From positions 1-49,630 of the forward strand of contig PLXR01000116.1 in assembly GCA_003151495.1 (NCBI GenBank): a stretch of DNA of 49,630 nt. The letters run 5' to 3'. Numbering within the stretch: position 1 is the first letter of the stretch; each line of letters begins with the position of its first letter. The stretch is from Opitutaceae bacterium (lineage in GTDB: Bacteria > Verrucomicrobiota > Verrucomicrobiia > Opitutales > Opitutaceae). Under the pieces are notes generated by a model that was given only the letters and a program-made list of their open reading frames with translations, did not search any database and was not told the DNA's origin. Below are positions 1 through 49,630 of this stretch, piece by piece. The translations under genes and the position numbers were made by a program.

Positions 1-399
1 TTCATGACGATCCCCGAGGCGGTGGGCCTTGTCCTCCAGACGGCGACCATGGGGCGCGGCGGCCAGCTCTTCATCCTCGATATGGGCAGGCCCATGAAGA
101 TCATCGACCTGGCCCGCCAGATGATCGAGCTGAGCGGCTACAAGCCCGATGTCGACATCGAGATACAGATTACCGGCATCCGGCCGGGCGAGAAGCTCTT
201 CGAGGAGCTACGGCACACGGAGGAGAGCCACGAGCTCACGGAACATCCCAGGATCTTCAAGCTTCGGAGCGACCAGGGCCTCGGGGACGCTGTGGTGTGG
301 CATTCCCAGATGGAGGCCGCGGCTTCGGCGGGCAGCGCACAGGAGATCAAGCGCGCGATGCGCCGCCTGGTGCCAGAATACTCACCGTTTGCGGATTGA
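1..399 (+). CDS. CapD/FlaA1-like nucleotide-sugar dehydratase, C-terminal part
   Basis: Only the last 132 codons are in the window; the frame is open at base 1 (Phe-Met-Thr-Ile-Pro-Glu-Ala). The stretch FMTIPEAVGLVLQ, then GRPMKIIDLARQMIELSG and ITGIRPGEKLFEEL, is typical of the C-terminus of CapD/WbpM/FlaA1 polysaccharide biosynthesis proteins. These are membrane-anchored short-chain dehydrogenases that convert UDP-GlcNAc-type sugars for capsule or exopolysaccharide assembly. The catalytic and NAD-binding parts lie upstream, outside the window, so the exact sugar reaction cannot be told. Its stop overlaps the 3' end of the convergent O-antigen-ligase-like gene by about 50 bases. The neighbouring exosortase fits an EPS cluster. 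The family call is strong; the substrate is unknown. Confidence 0.9.
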   Translation, partial: FMTIPEAVGLVLQTATMGRGGQLFILDMGRPMKIIDLARQMIELSGYKPDVDIEIQITGIRPGEKLFEELRHTEESHELTEHPRIFKLRSDQGLGDAVVWHSQMEAAASAGSAQEIKRAMRRLVPEYSPFAD

Positions 400-1885
400 T
401 CCGGCGCTTGGCGACTAGCGTGTCGAGCTCTGTCCAGCGGGTCGCGCATACAAGCAGGACGCTCCAAGTTAGAAGGACCGCAGGGCATTGGAAGACAAAG
501 TCAAGCCATGCATGCACGACCGTGAGCACGCAGCCCGCAATCAGGCAGAATGACACGGGATTGCGCCAGAAACGCCTCCGCAGGAGCCCCGGCACCCCGG
601 AAGCGACAGCGAGAAAGGGCGCCAGAAGGCCCGCCAGGCCCAGTTCGATCGGGATTTCCAGGAGGTCGTCATGGGCATGTTCCCAGTACTTCCTTAGGCT
701 GTCCCCGAACTGGTAAATGGAGGGGTAATGTTGGGAGTAGAGGGGAAAAAGGTAGCGGAAGCTCCCCGAACCGCATCCGAAGAGCCAATGGTCGGAAAGC
801 ATCCGCGCAGCGGCCTGGCGCACCACGGTGCGGTCGCCCATGGTCGCGCCCGGGTCATTCGCCAACTCGGTGAATTTGCCCCATACGGAATCGGCACGGA
901 TCGCGATGACGCCGATGACCAGGCAACTCGCAAGAGCGACGATCACTGCAATTACGTCATTCAGAATCTCGTGGTCCCCCTCCCTCCTAAAGAAATGGGC
1001 TATGAACCTGCCCGCCACAAGGGCAGCGAACGCCAAAAAGACGAAGATTGCCATGCGCGAGGCGGAGAAGATCACCATGATGGCCACCAAGGCGGCGAGG
1101 AATGCGAAGGAAACGGTCCGGGCGGGGGTTTCCAACAGGCGCCGAGTTCTGCGGAAGTGCCACCAGGCCAGGCCGCCCGCCAACGCCACCATCAGGTCAA
1201 AATAGGCGCCTGCGTGGTTACGATAGATGAAGCTCGATGCAAATTCGTCGTTGCTGGGGATATATTCCCAAAAGATCCTGCCGGTACCGGTCACCTGCTG
1301 CGCCATCCCCAAAAGCGCCAGCAGGCCGGCGTTGATAATCATGCCCACGAAGAGGATCCGGAAGCTCTGCCTCCTGAGGAACCCGATCCGCACGGAACAC
1401 ACAAGCAGCCAGAGTGAGCCCGCGACGATGGCACCTCTCCATGGATTAGAGCGGGTGAAGGGCGCGTCCACCCCCGTGGGCATTCTGGGGTCGAATTTGA
1501 GGGGAACGAGGCTCCAAGTTTGGCCGTCCGAGACGAATCTCCACGACGGGTTCCCGGCCTGGAGAGTGATGTAAGCGACCAAGAGGAGTCCGGCCCAGAA
1601 GAATGGCCATCGGACAAGCCTAAGCAGCGGCGCTCCCCAGGCCGCCCCTTCCGGGTCTCGCCGCGGGCCGATGGCCAATGCAAATCCAAGGGCCGATAGC
1701 ACGAGGCTGACTATTTGGCTCCAGGCGTGCACCGTGCCGAGCGCCCATGGCAGAAAACACAAATGGATCAAGGTGAGCGTGACGAGCGCGGCTTCGCTTC
1801 GGGCGAGCGGCGTGCGTCGTTGCTCGCCCCTCGAAACGCCGTATATTGCGGCGCCAGGCCTTAGGAATCGCTTGGGCGCGTTCAC
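347..1885 (-). CDS. O-antigen ligase / Wzy-like polymerase family membrane protein
   Basis: A multi-pass membrane protein with about ten hydrophobic segments. The Wzy_C-type signature lies near the C-terminus: a loop (GCGSGSFRYLFPLYSQ) followed by HAHDDLLEIPIELGLAGLLAP. Such proteins polymerise or ligate lipid-linked glycans at the periplasmic face of the inner membrane, and they are often found in exosortase/EPS clusters. The frame is open up to an ATG at 2080, but that start would overlap the divergent exosortase gene and add about 65 residues that are not membrane-like. I prefer the GTG at 1885, which has a G-rich stretch just upstream; the start is uncertain. Whether it acts as ligase or polymerase cannot be decided from sequence. 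Confidence 0.8.
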   Translation of the reverse strand: MNAPKRFLRPGAAIYGVSRGEQRRTPLARSEAALVTLTLIHLCFLPWALGTVHAWSQIVSLVLSALGFALAIGPRRDPEGAAWGAPLLRLVRWPFFWAGLLLVAYITLQAGNPSWRFVSDGQTWSLVPLKFDPRMPTGVDAPFTRSNPWRGAIVAGSLWLLVCSVRIGFLRRQSFRILFVGMIINAGLLALLGMAQQVTGTGRIFWEYIPSNDEFASSFIYRNHAGAYFDLMVALAGGLAWWHFRRTRRLLETPARTVSFAFLAALVAIMVIFSASRMAIFVFLAFAALVAGRFIAHFFRREGDHEILNDVIAVIVALASCLVIGVIAIRADSVWGKFTELANDPGATMGDRTVVRQAAARMLSDHWLFGCGSGSFRYLFPLYSQHYPSIYQFGDSLRKYWEHAHDDLLEIPIELGLAGLLAPFLAVASGVPGLLRRRFWRNPVSFCLIAGCVLTVVHAWLDFVFQCPAVLLTWSVLLVCATRWTELDTLVAKRRINPQTVSILAPGGASRA

Positions 1886-1988
1886 AGCCCCATCAGAAAC
1901 GTGGACCGGCCCTTGGGTCGAGAGAGATCCGCCACGTGGGAAGGAATGGGCTTGCCCGCGCAACGGCTTGGCCTTCCTCTGCACGGAA

Positions 1989-2969
1989 ATGGTCAATTTC
2001 GTCGAGAAACTGCGGAGGGACGCGCCGGACCGCTTCCTTGCGGCGCTCGCATTGGCCCTGGCGTTCGCGGGGTTTGTCACCGTGGACCAAATCCACTGGT
2101 GGCAGATGCGCTCGGACTACGCCTTCGGCTGGCTTGTGCCGATCCTGGCCGTTTTTGTCGTTCTCGAACGTTGGCCCAGGCTGACGGCGCTCTTCAAGTC
2201 AGGGGGCCCAAGCCCAATGCCGAGATGGCTGAAGCTCCTATTCGCTGCAGCAGCGGGCATTGTCTTAGTGGGCGGGCTGACGATCTTTCTCCTAGGTGCG
2301 GTCTACCGAGGCGGAGCCGGCTCAAGCCAACCGGGATCTTTGGCATTGGCGGTTGGATACTCGGGGATGCTGCTCGGAATCGTATTCCTCAATGTGCCCG
2401 AGGGCAGGGTGGGAGGGGCGTCCAAGGGTTGGAGGGCGATCGGGGCCGACGTTCAGCTAAGGGCCGCGGCGCTGTTCCTGTTTCCTGCGCTCATCTGGAT
2501 CCTTTCGGCACCCCTGGTAACGGCTGTGGAGAACGCGGTGAGTCTTTTTTTGCTAAGGAAGGTTGTGGTTGTGGTGTTCGCCATATTTGGACTGCTTGGC
2601 TACCCCTTGATACAGGAGGGCAACGTGCTCATCCTGCCTCACGGGCAGGTCGGCGTCGCGGACGCATGTTCGGGAATCCGGTCGCTGACCGGATGCCTGT
2701 TTGCCGGCTCGTTTTTGGCCGCGGTGTTTCTCGATCGCATGTGGCAGAAGGTGGCCCTCGTGTTCGCTTCCCTTGTCTTGGCGTTCTTCACCAACCTTCT
2801 GCGTAGCCTTTTTCTCACCGGCTGGGCTTACGCTTACGGCAGCGACGCAATCGAGGGGAAGATCCACGACGCGACGGGATGGGTCATACTTGGATTGACC
2901 AGCATCGGCTTGTTTTGCATTTTGCCGCTGCTGAGACCAAATAACTGGAGGCGTTGGTTCGGCTCATAG
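1989..2969 (+). CDS. Exosortase (EpsH/Xrt family transpeptidase)
   Basis: Integral membrane cysteine protease-transpeptidase predicted to cut PEP-CTERM proteins at their C-terminal sorting signal and hand them to the surface or EPS matrix. The 326-aa protein has about eight membrane segments and all three family catalytic positions: Cys227 in DACSGIRS, Arg272 in TNLLRS and His293 in IHDATGW. The open frame extends to 1671, but the family start is best matched by ATG 1989; the upstream stretch has no membrane character. No EpsI domain is fused. Four proteins in this window (ending at 8460, 29969, 30801 and 32754) carry the expected substrate signal. It is divergent from the O-antigen-ligase-like gene. 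The exosortase subtype was not assigned. Confidence 0.93.
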   Translation: MVNFVEKLRRDAPDRFLAALALALAFAGFVTVDQIHWWQMRSDYAFGWLVPILAVFVVLERWPRLTALFKSGGPSPMPRWLKLLFAAAAGIVLVGGLTIFLLGAVYRGGAGSSQPGSLALAVGYSGMLLGIVFLNVPEGRVGGASKGWRAIGADVQLRAAALFLFPALIWILSAPLVTAVENAVSLFLLRKVVVVVFAIFGLLGYPLIQEGNVLILPHGQVGVADACSGIRSLTGCLFAGSFLAAVFLDRMWQKVALVFASLVLAFFTNLLRSLFLTGWAYAYGSDAIEGKIHDATGWVILGLTSIGLFCILPLLRPNNWRRWFGS

Positions 2970-3225
2970 TGCGGGCGAAGGCTGGAGGCGCGCCGACCCG
3001 AGGATTAACCCTTCAGGGCACTGTGACCTCAATCCAATCGCACAGGAATTTGCGAGCCAGGCCAGTTCGAAGGTATACCGGGCGAACCTGCTCTCATCTG
3101 GTGTTGCGCGACCTGCTTGACACCCTCGGACAACTGTGGGGCGCACCACGCATTGCGCAGGCATTGAAAAACGCCAATCGCATTGGCTCCCGGGCCCGAG
3201 AACGCCAAGCGAATACGCGGCACCT

Positions 3226-4815
3226 CTACTGCGTTTGGTAGACTTCGACTAACGCGACTCCTGTTGCTCCGTTTACCCCAGATACGATAGCGGTATAGGC
3301 GCCGGGGGAGAGCGTCAAAAGAAGGGCGCAATCTGCGCTCCCGGAGGGTAGGGCGAATGCACCGGTCGCCTCTGTTTCAGAGGCGATCATAGCGGCATCG
3401 GCGTTGGATGACCAGCCGATGTTTTCCCCGACAGCGTTGCCCGATGAATCCACGACGCTCAGCGATGGCTCGGCCAACGGACCTGCCACCCCGAATTGGC
3501 CCAATGCGGGACCTATGGCGCGAATCAGCACGGTCTTCGGCTGCGGGCCGCTGACGACAAAGCCCCCAATCTCAACGTTTGATCCCGTGCCCACTAGAGC
3601 CCTTGTCGAGATGTTGATCAACTCGGCTGAATCGCTGCTGACGTTGTAAACCTCGGCGAGGGCAACACCGGTCGTGCCGTTTGCGCCGGCTATCTCCGCT
3701 GTGTAGGCGCCGGGAGGAAGGTCTACGAGTATCGCCGAGTCTGCGCTGCCCGATGGAAAGGCGAATGCCCCGGTGTCTTTGATGGCTGATCCAATTTCCG
3801 CAGCATTGGCCGCCGTGGTCCATCCCGTGTTCGCTGCAAGTTGGTTACCGGCCGAATCAAGAAGGGTCAGAACCGGCTTGGTTAGCGCCCCTCCCACGCC
3901 GAACTGCGAAAGTGCCGGTCCGACCCCCCGGACAAGGACTTGCTCGGTGCTTCCCGGGGGGCCCGAGATGACGAATCCGGCAATCGCAACGTCCGCTCCC
4001 GTGCCCACGTAAGCGCGGCTCGAGATGTTGACCAAACGAGTGTTCGAACCCGACGGAGGGGGTCCATTGCCGGATGCGATAGCCGTATACGTGAGTGTTT
4101 CGACTCCGTTGTCATCACTAAGCGCAAACGTCCCGAGCTCCGTTGAGCTGCCGCGACCCAGGGTGCCAGGCAACAGACTGTATAGCGCCAATTGGGTGCT
4201 CGTCGACGTGACCGAGTTGACGGCAACTGCCGAGGTATTCTGCCAGACGCCCGTATTTAGATAGGTGCCAGTGGTCTGTGCCGCATCGAACGCGCTGCCG
4301 TCGGCGTTTGGAATATTTGAGCCGGCGTAGCCAATCGCGTCGATTCTTTCGGCTATCGTATTCTGAACCGAAGCGCTTTCCGGAGACTGCGCTGTGACGC
4401 CGGCCAGCCAAAGTTGGTCGGTGGTCTGATTGGATCCCATCACCGTCCAGTAGGTGCTGCTGCTTGGGATGGTCATACTGGTCGATAATTCGGTGTTGCC
4501 AGAACCGACGGAGGGTTGGCCGGAAGCCGTGCTTCCGTTGAACGCGGCAACCGAATAGGTCCCGGCGGCGAGTCCCGTGAAATTGCTTGCCGGGCCGAGG
4601 TTGAAGAGGAGGTCGCCGTAACTATTGGTTCCGGAGGATTGGGAGGCGTCTGAATTGCTGAAGAACGCCAATACCAGGTCGCCGTCGGCGAACCCTGCAT
4701 TGAATCCGGGCCCGCTGGAGCCGGCGAGAGTGTCAATTTCCTGGGCATGGGCGCGTGCCGCAGCCAGTACAACCGCGGCGGCAATCTCTAGGATGTAGTG
4801 GGGAATAATTCTCAT
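3226..4815 (-). CDS. Secreted protein with two C-terminal 130-residue repeats
   Basis: A 529-aa exported protein with a signal peptide (residues 1-24, ending AHA). The N-terminal domain (about 25-247) is clearly homologous to the PEP-CTERM protein at 7639-8460; they share GFNAGxxDGDLVLxFF, FTGLAAGTYSVA, TVMGSN, QLWL and LYSLLPG. Residues 260-392 and 398-527 are two tandem repeats, each with NIS(S/T)RA(Y/L)VGTG, a GFV(I/V)SGP stretch, R(G/A)(V/I)GPAL(S/G)QFGV, FAxPSGSAD and PGAYTAxxxGxNGxTGVALxEVY. Repeats of this kind are common at the ends of secreted Verrucomicrobiota/Planctomycetota proteins and look all-beta. There is no PEP-CTERM tail, so retention or release must differ from its paralogue. 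The molecular function is unknown. Confidence 0.8.
   Translation of the reverse strand: MRIIPHYILEIAAAVVLAAARAHAQEIDTLAGSSGPGFNAGFADGDLVLAFFSNSDASQSSGTNSYGDLLFNLGPASNFTGLAAGTYSVAAFNGSTASGQPSVGSGNTELSTSMTIPSSSTYWTVMGSNQTTDQLWLAGVTAQSPESASVQNTIAERIDAIGYAGSNIPNADGSAFDAAQTTGTYLNTGVWQNTSAVAVNSVTSTSTQLALYSLLPGTLGRGSSTELGTFALSDDNGVETLTYTAIASGNGPPPSGSNTRLVNISSRAYVGTGADVAIAGFVISGPPGSTEQVLVRGVGPALSQFGVGGALTKPVLTLLDSAGNQLAANTGWTTAANAAEIGSAIKDTGAFAFPSGSADSAILVDLPPGAYTAEIAGANGTTGVALAEVYNVSSDSAELINISTRALVGTGSNVEIGGFVVSGPQPKTVLIRAIGPALGQFGVAGPLAEPSLSVVDSSGNAVGENIGWSSNADAAMIASETEATGAFALPSGSADCALLLTLSPGAYTAIVSGVNGATGVALVEVYQTQ
3231..4038 (-). repeat. Tandem ~130-codon coding repeat (two copies)
   Basis: Two in-frame copies (about 3640-4038 and 3231-3624 on the minus strand) encode the C-terminal domains of the 529-aa secreted protein. 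They match over their whole length at protein level, with the same order of motifs, and are joined by a short Asn/Ser linker. This is a domain duplication within the gene rather than a mobile repeat. Confidence 0.8.
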
Positions 4816-5193
4816 GGGCTAAACAATTCGCTCGAAAAACAGCAGCGGTGGGCCGCTATGAATGTGCGTAGGTGGGGGCCTGCGGAGTTAAGCGAAGGTT
4901 GGAATGAAAATAAGGCTGCCACAGGAATACGCCGCTTGTCGCTGCGTCAAGGTGGAACGCCGGTAGGCAGGGCTGCGCGACCAATGCAACCGCTTCGCGG
5001 GGCTTTCACCGGCACGACCAACGCGCAGATCCATTCGATGCTGCGTTACAATTGTGCAACGAGGCCTCGCTCGAATTGATGGCGCTGCCGAAATCGCCGG
5101 CCCATGCGTCTCCTACCGGGCCCGCCGCGGCCGTTCATGCGGTTCGGACCAACCCGATCTCGCTCCCCTGCGAGGTTCCCACGAAGGCCTTCC
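4816..5193. other. Gene-free stretch upstream of the 529-aa secreted protein gene
   Basis: No open frame here looks like a real protein. It is the 5' side of the minus-strand gene ending at 4815 and the 3' side of the minus-strand gene 5194-5697, so it should hold a promoter reading leftwards. The only candidate I see is a TTGACG box (minus strand, 4945-4950) followed after 15 bases by TATTCC (4924-4929), which is short of ideal spacing. One GTTACAATT box lies at 5045-5053. Confidence 0.4.
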
Positions 5194-5697
5194 CTAGTCT
5201 TTCGCAGCGTTTTCGGCCAAACGCTTCCGCAGCTCCTCATTCCAAGCCGCCTGTGTCTCGGTCAAAACCCTCTGAGGCCCTCTCGCGCCGACGCCAGCAC
5301 TTGCCACCGATACCGGCACCGCCGATGCGGCAACTCCGCTCGGCGCGGTCTTCGCCTCATGCATCCTGAGAGTCACAAGGCGCCCGTCGCTCAACTTAAT
5401 CTCGACGGATCCCTCATCGGCGTCGTCCGCAATGATGGTGATTGGATCGTCCTTGTCGTTTGGTCCCACCCACACGCCGTGTTTCTTCATGGGGTCGTAG
5501 ATGTAATATTGGCGCCCAAAGGGCCCTGCCATTGCGCCCCGCAGCTCCAGGGCATCGGTGCCTTTCGCGAGCGCCTGAGTCCCGTTTGTCCCGTGCGGCA
5601 GGAATGGCGAGTCGATCACCAGGGCTCCGCAGTGGCCTGCGACCGCCGTGACTGCGCTCGAGATGATCGAAAGTATGAGTGGCCTGAGGCGATTCAC
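5194..5697 (-). CDS. Small secreted protein of unknown function
   Basis: A 167-aa protein with an N-terminal export signal (MNRLRPLILSIISSAVTAVAG). A compact beta-rich block follows at about residues 60-115 (GRQYYIYDPMKKHGVWVGP, then EIKLSDGRLVTLRM), with an Ala/Ser/Val-rich spacer and a charged helical tail (about 145-167). The central block vaguely resembles the small periplasmic beta domain of GspC/PilP-type secretion proteins, but this is only an impression. It sits between two secreted-protein genes and near the exosortase. No function is assigned. Confidence 0.65.
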   Translation of the reverse strand: MNRLRPLILSIISSAVTAVAGHCGALVIDSPFLPHGTNGTQALAKGTDALELRGAMAGPFGRQYYIYDPMKKHGVWVGPNDKDDPITIIADDADEGSVEIKLSDGRLVTLRMHEAKTAPSGVAASAVPVSVASAGVGARGPQRVLTETQAAWNEELRKRLAENAAKD

Positions 5698-6081
5698 ATT
5701 CTTGTGTCGGGATGCTGCAAACCCAACTACCGTGCGTCAAGTGGCCTCGGGATCGGAAAGCCAATTTCGGAGTTTTCGATCAGCCGATGTTCAGGGAGGC
5801 GTTTGAAAGGGGAGAAGAACGCAAAAAGCCGGGCATGCCGCTCTCGGGGGACGATTAGGGGATGTTCCCTATCCCGCACGGCAAATCGCTGACTGCGGTG
5901 GTGCGCAACCCGAGAATCTTTAGGGGAATCCGGCGCGTTGCGTAATCGTAACAGCCGGGGCGCTAGGAACGTAACAATAGGGGGATATATCTATTCCCAG
6001 AGCACGGGCTCCGCGTCTTATCGGTGCGGGAACCGGTCTTCTAAACGAAAACCCGAATAGTTCAGTAAAACAGAAAAACAC
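5698..6081. promoter_or_regulatory. Divergent intergenic region, 5194-5697 (minus) and 6082-7560 (plus)
   Basis: No gene seen. Because the flanking genes diverge, promoters in both directions are expected. Toward the plus-strand gene the DNA turns A/T-rich: CGTAACAATAG near 5970-5980, GGGGATATATCTATTCCC near 5981-5998, and an A-rich leader just before ATG 6082. No clear Shine-Dalgarno sequence is present. I looked for the sigma-54 pattern TGGCAC-N4-TTGC, used for PEP-CTERM genes in some bacteria, and did not find a good match. Confidence 0.4.
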
Positions 6082-7560
6082 ATGAACATCGCAAGAATCA
6101 TCGCAGCGGGCTCGCTCGCTGTTGGCCTCGCCGGCATCGCATCGGCGGCAGTCAACAATCCCGGAAGTCCGTACATCATCCACGTTTCGGGTTCGACCGC
6201 GTTTCGCGGTCAGTACACGACGGGTGAAATCGCAGCCCTCACCGCAGGTCTTACCGTCGCCAACGGATTTTCCGCCGGCACCGTGCCCGGCACAGGCACC
6301 TCCAAATCGTCGTTCACCGTCAAGGACACCTTCACGTGCGTCCACGGCGTCGACGCCAATAACAACGAGATCGTCTTCATCAACCACTGGACCGGCTCTG
6401 TGGCCGGCGTGGTCGACCTCGCGCAGGCAAATCTGATCAGCTACATTCCGGTCGCCAACGTTCCTGCTATCAACGTCGCGGCGGTCAGCCTTCCCACGAC
6501 GGAAAATGCGGCACCCTTGATGTCCATGACCGACGCGGCCGCTGGAGATTGCGCCACAGTCTGTAAGTCCTCCGGTGGCAACGCCGCCGCCAAGGCTGCA
6601 GGCGCCGCCATCACTGCGGCTGGCATGACGGACGCCGGTGTCACATCCGGCACAGCCGGGTTTGTATCAACGGTGGACTTCGAGTGGGTCATGGGCGCGA
6701 ACTCCGCCGCTGCTCCTGCCATCACGAACGTCACCCAGGACAATGCCCAGGCGCTTCTCTCGGGCGGCGTTCTTCCGGCGCAGTACCTCACGGGTGTTTC
6801 GGCGGACGGTGCCACCGCCGTCTTCTACGTCGGACGCAATGAGGATTCGGGCACGCGAGTCCTTTCTCAGGCTGAGTCCTGGGCGTACGGCACAGGCAGC
6901 TCAGTGGGTCTGGGCGCGGCGACGAAACAGTACATGATCGACCAGGCTATCGCGGGATACCCGGCGAACGTGGGTTATTCGTCTCTGGCGGCCGAGTCCG
7001 GCAACATCGTCGACTTCAAGATTTGGCCGGGAAATTGGGGAATGAACACGAAGGCGACGATCAGCTGGGCCACGCCGGGTCACTCCGGCTACAATGGCGG
7101 CGGCGATGTCGAGGCCGTACTGCAGAGCCCGAATCCGGTTTCAGCTCTTCCTTCAACCGGAAGCTTCACCTCACCGGTCACTGGCGTAGCGTATACTGGC
7201 CAGGTGTTCCTCACCTGCATCGGAACGGCGGACGCCGCCAGCCTTTTTACGGCCTCCCCGGCCGGCACTGCGCTGAAGTACAATGGCGTGACCTACAGCA
7301 AGGCCAACATCGAGAACGGCACTTACGCGCTCTCCAACTTTGAGCACTCTTACTACATCCTTGGCGGCGCCGCGGCCAACTCATTGGCCGTCGTCGCCAA
7401 CGGCGCCAGCATAAAGCTTGCTTTGGACACGGTGGCCGACGCCGTTTACAACAGCGGCCTCGGTGCCTCGAATACCGACGCTGGCATCTGTGGTGCCACG
7501 GCCGTGACGTTCCCGGCCATCCTCAATCGCGGCAAGACGGCGGGCTCCTACATCCACTAA
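6082..7560 (+). CDS. PstS-like periplasmic substrate-binding protein
   Basis: A 492-aa secreted protein: signal peptide 1-23 (MNIARIIAAGSLAVGLAGIASAA), then HVSGSTAFRG near residues 34-43, the usual N-terminal GST/GSS phosphate-loop region of PstS-type binding proteins. VGRNEDSGTR at 250-259 matches the R-x-(D/E)-x-SGT anion-binding motif. At nearly 500 residues it is much longer than PstS (about 320-350), with inserted Ala/Gly-rich segments and several cysteines (FTCVHG, DCATVCK, LTCIG, GICGA). No pstC, pstA or pstB is adjacent; its neighbours are secreted and PEP-CTERM proteins. It may bind phosphate or another ligand outside an ABC transporter. A terminator-like hairpin follows directly. 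Confidence 0.7.
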   Translation: MNIARIIAAGSLAVGLAGIASAAVNNPGSPYIIHVSGSTAFRGQYTTGEIAALTAGLTVANGFSAGTVPGTGTSKSSFTVKDTFTCVHGVDANNNEIVFINHWTGSVAGVVDLAQANLISYIPVANVPAINVAAVSLPTTENAAPLMSMTDAAAGDCATVCKSSGGNAAAKAAGAAITAAGMTDAGVTSGTAGFVSTVDFEWVMGANSAAAPAITNVTQDNAQALLSGGVLPAQYLTGVSADGATAVFYVGRNEDSGTRVLSQAESWAYGTGSSVGLGAATKQYMIDQAIAGYPANVGYSSLAAESGNIVDFKIWPGNWGMNTKATISWATPGHSGYNGGGDVEAVLQSPNPVSALPSTGSFTSPVTGVAYTGQVFLTCIGTADAASLFTASPAGTALKYNGVTYSKANIENGTYALSNFEHSYYILGGAAANSLAVVANGASIKLALDTVADAVYNSGLGASNTDAGICGATAVTFPAILNRGKTAGSYIH

Positions 7561-7571
7561 GATTCTGCGGG

Positions 7572-7601
7572 CCGACCGCCGGGCCTCGGTCCGGCGGTCG
7601 G
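7572..7601 (+). terminator. Strong hairpin after the PstS-like gene
   Basis: Perfect 11-bp inverted repeat (arms 7572-7582 and 7591-7601, CCGACCGCCGG and its complement) with an 8-base loop, starting 12 bases after the stop codon. No clear T-run follows, so it may end transcription poorly or protect the 3' end of the message. Confidence 0.6.
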
Positions 7602-7638
7602 GTTCGCTCACTACCAAGTAAAATAGACAAAAATTAGC

Positions 7639-8460
7639 ATGAACATACGAAACAAACTCCTCACGACCCTCGCAGCCGTCGCCCTGACGGCCGTTGGGGC
7701 TCACGGTCAGGAAATCCTCGCCACCAGCAGCGGCGGCAATACCGGTTTCAATGCCGGATACAACGACGGCGACCTGGTCCTGTCATTCTTCAGCTCTGCC
7801 GACAGCGGCCACAACGGCAACGTCCTGTTCGACCTCGGCTCCGCGAGTTCCTTTACGGGCCTCGCGGCCGGCACGTACTCCGTCGCGGGCTTCAACGGCA
7901 GCGCGACGGCTGGCCAGCCATCGCTTGGATTCGGGACCGCCGAACTCACCCCGAACGAGACGGTGCCGAGCGCCAACACGTTCTGGACGGTGATGGGTAG
8001 CAACACGACCAACAACCAGCTCTGGTTGACAAACACCGCGGCGGTGACGCAGCAGAGCGCCTCCACGCAGTCGACGGCCGCCAATATCATCCAATCCATT
8101 GGCTTTTCACCCATCGCCAATGGAGATGGTAGCGGCTTTGATAGCTCCCAGACGACGAATAGCTATCTGCTTTCGACCGGGAGTTTTCAAAACTTCGGCG
8201 GCACCGGAGTTGGCTCGACCCAAGTGGCGGCGACGAGCAACACAATGAACCTCTACAGCCTCCTCCCGGGCGTGTCCGGCGGTGGCAGCGCGACGAAGTT
8301 GGGTTTCTTCACGCTGACCGATACGGCCGGCGCGTTCTCGCTGTCGTTCACGGCGGTTCCGGAGCCCTCGACGTATGCGGCCATCCTCGGCGCGATTACG
8401 CTTGGCTTCGTGCTGGTCCGCCGTCGTTTCGGCGCCTCCAGGCTTAACCCCCTGGCCTGA
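7639..8460 (+). CDS. PEP-CTERM sorting-signal protein
   Basis: A 273-aa exported protein. Signal peptide at 1-23. The body (24-238) is homologous to the N-terminal domain of the protein encoded at 3226-4815. The C-terminus is a textbook PEP-CTERM signal: Val-Pro-Glu-Pro-Ser at 240-244, one hydrophobic helix (about 246-260), then RRR. It should be exported by Sec, held in the inner membrane by the tail and cut by the exosortase at 1989-2969. The biochemical role of the body domain is unknown. It lies 78 bases after the PstS-like gene, beyond a hairpin, and is itself closed by a strong terminator hairpin. Confidence 0.88.
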   Translation: MNIRNKLLTTLAAVALTAVGAHGQEILATSSGGNTGFNAGYNDGDLVLSFFSSADSGHNGNVLFDLGSASSFTGLAAGTYSVAGFNGSATAGQPSLGFGTAELTPNETVPSANTFWTVMGSNTTNNQLWLTNTAAVTQQSASTQSTAANIIQSIGFSPIANGDGSGFDSSQTTNSYLLSTGSFQNFGGTGVGSTQVAATSNTMNLYSLLPGVSGGGSATKLGFFTLTDTAGAFSLSFTAVPEPSTYAAILGAITLGFVLVRRRFGASRLNPLA

Positions 8461-8493
8461 ACACTCGGTAGATCCCGATAGATTGCAGTTCGG

Positions 8494-8522
8494 CCGGCGG
8501 CCGCCCTTCGGGTGGCCGCCGG
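8494..8522 (+). terminator. Rho-independent-like terminator after the PEP-CTERM gene
   Basis: A 13-bp stem (8494-8506 with 8510-8522, one G-T pair) closed by a TTC loop, followed by TTCTGCTTTCTCC. It separates the PEP-CTERM gene from the giant exoprotein gene. The ATG at 8512 lies inside this hairpin, which argues against 8512 as the start of the exoprotein. Confidence 0.75.
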
Positions 8523-8546
8523 TTCTGCTTTCTCCGTGCAGAGAAC

Positions 8547-8555
8547 GTTACAATT
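8547..8555 (+). promoter_or_regulatory. Candidate promoter -10 box (GTTACAATT) for the giant exoprotein
   Basis: TACAAT at 8549-8554 is one base from the sigma-70 -10 consensus and lies between the terminator at 8494-8522 and the exoprotein ATG at 8626, giving a leader of about 65 bases. No convincing -35 box is seen at 16-18 bases upstream. The same nine bases occur in front of the TpsB gene (21555-21563). Confidence 0.4.
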
Positions 8556-8625
8556 GAGCGCAGGCGCCTACCCGAGCTTGATTCCGGTGCTCGCGATTCC
8601 ATCGTCGGATGGCTGCCCATTACCG

Positions 8626-11600
8626 ATGTCAAGACCGACGCGCGGGGTGCATTCGTCAGGCTTGTCGCGGGCATTATTTTGCACCGCGTGCCTCGCTTTG
8701 GTTGCCACGAGAGCCGGGGCCGGGGACCTGCTCCGCGGCGGCAGCAGTCCTACCCCCTCGCAAGGGAGCCCAGCCAGCCCGACCAAGGGCACGGCGACGC
8801 CGGTCAACCTGGTAGCTGGTGACGTCCTCCGGCGAACGGCGGCGGCATTGCAGGCCGTCAAGGCCATGCAGGCGGCCGCACAGGCTGCGGCGGGAGCTGC
8901 CACTGCGGCAAGGAACCTGGGCATCAACCCGCGTTATCCGACCCAGGGGATGCCCGACGTGACAGACGGGCTCAACGTGCCAAATAGCTCGGGGCCCGGT
9001 CTAAGCGTCGCGTACACCAATGGGGCCCCTACGCTCTGGGTGGGCGCCGCCGCTCCGATCCAGAAAACCTCATCCGGTTCGAACAACCCCACCCAAGTCA
9101 CGGTGACGGTCGACCAGCAGCAGCAGCAGGCATACCTGCAATGGCAGACCTTCGACGTGGGCAAGAGCACGTCCCTTGTCTTCGACCAAAGCGCCGGCGG
9201 ATCGAGCGCCGGCAATTGGATCGCATTTAACTACATCCGGGACCCGTCCGGCCGCCCCTCGCAGATCCTGGGAAGCATTTCCTCCGTCGGGCCCGCGAAT
9301 TCCCAGGGCGCGTCGACGACCGGCGGCCAGGTCTACGTCATAAACGCGAACGGGATCATCTTCGGCGGGTCCTCTCAGGTGAACACGGGCGCTTTGGTAG
9401 CCTCATCCCTGCCGATCAACACCAATCTGGTTCAGCGGGGCCTGCTCAATAACCCGGACGAACAGTTCCTTTTCTCCGCGCTGGCGCTCGCGCCCGGCAC
9501 CAACGGGCCCACGCCCGGGTTTGATCCGACCGCGGCGACCGCGGGCATTGCGCCGGCCCAGACTCCCTACGATCCGGCGGGCACGGGAGCCTCTGGCTCG
9601 AAGTACCCATACGGCGACGTGACGGTCCAGGCGGGAGCACAGCTGACCGCGCCCAGTTCGAACTTCGTCGGCGGCAAGGTCGCGCTCGTCGGGGCGAACG
9701 TCACAAATGCAGGGATAATCGCTACCCCCGATGGCCAGGCCATCCTGGCGGCCGGCCTGCAGGTGGGGTGGGCGGCCCACAGCTCATCAGATGCGACGCT
9801 GCGCGGTTTGGATGTCTATGTCGGCCAAGTCGCCGACTCGTCGCTGCCGAACCAGCCTCCCTCCGGCATCGCGACCAACGCGGACACGGGAACCCTTCTG
9901 TCAACCGGGCAACCCAGCCCGACGGCCGGGTTGATAGATGCCCCCCGCGGCGATGTGACCCTCGCGGGCGCTGCCGTCAACCAACTCGGTGTCATCGACA
10001 GCACGACCTCCGTATCCTACAATGGGCAAGTCGACTTGCTAGCGGCCTACAACAGCCTGAGCGGAAGGGGCTTCTCCGTTGCGCCGTTCTTTCCCCAGGC
10101 TACCGGTCCCGTGGCGTTGGGGGCCGACAGCCTTACGCAAATCCTGCCTCAAGTCGGCGACTCCGCAACGGTGGCTGCCACGTCGCTCGCCCTGCCATCC
10201 ACGGTGGTCATCCAGGGGGGCAACGTCACCTTCGCAGGGTCGTCGGATGCGGGCGCGCTCCTATTTGCGCCGAATGGCGCGGTCACCGTTGATGCCGGAT
10301 CCTGGCGGTTCACCAGCGGAGGAATAATAGCCGGGGGGGTGGTTTCGAGCAACAGCCTTGCCGCCTTCACCTTCGACGGCGGCACGATTACCCTGGCTGA
10401 CAATGCGGGGATCGACGTATCGGGCTCGGAGAACGTGAGCGCGTCGGTGCAGGAGAATATCGTCGCCGTGCAGCTCCTGGGTCCGCAACTGGCGGGGTCC
10501 CCCTTGCAGCGCAACGGACCTCTCCGTGGGCAGACGATTTATGTCAATGTCCTAGATACGGGGACCTACAATGGCCAGCCCTGGGTGGGCACCCCCCTGG
10601 CAGACACGTCCGGATATGTCGGCCTGATTCCGCATAGTGTGGGTGAGCTGACGGTCAATGGCGGCACCGTGTCCCTTCAGGCGGGCACGGCCGTCCATCT
10701 CAATTCCGGCTCAACGATCGACGTCGCGGGCGGCTGGAGCAACTACGCCGGGGGGACGGTGCAGACGTCCAAGCTGCTCTATCAGGGCAAACTGGTCGAC
10801 ATCTCGCAGGCCACTCCCGACCATGTCTATGACGGCATATACACCGGCACGTCCACCGTCGCGGATGCAAAATGGGGCGTCACCTCGACTGTGAGCAGCC
10901 CGTTGCCGCTCGGAACCCTCCTGTCTTCCTATGTGCAGGGCGGCAATGGCGGGTCTGTCGCGATCACGGCCGGATCCATCACCACCAACGGCTCCCTGTT
11001 CGGACAGACGTACGCGGGCCAGAACCAACGCCAGCCATTCGTGCCCTATACCAGTTCCACACCGCAGACTGTCGCCAGCGCCGGAATCGATCCGAGGGTC
11101 TGGGAGCTGAACAGTGTGCCAGCGCCCAGTTCGCTGTCCCTGACCTTTCAGCAACAATACCTCGTTGGGCCCGGGCTGTACGCCAGCTTTTCCCCGTCGC
11201 CGCCCGATATCTATTTCCTACCGGCGACGGCGTTGCCGCCCAACGATCCCAACGCGCTCATTCTTTCTCCCAGCCTCACCGACCCGGATGCGACGACGTA
11301 CGGCGGATTCGGCAATCTCACGATCGATGACAGCGCGGGTAACGAGAAGATCAACGCCCAGAGCCAGCTTGTGGTGCCGCCCGTGCCGTCGACCCAGACG
11401 ATCACGATTCCAGCCGGGGTGACCCTGGAAACGGCCCCGGGGGGCTCGGTGAGCCTGAGCGCCGCGAACCTCCAGGTCCAGGGCGGCATTGTTGCGCCCG
11501 GCGGCAAGGTCAGCCTGACATCGAGCGACTTTTGGAGCAATTCGCCCTACCTCACGGGCTCCGGGGCCAGCACTTACGGGATTCCCGCCTACAATCCGCT

Positions 11601-14600
11601 GCGTGGCAATCTGACCGTCGGGCCCCAAGGGACCGTCAGCACAGACGGTCTCATAGTCGATAATCGATCGAGCGCCGGCCAGACGGAACCCTTGATCACG
11701 GCGGGCGGGTCGGCCGCCCTGTCGGGCTCAAACGTCACACTGGCCGCGGGCGCGGTCGTTTCCGCCAATGGAGGTGCGTCGATTGGCGCCACCGGCCGGG
11801 TTACCTATGGTGGCGGCGGCGCGGTTGCGCTCGAGGCGGGCGGTGAGGCGGCCTCGGGCATCACCATACTTGGCGGTTCCCTCTCGTTCGATGTCGCGGG
11901 ACAGATCAACTCGGCTCCGGCTTTTGCGCCGCTTCAGGCCTACTCTGGATCGTCCGGCGGAAAATTGACCCTCGAATCTTCACTCATTCAAGTGGGCACG
12001 TCACCGGGGGTCACTCCGCCTGCCGGAGCGCTTGTCCTTCCCTCGGCCATGGCGGCAGGCGGCGGTTCCCAGGGTTTCTTCAACGCCGGGGGCTTCAGCG
12101 GCTTTACCTTGATCGGCCTGGGCGACGTGCTCGACCCGACGAGCGCCGATGCGCCGCTCATGAATTCCCAGGGGAAGGTTGTTACGGGAACGGCTGTCGC
12201 CATCGCTTCCGGCACGGCGACCGCCCCGACGCTCATTCATCCCCGTGTCAAACAGCTGCAGGTGATCCCCGGCGCATCCGGCTCCTGGCAGACGCAGATC
12301 CTAGTCCCGTTCACCTACCAGAACACCCCTGCCAGCCTCACCTTCAGCGCTCCGGGCGTGATCAACCAGACCAATCAGCTCGTCGGATTCAATGCGCTGG
12401 TTGCCCGGGGAGATATCGTCGTCGGCGCCGGGGCCACCGTTCAAACCGATCCGCAAACCAGCAGCGGCGGCGGCGTTTCGCTGACGGGCCAGACCGTTAC
12501 GGTGCTGGGTAACGTGATTGCCCCAGGAGGCACGATCTCAATCAAGGGCGGCCCCGATTCGACGACCCTCTTTCCCGGGCAGGTCCGGGGCCTGATCACC
12601 GTCGACCTCGGCCCAGACAGCCAGCTATCGACGGCGGGGTTGACCCTGTTGACCCCTGACAACGCCGGACGTGTGCCCGGCGAGGCGGGATACGTCAACA
12701 CGGGTGCAGTCGTTGGGGGCGGTTCCGTGACCCTGTCCGGGAACATCGTGACGGAGTCCAATCCCTCCAATCCCAATTCCGTCATCAATGTGAGCGGCTG
12801 GAGCGATGCGAATGACCACTGGGGCCTGCTCGAGATGGCTCCGCAATACAGCGGGGTGGCGACCAACCCGGTGCTATTGCAGACGCAGATGCAGACGCTG
12901 ATCCCGACAGTGGAGGCCAAGAACGGCGGGACCATCACGCTCAAGGCCGCACAGGCCCTTTTCCCCGACAAGAAGATGATCGGAGCCGCCGGCGGTGCGG
13001 GCGCCGCGGGAGGCACTCTGACGGTCAGCGGCCAGACCTTCGGAACCCTTCCGGGATCCGGCGACTTCTTCGACACTCTCCAAGTGACGGCTGCGGGCCC
13101 GACCATACCGGGGTCGTTCTATTCGGCGGGCCAGACGGCGATCGGGCGGGCCGTGCTGGGCTCCGGCGGGACTCCCTTGTCGGGATTGAACCTGGCGAAT
13201 TTCGCCGCCAGTAGCTTCTCGGCGGGCCGGTTCGACTCGCTCAACCTATACGGGGCGGTGTTCTTCCAGGGAACAAGTCCGATCAACCTGGCGGCGAAAG
13301 GGGAGCTCACGATCGGCGGCGACGCTTCAGCCTATTCCGGCGCGGGCTTTGTGTCCTCGAATGTGGCCGTGTCGCTGAACGCGGCGGAAGTCTTCCTCGG
13401 CCAATCCTACCTGCCACCCGTCCCGCTAGCGGACGAACCTCTCATATTCACAGATGGACAGACCTTCCCGGCGACGGGAGGAGTCGGTTCGCTCACAGTC
13501 AGTGCCGGAAGCAACGCCAATCCCGGTTTGATCAACATCGGAAACCTGACGCTTCAGAACATCTCCGTCACCAACCTGACGTCTGTCGCCGGCGACGTCC
13601 AAGGCTACGGAACGGTCGACATCGCTGGAAACCTGACGATCGCCGCGGACGCGGTATACCCATCGACCGCCAAGAGATTCACCATCGATGCGTACAGCAC
13701 CACGCCCCAGAATGGGGTGGTGCAGCCCGGTACGGTGATGTTTGAGGCGTCCTCGGCGACACCCGCTCGGCCGGTCCCGCTTTCGGCCGGCGGAACCCTG
13801 TCAGTCTACGCGTCGGTCATAAACCAGAACGGCGTGCTCTACGCGCCGCTCGGGACGGTCAATCTGGGCTGGGATGGCGCCGGCACGGCGCCTGCGACGG
13901 ATCGGATCACCGGACTCCCCGTGCCGTCGACGCAGACCCTGGCTTTGGGCGCGGGCAGCCTGACCTCCGTCTCCGGCAACTCGGCGGGCTACGTGTCGGG
14001 GGCGGGGCTGCCAATCCCCTATGGCATCAACCTGAATGGGACCTCCTGGATCGACCCCACCGGTGTGGACATCACAAGCGGCGGACCACCGGCGAAAGCG
14101 GTCAACCTCCAGGGAGTGGGCGTCACCATCGCTAACAATGCGACCATCGATGCGTCGGGGGGGGGCAACCTCTACGCCTACCAATTTGTTCCCGGCACCG
14201 GGGGCGAGGGCGACATTCTCACGGCAGCCTCCGGGAGTTTTGCGGTCCTGCCGGGTTACGCCGCGTCGTACGCGCCCTTTGCGGCATTCAACGGGAACAG
14301 GTCCAACACGAACGCGATCAACCTCCTGTATCCCGACCTGGGGTACTCGAGCAACGCGCTTTCGGTCGGCGAGCAGGTTCGGATCGATCTCGGCAATGGT
14401 TCTGGCGCCCAGACCTACACCCTGTTGCCGGCCCGCTATGCCCTGCTGCCGGGCGCCTTCCTGATTACGCCGATGGCGGGCTCGCCGGTGCCGTCAGCGC
14501 TGCCCACCGTACAGCCGGACGGCTCCTATGTGACGGTCGGCTATCTGTTCAATGGGTTCGATCCGACGCAACCCTTGTACTCGAATTTCGCCGTCGCGAC

Positions 14601-17600
14601 GGGGACGGCCGCCTCTGGTGCAGCCGGCGCACCGTCGTCGGCAAACACGGTGGTTCGGACACGGGCTCAGTACGCCGATTATCTCGCCACGACCTTCTTC
14701 AACTCGGCTAAGCCGGGCACCAGCGGGTCGACCAATGTGCCTGCCATCCCCGGGCCGGACGATGGTGGCCAATTGGCGATCACCGCCACGGGTTCCCTTT
14801 CGCTCCATGGCTCAATCGACGCTCGGGCGGCCGGCGGAGGCCAGGGCGGCGGCGTGGACATCAGCGGGAGCAATTCAGAGGCGATCGTGATCAACGACAC
14901 GGGAGTGGCGCCATCCTCGGGCGCCACGTCGAACACCCTTTTTCTGAGCGCCGGCGAACTCTCCAATTTTGGCGCGGGCAGCCTGCTCGTCGGGGGTACC
15001 CTGGCCGGATCGAAGGTGACCATCACGGCGCCCAGCCTGGAAGTGGCCAACGACAGCGGCGCCGCGCTGCAGGGGTCGGACATTATCCTCGCAGCCAATG
15101 GGTCCCTGACGGTCGACCCGGGGGCGGTCATTCAGGCCACGACCGCCGCCGGTTCCGCGGCGAACCTTCAGATCACCGATACCGTTCAGCTCGCGCCCGC
15201 GTCGAGCATGGCGGCGGCGGGGGCCCCTTCGAAGCTCACGCTCGGCAAGGGCGGAACCTCGGTGACTTTTGTCCAGACTGTCCCGAAAGGGGAGACTCTG
15301 ACCGCCAGCGCAGCCGGAACCCTCGTTGACGTTGGAGGCGGGATCACCACCTTCGCCGCGGGAGCGACGTTCACGAGCGCCAGCACGGCCCTGGCCCAGG
15401 GCAGCTCGTTGAGCTTCACCGCGAGCGGCGGCGGCACCCTCACCTTGACCGGGACCGGCGCCGCCCTCCCCGTGACGCTCGGGGACGGCACGCTCCTGCG
15501 CGTCAGCGGGAGCGCCACGGCGACAACGACCCGGATTCCGATCGCATCGCCCGCTGTGCCGACGGTGCCCACCCTTGAGATCGGGGCCAAGGCTGTGCTG
15601 TCCGGGGCGAGCGTGGTGGTCGATTCGACAAACGTGGCGAGAATCGACTCGACGGCCATCCTGAGCGGCGGCATCTCGCTCCGCAGCGGCCAGATCAGCC
15701 TTGTGCTCGACCCCTCCCTGGCCGGGCCGGCGGCATCTGCCAGCCCGACCAGCCTGATCCTGAGCGGCCCCGCCTTGAAGGGGCTGCAAGCCAACGCCAC
15801 ATCGCTGTCGCTGGTGAGCTACTCTTCCATCGACACCTATGGTTCGGGGACAATTGGCGGACCCTCTGATACTGCGATTGAGCTCCACACGGGAGAGATT
15901 CGCGGGTTTGACCAAGGAACCGGCGGCCAGGCGCTAGGCGCAACCACCGCTGACACCTCCGTGACCTTTGAGGCCAAGGCCATAACGTTGGACAACGGCC
16001 CGGGTGCCAAGGGGCCGGGCCCGATTTCCGCGGGCGGGGGGGCGGGGGCTGTGACGTTCGACGCGACGGCGGGCGCGATCTCTCTGGGCGCAAACACGCT
16101 TGGTATCGATCAGTTTGCAAACGTGGCACTGACGGCGACCGGTGGCGTGCTCGTCCTGGGGTCGTCGGCCACACCCGGGGCCTTGGCTGTGTCGGGCAAC
16201 CTTACGTTGTCGGCGCCGATCGTCACCGGGGCCGTGGGGGCTGTTGGTACGCTGTCGGCGACGCAGGGCAGCCTGACAATCGCGCCGCTGGCCGGGGGGA
16301 CGGCTACGGTCAAGAGTGGACTGGGTGCCAGCCTGACCCTTCAGGGTTCAAGCGTAGATGTGACGGGCGATATCTCGCTCCCAAGCGGAAACATCACCGT
16401 TTCGGCGAATGGAGCAACGGCCTCCACAGGAGGCGTTTCGATCGGGGGCACGCTTGACGTCGCCGGGAAGGCCCAGGCGTTCAATGCCGACACGGCCTAC
16501 ACGGATGGAGGCCAAATTGCCCTGAACTCGTCAAACGGGAGCGTTGCGCTGCTCCCTGGCGGCTACCTTAGCGTGGCGGCGCCCAGCGGGGGCGGAAACG
16601 CCGGAGCCATATCCGTCAGCGCGCCGTCCGGCGCATTCTCGATCGCCTCCGTGTCGACCAGCCAAAACGGAGTCTCAGTGCCCAGCCTGGATGGGAGCGC
16701 ACCCAAGGGACAGGCCGGCACCTTCTCCCTTGATGTGATGAACCTGAGCGATGCGAGCGGGAATATCACCGCGTCTCTCGGGCCCCTCGAGACAATCCTT
16801 GGCGCGGGCGACTTTGCCCTTTCCCAGTCGATTCGCGTGCGTACAGGGAACGTGATCGTCGATGGCGCGGTCAAGGCCCGCACGCTCCTCCTCTCAGCCG
16901 ACGATCCGGCCGCCAAGAGCGGAAACATTGAGGTGACCCCGAGTGGCGAGATTGATGCCTCAGGCCCGGCCGGGGGCACGGTTGAACTTGACGCGAGCGG
17001 GGGCGTGACCCTGGACAGCGGTTCGGCGATTTCGGTTCGCGGAGTGAACTTCAACGACGCCGGACGCGGCGGTTCCGTGACGCTTCATGCAGGTTCCTAC
17101 GTCGGTTCGGGGGCCAAGGCCCCTTCCGACCTGAGGAACCCAACGACCGGATTGTTTGCCGGCGGCGCCATGGTGGATATCAGCGCCGGGTCGACTGTGG
17201 ATCTTTCCGTGGCCAACGACCACGCGCTCCAACTCAATCCAGGAGGCGCCTCGGCATCGACGCCCCCGGGCTCGATCACCGTTCCGTCGGGAGTGGCGGT
17301 CTATTTTCCCGGAGGCACGCCGGGCAACGATTCGGTGACCATCACGCAAGACGGCGTGGCAACCCTAGCGGACGGTACGGTCCGGACATTCAAGGCGGGC
17401 AGCGCTCTTCAGCTGCCCAGCCAAAGCACGCTCACGCTATCGAATTCCGGCTCGATCACTTTTGCAGGCGGGTCGGGTGGCTCCATTCCAGTGGACGTTC
17501 CGAGCCAACTGGCGGGCGGCGGAGTCCTGAATCTGTCACCCGTTAACGCAACCGATCTCACTGCATTCAACGCGACGGGCACGCTCACTTTGGAGGCCCG

Positions 17601-20600
17601 TCAGGTGTTTGATCCCTTCAAGACGAATCCCTTCGACCGAACTGCGTTCATGCCGGTCGACGTTCGGATAGACCCGATCGCGGGCAAGGTCCTGGGGGCC
17701 TCGAGCATCGCTGCGGTTGGCATCGACGTATTCGATCTCACGCCGAGTAAGGCGCAGCTCGGAAGCCCTGCTGCGGCGGCAACGATAGACGCGACCGTCC
17801 AGGGCCTGATACAGCAGAACCAGGCCCTTTTTGCCGGAGGGTACTCCCTCAATCTGAATGGATACACCCTGAAGGTCGCGGGGCACACTGCGGCCATCAC
17901 CGCTGTTCTGGCCGGGGGAAACACGGCTCTAAGCGGTCTCCTGCATGTGCGCCCCGGTGCCGAGATCGTGAATGCCCTCGGCGACTTGGATATGAACACG
18001 ACCTGGGATTTTGCCCAAACTGCGGTCTATTCACCGAAACCCGGTGTGACCAAGACGGTTATGCTGGACCGATTCGGAGCGAATGACCTCGAGGCGGGAA
18101 ACCTGTTTCTGCGCGCCAGGGGCGACATCGTCCTAGGACAGGGCGTGGACCCCGTTACGGGCAACGTCACTTTCGGGTCCTTGAACGACGGATTCTCCGG
18201 ATTCGACGGCTCGGATAATTCCACGCTCGTGGCTGCCCAGATGCTCCCGGCGGGATTACAGTCATGGTCCTACCGGCTCACGGCAGGCGCCGATTTATCG
18301 GCGGCAGATTCCACCCGGGTGCTTTCACAGACGACCCTCGCTGCCGACAGAGGCGGCATTGGAATGGGTTCGATTCTTCTGGGACAAGGGTCCGCGGACT
18401 TGGCAGCCTTCGACACCAACTTCACGTCGGATTTCTACCAGACCATCCGCACCGGGACAGGCGGCATCGGCCTTTACGCCGGCCTCAATATCGAGCTCTT
18501 GGACAATCTTTTTTCGATTTACACTGCCGGGACTCAAGCGGCTCCGTTTGCCAGCTTTTTGGCCAGCCCCACTTCCAACGCCCAATTCTCGTCTAACGGC
18601 GGGGACGTTGCGCTCGCGGCTCAGGGATCGATTGAGCACCGAAACGCGGAAGGCCAGCCCGATTCGTCCAAGGAACTGCCGCTCAACTGGCTGGACCGTC
18701 AGGGATCTTTCAATTCGCTGGCCGGACAATTCGTAAGCGGCAATTCAACCGCATGGTGGGTTGATTTCACAAACTTCTTCGAGGGGGTCGGGGCTCTGGG
18801 CGGAGGCAATGTCACCCTCACTGCGGGAGGCAACATCGCCAATGTGGACGCGGTCATTCCGACGAATGAACGAGCCACTTCCCAGATCGGCGCCGGGACC
18901 GGCGGCATTGCGGTGGACCGATTGGCCGCGGATCAACCGACGTTGGAGTTGGGAGGCGGGGATCTCGAGGTCCGATCCGGCCGGAGCACAAGCGGGGGTG
19001 TCTACTATGTTGAACGCGGTCAGGGTCTGATCACGGCGGGGACAAGCATAACCACCAATGGCACGCGGGCGGCCCTTTCGGCGAACCTAGCTTCCGCAGT
19101 CCCGGCACTCCTGGGCAGCCCACAGAGTTGGTTGCCCACCACGCTCTTCCTGGGGGACGGGAATTTCACGGTGCAAGGCACGGACGGTGTCCTCATCGGT
19201 GCGGTGGCCAACCCTTTCCTGTTGCCCGCGCCCGCTGGAAGCAATTCGTACTTTTCAACCTATGCCGCCGAGGATGCGATCCGGGTAGCCTCGTTGACCG
19301 GATCAGTCACTCTCAAGGACAGTCCTGACAGCGACCAAGGCACGGGAAGCGCCTCCGGCTCGCTCTTGGATTGGCTGGGGGAGATTTCTGCAACGGGAGG
19401 CACGGAGCGGACGCTGGGTTCGACCACGCAGCCATGGTTGGCCTTGAATGTGCCGCAGATATCCGCATTCGGCACCTTGGTCGGGATAATGCCGCCCACG
19501 CTTCGTGCGACCGCCTATTCGAGAGACATCAATCTCGTGGGCGGCTTCACCTTGTCGCCGTCAGCCGACGGTCAGCTCGCCCTGAAGGCCGCCGGTTCGG
19601 TCAACGGGTTTCAGCCCAACAGCGCCGCCGCATCCATCAGCACGGCGCCGGCGCAGTGGGGATCAGCTGTGATCAACCTTTCTGACGCCAACCCGGCGGC
19701 TATCCCGTCGGTGGCCGACCCATTGTCCCAGGCCACAAGCACCGCGTTCAGCAATGTTAACAGCCTGTTCGCCGAGTCGGGCTCGATCACCGGGGCCTAC
19801 GCCGTCCTGCAGACGCAATTGGCGCTGCACTCGCCCGGGCTCCTCCATGCCGGGGATCCGAACCCGGTCGTGATCGATGCCGCGGGCGGCAATATTTCCG
19901 GCCTAACCCTCTATTCCGCCAAGCACGCACAGGTTTCGGCGGGTGCGGATATTACCGATGTCAGTCTCTACGTGCAAAACGACGCGCCGGGCGACATCAC
20001 GTCGGTTGTGGCTGGCGGCGGTATTATTCCCTATGACCCAAGCTCTCCCTTGCGTGGCGAGGTAACCGCATCCAAACAGCTGTTCCTAAACGGGGGGTCG
20101 CAAGCAGCGGCGCCGGGCTCCGGCAATCCCAATTCGGGCGACATTCAGATCGCAGGACCTGGCACGCTTGAAGTATTGGCGGGCGGAAACATCAATCTGG
20201 TGCAGTCCGTAGGTGCCGCTCCGAGCAACGGGACATCCACCGGAATTACGAGCATAGGTAATTCGGCGAATCCCTATCTGCCGTTCCAGGGCGCCAATAT
20301 CGTGATGACTGCGGGAATTCCCGGCATCGGCGGCCTTGGAAACGCAGCTCCGGGTTTGGCCAATAGCTCGATCGATTTCACCGATTTCATTTCTGGCTTC
20401 ATCGATCCATTGACAGCTCCATCCGATTCAAAACGTTATTTGCCCGAGCTGGCTAATATGCTGGGGGTGAGCGAACCCGCAGGAGCCACGCCCGAGGTCA
20501 TTTGGGCGTCGCTCGAATCGCTTCCGACGTCCAGCCCAGCCGAACTGAGGGATCAACTTGCCTTCGACGCGTTCTTTCTCGTTCTGCGGGATGCCGGGCG

Positions 20601-21480
20601 CGACCGCAACAATCCGGCGAGCCCTAATTTTGGCGCGTACAAGGACGGCTACTCGGCAATCACGACTCTGTTTCCCGGCAGTCCGACGGTATCCACATCC
20701 AACAGCGGAAATCCATCCGTTGACAGCATAACGATGGCGACCCGCCTCGTCGAATCCACCAACGGTGGAGATATCGCAATGCTGTCGCCCAGAGGATACG
20801 TGACAGTCGGCAGGGCATCCGACGCCCAGACGGTTAGTCAGGGAATCCTGACAGAGTCCGGAGGAAATATATCGATCTTTGCACAGAATGACATCGGTGT
20901 CGGTACCTCTCGAATATTCACCCTAAAGGGCGGGAACGAAATTATCTGGTCTACGCTCGGAAATATCGCGGCAGGAAGCGGCTCGAAGACTGTGCATTCG
21001 GCGCCGCCGAGCCGGGTATTGATCAATCCCCAAAGCGCCACGGTCGAGAACGACCTGGCGGGATTGTCGACGGGAAGCGGCATAGGCGTGCTTGCAACCC
21101 TGGTTGGCGTGGCGCCGGGTGACGTCGACCTGATCGCCCCGGCGGGAACGATCGACGCAGGCGACGCGGGAATCCGAGCGTCGGGAAATGTGAGCGTGTC
21201 GGCCCTCCACATCGTGAACGGTTCGAACATCCAAGCCTCCGGTGCGACGACCGGTGTGCCCACCGTTGCCGCGCCGAATATCGGGGGACTCACTGCGGCA
21301 GCGAGCAGCACTGCCGCGTCGTCGGGCGCCGCTACTTCGGTTTCCAGCCAGCAGCAGAACGAGGCCCAGGCGCAGGGGAACGTGATACCCTCCATTATAA
21401 ACGTCGAGGTGCTTGGCTACGGGGGCGGCGATGACGAAGTTGCTGGACTTCCATCGGCAATCGACGCCCCGACGGGTTGA
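8626..21480 (+). CDS. Giant two-partner-secretion exoprotein (filamentous haemagglutinin family, DUF3739)
   Basis: A 4,284-aa TpsA protein. After a signal peptide (MSRPTRGVHSSGLSRALFCT and on, ending near residue 33) comes a short Ala-rich helix. The haemagglutination/TPS domain follows at about 105-270, with NANGIIFG at 240-247 matching the family's NPNGI(I/V)F motif. About 3,700 residues of Gly/Ser/Thr/Ala/Val-rich beta-helix repeats follow. The end (about 3990-4215) carries the DUF3739 features: NGGDI, GILTESGGNISIF, SRIFTLKGG, PGDVDLIAPAGTIDAGDAGIR and NIQASGATTGVP. I found no cysteine after the signal peptide, which suits passage through the outer membrane unfolded. The frame is open from 8512, but that ATG sits inside a terminator hairpin, so ATG 8626 is chosen. 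The partner transporter TpsB is the next gene. Likely role: surface fibre or adhesin; the target is unknown. Confidence 0.92.
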   Translation: MSRPTRGVHSSGLSRALFCTACLALVATRAGAGDLLRGGSSPTPSQGSPASPTKGTATPVNLVAGDVLRRTAAALQAVKAMQAAAQAAAGAATAARNLGINPRYPTQGMPDVTDGLNVPNSSGPGLSVAYTNGAPTLWVGAAAPIQKTSSGSNNPTQVTVTVDQQQQQAYLQWQTFDVGKSTSLVFDQSAGGSSAGNWIAFNYIRDPSGRPSQILGSISSVGPANSQGASTTGGQVYVINANGIIFGGSSQVNTGALVASSLPINTNLVQRGLLNNPDEQFLFSALALAPGTNGPTPGFDPTAATAGIAPAQTPYDPAGTGASGSKYPYGDVTVQAGAQLTAPSSNFVGGKVALVGANVTNAGIIATPDGQAILAAGLQVGWAAHSSSDATLRGLDVYVGQVADSSLPNQPPSGIATNADTGTLLSTGQPSPTAGLIDAPRGDVTLAGAAVNQLGVIDSTTSVSYNGQVDLLAAYNSLSGRGFSVAPFFPQATGPVALGADSLTQILPQVGDSATVAATSLALPSTVVIQGGNVTFAGSSDAGALLFAPNGAVTVDAGSWRFTSGGIIAGGVVSSNSLAAFTFDGGTITLADNAGIDVSGSENVSASVQENIVAVQLLGPQLAGSPLQRNGPLRGQTIYVNVLDTGTYNGQPWVGTPLADTSGYVGLIPHSVGELTVNGGTVSLQAGTAVHLNSGSTIDVAGGWSNYAGGTVQTSKLLYQGKLVDISQATPDHVYDGIYTGTSTVADAKWGVTSTVSSPLPLGTLLSSYVQGGNGGSVAITAGSITTNGSLFGQTYAGQNQRQPFVPYTSSTPQTVASAGIDPRVWELNSVPAPSSLSLTFQQQYLVGPGLYASFSPSPPDIYFLPATALPPNDPNALILSPSLTDPDATTYGGFGNLTIDDSAGNEKINAQSQLVVPPVPSTQTITIPAGVTLETAPGGSVSLSAANLQVQGGIVAPGGKVSLTSSDFWSNSPYLTGSGASTYGIPAYNPLRGNLTVGPQGTVSTDGLIVDNRSSAGQTEPLITAGGSAALSGSNVTLAAGAVVSANGGASIGATGRVTYGGGGAVALEAGGEAASGITILGGSLSFDVAGQINSAPAFAPLQAYSGSSGGKLTLESSLIQVGTSPGVTPPAGALVLPSAMAAGGGSQGFFNAGGFSGFTLIGLGDVLDPTSADAPLMNSQGKVVTGTAVAIASGTATAPTLIHPRVKQLQVIPGASGSWQTQILVPFTYQNTPASLTFSAPGVINQTNQLVGFNALVARGDIVVGAGATVQTDPQTSSGGGVSLTGQTVTVLGNVIAPGGTISIKGGPDSTTLFPGQVRGLITVDLGPDSQLSTAGLTLLTPDNAGRVPGEAGYVNTGAVVGGGSVTLSGNIVTESNPSNPNSVINVSGWSDANDHWGLLEMAPQYSGVATNPVLLQTQMQTLIPTVEAKNGGTITLKAAQALFPDKKMIGAAGGAGAAGGTLTVSGQTFGTLPGSGDFFDTLQVTAAGPTIPGSFYSAGQTAIGRAVLGSGGTPLSGLNLANFAASSFSAGRFDSLNLYGAVFFQGTSPINLAAKGELTIGGDASAYSGAGFVSSNVAVSLNAAEVFLGQSYLPPVPLADEPLIFTDGQTFPATGGVGSLTVSAGSNANPGLINIGNLTLQNISVTNLTSVAGDVQGYGTVDIAGNLTIAADAVYPSTAKRFTIDAYSTTPQNGVVQPGTVMFEASSATPARPVPLSAGGTLSVYASVINQNGVLYAPLGTVNLGWDGAGTAPATDRITGLPVPSTQTLALGAGSLTSVSGNSAGYVSGAGLPIPYGINLNGTSWIDPTGVDITSGGPPAKAVNLQGVGVTIANNATIDASGGGNLYAYQFVPGTGGEGDILTAASGSFAVLPGYAASYAPFAAFNGNRSNTNAINLLYPDLGYSSNALSVGEQVRIDLGNGSGAQTYTLLPARYALLPGAFLITPMAGSPVPSALPTVQPDGSYVTVGYLFNGFDPTQPLYSNFAVATGTAASGAAGAPSSANTVVRTRAQYADYLATTFFNSAKPGTSGSTNVPAIPGPDDGGQLAITATGSLSLHGSIDARAAGGGQGGGVDISGSNSEAIVINDTGVAPSSGATSNTLFLSAGELSNFGAGSLLVGGTLAGSKVTITAPSLEVANDSGAALQGSDIILAANGSLTVDPGAVIQATTAAGSAANLQITDTVQLAPASSMAAAGAPSKLTLGKGGTSVTFVQTVPKGETLTASAAGTLVDVGGGITTFAAGATFTSASTALAQGSSLSFTASGGGTLTLTGTGAALPVTLGDGTLLRVSGSATATTTRIPIASPAVPTVPTLEIGAKAVLSGASVVVDSTNVARIDSTAILSGGISLRSGQISLVLDPSLAGPAASASPTSLILSGPALKGLQANATSLSLVSYSSIDTYGSGTIGGPSDTAIELHTGEIRGFDQGTGGQALGATTADTSVTFEAKAITLDNGPGAKGPGPISAGGGAGAVTFDATAGAISLGANTLGIDQFANVALTATGGVLVLGSSATPGALAVSGNLTLSAPIVTGAVGAVGTLSATQGSLTIAPLAGGTATVKSGLGASLTLQGSSVDVTGDISLPSGNITVSANGATASTGGVSIGGTLDVAGKAQAFNADTAYTDGGQIALNSSNGSVALLPGGYLSVAAPSGGGNAGAISVSAPSGAFSIASVSTSQNGVSVPSLDGSAPKGQAGTFSLDVMNLSDASGNITASLGPLETILGAGDFALSQSIRVRTGNVIVDGAVKARTLLLSADDPAAKSGNIEVTPSGEIDASGPAGGTVELDASGGVTLDSGSAISVRGVNFNDAGRGGSVTLHAGSYVGSGAKAPSDLRNPTTGLFAGGAMVDISAGSTVDLSVANDHALQLNPGGASASTPPGSITVPSGVAVYFPGGTPGNDSVTITQDGVATLADGTVRTFKAGSALQLPSQSTLTLSNSGSITFAGGSGGSIPVDVPSQLAGGGVLNLSPVNATDLTAFNATGTLTLEARQVFDPFKTNPFDRTAFMPVDVRIDPIAGKVLGASSIAAVGIDVFDLTPSKAQLGSPAAAATIDATVQGLIQQNQALFAGGYSLNLNGYTLKVAGHTAAITAVLAGGNTALSGLLHVRPGAEIVNALGDLDMNTTWDFAQTAVYSPKPGVTKTVMLDRFGANDLEAGNLFLRARGDIVLGQGVDPVTGNVTFGSLNDGFSGFDGSDNSTLVAAQMLPAGLQSWSYRLTAGADLSAADSTRVLSQTTLAADRGGIGMGSILLGQGSADLAAFDTNFTSDFYQTIRTGTGGIGLYAGLNIELLDNLFSIYTAGTQAAPFASFLASPTSNAQFSSNGGDVALAAQGSIEHRNAEGQPDSSKELPLNWLDRQGSFNSLAGQFVSGNSTAWWVDFTNFFEGVGALGGGNVTLTAGGNIANVDAVIPTNERATSQIGAGTGGIAVDRLAADQPTLELGGGDLEVRSGRSTSGGVYYVERGQGLITAGTSITTNGTRAALSANLASAVPALLGSPQSWLPTTLFLGDGNFTVQGTDGVLIGAVANPFLLPAPAGSNSYFSTYAAEDAIRVASLTGSVTLKDSPDSDQGTGSASGSLLDWLGEISATGGTERTLGSTTQPWLALNVPQISAFGTLVGIMPPTLRATAYSRDINLVGGFTLSPSADGQLALKAAGSVNGFQPNSAAASISTAPAQWGSAVINLSDANPAAIPSVADPLSQATSTAFSNVNSLFAESGSITGAYAVLQTQLALHSPGLLHAGDPNPVVIDAAGGNISGLTLYSAKHAQVSAGADITDVSLYVQNDAPGDITSVVAGGGIIPYDPSSPLRGEVTASKQLFLNGGSQAAAPGSGNPNSGDIQIAGPGTLEVLAGGNINLVQSVGAAPSNGTSTGITSIGNSANPYLPFQGANIVMTAGIPGIGGLGNAAPGLANSSIDFTDFISGFIDPLTAPSDSKRYLPELANMLGVSEPAGATPEVIWASLESLPTSSPAELRDQLAFDAFFLVLRDAGRDRNNPASPNFGAYKDGYSAITTLFPGSPTVSTSNSGNPSVDSITMATRLVESTNGGDIAMLSPRGYVTVGRASDAQTVSQGILTESGGNISIFAQNDIGVGTSRIFTLKGGNEIIWSTLGNIAAGSGSKTVHSAPPSRVLINPQSATVENDLAGLSTGSGIGVLATLVGVAPGDVDLIAPAGTIDAGDAGIRASGNVSVSALHIVNGSNIQASGATTGVPTVAAPNIGGLTAAASSTAASSGAATSVSSQQQNEAQAQGNVIPSIINVEVLGYGGGDDEVAGLPSAIDAPTG

Positions 21481-21532
21481 GTTATCCGGTTCAATGCCGA
21501 GTGGCGGAAGGGGGTTGGTCGGTGCGAAGGAG

Positions 21533-21562
21533 GGGACATTCAGGCGCGGTTTCTGTTACAAT
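21533..21562 (+). promoter_or_regulatory. Candidate promoter for the TpsB-Ton-porin genes
   Basis: GGGACA (21533-21538), 18 bases, then TACAAT (21557-21562): four and five of six matches to sigma-70 consensus. It lies in the 174-base gap between the exoprotein stop and the TpsB start. A weak inverted repeat (CTCAGG 21591-21596 with CCTGAG 21611-21616) follows before the start codon. It could give separate expression of the transporter and Ton genes; read-through from the exoprotein is also possible. Confidence 0.4.
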
Positions 21563-21654
21563 TCTGCGCAAACGCGGGAGGGACTTGAAACTCAGGCTAG
21601 GGGCAATTTTCCTGAGCTTTTGCTATCAAAACGCTCCTTCAGCGCATCTTTTGT

Positions 21655-23346
21655 TTGCGCCCACAACGTCCTGACATTCGGACTCTTGCCCGCTGCCCGA
21701 GACGGAGTCGTGCGCTCTTCCAACGAGCATGGCTCACGGTCCTCCGGGCGTTGCCGCTCGGTGCAGGAATTTCGCTTTGGACGGCGATGAACGCCGGCCC
21801 TGCAGGATACTTCTTCATCTCCGAATACCGCGTGCACGGCGTCCATTCCATCACCTCGCTGGAAATCGAGAAGGCGGTTTATCCGTTCCTGGGTCCCGCG
21901 CGCACCGCGGATGACATTCAGGGGGCATGCTCGGCGATCGAAAAAACCTACCAGGCACTGGGATACGGGGCCGTCTCTGTCAGCCCGCTCGGCTCGGCAA
22001 ACCGGTCGGGCACGGTCGAGCTCCAGGTTACGGAGGGAAAGGTGGAGCGCCTCCGGGTTAAGGAGGCGCATTATTTTTCGCCCGAGAAGATCAAGGAGGC
22101 GGCCCCATCGCTCGCCGAGGGACGAGTGATCAATTTCAACGACATCAGCAAGGACGTGGTCGGGTTGAGTCAGCTGCGCGAGCGCACCGTGACCCCGACA
22201 CTGCGCCCGGGTTCAGAGGCCGGAACCTACGACATAGATCTCACCGTGAAGGACTCGCGCCCTTTCCATGCAAGCGCCGAGCTGAACGACGACAGGACAC
22301 CGAACACGAAGCCCCTGAGGCTGACCGCATCGGTGAGCGACTCCAACCTCTGGCAGTCCGGCCAGGGTGCCGGCTTCAGTTTCGAGGAAGCGCCGCAGCG
22401 CCGGTTGGATTCGGAGGTGTTCTCGGGCTACTTCCTTGGACGAGTTCCCGGCAATGACTGGCTCAGCATCATGGTCCAGGGCACGAAGCAGGACAGCAAC
22501 ATCTCGACGCTTGGTGGCTCCACGGTCGCGGGACCCGGTACGACAGCCGAAATCCGCACGATGATGGCGCTGCCGAACGGCAAGGATTGGAGCACGGGCA
22601 AGGACTGGGAGAATTTCGCGCAGTCGGTCTACGTGGCGATCGGCTACAAGCATTTCAAGCAGAGCGTGAATCTGACCCCGAGCTCGACCACGACGGCAAC
22701 AACGGGTGAGATCGTGACGCCGATCACCTACTATCCGGTCACAGCGGGCTACTCGGCGACCTGGAGCGGCGCAGGAGGCAAGGGCCCAACAACGGGGATC
22801 GACGCCTCCGTAACGCTCAATTTTCGGGGAATGGGCAGCGGACCGAGGGAATTTGACCTGAACCGGTTCGGCGCCGACGGCAGCTTTACCATATTCCGGG
22901 GCGACGTCTCGCACACCCATCCCTTGCCCGGCGGATGGGAGGCCTATGCAAAAGTGTCGGGCCAGGTCGCGAACCAGCCGCTCGTGAGCAGCGAGGAGTC
23001 CAGCGGGGGAGGGGAGCAGACGGTCCGGGGATACCTTGAGTCGGAGGTCGTAGGGGATGACGGCGTCTTCGGCACCTTCGAGCTACGCTCGCCCGCGGTC
23101 CTGATGATGGGACAGGAGCGTGAATGGCACTTCTACGTCTTCGGGGACGCAGGGAAGCTCAAGGTCATCGATCCCCTGCCCGAGCAGGTGGCGCACTATT
23201 CACTCTCAAGCATCGGCGTCGGCAGCCGGCTTTCCCTTTTCGACCACGTGAGCGGCGGGTGCGACGTGTCGTATCCGCTCATCAGCCAGACGTACACACA
23301 GGCGCACCAGCTCCAGTTCAGGTTCCGCGTGGGGCTGGAGTATTGA
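21655..23346 (+). CDS. TpsB outer-membrane transporter (ShlB/FhaC/HecB family)
   Basis: A 563-aa Omp85-superfamily transporter for the adjacent exoprotein. After an N-terminal hydrophobic stretch (about 25-45) come POTRA domains (about 53-130, ISEYRVHGVHSI to ELQVTEGKVERLRV, and about 131-198). A 16-strand-type barrel fills 199-563. The conserved lid-loop motif VRGY is at 457-460 (GEQTVRGYLESE), and the last residue is aromatic (Tyr), as expected for BAM-inserted barrels. The first possible start in frame is a TTG at 21655; the next ATG (21787) would remove the export signal, so TTG is taken, with low certainty. Its stop lies 5 bases before the ExbB-fusion start, so the genes are probably co-transcribed. 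Confidence 0.9.
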   Translation: MRPQRPDIRTLARCPRRSRALFQRAWLTVLRALPLGAGISLWTAMNAGPAGYFFISEYRVHGVHSITSLEIEKAVYPFLGPARTADDIQGACSAIEKTYQALGYGAVSVSPLGSANRSGTVELQVTEGKVERLRVKEAHYFSPEKIKEAAPSLAEGRVINFNDISKDVVGLSQLRERTVTPTLRPGSEAGTYDIDLTVKDSRPFHASAELNDDRTPNTKPLRLTASVSDSNLWQSGQGAGFSFEEAPQRRLDSEVFSGYFLGRVPGNDWLSIMVQGTKQDSNISTLGGSTVAGPGTTAEIRTMMALPNGKDWSTGKDWENFAQSVYVAIGYKHFKQSVNLTPSSTTTATTGEIVTPITYYPVTAGYSATWSGAGGKGPTTGIDASVTLNFRGMGSGPREFDLNRFGADGSFTIFRGDVSHTHPLPGGWEAYAKVSGQVANQPLVSSEESSGGGEQTVRGYLESEVVGDDGVFGTFELRSPAVLMMGQEREWHFYVFGDAGKLKVIDPLPEQVAHYSLSSIGVGSRLSLFDHVSGGCDVSYPLISQTYTQAHQLQFRFRVGLEY

Positions 23347-23351
23347 ACCCA

Positions 23352-25385
23352 ATGAGCACCTCCATGTCCGCACCCATCCCGAAGAAGAAAGCTGCCGTGC
23401 GCCAGCCCGACCCCCGGGCGGGTTCCTTTGGTCTCCTCCTGGCGGCGGCGCTCTTCCTTGCCTTCGCGAGTCCGGCGGGTGCCTGGTGGGACAGCGAGTG
23501 GACCCTGCGAAAGCAGGTCGTGCTGGACACAACCGGCACGGGCGTCCCGATCAGCGACCCGATCGGGTCGGTCCCCGTCCTTCTTCGGCTCCATGACGGC
23601 AACTTCCGGTTCGACGCTGCGAAGGCGGACGGGACAGACCTCAGGTTCGTCGCGGAGGACGACAAGACTCTCCTTGCGTTCCACATTGAGAAATTCGACT
23701 CGGTGCTGAACGAGGCGTATGTCTGGGTGAACGTCCCCGCCGTCAAGGGAGCGGCCAAGACCTCGTTCTGGCTCTATTACGGCAACACCGGGAACAAGGC
23801 CGTAAAGGTGGAGAACGCGAAGGAAACTTACGATTCAGGCACGACCCTGGTCTATCATTTCAACGAGCGGGGCCAGCCCAGCTTTGATTTCACGGGCCAG
23901 GGCAACAACGCGCAGAACGCCGGCGTCGCCGCCGATGGCTCGATGATTGGTACGGGCCTGCGGCTCGACGGGCGGACTGCCGTCACGATCTTTGCCAGTC
24001 CGGCCATGTCGTGGCGCGAGGCGGGGCCCATGACTTGGTCGGCATGGGTGAAGTTCGGCCAGCCGCAGACCCAGGCGGTCTTCTTCAGCCGGCGGGACGG
24101 ATCCAACCTGATCATCATCGGCGCAGACATGGGCGTTCCGTTCGTGGCAATGACCTACAACGGGGGGGTGGTCCGAAGCGGCGCCGGCTCGCCGGTCGCA
24201 CCGGGCAGCTGGCACCACCTGGCCGTGGTGGCGTCGGGGCCCAGGGTCGACCTCTACCTTGACGGCGAGCCCTTCAGCAACGTCATCGAGCCGCTTCCGG
24301 CGCTCAACGGTCCCAGCCTCCTCGGGGGGGATCCCGCATCCGTTGCCAACGGCATCACGGGCTTCGTCGGGGAAATCGACGAGCTGCAGATCTCGAGCGT
24401 GGCGCGCTCGCCGGGCTTCATTAGGTTCGCCGCGGTCGAGCAGGCGGGAGACTCGGGTTCGAAGCTCCTGGCTCTAGGCGCCGACGAGCAGCAGACGAGC
24501 ATCTTCAGCTTCCTGAAGAAGGGCTACATCGGGGTCATCATCGGCTCGCTCACCCCGGACGGCTGGGCGGTAATTGGGCTCCTTGGGATCATGTTTATAA
24601 TCAGCTGGTTCGTCATGATCAGCAAGGCCCTGTTCCTTAACCGCGTCGGCAAGGGCAATGAGGCGTTCCTCAGGGAATGGCGGAAGATGGGCAACAAGTT
24701 CGGGGCGATCGACTCCAAGAATGGAGGCGGCGAGCAACCCGCGGCGGCAGGTGCGGCCGTGTCCGCGGTTCCGGCTGGAGGCGAGCCCGTGAGGGGCGGG
24801 ACGAGTGCCAAGGCTGCTGCGGGCGCAAGTGATCCTACGAGATACGGCGGCACCATGCCGGCGAAGAAGGTGGCAAAGGCGCCCTCAAAGGGAGGCGTGC
24901 TCCGCTACTCCCCGCTCTACCACGTCTACCACCTGGGAATGGAGGAGATCCGCCACCGTTTGGCGGACAAGAGGGAGGCGGGGAAGGTGAATGTCATCTC
25001 CGCACGGTCCATCGAGGCCATACGCGCAACCCTTGACGGAGGGGTGGTTAGGGAGTCGCAGCGCCTCACCAGCCAGATGGTGCTGCTGACGATCGCGATC
25101 TCCGGCGGGCCGTTCCTTGGTCTCCTGGGCACGGTCGTGGGCGTCATGATCACCTTCGCCGCCGTGGCCCAGGCGGGCGACGTGAACGTTAACGCCATCG
25201 CCCCCGGCATCGCGGCGGCGCTCGCGGCGACCGTGGCGGGGCTTGCCGTGGCGATCCCGTCACTCTTCGGCTATAACTACCTGCTCACACAGATAAAGGG
25301 GATGACGAGCGACATGCAGGTCTTCGTGGACGAGTTCGTGACCAAGCTTGCCGAGTTCTACCAGGAGGACGAATCGGAGGATTAG
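23352..25385 (+). CDS. DUF2341-LamG-ExbB fusion (MotA/TolQ/ExbB proton channel)
   Basis: A 677-aa membrane protein with a large exported front end. Signal peptide at about 20-44. A DUF2341 domain (about 45-165, starting WWDSEWTLRKQVVLD) precedes a LamG/concanavalin-like domain (about 170-375: TLVYHFNE, GTGLRLDG, MTWSAWVKF, SWHHLAVVASG, GEIDELQIS). The ExbB part has membrane helices near 403-425, 575-605 and 615-650 and the channel signature GGPFLGLLGTVVGVM. An unusual Ala/Gly/Lys-rich insert (about 455-530) lies in the cytosolic loop. ATG 23352 is chosen; the frame runs back to 23124 but that would overlap TpsB. It should pair with the following ExbD and TonB to turn proton flow into work, with the lectin-like domain in the periplasm. 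Confidence 0.9.
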   Translation: MSTSMSAPIPKKKAAVRQPDPRAGSFGLLLAAALFLAFASPAGAWWDSEWTLRKQVVLDTTGTGVPISDPIGSVPVLLRLHDGNFRFDAAKADGTDLRFVAEDDKTLLAFHIEKFDSVLNEAYVWVNVPAVKGAAKTSFWLYYGNTGNKAVKVENAKETYDSGTTLVYHFNERGQPSFDFTGQGNNAQNAGVAADGSMIGTGLRLDGRTAVTIFASPAMSWREAGPMTWSAWVKFGQPQTQAVFFSRRDGSNLIIIGADMGVPFVAMTYNGGVVRSGAGSPVAPGSWHHLAVVASGPRVDLYLDGEPFSNVIEPLPALNGPSLLGGDPASVANGITGFVGEIDELQISSVARSPGFIRFAAVEQAGDSGSKLLALGADEQQTSIFSFLKKGYIGVIIGSLTPDGWAVIGLLGIMFIISWFVMISKALFLNRVGKGNEAFLREWRKMGNKFGAIDSKNGGGEQPAAAGAAVSAVPAGGEPVRGGTSAKAAAGASDPTRYGGTMPAKKVAKAPSKGGVLRYSPLYHVYHLGMEEIRHRLADKREAGKVNVISARSIEAIRATLDGGVVRESQRLTSQMVLLTIAISGGPFLGLLGTVVGVMITFAAVAQAGDVNVNAIAPGIAAALAATVAGLAVAIPSLFGYNYLLTQIKGMTSDMQVFVDEFVTKLAEFYQEDESED

Positions 25386-25400
25386 TCCCCGACACCCGCC

Positions 25401-25802
25401 ATGCACGCACAGTCCGAGGAAAAACCCTACGATGACATCAACATCACGCCGATGCTGGACCTGGCCTACGTGCTGCTGGTCATCTTCATCCTCATGTGCA
25501 CGGCCTCGGTCCAGGGCGTGAAGGTGAACCTGCCGAAGGCGAGCGCGGCCCCAAGCCTCGCGAAACCGAAGACGCGCGCCATCACGGTCAACAACGAGGG
25601 GAAGATATTCCTGGATACAATCCCGGTTTCACTCCAGGAGCTGGAGCAGCGCCTGACCCAGGCGAAGGCGCAGGGGGGCGAGTTCCCGGTCGTGATCAAG
25701 GGGGACAGCCAGACCCAGTACCAGGGGATCATGGACGTGCTGGACATCCTCGGCAGGCTGGGGCTGTCCCAGGTGGGCCTGGCGACAAAGACAAGGGCTT
25801 GA
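25401..25802 (+). CDS. ExbD/TolR family biopolymer transport protein
   Basis: A 133-aa inner-membrane protein with one N-terminal helix (about 18-36) holding the essential aspartate Asp20 in NITPMLDLAYVLLVIF, matching the proton-path Asp of ExbD. A periplasmic ExbD fold follows (ITVNNEGKIFL, VVIKGDSQTQYQGIMDVLDILGRLG). It lies 15 bases after the ExbB fusion and 3 bases before the TonB gene, a tight ExbB-ExbD-TonB order. It forms the stator with ExbB. Confidence 0.95.
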   Translation: MHAQSEEKPYDDINITPMLDLAYVLLVIFILMCTASVQGVKVNLPKASAAPSLAKPKTRAITVNNEGKIFLDTIPVSLQELEQRLTQAKAQGGEFPVVIKGDSQTQYQGIMDVLDILGRLGLSQVGLATKTRA

Positions 25803-25805
25803 GCC

Positions 25806-26483
25806 ATGGGCCTCAACGACGAATACGACTACCAGGGGCCGAGCGGCTCCAAGAAGTATGGACTCCTCTTCGGAGTCGGGCTTGTCGTGCTCGTTGTCGC
25901 GGGCCTCGTCTTCGGCCGGATGTTGACGGGTAAGCACGCTCCGACGGGCAAGATGCCGGAGGTCGTGATGATCAAGCCCCTGGCCCCGACCCCGCCTCCG
26001 CCTCCGCCACCGAAGGTGGAGCCGCCCAAGGAAATGGTCCAGAAGATGGTCGAGCAGACTCCCATCGACCGCCCCGAGGACAAGCCGGAGGAGCCCAAGG
26101 ACGCGCCGGCGCTGACCACGAGCCTGACCGGTCCCGGAAACGACGGATTTGGCCTCTCCGGTGGCAACGGAGGGGGCTCAGGAGGGGGTGGTCACAGCCA
26201 GGGAAGCCAGTTCGGATGGTATGCCGGGGAGGTCCAGAAGACGATCCAGGAGGCACTTAGCCGCAACCCGATCTCCAGCCACGCCCAGTTCTCCAGGAAG
26301 GCGCGCGTATGGGCCGATGCCAGCGGACGCGTCACCCGATTCAAACTGGCGGGGGCGACCGTGGATCCGTCGGTCGACAGAGCGATCGAGGAGGCGGTCA
26401 CGGGCCTTCAATTCCCCGAGCCGCCGCCCCCGAACATGCCGATGCCGATAGTGATGCGCCTCACGGCCCGCCGCCCGGGCTGA
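25806..26483 (+). CDS. TonB-family energy transducer
   Basis: A 225-aa protein with a TonB layout. A cytosolic N-tail is followed by one membrane helix (about 18-40), a Pro/Lys/Glu-rich periplasm-spanning segment (about 55-110, with PTPPPPPPPKVEPPKE) and a Gly-rich hinge (about 116-138). The TonB C-terminal domain (about 142-225) includes VWADASGRVTRFKL, VDRAIEEAVTGLQFPEPPP and IVMRLTARR. It would carry energy from the ExbB/ExbD motor to an outer-membrane partner. No TonB-dependent receptor is nearby; the adjacent outer-membrane proteins are TpsB and the porin. Confidence 0.93.
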   Translation: MGLNDEYDYQGPSGSKKYGLLFGVGLVVLVVAGLVFGRMLTGKHAPTGKMPEVVMIKPLAPTPPPPPPPKVEPPKEMVQKMVEQTPIDRPEDKPEEPKDAPALTTSLTGPGNDGFGLSGGNGGGSGGGGHSQGSQFGWYAGEVQKTIQEALSRNPISSHAQFSRKARVWADASGRVTRFKLAGATVDPSVDRAIEEAVTGLQFPEPPPPNMPMPIVMRLTARRPG

Positions 26484-26516
26484 GCGCAGGCACAATACCA
26501 GGAACTCCGACAATTC

Positions 26517-29261
26517 ATGGCCTCCGCCCCCTTACGCATACGCCGCCCGCTTCTCACGGTCCTGGCCATTGCATGGCTGGCGACCTCGATCCCGGTTCCC
26601 TCGGCAAATGCGCAGGACGCAGGGGAGGCCCGCCAGGCGGCCCCTGCGCCGGCTCCGGAGAAGAGCACCATGGTATCCCTCATCGAGAGGCTCGCGTCTC
26701 GGGGAGCCCTTTCAAAGGATGACGCGGTCGAGCTCGTGGCCCAGGCAAATGCGGACTCGGCCGACGCAAGGGTCCAGGCCGCGGAGGCCGTCCTAGCGGC
26801 GGCAAAAGCCGAGGCAGCGCTGGCAAAGGCGCAGGCGGCCGCAGCTCAGGCGGCCTTTGCCGTGGCGCGCGCCAAGGAGGCCATCAGGCAGGTCGGATCC
26901 ACCCGCGGCGCGCAGATAGCGGCCGCAAAGCAGCTTCTTGGATTGCCGGCGGGTGCGCCAGGGAACTCCGGAGCAGGCGCCGATGTGTTCCCTGATTCGG
27001 CAGCTCCACAGCAGCCTGCTGCGGACGCCGCGGTTGCCGCGTCGGGCGACAATCCTCGGGCGGGTGCGCCGGTGGCGGAGCAGGCCGAACCGGCCCGTCC
27101 CGCATCGATGCCCGCCGATGGGGATCGTTCCCAGGATGGCGCGTCGGCGCCCGCTCCGGCCCCAGATACACAAAGCGCTCTGGTCGACAATTCGCCTCCA
27201 TCGGACGTGGGGGCCCAGGCGCCTAGGGCAATGACCCGCGCCCACCGCGGGAAGGAGGGTGCCGTGAGCGTATCGGATGTGCTCGGCGACGGCGCGCCCG
27301 CGGCCCCCGCGGATTCCGGCTCGACGGACACGGCGTCAGCGGTTCCCGATTCATCAAACGCGTCGCCAGGAGAGCAGACATCCGCCTCGAGCGGTCCAAC
27401 AGAGTCCTCGCCGGCTGAGGAGCCGTCCCATCGTGAGGCAGCTTCCGCCGACCAAGTCGCCGCGGGAGGGGACGGCACGCAGGCCACGCGGGTTTCGGAC
27501 GCCTTGGGAGAAACGGCGCCCTCCGCGACGCCGCAGACTCCCTCGGCGGACCAATCCGCCGCAGGCGGGGACTCCCCGGGCCAGGCCGACCGACAGGGAA
27601 CGCCGAGCGACGGGCAGGGTGCCGGGACTGCGGATGCATCCGCGGCCCCGCAAGGCGACGCCCCGGCCGCGCCTGTGGGCGACGAGACGCCCGAGCGGAC
27701 ACGTGAGGTGTCGCAGGCGTCGGGCTCCAGGCGCCATAAGAATTCCGGCGGCGTGCTGTCCGCCGACGACACCGTGACGGTGGCCTACGTGCCCGAGGTG
27801 GTCAGGAACCAGATCACCGCGGAGGTCAAGGACGAGGTGATCGCGCAGGCCCGCAAGGAGGGATGGGGGGGAAAGACGCCGGAATGGGTTACGCGCCTGA
27901 CGCTCTACGGGGACATACGCGTGAGGTTCGAGGCCCTCATCAACCACTCTACCAATGACAACACGGGCGCCTTTCCAAACTTCAATGCAATCAACACGGG
28001 CGCGCCCTTTGACACGACCGGCGCGGTCTATTCCCCGCAGTTCAACGTCGACCAGAATCGTAGGCGGGAGCGGCTGCGGGCGCGCTTGGGCCTGACGGTG
28101 GACCTCGAGAACGGCTTCACCGCCGGCCTGCGCCTGGCCACCGGAAACGACAATAACCCGGTGACCGAGAACCAGACCTTCGGAGCTGCGGGAAACGCCC
28201 AGGGGGGCGATTTCGCCAAATATGCGATCTGGCTCGACCGCGGCTACATCAGGTACATGAGCCCGGGCGACCAAGCCTCCAGATTCTCGCTGACGCTCGG
28301 CCGCTTCGACAATCCTTTCCAATCCACGACGCTCATCTGGGCGAACGACCTGGCATTCGACGGCGCGGTCATGAAGCTGCCGCTGAAGGCCCATTTCGGC
28401 GAGGAGTCGACCGACGCATTCAAGCCCTTCATTGTGGCCGGCATCTTTCCGATCTTCAACACCGACCTGAATTTCGCGTCGAACCAGCCCGCGAAATTTC
28501 CCAGCTATGACAAGTGGCTCGAGGCTGCGCAGGTCGGGGCCACATGGAAGCTGGGCGACGACTTCACGTTCAAGTCGGCCGTCGCCCTGTATTATTACCA
28601 GAACGTCCAGGGTCAGCTATCGACACCCTTTACGCCCCTTACGACCTCGGATGCCGGTAGCACTGATGCGAGCCGCCCGTCATTTGCCCAAAACGGCAAC
28701 ACGTACATGTTGTTGCGCGACATCGTGCCCGGGCCTCTCAACGGAAACGGTACGATCGACCAATGGCAATATTACGGCCTCGCGACGCGGTTCCACGAGC
28801 TGGCGCTCACCCAGGAGATCGACTACAACCATTTCGAACCCTTCCAGGTCGCACTCGTCGGCGAGTACGTGAAGAACCTGGCGTTCAACCAGGCGTTGAT
28901 CGCTCCCGTCGCGATCAACAACAAGGGCCCAGCTGTGGGAGGGGTTACGCCCTATCTTGGCGGGGACAAGGGATGGCTGGTGAACCTGAAGGTGGGTGAC
29001 CTGCTCCTGGAGCACTTTGGCGATTGGAACGCGGCGGTTGGGTACCGCCATGTCGAGTCGGACGCCGTGGTGGACGGGTTCAACGATGCGGACTTCGGGG
29101 GCACGCTCACGGGAACCAATCTCCAAGGCTACACACTCAGCGCAAGTCTGGCGATAGCCAAGGGAGTGTGGTTCGAGGGTCACTGGTTCGCCGCAACCTC
29201 AATCGTAGGCCCTGTCTACAAGAACGACCTTCTCCAGTTGGACATGAACGTGAAATTCTGA
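26517..29261 (+). CDS. Putative porin with coiled-coil and long Pro/Ala/Ser linker
   Basis: A 914-aa outer-membrane protein. Signal peptide at 1-32 (ending SANA). An Ala/Lys/Glu-rich coiled coil fills about 47-130 (LIERLASRGALSKDDAVELV, then heptad-like AEAALAKAQAAAAQAAF). Residues about 150-410 are a low-complexity Pro/Ala/Ser/Gly/Asp segment with internal imperfect repeats (SADQxAAGGD; SDxLGxxAPxA). From about 416 to the end lies a barrel of the 'putative porin' (Porin_5) type: VPEVVRNQI, LTLYGDIRVRFE, RRRERLRARLGL, GLRLATG, LGRFDNPF, and a C-terminal Phe. The coiled coil may trimerise the protein or reach the peptidoglycan. It is last but one in the Ton operon. The substrate is unknown. 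Confidence 0.85.
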   Translation: MASAPLRIRRPLLTVLAIAWLATSIPVPSANAQDAGEARQAAPAPAPEKSTMVSLIERLASRGALSKDDAVELVAQANADSADARVQAAEAVLAAAKAEAALAKAQAAAAQAAFAVARAKEAIRQVGSTRGAQIAAAKQLLGLPAGAPGNSGAGADVFPDSAAPQQPAADAAVAASGDNPRAGAPVAEQAEPARPASMPADGDRSQDGASAPAPAPDTQSALVDNSPPSDVGAQAPRAMTRAHRGKEGAVSVSDVLGDGAPAAPADSGSTDTASAVPDSSNASPGEQTSASSGPTESSPAEEPSHREAASADQVAAGGDGTQATRVSDALGETAPSATPQTPSADQSAAGGDSPGQADRQGTPSDGQGAGTADASAAPQGDAPAAPVGDETPERTREVSQASGSRRHKNSGGVLSADDTVTVAYVPEVVRNQITAEVKDEVIAQARKEGWGGKTPEWVTRLTLYGDIRVRFEALINHSTNDNTGAFPNFNAINTGAPFDTTGAVYSPQFNVDQNRRRERLRARLGLTVDLENGFTAGLRLATGNDNNPVTENQTFGAAGNAQGGDFAKYAIWLDRGYIRYMSPGDQASRFSLTLGRFDNPFQSTTLIWANDLAFDGAVMKLPLKAHFGEESTDAFKPFIVAGIFPIFNTDLNFASNQPAKFPSYDKWLEAAQVGATWKLGDDFTFKSAVALYYYQNVQGQLSTPFTPLTTSDAGSTDASRPSFAQNGNTYMLLRDIVPGPLNGNGTIDQWQYYGLATRFHELALTQEIDYNHFEPFQVALVGEYVKNLAFNQALIAPVAINNKGPAVGGVTPYLGGDKGWLVNLKVGDLLLEHFGDWNAAVGYRHVESDAVVDGFNDADFGGTLTGTNLQGYTLSASLAIAKGVWFEGHWFAATSIVGPVYKNDLLQLDMNVKF

Positions 29262-29263
29262 CC

Positions 29264-29896
29264 ATGAAAAGGAAGTCGATTTACCTCACCCTGGCGACCG
29301 CTCTAGCACTTCTTGGCCTTGTCGCGACTCGGGCGCGGGCTGCTGATACCAGTGGCGATGAGCGGCTTCGCCAGAACCTGAGAGACACAATGATGCAGTT
29401 GCGGCAAGCCCAGTCGGACCTTGCCGCGTTCCAGGCGACCCAGGCGGCCCAGGCCGACGAGGGGAAGGCCGCCAAGGAGCAGCTTGCGCTCCTCATAAAG
29501 CACAGTTCCGACGACAAGGCCGAGTCCACAAAGGCGGTCGAGGCCCTCAAGGCCAAGCTTTCCCAGAGCGAGGGTGCGGTGGCGAAGCTGGAGGATTCGC
29601 TGGCGCAGTGGAAGGCAGCCGCCGAGAAGATGAACCAGGCATCCCGATCCGCCGAGGTAAAGCTTTCGAAGGCATTGGCGAGCGCGGCGGCCTTTGAGCG
29701 CCGGGCTGAGGACCTGAAGATCAAGAACGCAGAGCTCTTTCGGATAGGAAGCGAGATCCTCGACAGGTACCAGAAGTTCAGCCTGGGACAGCAATTCCTT
29801 GCAAGGGAACCCTTCATAGGCAGGGCCAGGGCGGACCTCGAGAGCCAGATCCAGGACTTTTCCGACCAGATGGAGGCCGAGAAAGTCGCCCCCTGA
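29264..29896 (+). CDS. Periplasmic coiled-coil protein of the Ton-porin operon
   Basis: A 210-aa exported protein. Signal peptide at 1-27 (MKRKSIYLTLATALALLGLV and on, ending ARA). Almost all of the rest (about 33-165) is predicted coiled coil, rich in Ala/Lys/Gln/Glu with heptad spacing. A conserved-looking C-terminal block follows (IGSEILDRYQKFSLGQQFL, then FIGRARADLESQIQDF). It starts 2 bases after the porin stop, so translational coupling is likely. The frame runs back to 29024 inside the porin gene, but only ATG 29264 gives a signal peptide. Possible roles are a scaffold linking TonB, porin and cell wall, comparable in position to accessory proteins of other Ton systems; this is inference. 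Confidence 0.8.
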   Translation: MKRKSIYLTLATALALLGLVATRARAADTSGDERLRQNLRDTMMQLRQAQSDLAAFQATQAAQADEGKAAKEQLALLIKHSSDDKAESTKAVEALKAKLSQSEGAVAKLEDSLAQWKAAAEKMNQASRSAEVKLSKALASAAAFERRAEDLKIKNAELFRIGSEILDRYQKFSLGQQFLAREPFIGRARADLESQIQDFSDQMEAEKVAP

Positions 29897-29903
29897 CCCA
29901 GTG

Positions 29904-29929
29904 CCGACCGCACCGGGTTGTCGGGTCGG
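29904..29929. terminator. Possible bidirectional terminator between convergent genes
   Basis: CCGACC (29904-29909) pairs with GGTCGG (29924-29929) across a 14-base loop, in the 72-base gap between the convergent coiled-coil and PEP-CTERM genes. The stem is short and no T-run is present, so the call rests mainly on position. Confidence 0.3.
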
Positions 29930-29968
29930 ACTGCATGCCGAGGAATCCCAAAGGGCAGCGATCCGGCG

Positions 29969-30613
29969 TTAACAAGCCGCGTGTCGCCGTCGGATCGCGA
30001 GCACCAAGGCCGCCGCTCCAATGAACGCCGCATACGCGGCTGGCTCCGGGACCGGGGTGAAGGTGTAGGTCACGGTCACGTCGCCCGACGCAGTCGCGGT
30101 TCCGCCGAAAAACACGCCCGAGTTGGCGGTCCCCAGGTAGGATCCAATGTCGCTTGCGGAAACCATCGAGCCAAATGTGCCGCCGCCGGCGAGCTCATAG
30201 AGGCTGAGCGGGGACCCCGAGAACGATCCCGAGTCCGAACCCGTCAATCCGGCAAAGTCGTTGCTCCCGGGATTGGCCTGTCCGCTCGCGATTCCCGCTG
30301 TGGGGTGAGTGGTCACGGTCGCTCCGCCGGGCCCCGTCAGGGTCACATCGAGCTCAGCGGTCGCATTGGTGAAGCTTTGCTGGACCCCCGTGGAGTTGAA
30401 TGCCGAGATGTCACCCGTGACGGTCGAATCGATGGCCAACGACACCGAGGCCAGGGTCCCAAGGTTGGAATCGAACATTCCCAGGCTGATGGGATCCGAG
30501 AATGCCGGCGAGGATGTGCCCCAGTTCGCGCTGAAGACCTCGACCGACTGGGCGAGAGCGCTGGCCGCGAGGGCGAACGCCGCAAAAACAGGGAGAAGAA
30601 AGCACGGTTTCAT
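29969..30613 (-). CDS. PEP-CTERM protein, choice-of-anchor-E type
   Basis: A 214-aa exported protein: signal peptide 1-21, an all-beta body with FDSNLGTLASVSLAIDS near 47-63 (typical of choice-of-anchor E domains) and ASGDVTVTYTFTP before the tail. The C-terminal sorting signal has Val-Pro-Glu-Pro at 188-191, a hydrophobic helix and IRRRHAAC. The final Cys is unusual but lies after the cleavage site. It is paralogous to the next minus-strand gene (30801-31481), with the same order of motifs and length, so they look like a tandem duplication. Likely a substrate of the exosortase in this window; the surface function is unknown. Confidence 0.87.
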   Translation of the reverse strand: MKPCFLLPVFAAFALAASALAQSVEVFSANWGTSSPAFSDPISLGMFDSNLGTLASVSLAIDSTVTGDISAFNSTGVQQSFTNATAELDVTLTGPGGATVTTHPTAGIASGQANPGSNDFAGLTGSDSGSFSGSPLSLYELAGGGTFGSMVSASDIGSYLGTANSGVFFGGTATASGDVTVTYTFTPVPEPAAYAAFIGAAALVLAIRRRHAAC

Positions 30614-30800
30614 CGGGTCGAGATCAGAAGAAGTGCGATGGGTTCATTGTGGGCGGACAAGTCCACGAGACGTAGGTTCGCATGTCCTATCGGACCCACA
30701 ACCCTGCCGGGTCACAATGGCGCGACAACTCGGTGACGGAGTGTATCCCCAGGGGGCGACAACTCAGTGGGCTTCGGGACCCTATGGCCGTCCTGTGCGG
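30614..30800. other. Spacer between tandem PEP-CTERM paralogues, with a short direct repeat
   Basis: GCGACAACTCGGTG (30722-30735) and GCGACAACTCAGTG (30756-30769) are two near-identical 14-mers whose starts are 34 bases apart. They may be a regulator site pair upstream of the 29969-30613 gene or a leftover of the duplication. No gene is seen. Confidence 0.35.
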
Positions 30801-31481
30801 TCAAGTCGACTGCCTGCGGCGAACCAAAGCCACCGAAAAGACGATGGAGGAAAGCACCACGGCGAATGCGGATGGCTCCGGAATCGTCGTGAACGTGTAG
30901 GCGACCTTGACGTCCCCGAAGATGTCGGCCGTGCCGCTGAACCCGATGTCCCCGAGGCCGCCTGTCCCCGAGTATGTCCCTTGTGAGGAGGATTTCACGG
31001 CGAGGGCGATGAGACCGCCGCCAAGGGCCTCATAGAGGCTGAAATGCTCGCTGCTGACGTTAACGGACCTGCTGACGGTGCCAGACACTGTGCCGAAATT
31101 TGAGACGTTGAATTTTGGACCCAATGCGACCCCTGACGGGTCCGTTGCCGCCGGGGAAGCGGAAACTGTTGTCGCACCCGGACCCGTTACGCTGGCGGTC
31201 ATCGAAGCCGTGGCGTTCGCGAATCCCTGGGGCTTCTCCGTGAAATTGATGACGGTTACTGAGCCTCCGGCCGTCGCCGTGAGGGTGATTTCGACAGCCG
31301 TCAGCCTACCGAGACTTGGGTCGAACCCGGGTACGTTCAGGGTTTCCGCAGATTCGGTGCCAACCACCCATGGCGAAGCAGCGCTTCCAAAGGTCGCGTC
31401 GTATACAGCGGTCGACTGGGCGAAGGCCGTCGAAGCCGCGGCATTCGCAAACAAGAGGCAAGTCAGGACAGTGGTCTTCAC
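30801..31481 (-). CDS. PEP-CTERM protein, choice-of-anchor-E type (paralogue)
   Basis: A 226-aa exported protein with signal peptide 1-22. The body has FDPSLGRLTAVEITLTAT at 53-70, SLYEALGGG and FGDVKVAYTFT, in step with the paralogue at 29969-30613. Its tail is Ile-Pro-Glu-Pro-Ser at 200-204, a hydrophobic helix and VRRRQST. The variant IPEP still fits the exosortase signal. The gene lies 187 bases upstream of its paralogue in the same direction. Function beyond surface display is unknown. Confidence 0.87.
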   Translation of the reverse strand: MKTTVLTCLLFANAAASTAFAQSTAVYDATFGSAASPWVVGTESAETLNVPGFDPSLGRLTAVEITLTATAGGSVTVINFTEKPQGFANATASMTASVTGPGATTVSASPAATDPSGVALGPKFNVSNFGTVSGTVSRSVNVSSEHFSLYEALGGGLIALAVKSSSQGTYSGTGGLGDIGFSGTADIFGDVKVAYTFTTIPEPSAFAVVLSSIVFSVALVRRRQST

Positions 31482-31848
31482 AAAGGTAGGGGCGGTGCTG
31501 GCTCTGGAGATGGGTGGGCTGGGTGAATCACCCCAACCATCGACACGTGCCCTTGTTTCTGGAGCACCGACTTTGGGGCGAGATGCAGCGCGGAAACGGG
31601 CACATCTCTCGATTTGGGCATTGGAAGAGTTTCCCGGAGAGCGAGGTCTTCCCGCCAGCAGCCGACCAACTCTCCCGTACTAGCAAAGATGGTCCGCGAA
31701 GTCCGCCTTGGAGCTCTCGATGGACTACCGTGCCAATCAGGTGGCGACGGCACCCAGAATTCACAATGCGGGGTTTGCCGTGGGAGTTCCAAAACTGAAT
31801 GGTCTTGCCCGTCCTTGAGTCCGGCCGGATCCGGCTCAATCAGCTCCA
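31482..31848. other. Divergent intergenic region between PEP-CTERM genes
   Basis: No convincing gene. It must hold promoters for both flanking genes, but I see no clear box pair. A small bulged hairpin (GAGTCCGG 31817-31824 with CCGGCTC 31831-31837) ends 11 bases before ATG 31849, where a Shine-Dalgarno sequence would be expected and none is visible. Confidence 0.35.
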
Positions 31849-32754
31849 ATGAACTCTGCTTCTCTTCGCGCGAAAGGAATGATGCTTGCCTGGGTGCCGG
31901 TCATCGCGCTGTCGGCATTCCTTCCCAGGGCAATCGGTCAGACCACCAATGGAACGGTCGACCTTTTCTACCAGTCGGTCGACCAGACCTATGTCGTAAA
32001 TCTCTCCGACGGAGGGAACCAGACGGGCAACGGATATGCGGCTGCGCAGGACCTTTCGTTCACGAACCTGAACTCATCCTCGTTGGCGCTGCCAAGCAGC
32101 TCGCTGTACCTCTTTTGTGTCGAATTGGGTGAGGACTCGCCGGGCGGGGCCAATACCCCGAACTCGCCTGAGCTCTACCAGATATTCGACGTGAACAGCA
32201 TTGGCTACGCGAACAGCACGAGTATCCCGGGCACGCCAAACCTGATGGCAAATGTCCATCCCATCGAGGCTTCGGCGGGAATCACGGCCAGCGGGGGTAT
32301 TGGTTCCTACCGTGCGACCCAGCTCCAGCTGCTCTATGGATACGCATTTGGCGCCGCAAATGGGGTGCTCAGCCAAGGATACAACCCGACGAGCCTGACA
32401 GCCGCGCAGCAGGTCGCCTTTCAACTCGCCGTTTGGAAGCTCGCATACGAGGGATCCTCAGGCTCGCCCGCATCCCTCTATGTGACTCCCGGAGGCGGCC
32501 CGATACCCGGGTTATCGGTCACGGGCGTCGACGGACTGCTCTCCAGCGCGAACAGCCTCCTCACCGGGGTGTCAAATGACGTTGGTATAACGCCAATGGC
32601 GCTTTACGGCCTAAACAACGGCACTTACCAGGACTACCTGATCCCGACGAATTCATTCACACAGGTTCCGGAGCCTTCGACTTATGGGGCTGTACTTGGC
32701 ATCCTAACCCTGGGTTTCGTGATCCTGCGCGGCCGTCGCGCCAAGGAGGACTAG
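31849..32754 (+). CDS. PEP-CTERM surface protein with thioester-domain-like Cys/Gln motifs
   Basis: A 301-aa exported protein with a signal peptide at about 1-30. It has a single cysteine, Cys90, in LFCVEL, and a second block AAQQVAFQLAVW with Gln192. These fit the two signatures of thioester domains, (Y/F/L)C(V/I) and hydrophobic-Q-x-x-hydrophobic-W. In Gram-positive adhesins those residues join into a reactive Cys-Gln thioester that can bind host or surface amines covalently. The tail is Val-Pro-Glu-Pro-Ser (273-277), a hydrophobic helix and RGRRAKED. An in-frame start at 31879/31882 follows AAAGGA and would also leave a signal peptide. The PEP-CTERM call is firm; the thioester reading is a prediction from motifs only. 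Confidence 0.85.
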   Translation: MNSASLRAKGMMLAWVPVIALSAFLPRAIGQTTNGTVDLFYQSVDQTYVVNLSDGGNQTGNGYAAAQDLSFTNLNSSSLALPSSSLYLFCVELGEDSPGGANTPNSPELYQIFDVNSIGYANSTSIPGTPNLMANVHPIEASAGITASGGIGSYRATQLQLLYGYAFGAANGVLSQGYNPTSLTAAQQVAFQLAVWKLAYEGSSGSPASLYVTPGGGPIPGLSVTGVDGLLSSANSLLTGVSNDVGITPMALYGLNNGTYQDYLIPTNSFTQVPEPSTYGAVLGILTLGFVILRGRRAKED

Positions 32755-33552
32755 GAGGGCCGCTCCGGTTCGCTAGGAAGTCGAAGTCCGATTTACTTGA
32801 TCATGAGTTCGCCCGGCATACCTGCGTCAAGTGCCCTTGGCACGAGCCGACGACGGGATTCTTGCCGGGCTTCTCGTGCCGAAGTTGGCTCCGCCGACCT
32901 CCTGCGGCCGAGTGAGCGGGTTCGAGGCAAGCACGCGGGACGACACTTCGGCATGCATATGTCAGCCTAGGGTCAGCCTAGGTCCACATCGCACTCGTGG
33001 TGTGGGCGTCTGCGGCGGGATCGATTGAAGGGAAGGGTGACCCGGAAGATCCCTTGGAGGACGCCGAACATGATCAGAACATGTTCCAAGCCCTGAAGTG
33101 GAGGGTGTCGCCGATCCTGTTGCTACGCTGGGGGTGAATTCCGCTCATCGCGCCGAGCTGGATACAATCGGCTTGGTCTACCCTCGTCTGAACGGACCCG
33201 CTCCGCATCGTTTCGCGGACTCGAAATATTCCTTGTCCCGCCACAGGGAGCCGAAACGTGTTCGCACTGAGAAGTGGTCTCCAAATTGGGCCATTCCGGA
33301 CAGGTAGGTCGTCTCCATCAAAGGATTGAGCCCGCTGTCGGTGACATCCGCGCGCGGCGCGCCCTGGGGGTGGGCCGGAGAACCGTCAAAGGGCGAGACG
33401 CTGGGAATCTGAAAGATCATGCCGCCGGACGAGCGAGTTCGAGCGCTGAAACCCATTTCAAGGGCGAGTGGGCTGGGGGGCGATCGCATTTGCGGGGAGT
33501 GCGGGGAGGGGCAATAACCCCGCCTCGCGATCCCTCGATCCGCACGAATAGG
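32755..33552. other. 798-base stretch without a convincing gene
   Basis: It holds overlapping inverted repeats (32831-32882) and a perfect 11-base tandem repeat (GTCAGCCTAGG at 32961-32971 and 32972-32982). A minus-strand open frame at 33178-33489 ends in the protein-like text TYLSGMAQFGDHFSVRTRFG but has no recognisable domain, no good start and no export signal. It may be a decayed gene end. The region follows the PEP-CTERM cluster and precedes the stress genes, so it may mark an old insertion or deletion boundary. Confidence 0.4.
32831..32882 (+). repeat. Overlapping, mutually exclusive inverted repeats
   Basis: GTGCC (32831-32835) can pair with GGCAC (32839-32843) over a CTT loop. Alternatively GGCACGAG (32839-32846) pairs perfectly with CTCGTGCC (32873-32880), extendable by a wobble and a T-A pair. 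Both structures use 32839-32843, so only one can form at a time. It lies 76 bases after the PEP-CTERM stop and may serve as a terminator. Confidence 0.45.
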
Positions 33553-33708
33553 TCAGGTCTTCGTGCGAAATCCACCCATCAGATAGATGATGAGGCAGAC
33601 AAGGAGAATGAGGCCGAGCCCGCTTCCGCCGACCACGGGACCGCCAAGGTAAAAGCCTCCGCCGCCGAAGAGGAGCATGAGGACGATGATGAGGAGTATG
33701 AGGTTCAT
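33553..33708 (-). CDS. DUF3309-like small hydrophobic protein
   Basis: A 51-aa protein made of two membrane helices around a Gly-rich loop (starts MNLILLIIVLMLLFGGGG, ends LIIYLMGGFRTKT). This layout is that of the DUF3309 family, tiny inner-membrane proteins common in stress gene neighbourhoods. The frame is open further upstream to 33810, but ATG 33708 gives the family's start and size. It is divergent from the yqjD-like gene. The function of the family is not known. Confidence 0.65.
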   Translation of the reverse strand: MNLILLIIVLMLLFGGGGFYLGGPVVGGSGLGLILLVCLIIYLMGGFRTKT

Positions 33709-33972
33709 GGCAGAAGAGTAACACCCCGCGTGGTTTGGACCAATGGGGTCTAACCCCACTGCGGTCGCAGGGTCCGGAATGCGGGATCCGTGGGTTGCGC
33801 TTTCGCCCAACAGTGGAGTTCCCCCGTGCCGCCAGGTCCTTCTTGGAGGTCAACACCCCATTACGCGCGCCCGCCGCACGGGGTAGGATGTGGGCACGAA
33901 GGGCGAAGCGCGACGAACAAGCCGCAATTCTTACGGCAACTCCCACGCCAATCCCCTGTCTAGAGAATCACC

Positions 33973-34296
33973 ATGAAAAACAGCCGCACCTCAGCAGTCA
34001 CCCACACGACACCCGAGACCTTCATCTCCGATCTCCGCACGCTCATCTCCGAGGCGCAGAAGATCCTGGATGTGGCCCCCGACGACAACAACGGCGAGAT
34101 TGACGAGACTCTCCGCGAGCGATTTGAAGCCGCACAGGAGCGGTTCACCGAGATTTACGCCACGGCAAAGAAGAAGGTCGTCGCCGGCGGGAAGTATGCC
34201 GACGAGACGATCCGTTCAAATCCCTACCAATCGATGGCGCTTGCGGCCGGAGTCGGACTCCTTGTCGGCGTCATTCTGGGTCGCCGCGGCAAATAG
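33973..34296 (+). CDS. yqjD: YqjD/ElaB family (DUF883) membrane-anchored protein
   Basis: A 107-aa protein: an amphipathic helical N-terminal part (about 17-75, ISDLRTLISEAQKILD, then LRERFEAAQERFTEIY), a YADETIRSNPYQSMALAAG block and one C-terminal membrane helix with the GVGLLVGVILGRR ending typical of DUF883. In Escherichia coli, YqjD and ElaB are tail-anchored inner-membrane proteins of stationary phase that bind ribosomes. It is followed after 11 bases by a YqjE-like gene and then a YqjK-like gene, the same order as in E. coli. The symbol is by family and gene order. Confidence 0.85.
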   Translation: MKNSRTSAVTHTTPETFISDLRTLISEAQKILDVAPDDNNGEIDETLRERFEAAQERFTEIYATAKKKVVAGGKYADETIRSNPYQSMALAAGVGLLVGVILGRRGK

Positions 34297-34307
34297 CCCG
34301 CAGCTCG

Positions 34308-34697
34308 ATGGATACCGATCCCAAGGCGCCCCCGGGACTTCTTGGCTCGCTGCGGACGCTCGCGGACGGTCTCCTGTGCACCGCACAGGACCGTCTGGGG
34401 CTGATCTCAATCGAGTTTCATGAGGAGAAGTTGCGCATAATCCAGACCCTCATCTGGATCGGCGCAGTGATCCAGGTGGGTGTATTGGCGATGGCATTTG
34501 TCAGCCTGACTTTGGTTTACATCTTCTGGGAAAGCGCCCGCCTTGCCGTGCTCGGGGGTCTGGCGCTGGCCTACACCGGTGCGCTCATCGCGCTCATAGT
34601 CGCGTTCCGACGCCACCTGGCGCGTCAACCACGGCTTTTGGCAGCCACGCTGCAAGAAATCGAGGTCGACCGCACATGTATCCGCGGAAAGAACTGA
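34308..34697 (+). CDS. yqjE: YqjE-like phage-holin-family protein
   Basis: A 129-aa protein with a short cytosolic front (GLLGSLRTLADGLLCTAQDR), then LGLISIEFHEEKLRIIQTLI leading into two membrane helices (about 47-70 and 78-100), and a charged C-terminal tail. This is the layout of the YqjE/holin_3_6 family (PF07332), whose members accompany YqjD rather than acting as lysis holins. Its 3' end overlaps the next start by 22 bases, suggesting coupled translation. Confidence 0.82.
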   Translation: MDTDPKAPPGLLGSLRTLADGLLCTAQDRLGLISIEFHEEKLRIIQTLIWIGAVIQVGVLAMAFVSLTLVYIFWESARLAVLGGLALAYTGALIALIVAFRRHLARQPRLLAATLQEIEVDRTCIRGKN

Positions 34698-34993
34698 CCG
34701 CACTTGAGCGGAGCAAGGTCAAGCTGCTCGCCCGGATCGCGGCGAGGCGGCAGGAGTGCGCCGCCGCCGCGGGACGCGCTGCCGAGCCGATCAGGGTGCT
34801 CGACGGGGCTATGGCCAGCTGGCGGAGCCTGTCTCCCATCGTCAAGATGGCGGCCGTGCCGCTTGGGTTCCTGCTGAAGCGCGCATCCGGGCGCCGGGCA
34901 CGCAAGCTGGGAATCCTGCTGCGGTGGGGCCCCATCATCTACGGCGCGGTTCGCTCCCTTCCAGGAATCCGGATTCTGTCGCGCCGCGGCTAA
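34676..34993 (+). CDS. YqjK-like small basic protein
   Basis: A 105-aa basic protein: a charged helical N-terminal half (LERSKVKLLARIAARRQECA) and a hydrophobic, Arg-rich C-terminal half (VKMAAVPLGFLLKRASGRRA, LLRWGPIIYGAVRSL). It takes the position of YqjK after yqjD and yqjE. Sequence conservation in this family is low, so the call leans on gene order. It overlaps yqjE by 22 bases and precedes the cardiolipin synthase start by 26 bases. Confidence 0.65.
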   Translation: MYPRKELTALERSKVKLLARIAARRQECAAAAGRAAEPIRVLDGAMASWRSLSPIVKMAAVPLGFLLKRASGRRARKLGILLRWGPIIYGAVRSLPGIRILSRRG

Positions 34994-35019
34994 AGGGCGC
35001 CCAGAGTGCCGGCTGCCGC

Positions 35020-36447
35020 ATGAAGATAGCCCTTCTTGTCAGCTACCTCGCGACCTGGGCGTTCATCCCCCACCTTCTGCTTCTGAAGAAGCGCCCGTCG
35101 GCCACGCTTGCCTGGCTCTGGGCCATCGTGTTCATACCGTTTGTCGGCGCCCTGGCCTATTTTGCGATAGGCACGGACCGCCTCAAGCGCAGGCGCCTCA
35201 GGCGGCGCAGCCTCTTTTCCGCAAGGTCCATGCGCGAACGAGCGGAGTCGGGTTCCACGGACGACGCCACGAGTGGGCTCCTCCGGGGACTGCCCTCCAG
35301 GGACCGCCAGTTCCTTCAGCTGGTGTCCCGCATCAACAGCCTTCCCGTATCCTCCGCGGCGAACGTGAGGGTCCTGCGCGACGCACACGATTTCTATTCC
35401 GCCCTCGAGTCCAGGATCCTCCGAGCCTCGCACCACGTGCACCTGGAGTTTTACATCTGGAACGGCGACGAAACGGGAACGAAGTTCCTGCGGCTGCTGG
35501 AGGACGCGGCCCGTCGCGGAGTCACGGTGCGCCTTCTTCTGGACGGCGTCGGCTCGCACAGCTTCACCGAGGACCTTCTGGAGGGCTTAAAGGCGGCCGG
35601 CGGCCATTTCTCGTGGTTCCAGAGCCTCGACCCGAAGCGCAACCGCTTCTTCCTCAATCTGCGCAACCACAGGAAGCTTCAGATAATAGACGGGACGATC
35701 GCCTTTGTCGGCGGCATGAACATCGGGCGCGAATACGAGGGGCTCGACGCGGGACTCGGCCACTGGCGAGACGTCCAGGTCGAGGCCGAGGGCGGCGTGG
35801 TGAGCGAGCTCCAGGACGTGTTCGCCGACGACTGGTACTTTGCGACGGAAGAGAAGATCTCTGGGGGCTCCTATTTCCCGATGACCCGTGCACCGACGAA
35901 CCACCTTGTCCATGTGGTCCTTGGCGGACCTGACCGGCGCAACGAGCCGATCAGCAAGTCGATCGTCAGCCTCCTCAATGAGGCCAGCAGCCGCGTCTGG
36001 ATCGCGACCGGCTACTTCGTGCCGGACGACGTCATCCTCGCCGCCCTCGAACTTGCGGCCAGCCGCGGCGTGGACGTGCGGCTGCTCATCTCCGAGCGCA
36101 ATGACCACCCCGGGCTCGTGGTCGTGGGGCGCTCCTACTATGGGGAACTCCTTTCCGCGGGCGTGCGGATCTTTGAGTATTCCGCGGGCATCAACCACGC
36201 CAAGATCATGGTGGCTGACGAGCAGTGGGCGATGGTCGGCTCGGCCAATCTGGACTACCGGTCCATGCGGCTGAACTTCGAGCTTAACCTGCTCTTCCAC
36301 TCCTCTGAGCGGAACCGGGAGCTGGCGGGGATTCTTGAGCACGACTTCGGGCTCTGCCAGGAGATCGATGCCGCGAGCTTTGCCCGCAGGCCGTTCAGGG
36401 CGAAGTTCCTGGAGGCTGCACTCAGGCCGCTGTCCCCGATGCTCTGA
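35020..36447 (+). CDS. cls: Cardiolipin synthase (phospholipase D superfamily)
   Basis: A 475-aa protein with two N-terminal membrane helices (SYLATWAFIPHLLLLKK; LAWLWAIVFIPFVGALAYF) and two PLD domains. Both HKD motifs are intact: His217-x-Lys219-x4-Asp224 (NHRKLQIID) and His393-x-Lys395-x4-Asp400 (NHAKIMVAD), each followed by the usual GG/GS-x-N stretch. The reaction is condensation of phosphatidylglycerol (or PG with PE) to cardiolipin at the inner membrane. The frame is open to 34756 inside the yqjK-like gene; ATG 35020 gives the standard start. It is probably co-transcribed with the yqjDEK-like genes, which suggests a shared envelope-stress role. Confidence 0.93.
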   Translation: MKIALLVSYLATWAFIPHLLLLKKRPSATLAWLWAIVFIPFVGALAYFAIGTDRLKRRRLRRRSLFSARSMRERAESGSTDDATSGLLRGLPSRDRQFLQLVSRINSLPVSSAANVRVLRDAHDFYSALESRILRASHHVHLEFYIWNGDETGTKFLRLLEDAARRGVTVRLLLDGVGSHSFTEDLLEGLKAAGGHFSWFQSLDPKRNRFFLNLRNHRKLQIIDGTIAFVGGMNIGREYEGLDAGLGHWRDVQVEAEGGVVSELQDVFADDWYFATEEKISGGSYFPMTRAPTNHLVHVVLGGPDRRNEPISKSIVSLLNEASSRVWIATGYFVPDDVILAALELAASRGVDVRLLISERNDHPGLVVVGRSYYGELLSAGVRIFEYSAGINHAKIMVADEQWAMVGSANLDYRSMRLNFELNLLFHSSERNRELAGILEHDFGLCQEIDAASFARRPFRAKFLEAALRPLSPML

Positions 36448-36476
36448 GATTCGCTCCGCGGGGCCTTCCGGGCCTT

Positions 36477-36493
36477 GGTGAGCGGGCCTCACC
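36477..36493. terminator. Small hairpin between convergent genes
   Basis: GGTGAG (36477-36482) pairs with CTCACC (36488-36493) over a five-base loop in the 41-base gap between cls and the convergent gene; its right arm runs into the stop codon of the latter. It is weak, and the call is mainly positional. Confidence 0.3.
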
Positions 36494-38183
36494 ATCCCGT
36501 GCCCAGGGGGCCCACGGCCTCGAGGTCCAGGAGCTTGAGGCGGGCGGACGGGTTGGTCGCCCGCCACAGTCCCATCTCGATGAGCCTCCGAGCCTCGGCG
36601 ACGGCCCCGGCCCTGAGGTCCCATGCCGCGCCCTGGAACACGAGGTCCGTATTCTGCGGAAACAGGCGCGCCCCCTCGTTCATGACGGCCCTCTCCCCAT
36701 CGGTCGGTTCCCGGCCGAGGTGCTTCATGACCCGGCCCGCGATCACATAGGCGCCCTCGACCGGGGGCTTCTGCCTGAGTGAGTCCCTGACGCAGTCGAG
36801 GATCCCCGCGGCCTGGGCCTCGCTGAACGAATTCCCCGGCCCCGCAGGCGCATCGAGGGCATCGGCCAGGCGCAGGGACGCCAGCTCTAGTTCCGCGAGC
36901 GGGCGAGACCCGCGAGCCGCCGGGTTCGCCTCGAGGAGCTCCCGTGCACCAGGAGTGTCACCTGTGTCGATTCGGAACAGGGCAAGGGAGGCCAGCAATC
37001 GGGGGTCGCGCTCGCCGTGGTCAAATGCGCCCTGCAGGATCCTGCGGGACTGGCTCACGTAGATCGGCATCGCGTCGGGATTGTACTCCCTGACGATTGC
37101 AAGGACCCTGCGGCCCCATTCGCCCTTTATGCGGTGAAGCTCCTCCGGAGTCGCGCCGCGCAGCTCCATCTGGGGGATGTCCCCTGCCGGCGGGCGGGGC
37201 CCCTTTAGCGGCTCCCACACGGCCTGCGGGAGGTAGTCGCTGAGGGCGTCCCGGGCGTCGTCGTAGTCGAGCCCGAAGCATGCCTTGAAAAGTTCCTCGG
37301 TCGTGGGCTGGGTGGCCGCTGCCGCTGCAAACCGCCGCAGCCGGTCCCGTCCGTCAGGGACCTTGCCTGATAGGGCCCAGCGCACGAAGAGCTCGGCCTG
37401 TGCCTCCCACACCCGTTGGTACTGCTCCGACTTGCCGACGGGATGGGCCGGGATGAACAGCTCGCGCATGGGCAGGAACGGCCTTGGCGCCGCGGCATCC
37501 TCGTGCAGGGTCTCGGCCGATTCCCTTGACAGCCACGGGTCCGGCTCAAAGCCGTTCCGGTCCCAGGGGAGCAGGATCGACTCGTAGAAATGCGTGACGC
37601 CGACGCTGAACCATCCCGGCAGGGCGGGGGTGCGCGACTCGATCAGGAACCGGAGGTAGGAGGGCGAGAAGATGAACTCGGACCCGCGCTTGGTCACCTT
37701 CCACTTCGCGTCGTCGAGGATGACGAAGAGGTAGCTGGAGTCCGGGTCGGTCAGCCGGAGGTCGTCGAGCGGCCGGAAGCGGTCGTGCGCAGCAGAGGCA
37801 GCGGGCATCCGGTCCCATTCGCGGGTCAGCTCCTCGTCCATTGTCCCCTTAAGGGACTGGGGGAAAAGGATGAGCGTCGTCGGCAGGGTCGTCTGGAGAA
37901 GGAACTCGTCGGGGATGATCTGGCTCAGCTCGATGCGCTGCGTGCGGAGGCCCTCGATGAACAGTTGCGTCTCGTCGTCGGCGCACGCGGAGAGGACCTC
38001 GATTCCCCCTTCCTCGCCGTGGCTCCAGACCGGGCGGTTGAGCCACGGTGTCACCTCCTGCTCCTCAACCAGGAAGGGAGGCAGCACAACGACGTGGTCG
38101 CCGCCGCCACCCGCGGCCCCGAGCGGGGTGGTTACGACGGCGGCGAGCGCGGCGACAGAGAGCCAGATTGCCCCTGGCCTCAT
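36489..38183 (-). CDS. Secreted protein, possible degenerate peptidase-MA-like plus helical repeats
   Basis: A 564-aa exported protein: signal peptide 1-23. Then a region with SYLRFLIESRTPALPGWFSV and GVTHFYESILLPW (about 174-205), which sits where M48/peptidase-MA relatives have HExxH followed by (L/P)xWxxEGxAxxxE. The zinc-binding histidines are absent here (YLRFL). From about 340 on it is helical and TPR-like (DPRLLASLALFRIDTGDTPG, ARELLEANPAARG, ARRLIEMGLWRATNP). Its ATG overlaps the TGA of the upstream gene (ATGA, 38180-38183), so the two are translationally coupled. It probably lies in the periplasm or outer membrane. The function is unknown and the peptidase relation is tentative. Confidence 0.75.
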   Translation of the reverse strand: MRPGAIWLSVAALAAVVTTPLGAAGGGGDHVVVLPPFLVEEQEVTPWLNRPVWSHGEEGGIEVLSACADDETQLFIEGLRTQRIELSQIIPDEFLLQTTLPTTLILFPQSLKGTMDEELTREWDRMPAASAAHDRFRPLDDLRLTDPDSSYLFVILDDAKWKVTKRGSEFIFSPSYLRFLIESRTPALPGWFSVGVTHFYESILLPWDRNGFEPDPWLSRESAETLHEDAAAPRPFLPMRELFIPAHPVGKSEQYQRVWEAQAELFVRWALSGKVPDGRDRLRRFAAAAATQPTTEELFKACFGLDYDDARDALSDYLPQAVWEPLKGPRPPAGDIPQMELRGATPEELHRIKGEWGRRVLAIVREYNPDAMPIYVSQSRRILQGAFDHGERDPRLLASLALFRIDTGDTPGARELLEANPAARGSRPLAELELASLRLADALDAPAGPGNSFSEAQAAGILDCVRDSLRQKPPVEGAYVIAGRVMKHLGREPTDGERAVMNEGARLFPQNTDLVFQGAAWDLRAGAVAEARRLIEMGLWRATNPSARLKLLDLEAVGPLGTGW

Positions 38184-39460
38184 CGGGGGTTCTCCGATCG
38201 GCCCACCTCGTAGAGCAGGTCATTCTGGCGGTCCAGGACGAAGAACCGGGAGGGCCCGGCGCCGCCCGACACGACCAGGAGGAAGCGGTGCCGCGCATCG
38301 TCCGACCCCAGCAGGGCCACCTTACGGTGGGGAAACTTCGAGTCGGCGAGCGCCTGGACCTCGGCACCGGGCGGCGGATTCGCGGGCCGCCCCGGGGGGA
38401 TCTGGGCCGTCGCCGCCGCCTCGCGGGGGCCGGTTCCCGAGCGCCTGCCCGCGAGGTCGTAGCGCAGCGACTCGGTCGAGGAGAGCGTGACCTGGACATG
38501 CGACGAGTCGGCCCAGGAAAGCTGCGTCGGGAGGGGCGCGGGATGCGGCACCCGCCCGAAGGCCAGGCGGTCGGGCCGGTCTATGTCCACGATTGCGAGC
38601 TCGAGCTCGGACTTGATCGTCCTGAAGTAGGCCACATGGGAACCGTCGGGCGCCAGGACGGGGTAGTCCGGCACTTCCACGGTACCCAGGGACCTGACCT
38701 CGCCCACCTCCACCCGGCCTTCGGGAACCGGATCGCGCCTCAGGCCCAGGCTGTCCCTTCCGAAATACCTGGAGGCCACGACCGCCATCAGGTGGAGCTC
38801 CCTGTCGAATTGGTTCCGGTGCTCGTCTATGCTGAAGCGGGTCTGCCAGAGGAGGGTGGGCTTCTTGTCCCTGACGAGCTGCTGGAGATCGTATGCAAGC
38901 AGGACCACGAAATAGCGGTAGTGGCGCAGGTCCGGGTCCAGCGCCGAGGGGTATCCGAGCAGCCTGGCGTCCTCCTCGTCCACCATGCGGGCCCCGAAGT
39001 TCGCGGCCTTCCCCTGAAACCCGTACTTTGACATGAGTTCGGCCGAGCCCTTCGAGCTATCGGTCATCCTAGCCGGCGGGCCCAGCTGCTCGGTCATCTG
39101 GGCAATTATGGTGGAGGACGCCTTCTCGGTGGGTGCCCTTGTCGTTCCCCAGTAGACCACGATCAAGAGCTTGCCCGATCCCGGGTCGGACGCCGGAAAG
39201 TACGCCTGGCTGGCCAGGGGCTCCGCCAGGGTCTGCGCCACCTCCTTGAAAGTGATCTTGTCGATCGTGTCGTCCGCCAGCTCCCCGCTCAGGTACCCTC
39301 CCTCCTTGAAGGTGTACGTTTCGGGCCTGAATGATCCGTCCGGCAGCTTGGCCCTTGCGTAGCCGCCGCCCACGGTCGAGGCCACGGCCTCAAACTCCTC
39401 CGCGCGCAGGGTCAGGCAGCCCAGCCATGCCGCCCCGCACAGGTAGAGGAGGCGCGCCAT
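38180..39460 (-). CDS. Secreted protein of unknown function
   Basis: A 426-aa protein. The frame is open from 39715, but only ATG 39460 gives a clean signal peptide (MARLLYLCGAAWLGCLTLRA, cut near 20). The N-terminal part (about 75-230) mixes helices and strands (IVVYWGTTRAPTEKASSTII, YFVVLLAYDLQQLV). The part near 265-310 (YPVLAPDGSHVAYFR, ELAIVDIDRPD) looks like one or two blades of a TolB/WD-type beta-propeller. The end (RFFVLDRQNDLLYEVG) is also blade-like. Its stop overlaps the next start by four bases, so the two products probably work together. I do not recognise the family. Confidence 0.75.
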   Translation of the reverse strand: MARLLYLCGAAWLGCLTLRAEEFEAVASTVGGGYARAKLPDGSFRPETYTFKEGGYLSGELADDTIDKITFKEVAQTLAEPLASQAYFPASDPGSGKLLIVVYWGTTRAPTEKASSTIIAQMTEQLGPPARMTDSSKGSAELMSKYGFQGKAANFGARMVDEEDARLLGYPSALDPDLRHYRYFVVLLAYDLQQLVRDKKPTLLWQTRFSIDEHRNQFDRELHLMAVVASRYFGRDSLGLRRDPVPEGRVEVGEVRSLGTVEVPDYPVLAPDGSHVAYFRTIKSELELAIVDIDRPDRLAFGRVPHPAPLPTQLSWADSSHVQVTLSSTESLRYDLAGRRSGTGPREAAATAQIPPGRPANPPPGAEVQALADSKFPHRKVALLGSDDARHRFLLVVSGGAGPSRFFVLDRQNDLLYEVGRSENPR

Positions 39461-39820
39461 GCGCGGGAATCCCCGCAGCCGGCCCCTATTGCAGGGGTCC
39501 GGCGCGGGCACCTCGACCCCGAACCCCTTCGGCGGCATGGGCTGTGTCGGGGGAGTCACGGCTACCCGGTACAACAGCGGAAAGGGCGATAGTACTTCAA
39601 GATAACATGGCGGGAGGGGGCGGGCACGCCCGCCCAAATTGGCGTGACGCTCCGTGCCACGGCGGGCAGCATCCCGTGCGAACCCCTTTTGGGATCCCCC
39701 GGCATGTCCCCGCATGGGGGCCGCCGGCAGCCTTCGATCCGCGCGTCACCCCATGAGCCAAACGACAACTCCCGCACCAGGCCCCGGGGGCTCCTGTCCG
39801 GGTTCCCCTCGAGGGTAGCC
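39461..39820. promoter_or_regulatory. Divergent promoter region with a perfect palindrome
   Basis: The 360 bases between the secreted-protein gene (minus) and the GH2 gene (plus) hold no gene I can support. GGGCGGGC (39618-39625) and GCCCGCCC (39628-39635) form a perfect 8-base inverted repeat around AC, placed well for a shared operator or a leader hairpin. GAGGG (39811-39815) is a Shine-Dalgarno candidate for the GTG start at 39821. Confidence 0.45.
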
Positions 39821-42037
39821 GTGACACTTCAATCCCAGAGGGCCCCGGCCCATCCAGGCAGGACCCGGTACGCCGCGGATTGGACGCTGGCCCGCCTGCT
39901 GGCGGCCCATGCAAAGCCGGATGGCTCCGACTGGATTCCCGCCACGGTTCCGGGCGCCGTCCAGCTCGACTGGGCCCGCGCGCGCGGCCTTCCCGACTAC
40001 GCCTATGGGCAGAACGTCGGGGCGTACGCGGGCCTCGAGGACAGCGCATGGCTCTACCGCACCGAGGTCCCCAAGGTGCCGCTGCGCGCCGGCGAGAGGC
40101 TGTTCTTCTACTGCGGCGGGGTGGACTTCCAGTGCGAGGTGCGCCTGGGAGGCGCCGCGGCGACGACCCGCTGCGGGATGCTCACCGCGTTCGACCTCGA
40201 CGTAACCGGGGCCAAGCCGGGAACGCCCCTCGAGGTGCTGATCCTCCCGGCCCCAAAGCGCGGGGGCATGCCCGCGGACCGGACCCAGGCGAGCCATGTG
40301 ACGAAGCCCGCCGTCAGCTACGGCTGGGACTGGCATCCCCGGCTCATACCGCTCGGCTTGTGCGAGGAGACGGGGTTCGAGGTGCGTCCCCCCGTGCACA
40401 TGGGCCACGTCGACTTCGCGTACACTCTCGCGGAGGATTTCCAGTCGGCCGAGATAACGGTGTTCGTCGACTGCGACGACCCGGGCGCGGGTCCCCGGTG
40501 GAGACTCCTCGGCCCGGAGGGCGCAACGGTCCTCGAGAGCTCGCAGTCACGGGCCCGGCTGGAGCGGCCAAGGCTCTGGTGGACGCACGATCACGGGGAA
40601 CCGTCGCTCTACACGCTCGAGGTGGAGCTTGCCGGGGGCGACCTTCACCGGCGCAGGGTGGGGTTCAGGCGCGTGAGGCTGGTCATGTTCCCCGGGGCGT
40701 GGGACGAGGACGGCCCGTTCCCCAAGTCGCGAGAGAAGCCGCCGGTGACGATCGAGCTCAATGGGCGCAGGATCTTCGGGAAGGGAAGCAACTGGGTATG
40801 CCCCGACATCTTTCACGGCCGCGTGGACGGGGGCACCTATGCGCCGCTCCTCAAGCTGGCGCTGGAGGCCCATTTCAACCTCCTGCGCTGCTGGGGCGGC
40901 GCGCCCGCCCCGAAGGAGCCGTTCTTCGAGCAGTGCGACGCCCTCGGGATCCTCGTCTGGCAGGAGTTTCCCCTGGCCTGCAACCTCTACCCCGACGATC
41001 CCGCCTACCTGGCGATGCTCGACCGCGAGTCGCGCTCCCTCATCCGGAGGGTCCGCCAGCACCCGTCGCTCGGCCTCTGGGTCGGGGGCAACGAGCTCTT
41101 CAACGCGTGGTCGCGGATGACAGACCAGAGCCTGCCGCTGCGGCTGCTGAACCGCAACTGCCTGGAGCTGGACCCGGGAACCCCCTTCCTGCCCACCGCC
41201 CCCGTCGAGGGCATGGGTCACGGGGACTACCGCTTCCGCCACTTGGGACGGGACGTGTTCGAGACCTTCCAGGGGGCCCGCTGCACCGCCTACACGGAAT
41301 TTGGATGCCCCGGGGCCTCGCCGGTCGACTACCTGAAGACCTTCATCCCCGAGGCGGAACTCTGGCCGCCGCGGGCCGGGACCAGCTGGGAGACCCACCA
41401 CGGCCTTGGGGCCTGGGAATCCGAGGCGACGGCGTGGCTGTGCACGACCACGCTCGAGCACTATTTCGGCAGGGCGGCCTCGCTTGACGAGATGGTGGCC
41501 TGGAGCGGCTGGCTCCAGTCCGAGGGGTACCGGTCGATCTTCGAGGAGGCGCGCCGCCAGCAGCCCCGCTGCTCGATGGCGCTCAACTGGTGCTTCAACG
41601 AGCCCTGGCCAAGCGCGGCGAACAACAGTGTCATCAACTGGCCGGCGAGGCCCAAGCCCGCGTACGCGAGCATCAAGGCGGCGTGCCGCCCCGTCCTAGC
41701 CTCGGCAAGGATCCCGCGCTTCCAGTGGCGCGCGGGGGAGCTCTTCACGGCCGAGCTTTGGCTCCTCAACGACACCCCGTCGCCGCAGCCCGCGGGCGAG
41801 CTCCGCGCGGAGCTCGTCGCCGGGGGCCGGCGCCACAGGCTTCGGGATTGGGCCTTTCCGGCCCTCGCGCCGCAGAGCAACCTGGCCGGCCCGAGGGTGG
41901 AGTTCGTGCTCCCTCAGGCCCCCGGGGGCGACTTCCTCCTTGTCCTGACCGCGATGCCGGACGAGGCCTGGTCGAGTTCCTACCGGCTCAGCCTGCGGTC
42001 GCCACGGCTGCCAGCCTCGGACTCGACGACGCCTTGA
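39821..42037 (+). CDS. GH2 family glycoside hydrolase, beta-mannosidase-like
   Basis: A 738-aa cytosolic enzyme (no signal peptide) that should release terminal beta-linked sugars, most likely mannose. An N-terminal sugar-binding jelly roll (about 20-145; SAWLYRTEVPKV, FYCGGVDFQCEVRLGG) is followed by VSYGWDWHPRLIPLG, close to the YGWDWGP of beta-mannosidases. The immunoglobulin-like domain and TIM barrel come next. The catalytic acid is Glu425 in LWVGGNELF and the nucleophile Glu493 in YTEFGCPG. The frame runs back to 39644, but GTG 39821 has GAGGG at proper distance. It is somewhat shorter than most beta-mannosidases (800+ residues). The histidine phosphatase follows closely and may be co-transcribed. 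Confidence 0.88.
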   Translation: MTLQSQRAPAHPGRTRYAADWTLARLLAAHAKPDGSDWIPATVPGAVQLDWARARGLPDYAYGQNVGAYAGLEDSAWLYRTEVPKVPLRAGERLFFYCGGVDFQCEVRLGGAAATTRCGMLTAFDLDVTGAKPGTPLEVLILPAPKRGGMPADRTQASHVTKPAVSYGWDWHPRLIPLGLCEETGFEVRPPVHMGHVDFAYTLAEDFQSAEITVFVDCDDPGAGPRWRLLGPEGATVLESSQSRARLERPRLWWTHDHGEPSLYTLEVELAGGDLHRRRVGFRRVRLVMFPGAWDEDGPFPKSREKPPVTIELNGRRIFGKGSNWVCPDIFHGRVDGGTYAPLLKLALEAHFNLLRCWGGAPAPKEPFFEQCDALGILVWQEFPLACNLYPDDPAYLAMLDRESRSLIRRVRQHPSLGLWVGGNELFNAWSRMTDQSLPLRLLNRNCLELDPGTPFLPTAPVEGMGHGDYRFRHLGRDVFETFQGARCTAYTEFGCPGASPVDYLKTFIPEAELWPPRAGTSWETHHGLGAWESEATAWLCTTTLEHYFGRAASLDEMVAWSGWLQSEGYRSIFEEARRQQPRCSMALNWCFNEPWPSAANNSVINWPARPKPAYASIKAACRPVLASARIPRFQWRAGELFTAELWLLNDTPSPQPAGELRAELVAGGRRHRLRDWAFPALAPQSNLAGPRVEFVLPQAPGGDFLLVLTAMPDEAWSSSYRLSLRSPRLPASDSTTP

Positions 42038-42068
42038 CGGTGGATTGCCGCGCCGGTTTCCTTGGGCG

Positions 42069-43397
42069 ATGCACCTGAACCGGTATCCCAGGATGGGGGC
42101 GCTCTTGCCAACGCTCTGCGCCGCGATGGCGGCGTTCGCCCTCTGCCTCACGGGGCTTGCCGGCCCTGATGCCCAGGGGGACGAGCTCAAACTGGCGATC
42201 ATCCTCTCCAGGCATGGCGTGCGGACACCCCTGCAGAGCGGCGAGGCCATGGCGCGCCTGTCGGCGCAGCCCTGGCCGAAATGGGAGGCAGACGTGGGCG
42301 TCCAGACGCCCCGCGGGAACCAGCTGGTGGCGTACATGGGGGATTACTACCGCGAGCGGCTCACCCGGGAGGGCGCGCTGACCGGCGACCCCGCGGTCGA
42401 CGGCGAGCGGGTGTTCATCCGCGCCGACAACGACCAGAGGACCCTGGAAACGGCCCGGATATTGGGGAAGGCGCTGGTCCCGGCGGGGAGCCCCGAGGTC
42501 CATGCCCTGCCCGAGAAGGAGATGGACCCGCTGTTCCGCCCCTACAGGGCCCACGTGGGCCATCCGGACGCCACCCTGGCGGTGGACTCCATCCTGGGGC
42601 GCATGGGCGGCGACCCGAGGACCCTGGAGCGCGCCTATGCAAGGCAGCTCGATGAGTTGAAGGCCGTCGTGTACGGTCCGGGGGCAGCCCCCGGGCCGGG
42701 CTCGATGTTCAACGAGCCCTCCGCGGTGGAGGCCGGCCTCAAGTCGTACATGGTCGAGTTCAAGGGGCCCTTCCTTGCGGCCCTCGAGTGCACGGACGCC
42801 CTTCTTCTCGAGTATGCGGACGGCAAGCCGCTTCCCGAGGTGGGATGGGGAAGGATGGACGCCGGCACGCTGACCGACGTCCTCTCGCTCCATTCGCTCT
42901 TCTTCGACCTGGTCGAGAGGACCCGCTATCCCGCGCAGGTCGGGGGATCGAACCTGGCGAGCCACATCATCGACACCATGGAGCAGGCCGCCACGGGCGA
43001 CCCGGTCCCCGGGGCCCTTGGGCCGACCGGCGAGCGCGTCGTCGTCCTTGTGGGACATGACACGAACATCGCCAACATCGGGGGACTCTTCGACATGAAT
43101 TGGTGCCTGGCCGGGACCCAGTTGAACCCGCTCCTTCCGGGCGGGGCCCTGGTCCTCGAGCTCTGGAAGCATCCCGGCAGGGACGGCTCGCTCTTCGTCA
43201 GGGCGTGCTACGTCGCGCAGACGCTCGAGCAGATGAGGGAGGCGAGCCCCCTCTCCCTGGGACACCCCCCGGCGCGCTCGCCCATCTTTGTCCCGGGCTG
43301 CAGCGGGCAGGGGCCCGAGTACGACGCCCCCTTCCCGGCGTTCGTCCGGCAGGCGCGCCGCGTGATCGACCCGGGGTTCATCGCCCCGGAGCCATGA
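42069..43397 (+). CDS. Histidine acid phosphatase (AppA/Agp-like clade)
   Basis: A 442-aa secreted phosphomonoesterase. Signal peptide at about 1-35. The catalytic RHGxRxP motif is at 48-54 (RHGVRTP, nucleophile His49) and the proton-donor HD at His330-Asp331 (VGHDTNIANIGG), both typical of periplasmic histidine acid phosphatases such as phytase or glucose-1-phosphatase. The substrate in this organism is unknown: sugar phosphate, phytate or a general scavenging role. An in-frame TTG at 42045 would add eight residues; ATG 42069 is preferred. It begins 31 bases after the GH2 stop. Confidence 0.9.
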   Translation: MHLNRYPRMGALLPTLCAAMAAFALCLTGLAGPDAQGDELKLAIILSRHGVRTPLQSGEAMARLSAQPWPKWEADVGVQTPRGNQLVAYMGDYYRERLTREGALTGDPAVDGERVFIRADNDQRTLETARILGKALVPAGSPEVHALPEKEMDPLFRPYRAHVGHPDATLAVDSILGRMGGDPRTLERAYARQLDELKAVVYGPGAAPGPGSMFNEPSAVEAGLKSYMVEFKGPFLAALECTDALLLEYADGKPLPEVGWGRMDAGTLTDVLSLHSLFFDLVERTRYPAQVGGSNLASHIIDTMEQAATGDPVPGALGPTGERVVVLVGHDTNIANIGGLFDMNWCLAGTQLNPLLPGGALVLELWKHPGRDGSLFVRACYVAQTLEQMREASPLSLGHPPARSPIFVPGCSGQGPEYDAPFPAFVRQARRVIDPGFIAPEP

Positions 43398-43436
43398 GGC
43401 GATTGCAATCCCAACGGGGCGCGTGAAGATCGGGGC

Positions 43437-43844
43437 ATGGTAACAATCACCGGCCAATACGAGGGGGAGCTCCACTGCCTCGCGGTCCACGGCCCCTCCG
43501 GAACCGCGATTGCAACGGACGCCCCGAGGGACAACCAGGGAAGGGGCGGGGCCTTCTCCCCCACGGACCTTGTCGCCGCGGGCTTCGCAACCTGCATTGC
43601 GACGACGATGGCCCTCTTCGCCCGGAAGCACGGGGTCGAGTTGAAGGGAATCAGGTACGAGGTGACCAAGGAGATGTCAGCCGACGCCCCCCGCAGGATA
43701 TCCCGGCTCAGCGCGCGCCTCTGGCTGCCCGCGTCGGCCAAGGCCGTCCCCGAGGGAATCCTCGAGAGGGCCGCCCATTCCTGCCCGGTCCACCAAAGCC
43801 TGGCTCCCTCCGTCGAGAAGGTGATCGAGCTTATCTGGGAGTGA
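43437..43844 (+). CDS. OsmC/Ohr family peroxiredoxin-like protein
   Basis: A 135-aa protein of the OsmC fold, which reduces organic hydroperoxides using two cysteines. Both are present: Cys53 in the helix GFATCIATTMALFARKHG and Cys116 in AAHSCPVHQSL. The N-terminal strand-turn pattern and SPTDLVAAG also match. It would be cytosolic and dependent on a lipoyl or thiol reductant. Its stop overlaps that of the convergent small secreted protein by about 14 bases. Confidence 0.92.
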   Translation: MVTITGQYEGELHCLAVHGPSGTAIATDAPRDNQGRGGAFSPTDLVAAGFATCIATTMALFARKHGVELKGIRYEVTKEMSADAPRRISRLSARLWLPASAKAVPEGILERAAHSCPVHQSLAPSVEKVIELIWE

Positions 43845-44310
43845 CGGGCAGCGCGGCCGCGGCCTTCAGCTCGTAGGTCGTGTCATAGGTGAGGGCGATC
43901 CTCTTCGTCACGAAGACCCGCACCCGGATCCGGCCGCCCATGGGGCCGGTCGGGGTGGCCCGCCCCTCGACCTTCCTGACGTCGCCCGACTTGCTGACGG
44001 CCTTGCCTACAAAGTCCACCGCACCGCCTGCGTCTATGCGGCGCAGGTCGTCGTCCGTCATCGAGATCCATATCCTCCCAGTCTCGCTGTAGAAGAAATA
44101 GGGGAAGACCCTGGCAGAGTAAGTCGAGGAATAGACGACATTCCTCCGGACAAAGGGGGGCATGGTCATCGTGACCGTACCGATGTAGATCGACGCGGCC
44201 GAGGGCCTGATATCCACGACGCCGTAGCGCTGGAGGGGGTCTGCGGCGCCCCGCAGGGGCGGGCAGAGGGCGACGAGCAGAAGAAGGAGCGGGGCGGTGA
44301 TCCTGGGCAC
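43831..44310 (-). CDS. Small secreted protein of unknown function
   Basis: A 159-aa protein. The frame stays open far upstream across argH, but the real gene begins near GTG 44310, where a clear signal peptide appears ([20 protein letters not shown], cut near residue 23). The mature part is mostly beta-strand: [57 protein letters not shown], then [20 protein letters not shown]. It resembles small periplasmic beta-barrel or lipocalin-like proteins in texture only. No Shine-Dalgarno is obvious. It is divergent from argH with about 105 bases between the starts. Confidence 0.65.
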
Positions 44311-44416
44311 CCGGCAAATCTGGCGAGGCGCGGGTCGTGGGCAAACTGGAAAACATGCGGCAATCTTTCGCGTTGCGCCTGCGAGGGGCGGCGGGTCATC
44401 TCCTCTGCAGCCATAT

Positions 44417-45817
44417 ATGCCCAAGAACAAACAAGCCACCTGGGGCGGGCGCTTCGCGACGGGCCCGGCCGCGCTGATGCTCAGGTTCAGCGAGTCGGCC
44501 TCGTTTGACCGGCGCCTCGCGCCGTTTGACATCGCGGGAAGCAGGGCGCACTCGGCGATGCTCGCCCACGTCGGCTTGATCACCCCCAAGGAGCGCGACG
44601 CGATCCATGCCGGTCTCGACGCGATCCTCCTGGAGATCGAGCGGGGCGAGTTTGCGTGGGATGAGCGGCTGGAGGACGTCCACATGAACATAGAGCACGC
44701 GCTCACGATGCGCGTGCCCTCGGCGGCGAAAATGCACACGGCACGCAGCCGGAACGACCAGGTGGCCACCGACATGAGGCTCTTCTTCAAGCACGCCTGC
44801 TCGGTCCTGGCGGCGAAGGTGGCGGGGGCCCAGAGGGCCCTCCTCGCCGCCGCGCAGCGGAGCGAGGGCGTGCTCATCCCGGGATACACCCACCTCCAGC
44901 GCGCGCAGCCTGTTCCCGCGGCGCACCACCTGCTGGCGTGGCTCGAGATGCTCGAGCGCGACCGCTCCCGTTTCCAGGAGGTCGGCGGGAAGGCGAACGA
45001 GTGCCCGCTCGGCTCGGGCGCCCTCGCGGGCACGACCCTCCCGATCGACCGTGAGTTCACGGCGAAGCAGCTCGGCTTCGTCGACGCTAGGGGCCGCGCG
45101 CGCGTCACCCAGAATTCCATGGATGCGGTGGCGGACCGGGACCTGTTCGCGGAGTTCGCCCTCGCGTGCGCGCTCTTCGGCGTGCACTTCTCGCGGATCG
45201 CCGAGGACCTCATCCTCTGGAGCAGCACCGAGTTCAAGTTCGTCGCCCTTCCCGACGAGTTCTGCACGGGCAGCTCGCTCATGCCCCAGAAGAAGAACCC
45301 CGACTCGTGCGAGCTGTTGCGCGGGAAGTCCGCCCGGCTGCAGGGCAACCTCCACACGCTCCTGACCCTCATGAAGGGGCTCCCGCTCACCTACAACCGG
45401 GACCTGCAGGAGGACAAGGTGCCGGTGTTCGACAGCTTCGACCAGGCGTCGATCTGCGCCGACGTCCTCGAGGCGACGGTCGCGGGCATGGCCTTCAACC
45501 CCGGCCGCTGCGCCGCGGCGTCCTCGGACCCCGCCCTCCTGGCCACCGACCTTGCCGATTATCTCGTGGCGAAGGGGGTCCCGTTCCGCGAGGCCCACCA
45601 CGTCGTGGGGGCCGTGGTCGCGCTCGCGGAGCGCAAGGGCTGCCCGATCCCCGAGCTTGCGACCTCCGAACTCAGGCGTCTCCACCCCCGGTTCGGGCCG
45701 GACTGGGCGAAGGTGTTCGACCTAAAGCGCGCGCTCGCGATGAGGAAGGGGACGGGCATGCCCGGCCCCGTCCAGCTTGCCCGGCAGTTCGCCCGCTGGA
45801 AGAAGACTCTGGCCTAG
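44417..45817 (+). CDS. argH: Argininosuccinate lyase
   Basis: A 466-aa cytosolic enzyme that splits argininosuccinate into arginine and fumarate, the last step of arginine synthesis. It starts [20 protein letters not shown], with [13 protein letters not shown] near the active site and the fumarase/aspartase signature [12 protein letters not shown] at 285-296 (Ser287 in the flexible catalytic loop). Length is normal for the family. The frame is open to 44297, but ATG 44417 gives the standard N-terminus. mutL follows 27 bases later in the same direction. Confidence 0.96.
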
Positions 45818-45844
45818 CGCCCCGAGGGCCCGTTTCCCACCGGA

Positions 45845-47581
45845 ATGGCAAAGGTCCGCATTCTTCCCGACCGCGTCGCCAACCAGATTGCCGCCGGCGA
45901 GGTGATCGAGCGGCCGGCGGCGGTCGTTAAGGAGCTCCTCGAGAACGCGCTCGACGCGGGCGCGACCCGCGTCGTCGTCGAGTTCGCGCACGCGGGGAGG
46001 TCTCTCATCCGCGTGGAGGACAACGGCCACGGAATGTCCCCCGAGGACGCGCGCACCGCGCTCCTGCGCCATGCGACGAGCAAGATCGCGGAATCCTCCG
46101 ACCTGGACCACCTCGCGACCTTCGGGTTCCGGGGGGAGGCACTCCCCTCGATCGCCAGCGTGTCACGCTTCACGCTCCAGACCCGGGAGTCCGGTTCCGA
46201 CTCCGGCACCGAGATCGCCGTGAGCGCGGGAAGGGTGCTCCACGACAGGGCCTGCGGGCGGCCGGTCGGCACCCGCGTCCAGGTCGAGCACCTGTTCGAG
46301 CCGGTGCCCGCCCGCCGGAAATTCCTGAAGACCGACCGGACGGAGGCCGGCCACATCGTCAACTGCGTGCGCCTTTACGCCCTGGCCTGCCCGGCGGTGT
46401 CCTTCACGCTCGTCGAGGACGGCAGGGAGGTCTTCAGGTCGCCCGAGTGCCCGAGCCTCTCGGAGCGCGTGTCCGAGATTTTCGGGCGCCAGGCCGCGGA
46501 GGGGCTCCTGGCGCTGGACGTCGCCGAACCCGGTCTGCGCCTGAGCGGGCTCATCGGGCGCCCGGGAGTCGGGCGAGGCACGCGCCATGACATGGTGACG
46601 TTCGTGAACACCCGGCCCGTGGACAGCAGGGCGCTCAACGGAGCCCTGATCGAGAGCTACCGGGAATCGCTTCCTCAGGGCCGCTTTCCCGTGGCATTCG
46701 TGTTCCTCGAGTGTTCGCCCTCGGACGTGGACGTGAATGTCCATCCTGCCAAGCGCGAGGTGCGGTTCCGGAGCGAGGCCCTCGTCCGCGGCTTTGTCAT
46801 CCGGGCGCTGCTCTCGAGGCTGCGCGACCTGGATGGCCAGGTGGCGGCGCCCGCCGGCGCGGTCCGCCCGCTGGGCGAGCCGTCCGCGCTGCCGGCTCCG
46901 TTTCGCTCGGTGGAACCCGGGCCCTTCCCGCCGGCCGGCGTCGCCGAGCCGCAGGCGCCGACCGCTGCGGGTTGGCAGGAACCGATCCGCGGGGAGGGGA
47001 CCGGCGTTCCCGAGTGGAGGTTTGTCGGCACAGCGCACGGGAGCTATGCCCTCTTCGAGACGGGGCAGGGCCTCGTGCTCCTCGATCGCAGGGTTGCCCA
47101 GGAGCGCGTGTGGTACGAGCGCCTCAAGGCCCAGATCGCGTCCGGACGGGTCCCGGTTCAGCGGCTCCTGCTGCCGATCCCGCTTGAGCTTAACCCGGTG
47201 GCTGCGGCGGTGCTCAACGACAACCTTGCATTCTTTCGCGAGAACGGCCTGGAGGTCGCCGAGTTCGGGCGGAACTTCTTCCGGGTCGAGGCCCTGCCCG
47301 ACTGGATGGAGCCCGGCGACGCCGAGGCGTTCCTGCGGGACCTGGTCGGGGCGCTGCGGGAGGGCAGGATTCCCACCTCGGACATCGAGAAGGCCCGGGA
47401 CGAGTTCGCGCGCCTCGCGGCCGCAAAGGCCGTGCGCCTGCCGGCGAGGATGGGCGAGCCGGAGGCGCTCGCGCTCCTTCGCGAGCTCTTTGCGACCTCC
47501 TCCCCGGTGACGGGCCCGAGCGGCCACCCCACCTACGTGGAGCTCAACCACGGCGAGCTCTCGAGGCGCTTTCAGAAATAA
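45845..47581 (+). CDS. mutL: DNA mismatch repair protein MutL, endonuclease motifs missing
   Basis: A 578-aa mismatch-repair matchmaker. The GHKL ATPase front is intact: Glu33-Asn34 in ELLENALDAGA, EDNGHGM (58-64) and FGFRGEAL (93-100), then NVHPAKREVRF. A linker rich in Pro and Ala joins the C-terminal dimerisation domain. There the endonuclease motif DQHAxxExxxxE reads D414-RRVAQ-E420-RVWY-E425. The C-terminal CPHGRPT reads GPSGHPT (557-563), and the ACxxA cysteine is replaced by Ala. Such changes are seen in MutL proteins that do not nick DNA, as in E. coli, which relies on MutH. It lies directly after argH. Confidence 0.93.
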   Translation: MAKVRILPDRVANQIAAGEVIERPAAVVKELLENALDAGATRVVVEFAHAGRSLIRVEDNGHGMSPEDARTALLRHATSKIAESSDLDHLATFGFRGEALPSIASVSRFTLQTRESGSDSGTEIAVSAGRVLHDRACGRPVGTRVQVEHLFEPVPARRKFLKTDRTEAGHIVNCVRLYALACPAVSFTLVEDGREVFRSPECPSLSERVSEIFGRQAAEGLLALDVAEPGLRLSGLIGRPGVGRGTRHDMVTFVNTRPVDSRALNGALIESYRESLPQGRFPVAFVFLECSPSDVDVNVHPAKREVRFRSEALVRGFVIRALLSRLRDLDGQVAAPAGAVRPLGEPSALPAPFRSVEPGPFPPAGVAEPQAPTAAGWQEPIRGEGTGVPEWRFVGTAHGSYALFETGQGLVLLDRRVAQERVWYERLKAQIASGRVPVQRLLLPIPLELNPVAAAVLNDNLAFFRENGLEVAEFGRNFFRVEALPDWMEPGDAEAFLRDLVGALREGRIPTSDIEKARDEFARLAAAKAVRLPARMGEPEALALLRELFATSSPVTGPSGHPTYVELNHGELSRRFQK

Positions 47582-47652
47582 GCCCTTGGGACCCGTTTTT
47601 GCGTGACCGCCCCCCGGCGCGGCGCGAGTCTTGCACAGGTTAGGCTATTCCC

Positions 47653-49630
47653 ATGCCCAATTCATCCAAGGACGCCCGGAAGCACGAATCACCGGAGATA
47701 GTCATGAAGTCGCTGATACTGCGGCACTTGACATCCACGCTGGCGCGGTATGCGCCCATGGCTACCCCGAGGGACTGGTGGGTTGCGTCATGCCTTGCGG
47801 TCCGGGACACCATACACGAGCGGCTCATTGCCACGCAGGAGGTCCACAACTCAAAGAATGCGCGGCGAGTCTACTACTTCTCGATGGAGTACCTGATGGG
47901 CCGCCTCTTCGAGAGCAACCTGCAGGCCACCGGCCTCACCGAGGCCGTCCGCTCGGCCCTGACCTCGCTCGGGGCCGACTACGACGCGGTCCGGGAGACC
48001 GAGGTTGACATGGGCCTGGGCAATGGCGGCCTGGGCAGGCTCGCCGCCTGCTTCCTCGACTCGATGGCGACGCTCGACTATCCCGCGCTCGGCTACGGCA
48101 TCCACTACGAGTTCGGCCTCTTCCAGCAGGAGATCGTGAACGGGAGCCAGGTGGAGCATCCCGACCGCTGGATGCTCTTCGGCAATCCATGGGAGGTCAT
48201 CAGGGCCGACTACACGCAGGAGGTGAAGCTCTACGGAAGGGTCATCAACGCCTTTGACGACCAGGGTAACTCGAAGCCCAAGTGGGTCGACACAAGGACG
48301 GTGCTCGGCGTGCCCCACGACATACCGGTGGCCGGGTTCGGCACGAACACCGTCAATCTCCTCAGGCTCTGGGAGTCGCGGGCCTCCGAGGACTTCGACC
48401 TGGCGGCGTTCAACTCAGGGGGCTACGTCGAGGCCGTCCGCGAGAAGGCGATGGGCGAGACCGTATCGAAGGTCCTATACCCGAACGACAAGACCGAGAA
48501 CGGCAAGGAGCTGCGGCTCGTTCAGCAGTACTTCTTCGTCTCGTGCTCGATCCGGGACCTTATCCGCCGCCACCTGCGCAGCCCCGACAACTCCTGGAAG
48601 AACTTCGCCGGCAAGATCGCCATCCAGCTCAACGACACGCACCCCGCGATCGCCGTGGTCGAGCTCATGCGCATCATGCTCGACGAGCATGACATCGCCT
48701 GGGACGAGGCCTGGGAGATCACGACCCGGACGCTCGCCTACACGAACCACACGCTGCTCCCCGAGGCGCTCGAGAAATGGGGCGTCCCGCTCTTTGAGCG
48801 GGTCCTGCCGCGGCACCTGCAGATCATCTACGATATCAATCTGAAGGTCCTGGCGCTCTGCGACGCGAAGTGGCCCGGAGACATGGACAAGAGGCGCGCG
48901 TGCTCGCTGATCGAGGAGAACGGCAGCAAGATGGTGCGGATGGCGCACATCGCAGTTGTGGGCACGCACTCGGTCAACGGTGTCGCGGCCCTCCATACGG
49001 CCCTCCTGAGGAAGAACCTCTTCCCGGAGTTTGACGCCCTGTACCCCGGGAAGTTCCAGAACAAGACGAACGGGATCACGCCGCGCCGATGGCTGCTCGA
49101 GTGCAACCACCGGCTGGCCGGGCTCGTCACCCGGAGGCTCGGCAGCGAGGCATGGGTGCGCAACCTCGACCTCCTCCGCGGGCTCGAGAAGTTCGTGGAC
49201 GACGCGGACTTCCGGCGCGAATTCATGGAGGTCAAGCTGGCGAACAAGGTGGACCTGGCCCATGTGATCCGCGCCGAGTGCGGGATCACGGTCTCGCCCG
49301 AGGCGATTTTCGACGCGCAGATCAAGCGGCTCCACGAGTACAAGCGCCAGCACCTGAACCTGCTCCACATCCTGGCCCTCTATAGGCGGCTCCTTCACAA
49401 TCCCGCGCTCGAGATCGAGCCTCGCGTGTTCATCTTCGCTGCAAAGGCGGCCCCGGGCTACGATGTCGCCAAGAACCTCATCAGGGCCATCAATGTCATC
49501 GGGATGCGGATCAACTCGGACACCCGGATCCGGGACAAGATCAAGGTGGCGTTCCTCCCCAACTACAGGGTATCGCTCGCCGAGAGGATCATCCCCGCCG
49601 CGGACCTCTCGGAGCAGATCTCGACCGCGG
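47653..49630 (+). CDS. glgP: Glycogen/maltodextrin phosphorylase, N-terminal part
   Basis: 659 codons are visible with no stop before the window edge. GH-family GT35 phosphorylase, removing glucose-1-phosphate from alpha-1,4-glucans. Clear motifs: [100 protein letters not shown] and [12 protein letters not shown]. The sequence stops at EQISTA, just before the expected EASGTGNMK block with the pyridoxal-phosphate lysine, so the cofactor site is outside. The start at ATG 47653 matches the family's N-terminus. It follows mutL by 71 bases. Confidence 0.95.

Follow-up and report, generated by a model that had tools for sequence, protein, structure and literature searches.

Seven consecutive plus-strand genes in the window analysed here (49,630 nucleotides of an Opitutaceae bacterium, contig PLXR01000116.1) encode TpsA, TpsB, ExbB, ExbD, TonB, a Porin_5 channel and a coiled-coil protein, and comparison with related loci strongly supports that they form one real module. 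With a probability of roughly 0.47, we interpret it as a phosphate-starvation surface module of the PUMA3-regulated Pseudomonas aeruginosa pdt kind, in which the Ton motor would work on a phosphate-family porin and the fibre would serve as its capture or attachment partner. The link to phosphate was absent from the original prediction, made from the sequence of the window.

All seven genes are open, and the predicted plus-strand set agreed with both the reading frames and the Pfam domains (Table 1). The predicted TpsA length of 4,284 amino acids was reproduced when counted from the ATG at 8626, as were the spacings of 5, 15, 3, 33 and 2 bases between the last six genes, given an ExbB start at 23352 and a coiled-coil start at ATG 29264. 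The TpsA-TpsB junction is not tight (TpsA stop at 21480, TpsB frame from TTG 21655), and TpsA and the genes from TpsB onward are therefore probably two transcripts. An alternative TpsB start, ATG 21787, would cost the apparent signal peptide. The TPS domain of TpsA and the POTRA_2 and ShlB domains of TpsB place the pair in two-partner (type Vb) secretion. The Ton motor set is complete, with an ExbB proton channel, ExbD and a TonB C-terminal domain; ExbB combines DUF2341, Laminin_G_3 and MotA_ExbB in a single protein, and TonB matched TonB_2 at 25.2 bits (cut-off 22) and TIGR01352 at 24.3, below the cut-off of 27.1. The Pfam scan gave no family above cut-off for the coiled-coil protein, the Rfam scan gave 0 matches, and a literature search for DUF3739 found no papers.

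Table 1 Features of the module and of the genes in front of it (positions are those of the window)
Feature	Position	Strand	Basis
Further member of the recurrent family of 7639-8460	3226..4815	-	Clustering
Pho-box-like site upstream of 3226-4815	5045..5062	-	Profile score 9.1, 9-mer
Pho-box-like site upstream of 6082-7560	5935..5952	+	Profile score 8.2; another CGTAAC 22 bases on
Substrate-binding-like protein, apparently secreted; recurs beside the module and may be a remote PstS relative	6082..7560	+	
PEP-CTERM protein, recurrent neighbour family	7639..8460	+	PEP_CTERM match, clustering
AATTGTAAC site upstream of TpsA ATG	8547..8555	-	Reverse orientation
TpsA, 4,284-aa fibre, TPS domain and C-terminal DUF3739	8626..21480	+	ORF, Pfam
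Conserved short motif close to TpsA C-terminus, PSIINVEVLGYGG	21388..21426	+	TpsA relatives
AATTGTAAC site between TpsA and TpsB	21555..21563	-	Reverse orientation
TpsB outer-membrane transporter, start codon uncertain	21655..23346	+	ORF, Pfam
ExbB with N-terminal DUF2341 and lectin-type domain	23352..25385	+	ORF, Pfam
ExbD	25401..25802	+	ORF, Pfam
TonB-family energy transducer	25806..26483	+	ORF, Pfam
Porin_5 outer-membrane channel, N-terminal extension of ~400 aa	26517..29261	+	ORF, Pfam
Candidate TonB docking site: strand conserved in module-porin extensions (DDTVTVAYVPEVVR in this porin)	27765..27806	+	Alignment
Coiled-coil protein, apparently periplasmic, conserved C-terminal motif	29264..29896	+	ORF, relatives

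The prediction that these genes act as one unit was upheld by a gene-neighbourhood comparison, which did not find the homologues mostly apart. Of 288 genomes of the phylum, 9 encode a DUF3739-containing TpsA, and these are also the 9 that encode a Porin_5 protein scoring >550 bits. The order TpsB-ExbB-ExbD-TonB before the porin is kept in all 59 testable loci, which rules out a chance cluster. TpsB stands directly before ExbB in Verrucomicrobiota loci. The coiled-coil gene follows next after the porin in 72 of 75 loci; the three scored as lacking it (L106, L127, L169) do have one, but its longest reading frame starts at a greater distance from the porin than the counting rule allows. L106 is the module locus of Chthoniobacter flavus Ellin428. 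TpsA lies further down in 58/63 loci. The same core is kept together on seven of eight Pseudomonadota plasmid stretches, where Pfam gave single matches among 40 flanking proteins, including sigma-70, T2SSK and STN domains. Three Ton sets of the same phylum with a similar ExbB (L089-L091) show no TPS genes within the 20 kb covered. The scan covered 80 of 289 related loci. Contig ends truncate several neighbourhoods. Three contigs bear two labels each (G013 and L116, G125 and L166, G215_59 and L133) and enter the counts a single time. As related loci are not independent, Fisher values are optimistic.

In relatives, too, the two genes immediately in front of TpsA are found next to the module: the substrate-binding-like gene stands upstream in 28 of 60 loci, and the family shared by the PEP-CTERM protein and the minus-strand gene was found in 26 loci. 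Sequence comparisons make it possible that the substrate-binding-like protein is a remote PstS relative. It gave no PF12849 match over the gathering score; among ten relatives, a single one matched, and this match spanned most of the domain but, at E 0.0034, fell below cut-off. A profile-profile comparison of its family with PstS aligned an R-x-D-S-G-T stretch at a probability of 1.6% and a score of 24.8; among the controls, an unrelated coiled-coil profile scored above this at 33.7, the other eight 10.7-19.7 and reversed PstS 13.5. Sequence-profile searches in both directions were weak (best 8.7e-5 in 29 and 1.5e-5 in 16 sequences), and a search of solved structures with the family returned nothing relevant.

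The same gene set is present in P. aeruginosa as the pdtA / phdA-pdtB-exbB2-exbD2-tonB4-PA0696-PA0701 locus, the PUMA3/sigma-VreI regulon. According to published accounts, PhoB and sigma-VreI regulate it when phosphate is low; it is PhoB-bound and is among the most phosphate-induced proteins. Judged against the published gene lists, the window has the pdt/PUMA3-type order, with TpsB, ExbB, ExbD, TonB, the porin and a periplasmic protein, plus TpsA. The original statement that no function had been assigned to such gene sets thus holds in part: a 2020 source still described the P. aeruginosa Ton genes as uncharacterised, but the set has known PhoB/sigma-VreI control, and pdtA/pdtB are reported to affect virulence in a nematode host (PMC5422565 among the sources). 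In zebrafish, tpsA, tpsB, tonB-homologue and PA0696 mutants of P. aeruginosa with vreI overexpressed were as virulent as the wild type, and so no role was revealed there (PMC2729926). The same paper names Pf-5 and Pf01, of the fluorescens group of Pseudomonas, among the carriers of PUMA3 homologues.

In relatives of the module, the leading genes are enriched in Pho boxes over the internal genes. With a profile trained on 32 porin-pstS promoters only, its seed picked after viewing a scan that included module promoters, matches were found upstream of TpsB in 21/65 cases (the remaining 44/65 below threshold), of the substrate-binding-like gene in 12/30 and of TpsA in 11/73, as against 20/406 for five internal genes pooled. 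The porin's own upstream region, counted among the latter, matched in 8/84, about twice its shuffles. The PstS gene of this genome has a strong site ~65 bases ahead of its likely start, and Pho control of the module may extend to this genome; the TpsA and TpsB promoters of the window carry only a reverse-oriented half-site, and its two best profile scores, 11.9 and 10.2, fall inside coding sequence. Counts of AATYGTAAC and GCNNAATTGTAAC are post hoc, since the former was noticed by eye before counting and the latter built on its three sites. A second window pattern showed no excess, nor did canonical Pho boxes at the module on the eight Pseudomonadota plasmid stretches. The response regulators that flank six module loci share 33-46% identity with pst-operon PhoB, whereas proteins of the latter kind share 52-73% with one another; these neighbours are thus probably distinct from PhoB itself.

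The porin matches Porin_5 at E 2e-168, its sole Pfam match; it has no plug domain and is therefore not a TonB-dependent receptor. Solved structures gave only weak matches, OmpW-type best. Module porins form their own subfamily (at least 556 bits, with 127 bits the highest score among the other Porin_5 sampled), with a median reading frame of 633 aa compared with 409 aa. A PstS-type gene lies near non-module Porin_5 in 43 of 65 neighbourhoods (control 0/12), on the same strand and within 600 bases in 34 of the 43; the 65 exclude three loci (L267, L268, L274) whose porin was missed by the module-porin profile, two of which hold a PstS-type gene. The PstS profile was built from the 16 of 20 chosen PF12849 loci that yielded a usable reading frame. 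In one locus the order is response regulator-kinase-Porin_5-PstS-two permeases-ABC ATPase-PhoU. This suggests, on the strength of relatives, that the module porin is akin to PstS-linked porins. An N-terminal strand (RVTYIPExV-like) aligned in 94 module porins and was found by regular expression in 66 of these but in none of 65 other Porin_5 proteins. Its likeness to a TonB box is loose (relaxed pattern 52/94, strict 17/94); a consensus was sought in the review PMC11658791, where the search terms used did not find it.

Under the pdt-like interpretation, low phosphate would induce TpsA, a giant TPS fibre whose export by TpsB may be helped by PpiC-type or coiled-coil periplasmic proteins, while the second transcript would provide a dedicated ExbB-ExbD-TonB set and a Porin_5 akin to PstS-adjacent porins. 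TonB would dock on the conserved strand of the porin's N-terminal extension and open, clear or steer the channel, whereupon surface-held phosphate or phosphorylated matter, probably fibre-held, would enter the periplasm. A stricter version, with TonB pulling the docking strand of a plug-less porin to energise phosphate uptake while the fibre gathers substrate, appears rather doubtful.

Of the roles originally offered for the motor, service to the porin, or a fibre feeding it, is the best-supported branch, given the porin kinship, the conserved strand and the adjoining tonB and porin genes. The alternative of energising TpsB or releasing the fibre is the main rival, unlikely in our estimate: TonB would grip the TpsA C-terminal strand (or TpsB), and proton-motive force would serve to complete export or else to hold or release the fibre, the porin being a separate, co-regulated channel. 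TpsB directly preceding ExbB fits this, as does a C-terminal pattern, S/G-x-I/F/L-x-V/A/L-E/R-V/I/L-L/I/M-G/S-Y/F/L-G with variable flanks, in 13/13 usable full-length module TpsA (truncated contigs L099, L100 and L109 and the split TpsA of G125 excluded), and Oar-TonB-driven PopC secretion in Myxococcus is a precedent (PMC6434023). However, type V export is described in PMC5422565 as working without an energy source, also in reconstituted liposomes, and the strand and constant presence of the porin would be left unexplained.

Less probable still is that adhesin, motor and porin have only a phosphate-starvation regulon in common and function separately, with the motor powering TonB-dependent receptors encoded at other sites in the genome. 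The module yielded no such receptor, the P. aeruginosa TpsA gene has a promoter to itself, and L089-L091 are Ton sets showing no TPS genes in the 20 kb covered, but independent genes would be expected to drift apart, and the order is kept in 59/59 loci and the core in 7/8 plasmid stretches. We give equally little credence to a diverged porin that takes up another scarce solute under Pho control; the separate subfamily of module porins would suit it, whereas their kinship with PstS-linked porins and the phosphate-starvation control in P. aeruginosa favour phosphate as the cargo.

Operons that join a giant TPS fibre to its own Ton motor and a porin occur across Verrucomicrobiota and Pseudomonadota, and P. 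aeruginosa has one of them. The Porin_5-PstS neighbourhood link, the Pho-box marking of leading genes and the module-porin strand are new here, and the kinship and strand make the question of the Ton target experimentally tractable. If the pdt-like interpretation is true, the reach of Ton energy would widen to include plug-less porins and phosphate, and nutrient capture could be the role of many DUF3739 'adhesins'; under its stricter version, TonB-powered porins would be a class distinct from TonB-dependent receptors.

Compared by gene lists, the P. aeruginosa pdt locus shares with the window TpsB, ExbB, ExbD, TonB, a putative outer-membrane porin and then a protein of unknown function, in order; it also has TpsA on its own transcript, phosphate control and PpiC, which is present in 18 relatives of the module. 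It differs in that PEP-CTERM and substrate-binding-like genes stand in front here, and no VreA-VreI-VreR (ECF sigma, FecR-type) or Hxc/type II secretion genes were among the window proteins scanned with Pfam. The HxuCBA haemopexin system of Haemophilus influenzae likewise links a TpsA-TpsB pair to TonB-dependent uptake of a captured substrate (PMC5422565), but uses a TonB-dependent transporter, HxuC, instead of a porin, and its substrate is haem. Porin_5 proteins beside PstS in Verrucomicrobiota belong to the same Pfam barrel family, whereas the porins of the module exceed them in length and bear the conserved strand. In Myxococcus, PopC secretion by Oar-TonB also has a Ton motor performing an outer-membrane task beyond classic uptake; unlike the module porin, Oar is described (PMC6434023) as a TonB-dependent transporter with a plug and a TonB box.

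All seven genes that the original prediction had grouped together were found, by open reading frames and domain matches, to be present and as described, and the five short intergenic gaps it had reported were correct. TpsB combines POTRA with a ShlB-type barrel, and the membrane part of ExbB is preceded by DUF2341 and a lectin-type domain. ExbB is followed by ExbD, TonB, a Porin_5 protein whose barrel is preceded by an A/P/S/D-rich extension of ~400 residues, and a coiled-coil protein. The gap from TpsA to TpsB is not short (174 bases, measured to the start of the TpsB ORF), and therefore TpsA and the genes from TpsB onward likely form two transcripts.

Features of the window discussed in the text
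Feature	Position	Strand	Remark
Overlapping ORFs: exosortase-like, O-antigen-ligase-type (Wzy_C)	1671-2969; 347-2080	+; -	Exosortase-like by eye
Secreted-looking protein	3226-4815	-	Recurrent family
AATYGTAAC sites	5045; 5944; 8547; 21555
Substrate-binding-like gene	6082-7560	+	Ahead of TpsA; counted with module
PEP-CTERM protein	7639-8460	+	Ahead of TpsA; counted with module; same recurrent family
TpsA	8626-21480	+	4,284 aa; TPS domain and C-terminal DUF3739
PEP-CTERM-like protein	29969-30613	-	PEP motif by eye
PEP-CTERM-like protein	30801-31481	-	PEP motif by eye
PEP-CTERM-like protein	31849-32754	+	PEP motif by eye; no Pfam or NCBIfam match
Long ORFs (region 36489-43631)	36489-38183; 38180-39715; 41988-43631	-	No match in Pfam search

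The secreted-looking, often PEP-CTERM family recurs beside the module at 26 loci, and three further proteins with a C-terminal PEP motif lie directly behind the module in the window. Elsewhere, the exosortase-like protein is antisense to the start of the O-antigen-ligase-type gene; as the two ORFs overlap, one or both of their start codons have been misassigned.

A gene-neighbourhood search, the check attached to the original prediction, confirmed that the genes occur together. DUF3739 was present in 9 of 288 sampled genomes of the phylum, Verrucomicrobiota, and, among the matches listed, strong Porin_5 matches (at least 556 bits) were confined to the same nine, all others reaching at most 127 bits. 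The best ExbB relatives with the N-terminal domain, among the matches listed, came from eight of the nine; in the ninth, G215, the ExbB gene is interrupted by a contig end. Outside the nine, the sole genome listed was G148, with a weaker match to the ExbB N-terminal domain alone. The whole set stands together in regions from the nine genomes, spread over several contigs in G215, which also carries two DUF3739 TpsA genes on separate contigs.

A porin-profile scan of the species-genome collection yielded 289 relatives, and the best 80 of these, which were used for locus counts, are Verrucomicrobiota by title except one (L168). Where the contig was long enough, TpsB, ExbB, ExbD and TonB lie ahead of the porin at all 59 testable loci among these 80, the coiled-coil gene directly follows it at 72 of 75, and TpsA lies further downstream at 58 of 63 (divergent in two of the five exceptions), the common order being TpsB...coiled-coil-TpsA. 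The TpsA-first order of the window recurs in Klebsiella and Variovorax plasmid stretches (L174 and L175). Within the same best 80, an extra gene separates the coiled-coil gene from TpsA at 18 loci (PpiC-type in the single member scanned), two ExbD genes occur at eight loci, and the substrate-binding-like gene lies upstream at 28 of the 60 loci that offer 3 kb or more of sequence there. We regard it as practically certain that the seven genes form one unit. The exception by title, a MAG labelled Acetobacteraceae, has the module with a divergent TpsA and a porin 52% identical, which reflects either transfer or mis-binning in an alphaproteobacterium-titled genome.

In a sample of 68 genomes with non-module Porin_5, the module-porin profile recovered the porin in 65 neighbourhoods. 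A PstS-profile match was present in 43 of these (34 on the same strand and within 600 bases), compared with none of the 12 regions surrounding ordinary ExbB genes that served as controls. At one non-module locus the gene order is response regulator-kinase-Porin_5-PstS-permease-permease-ABC ATPase-PhoU, which by family makes up a full pho/pst operon, and 17 of the non-module neighbourhoods (L207-L268), L211 among them, contain a response regulator sharing 52% identity or more with the one at L211. Given the PstS-type neighbours and the complete operon, Porin_5 outside the module is, in this phylum, commonly a pst-operon porin, and this adjacency may point to the function of a Pfam family whose name is just "putative porin". 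The module porin is itself probably of the phosphate type.

Canonical Pho-box scores (threshold at least 18) were raised upstream of TpsB (37/72 vs 14% in shuffles), more weakly at the substrate-binding-like gene (7/30 vs 8%) and TpsA (12/77 vs 9%), and not at internal module genes (4-10%). With a profile built from 32 porin-pstS promoters, sites were found upstream of TpsB in 21/65, the substrate-binding-like gene in 12/30 and TpsA in 11/73, as against 20/406 for five internal genes combined; the p-values (1e-9, 1e-7 and 0.003, respectively) are optimistic because the loci are related. Two results count against Pho control: the majority of TpsB upstream regions fall under the profile threshold, and the plasmid stretches show no excess of canonical Pho boxes at the module. 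Overall, we consider phosphate regulation of this kind of module likely, with a probability of about 0.8.

The window contains four copies of the 9-mer AATYGTAAC where 0.15 would be expected, and 4.1 Mb of this genome (80% complete) contain three copies of a longer form, GCNNAATTGTAAC, always in the window; both counts are post hoc. All four 9-mer sites are intergenic as genes are delimited here, each ahead of a gene. The pst-trained profile matches two of them (scores 9.1 and 8.2), and with the sites at TpsA and TpsB it has just a half-site in common, in reverse. Since higher scores occur inside coding sequence of the window (11.9 at 26329, 10.2 at 9067), the profile alone does not single out these sites. 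Ahead of this genome's own PstS gene, ~65 bases from the likely start codon, lies a strong site, CCGTCACGCATTCGTAAC (score 20.3). Perfect and near-perfect pst-type sites are also present ahead of a sulfotransferase-like gene and among exopolysaccharide-type genes (G000:C131:9343-9360; G000:C75; L309, L311; genes by eye), so a wider regulon or a different regulator is possible. We somewhat favour phosphate regulation of the module in this genome.

As to where the motor could act, the module-porin extension varies in length and has two conserved stretches, one helix-like (NLI..LV..G.LT.EEA..LI.QAEAEA) and one just ahead of the barrel (D-D-x-V-R-V-T-Y-I/V-P-E-x-V-K/R-x-Q-I-R-D-E). Across 94 distinct module porins, one column of the latter is always V or I, another is always K or R, and Y stands at a further one in 90, and its regular expression matches 66 of the 94 vs none of 65 other Porin_5. 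Module porin ORFs have a median length of 633, the others 409 (longest 556); in the 21 other Porin_5 proteins whose starts were inspected, little sequence separates the signal peptide from the barrel, more of it in L040. The strand loosely resembles what we take to be the TonB-box consensus. A second such strand is present in TpsA tails (13 of 13 usable sequences), and both are, judged by sequence, candidate docking strands. The porin is favoured as the target because its strand is absent from non-module relatives, because tonB and the porin gene are neighbours and because an excerpt of PMC5422565 reports that TPS export needs no energy; we give even odds that the motor acts on it.

Outside the phylum, the porin was found in 11 plasmid records (Methylosinus, Burkholderia, Variovorax, Cupriavidus, Klebsiella, Aquabacterium, Methylomagnum) and ExbB in exactly those 11. 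TpsB, ExbB, ExbD, TonB, porin and coiled-coil gene stand together in seven of eight plasmid stretches examined, the exception being Methylomagnum, with ExbB at another place on the plasmid. Neighbours include a sigma factor/FecR (Methylosinus), type II secretion genes (Cupriavidus), phoU (Methylomagnum), YbjN and PpiC. Two neighbour proteins, from Methylosinus and Methylomagnum, have a PBP_like_2 domain, and the nearest solved structures to the former are DING/phosphate-binding proteins (E 2e-8). Two Klebsiella plasmids carry the module, namely that behind L174, which is typed conjugative, and NZ_CP065459.

In listings of mostly non-subscription literature on DUF2341 with ExbB, DUF3739, Porin_5/PF16930 and TPS with Verrucomicrobia, we found no description of the Verrucomicrobiota module. 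In Pseudomonas aeruginosa, according to excerpts of PMC4971064, pdtA has its own promoter and a single promoter serves phdA, pdtB, exbB2-exbD2, tonB4 and PA0696-PA0701; both require PhoB and sigma-VreI and are bound by PhoB. Excerpts of PMC7035377 describe PA0696 as a putative outer-membrane porin, PA0697 as structurally resembling channel-forming colicins, PA0699 as PpiC-type, exbB2-exbD2-tonB4 as "still uncharacterized" and pdtAB as involved in Caenorhabditis elegans virulence. Under low phosphate, PdtA and PA0696 are among the most increased proteins, with OprO and OprP (excerpt of PMC9769906). The parts of PMC2729926 available to us report wild-type virulence in zebrafish, with vreI overexpressed, for single tpsA, tpsB, tonB-homologue and PA0696 mutants, and had noted by 2009 that TPS, ExbBD and PA0696 genes are associated in other Pseudomonadota. 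We equate this locus with the module on the basis of gene lists and plasmid relatives. The module belongs to a kind that is known but unexplained, to which the new evidence gives a likely purpose.
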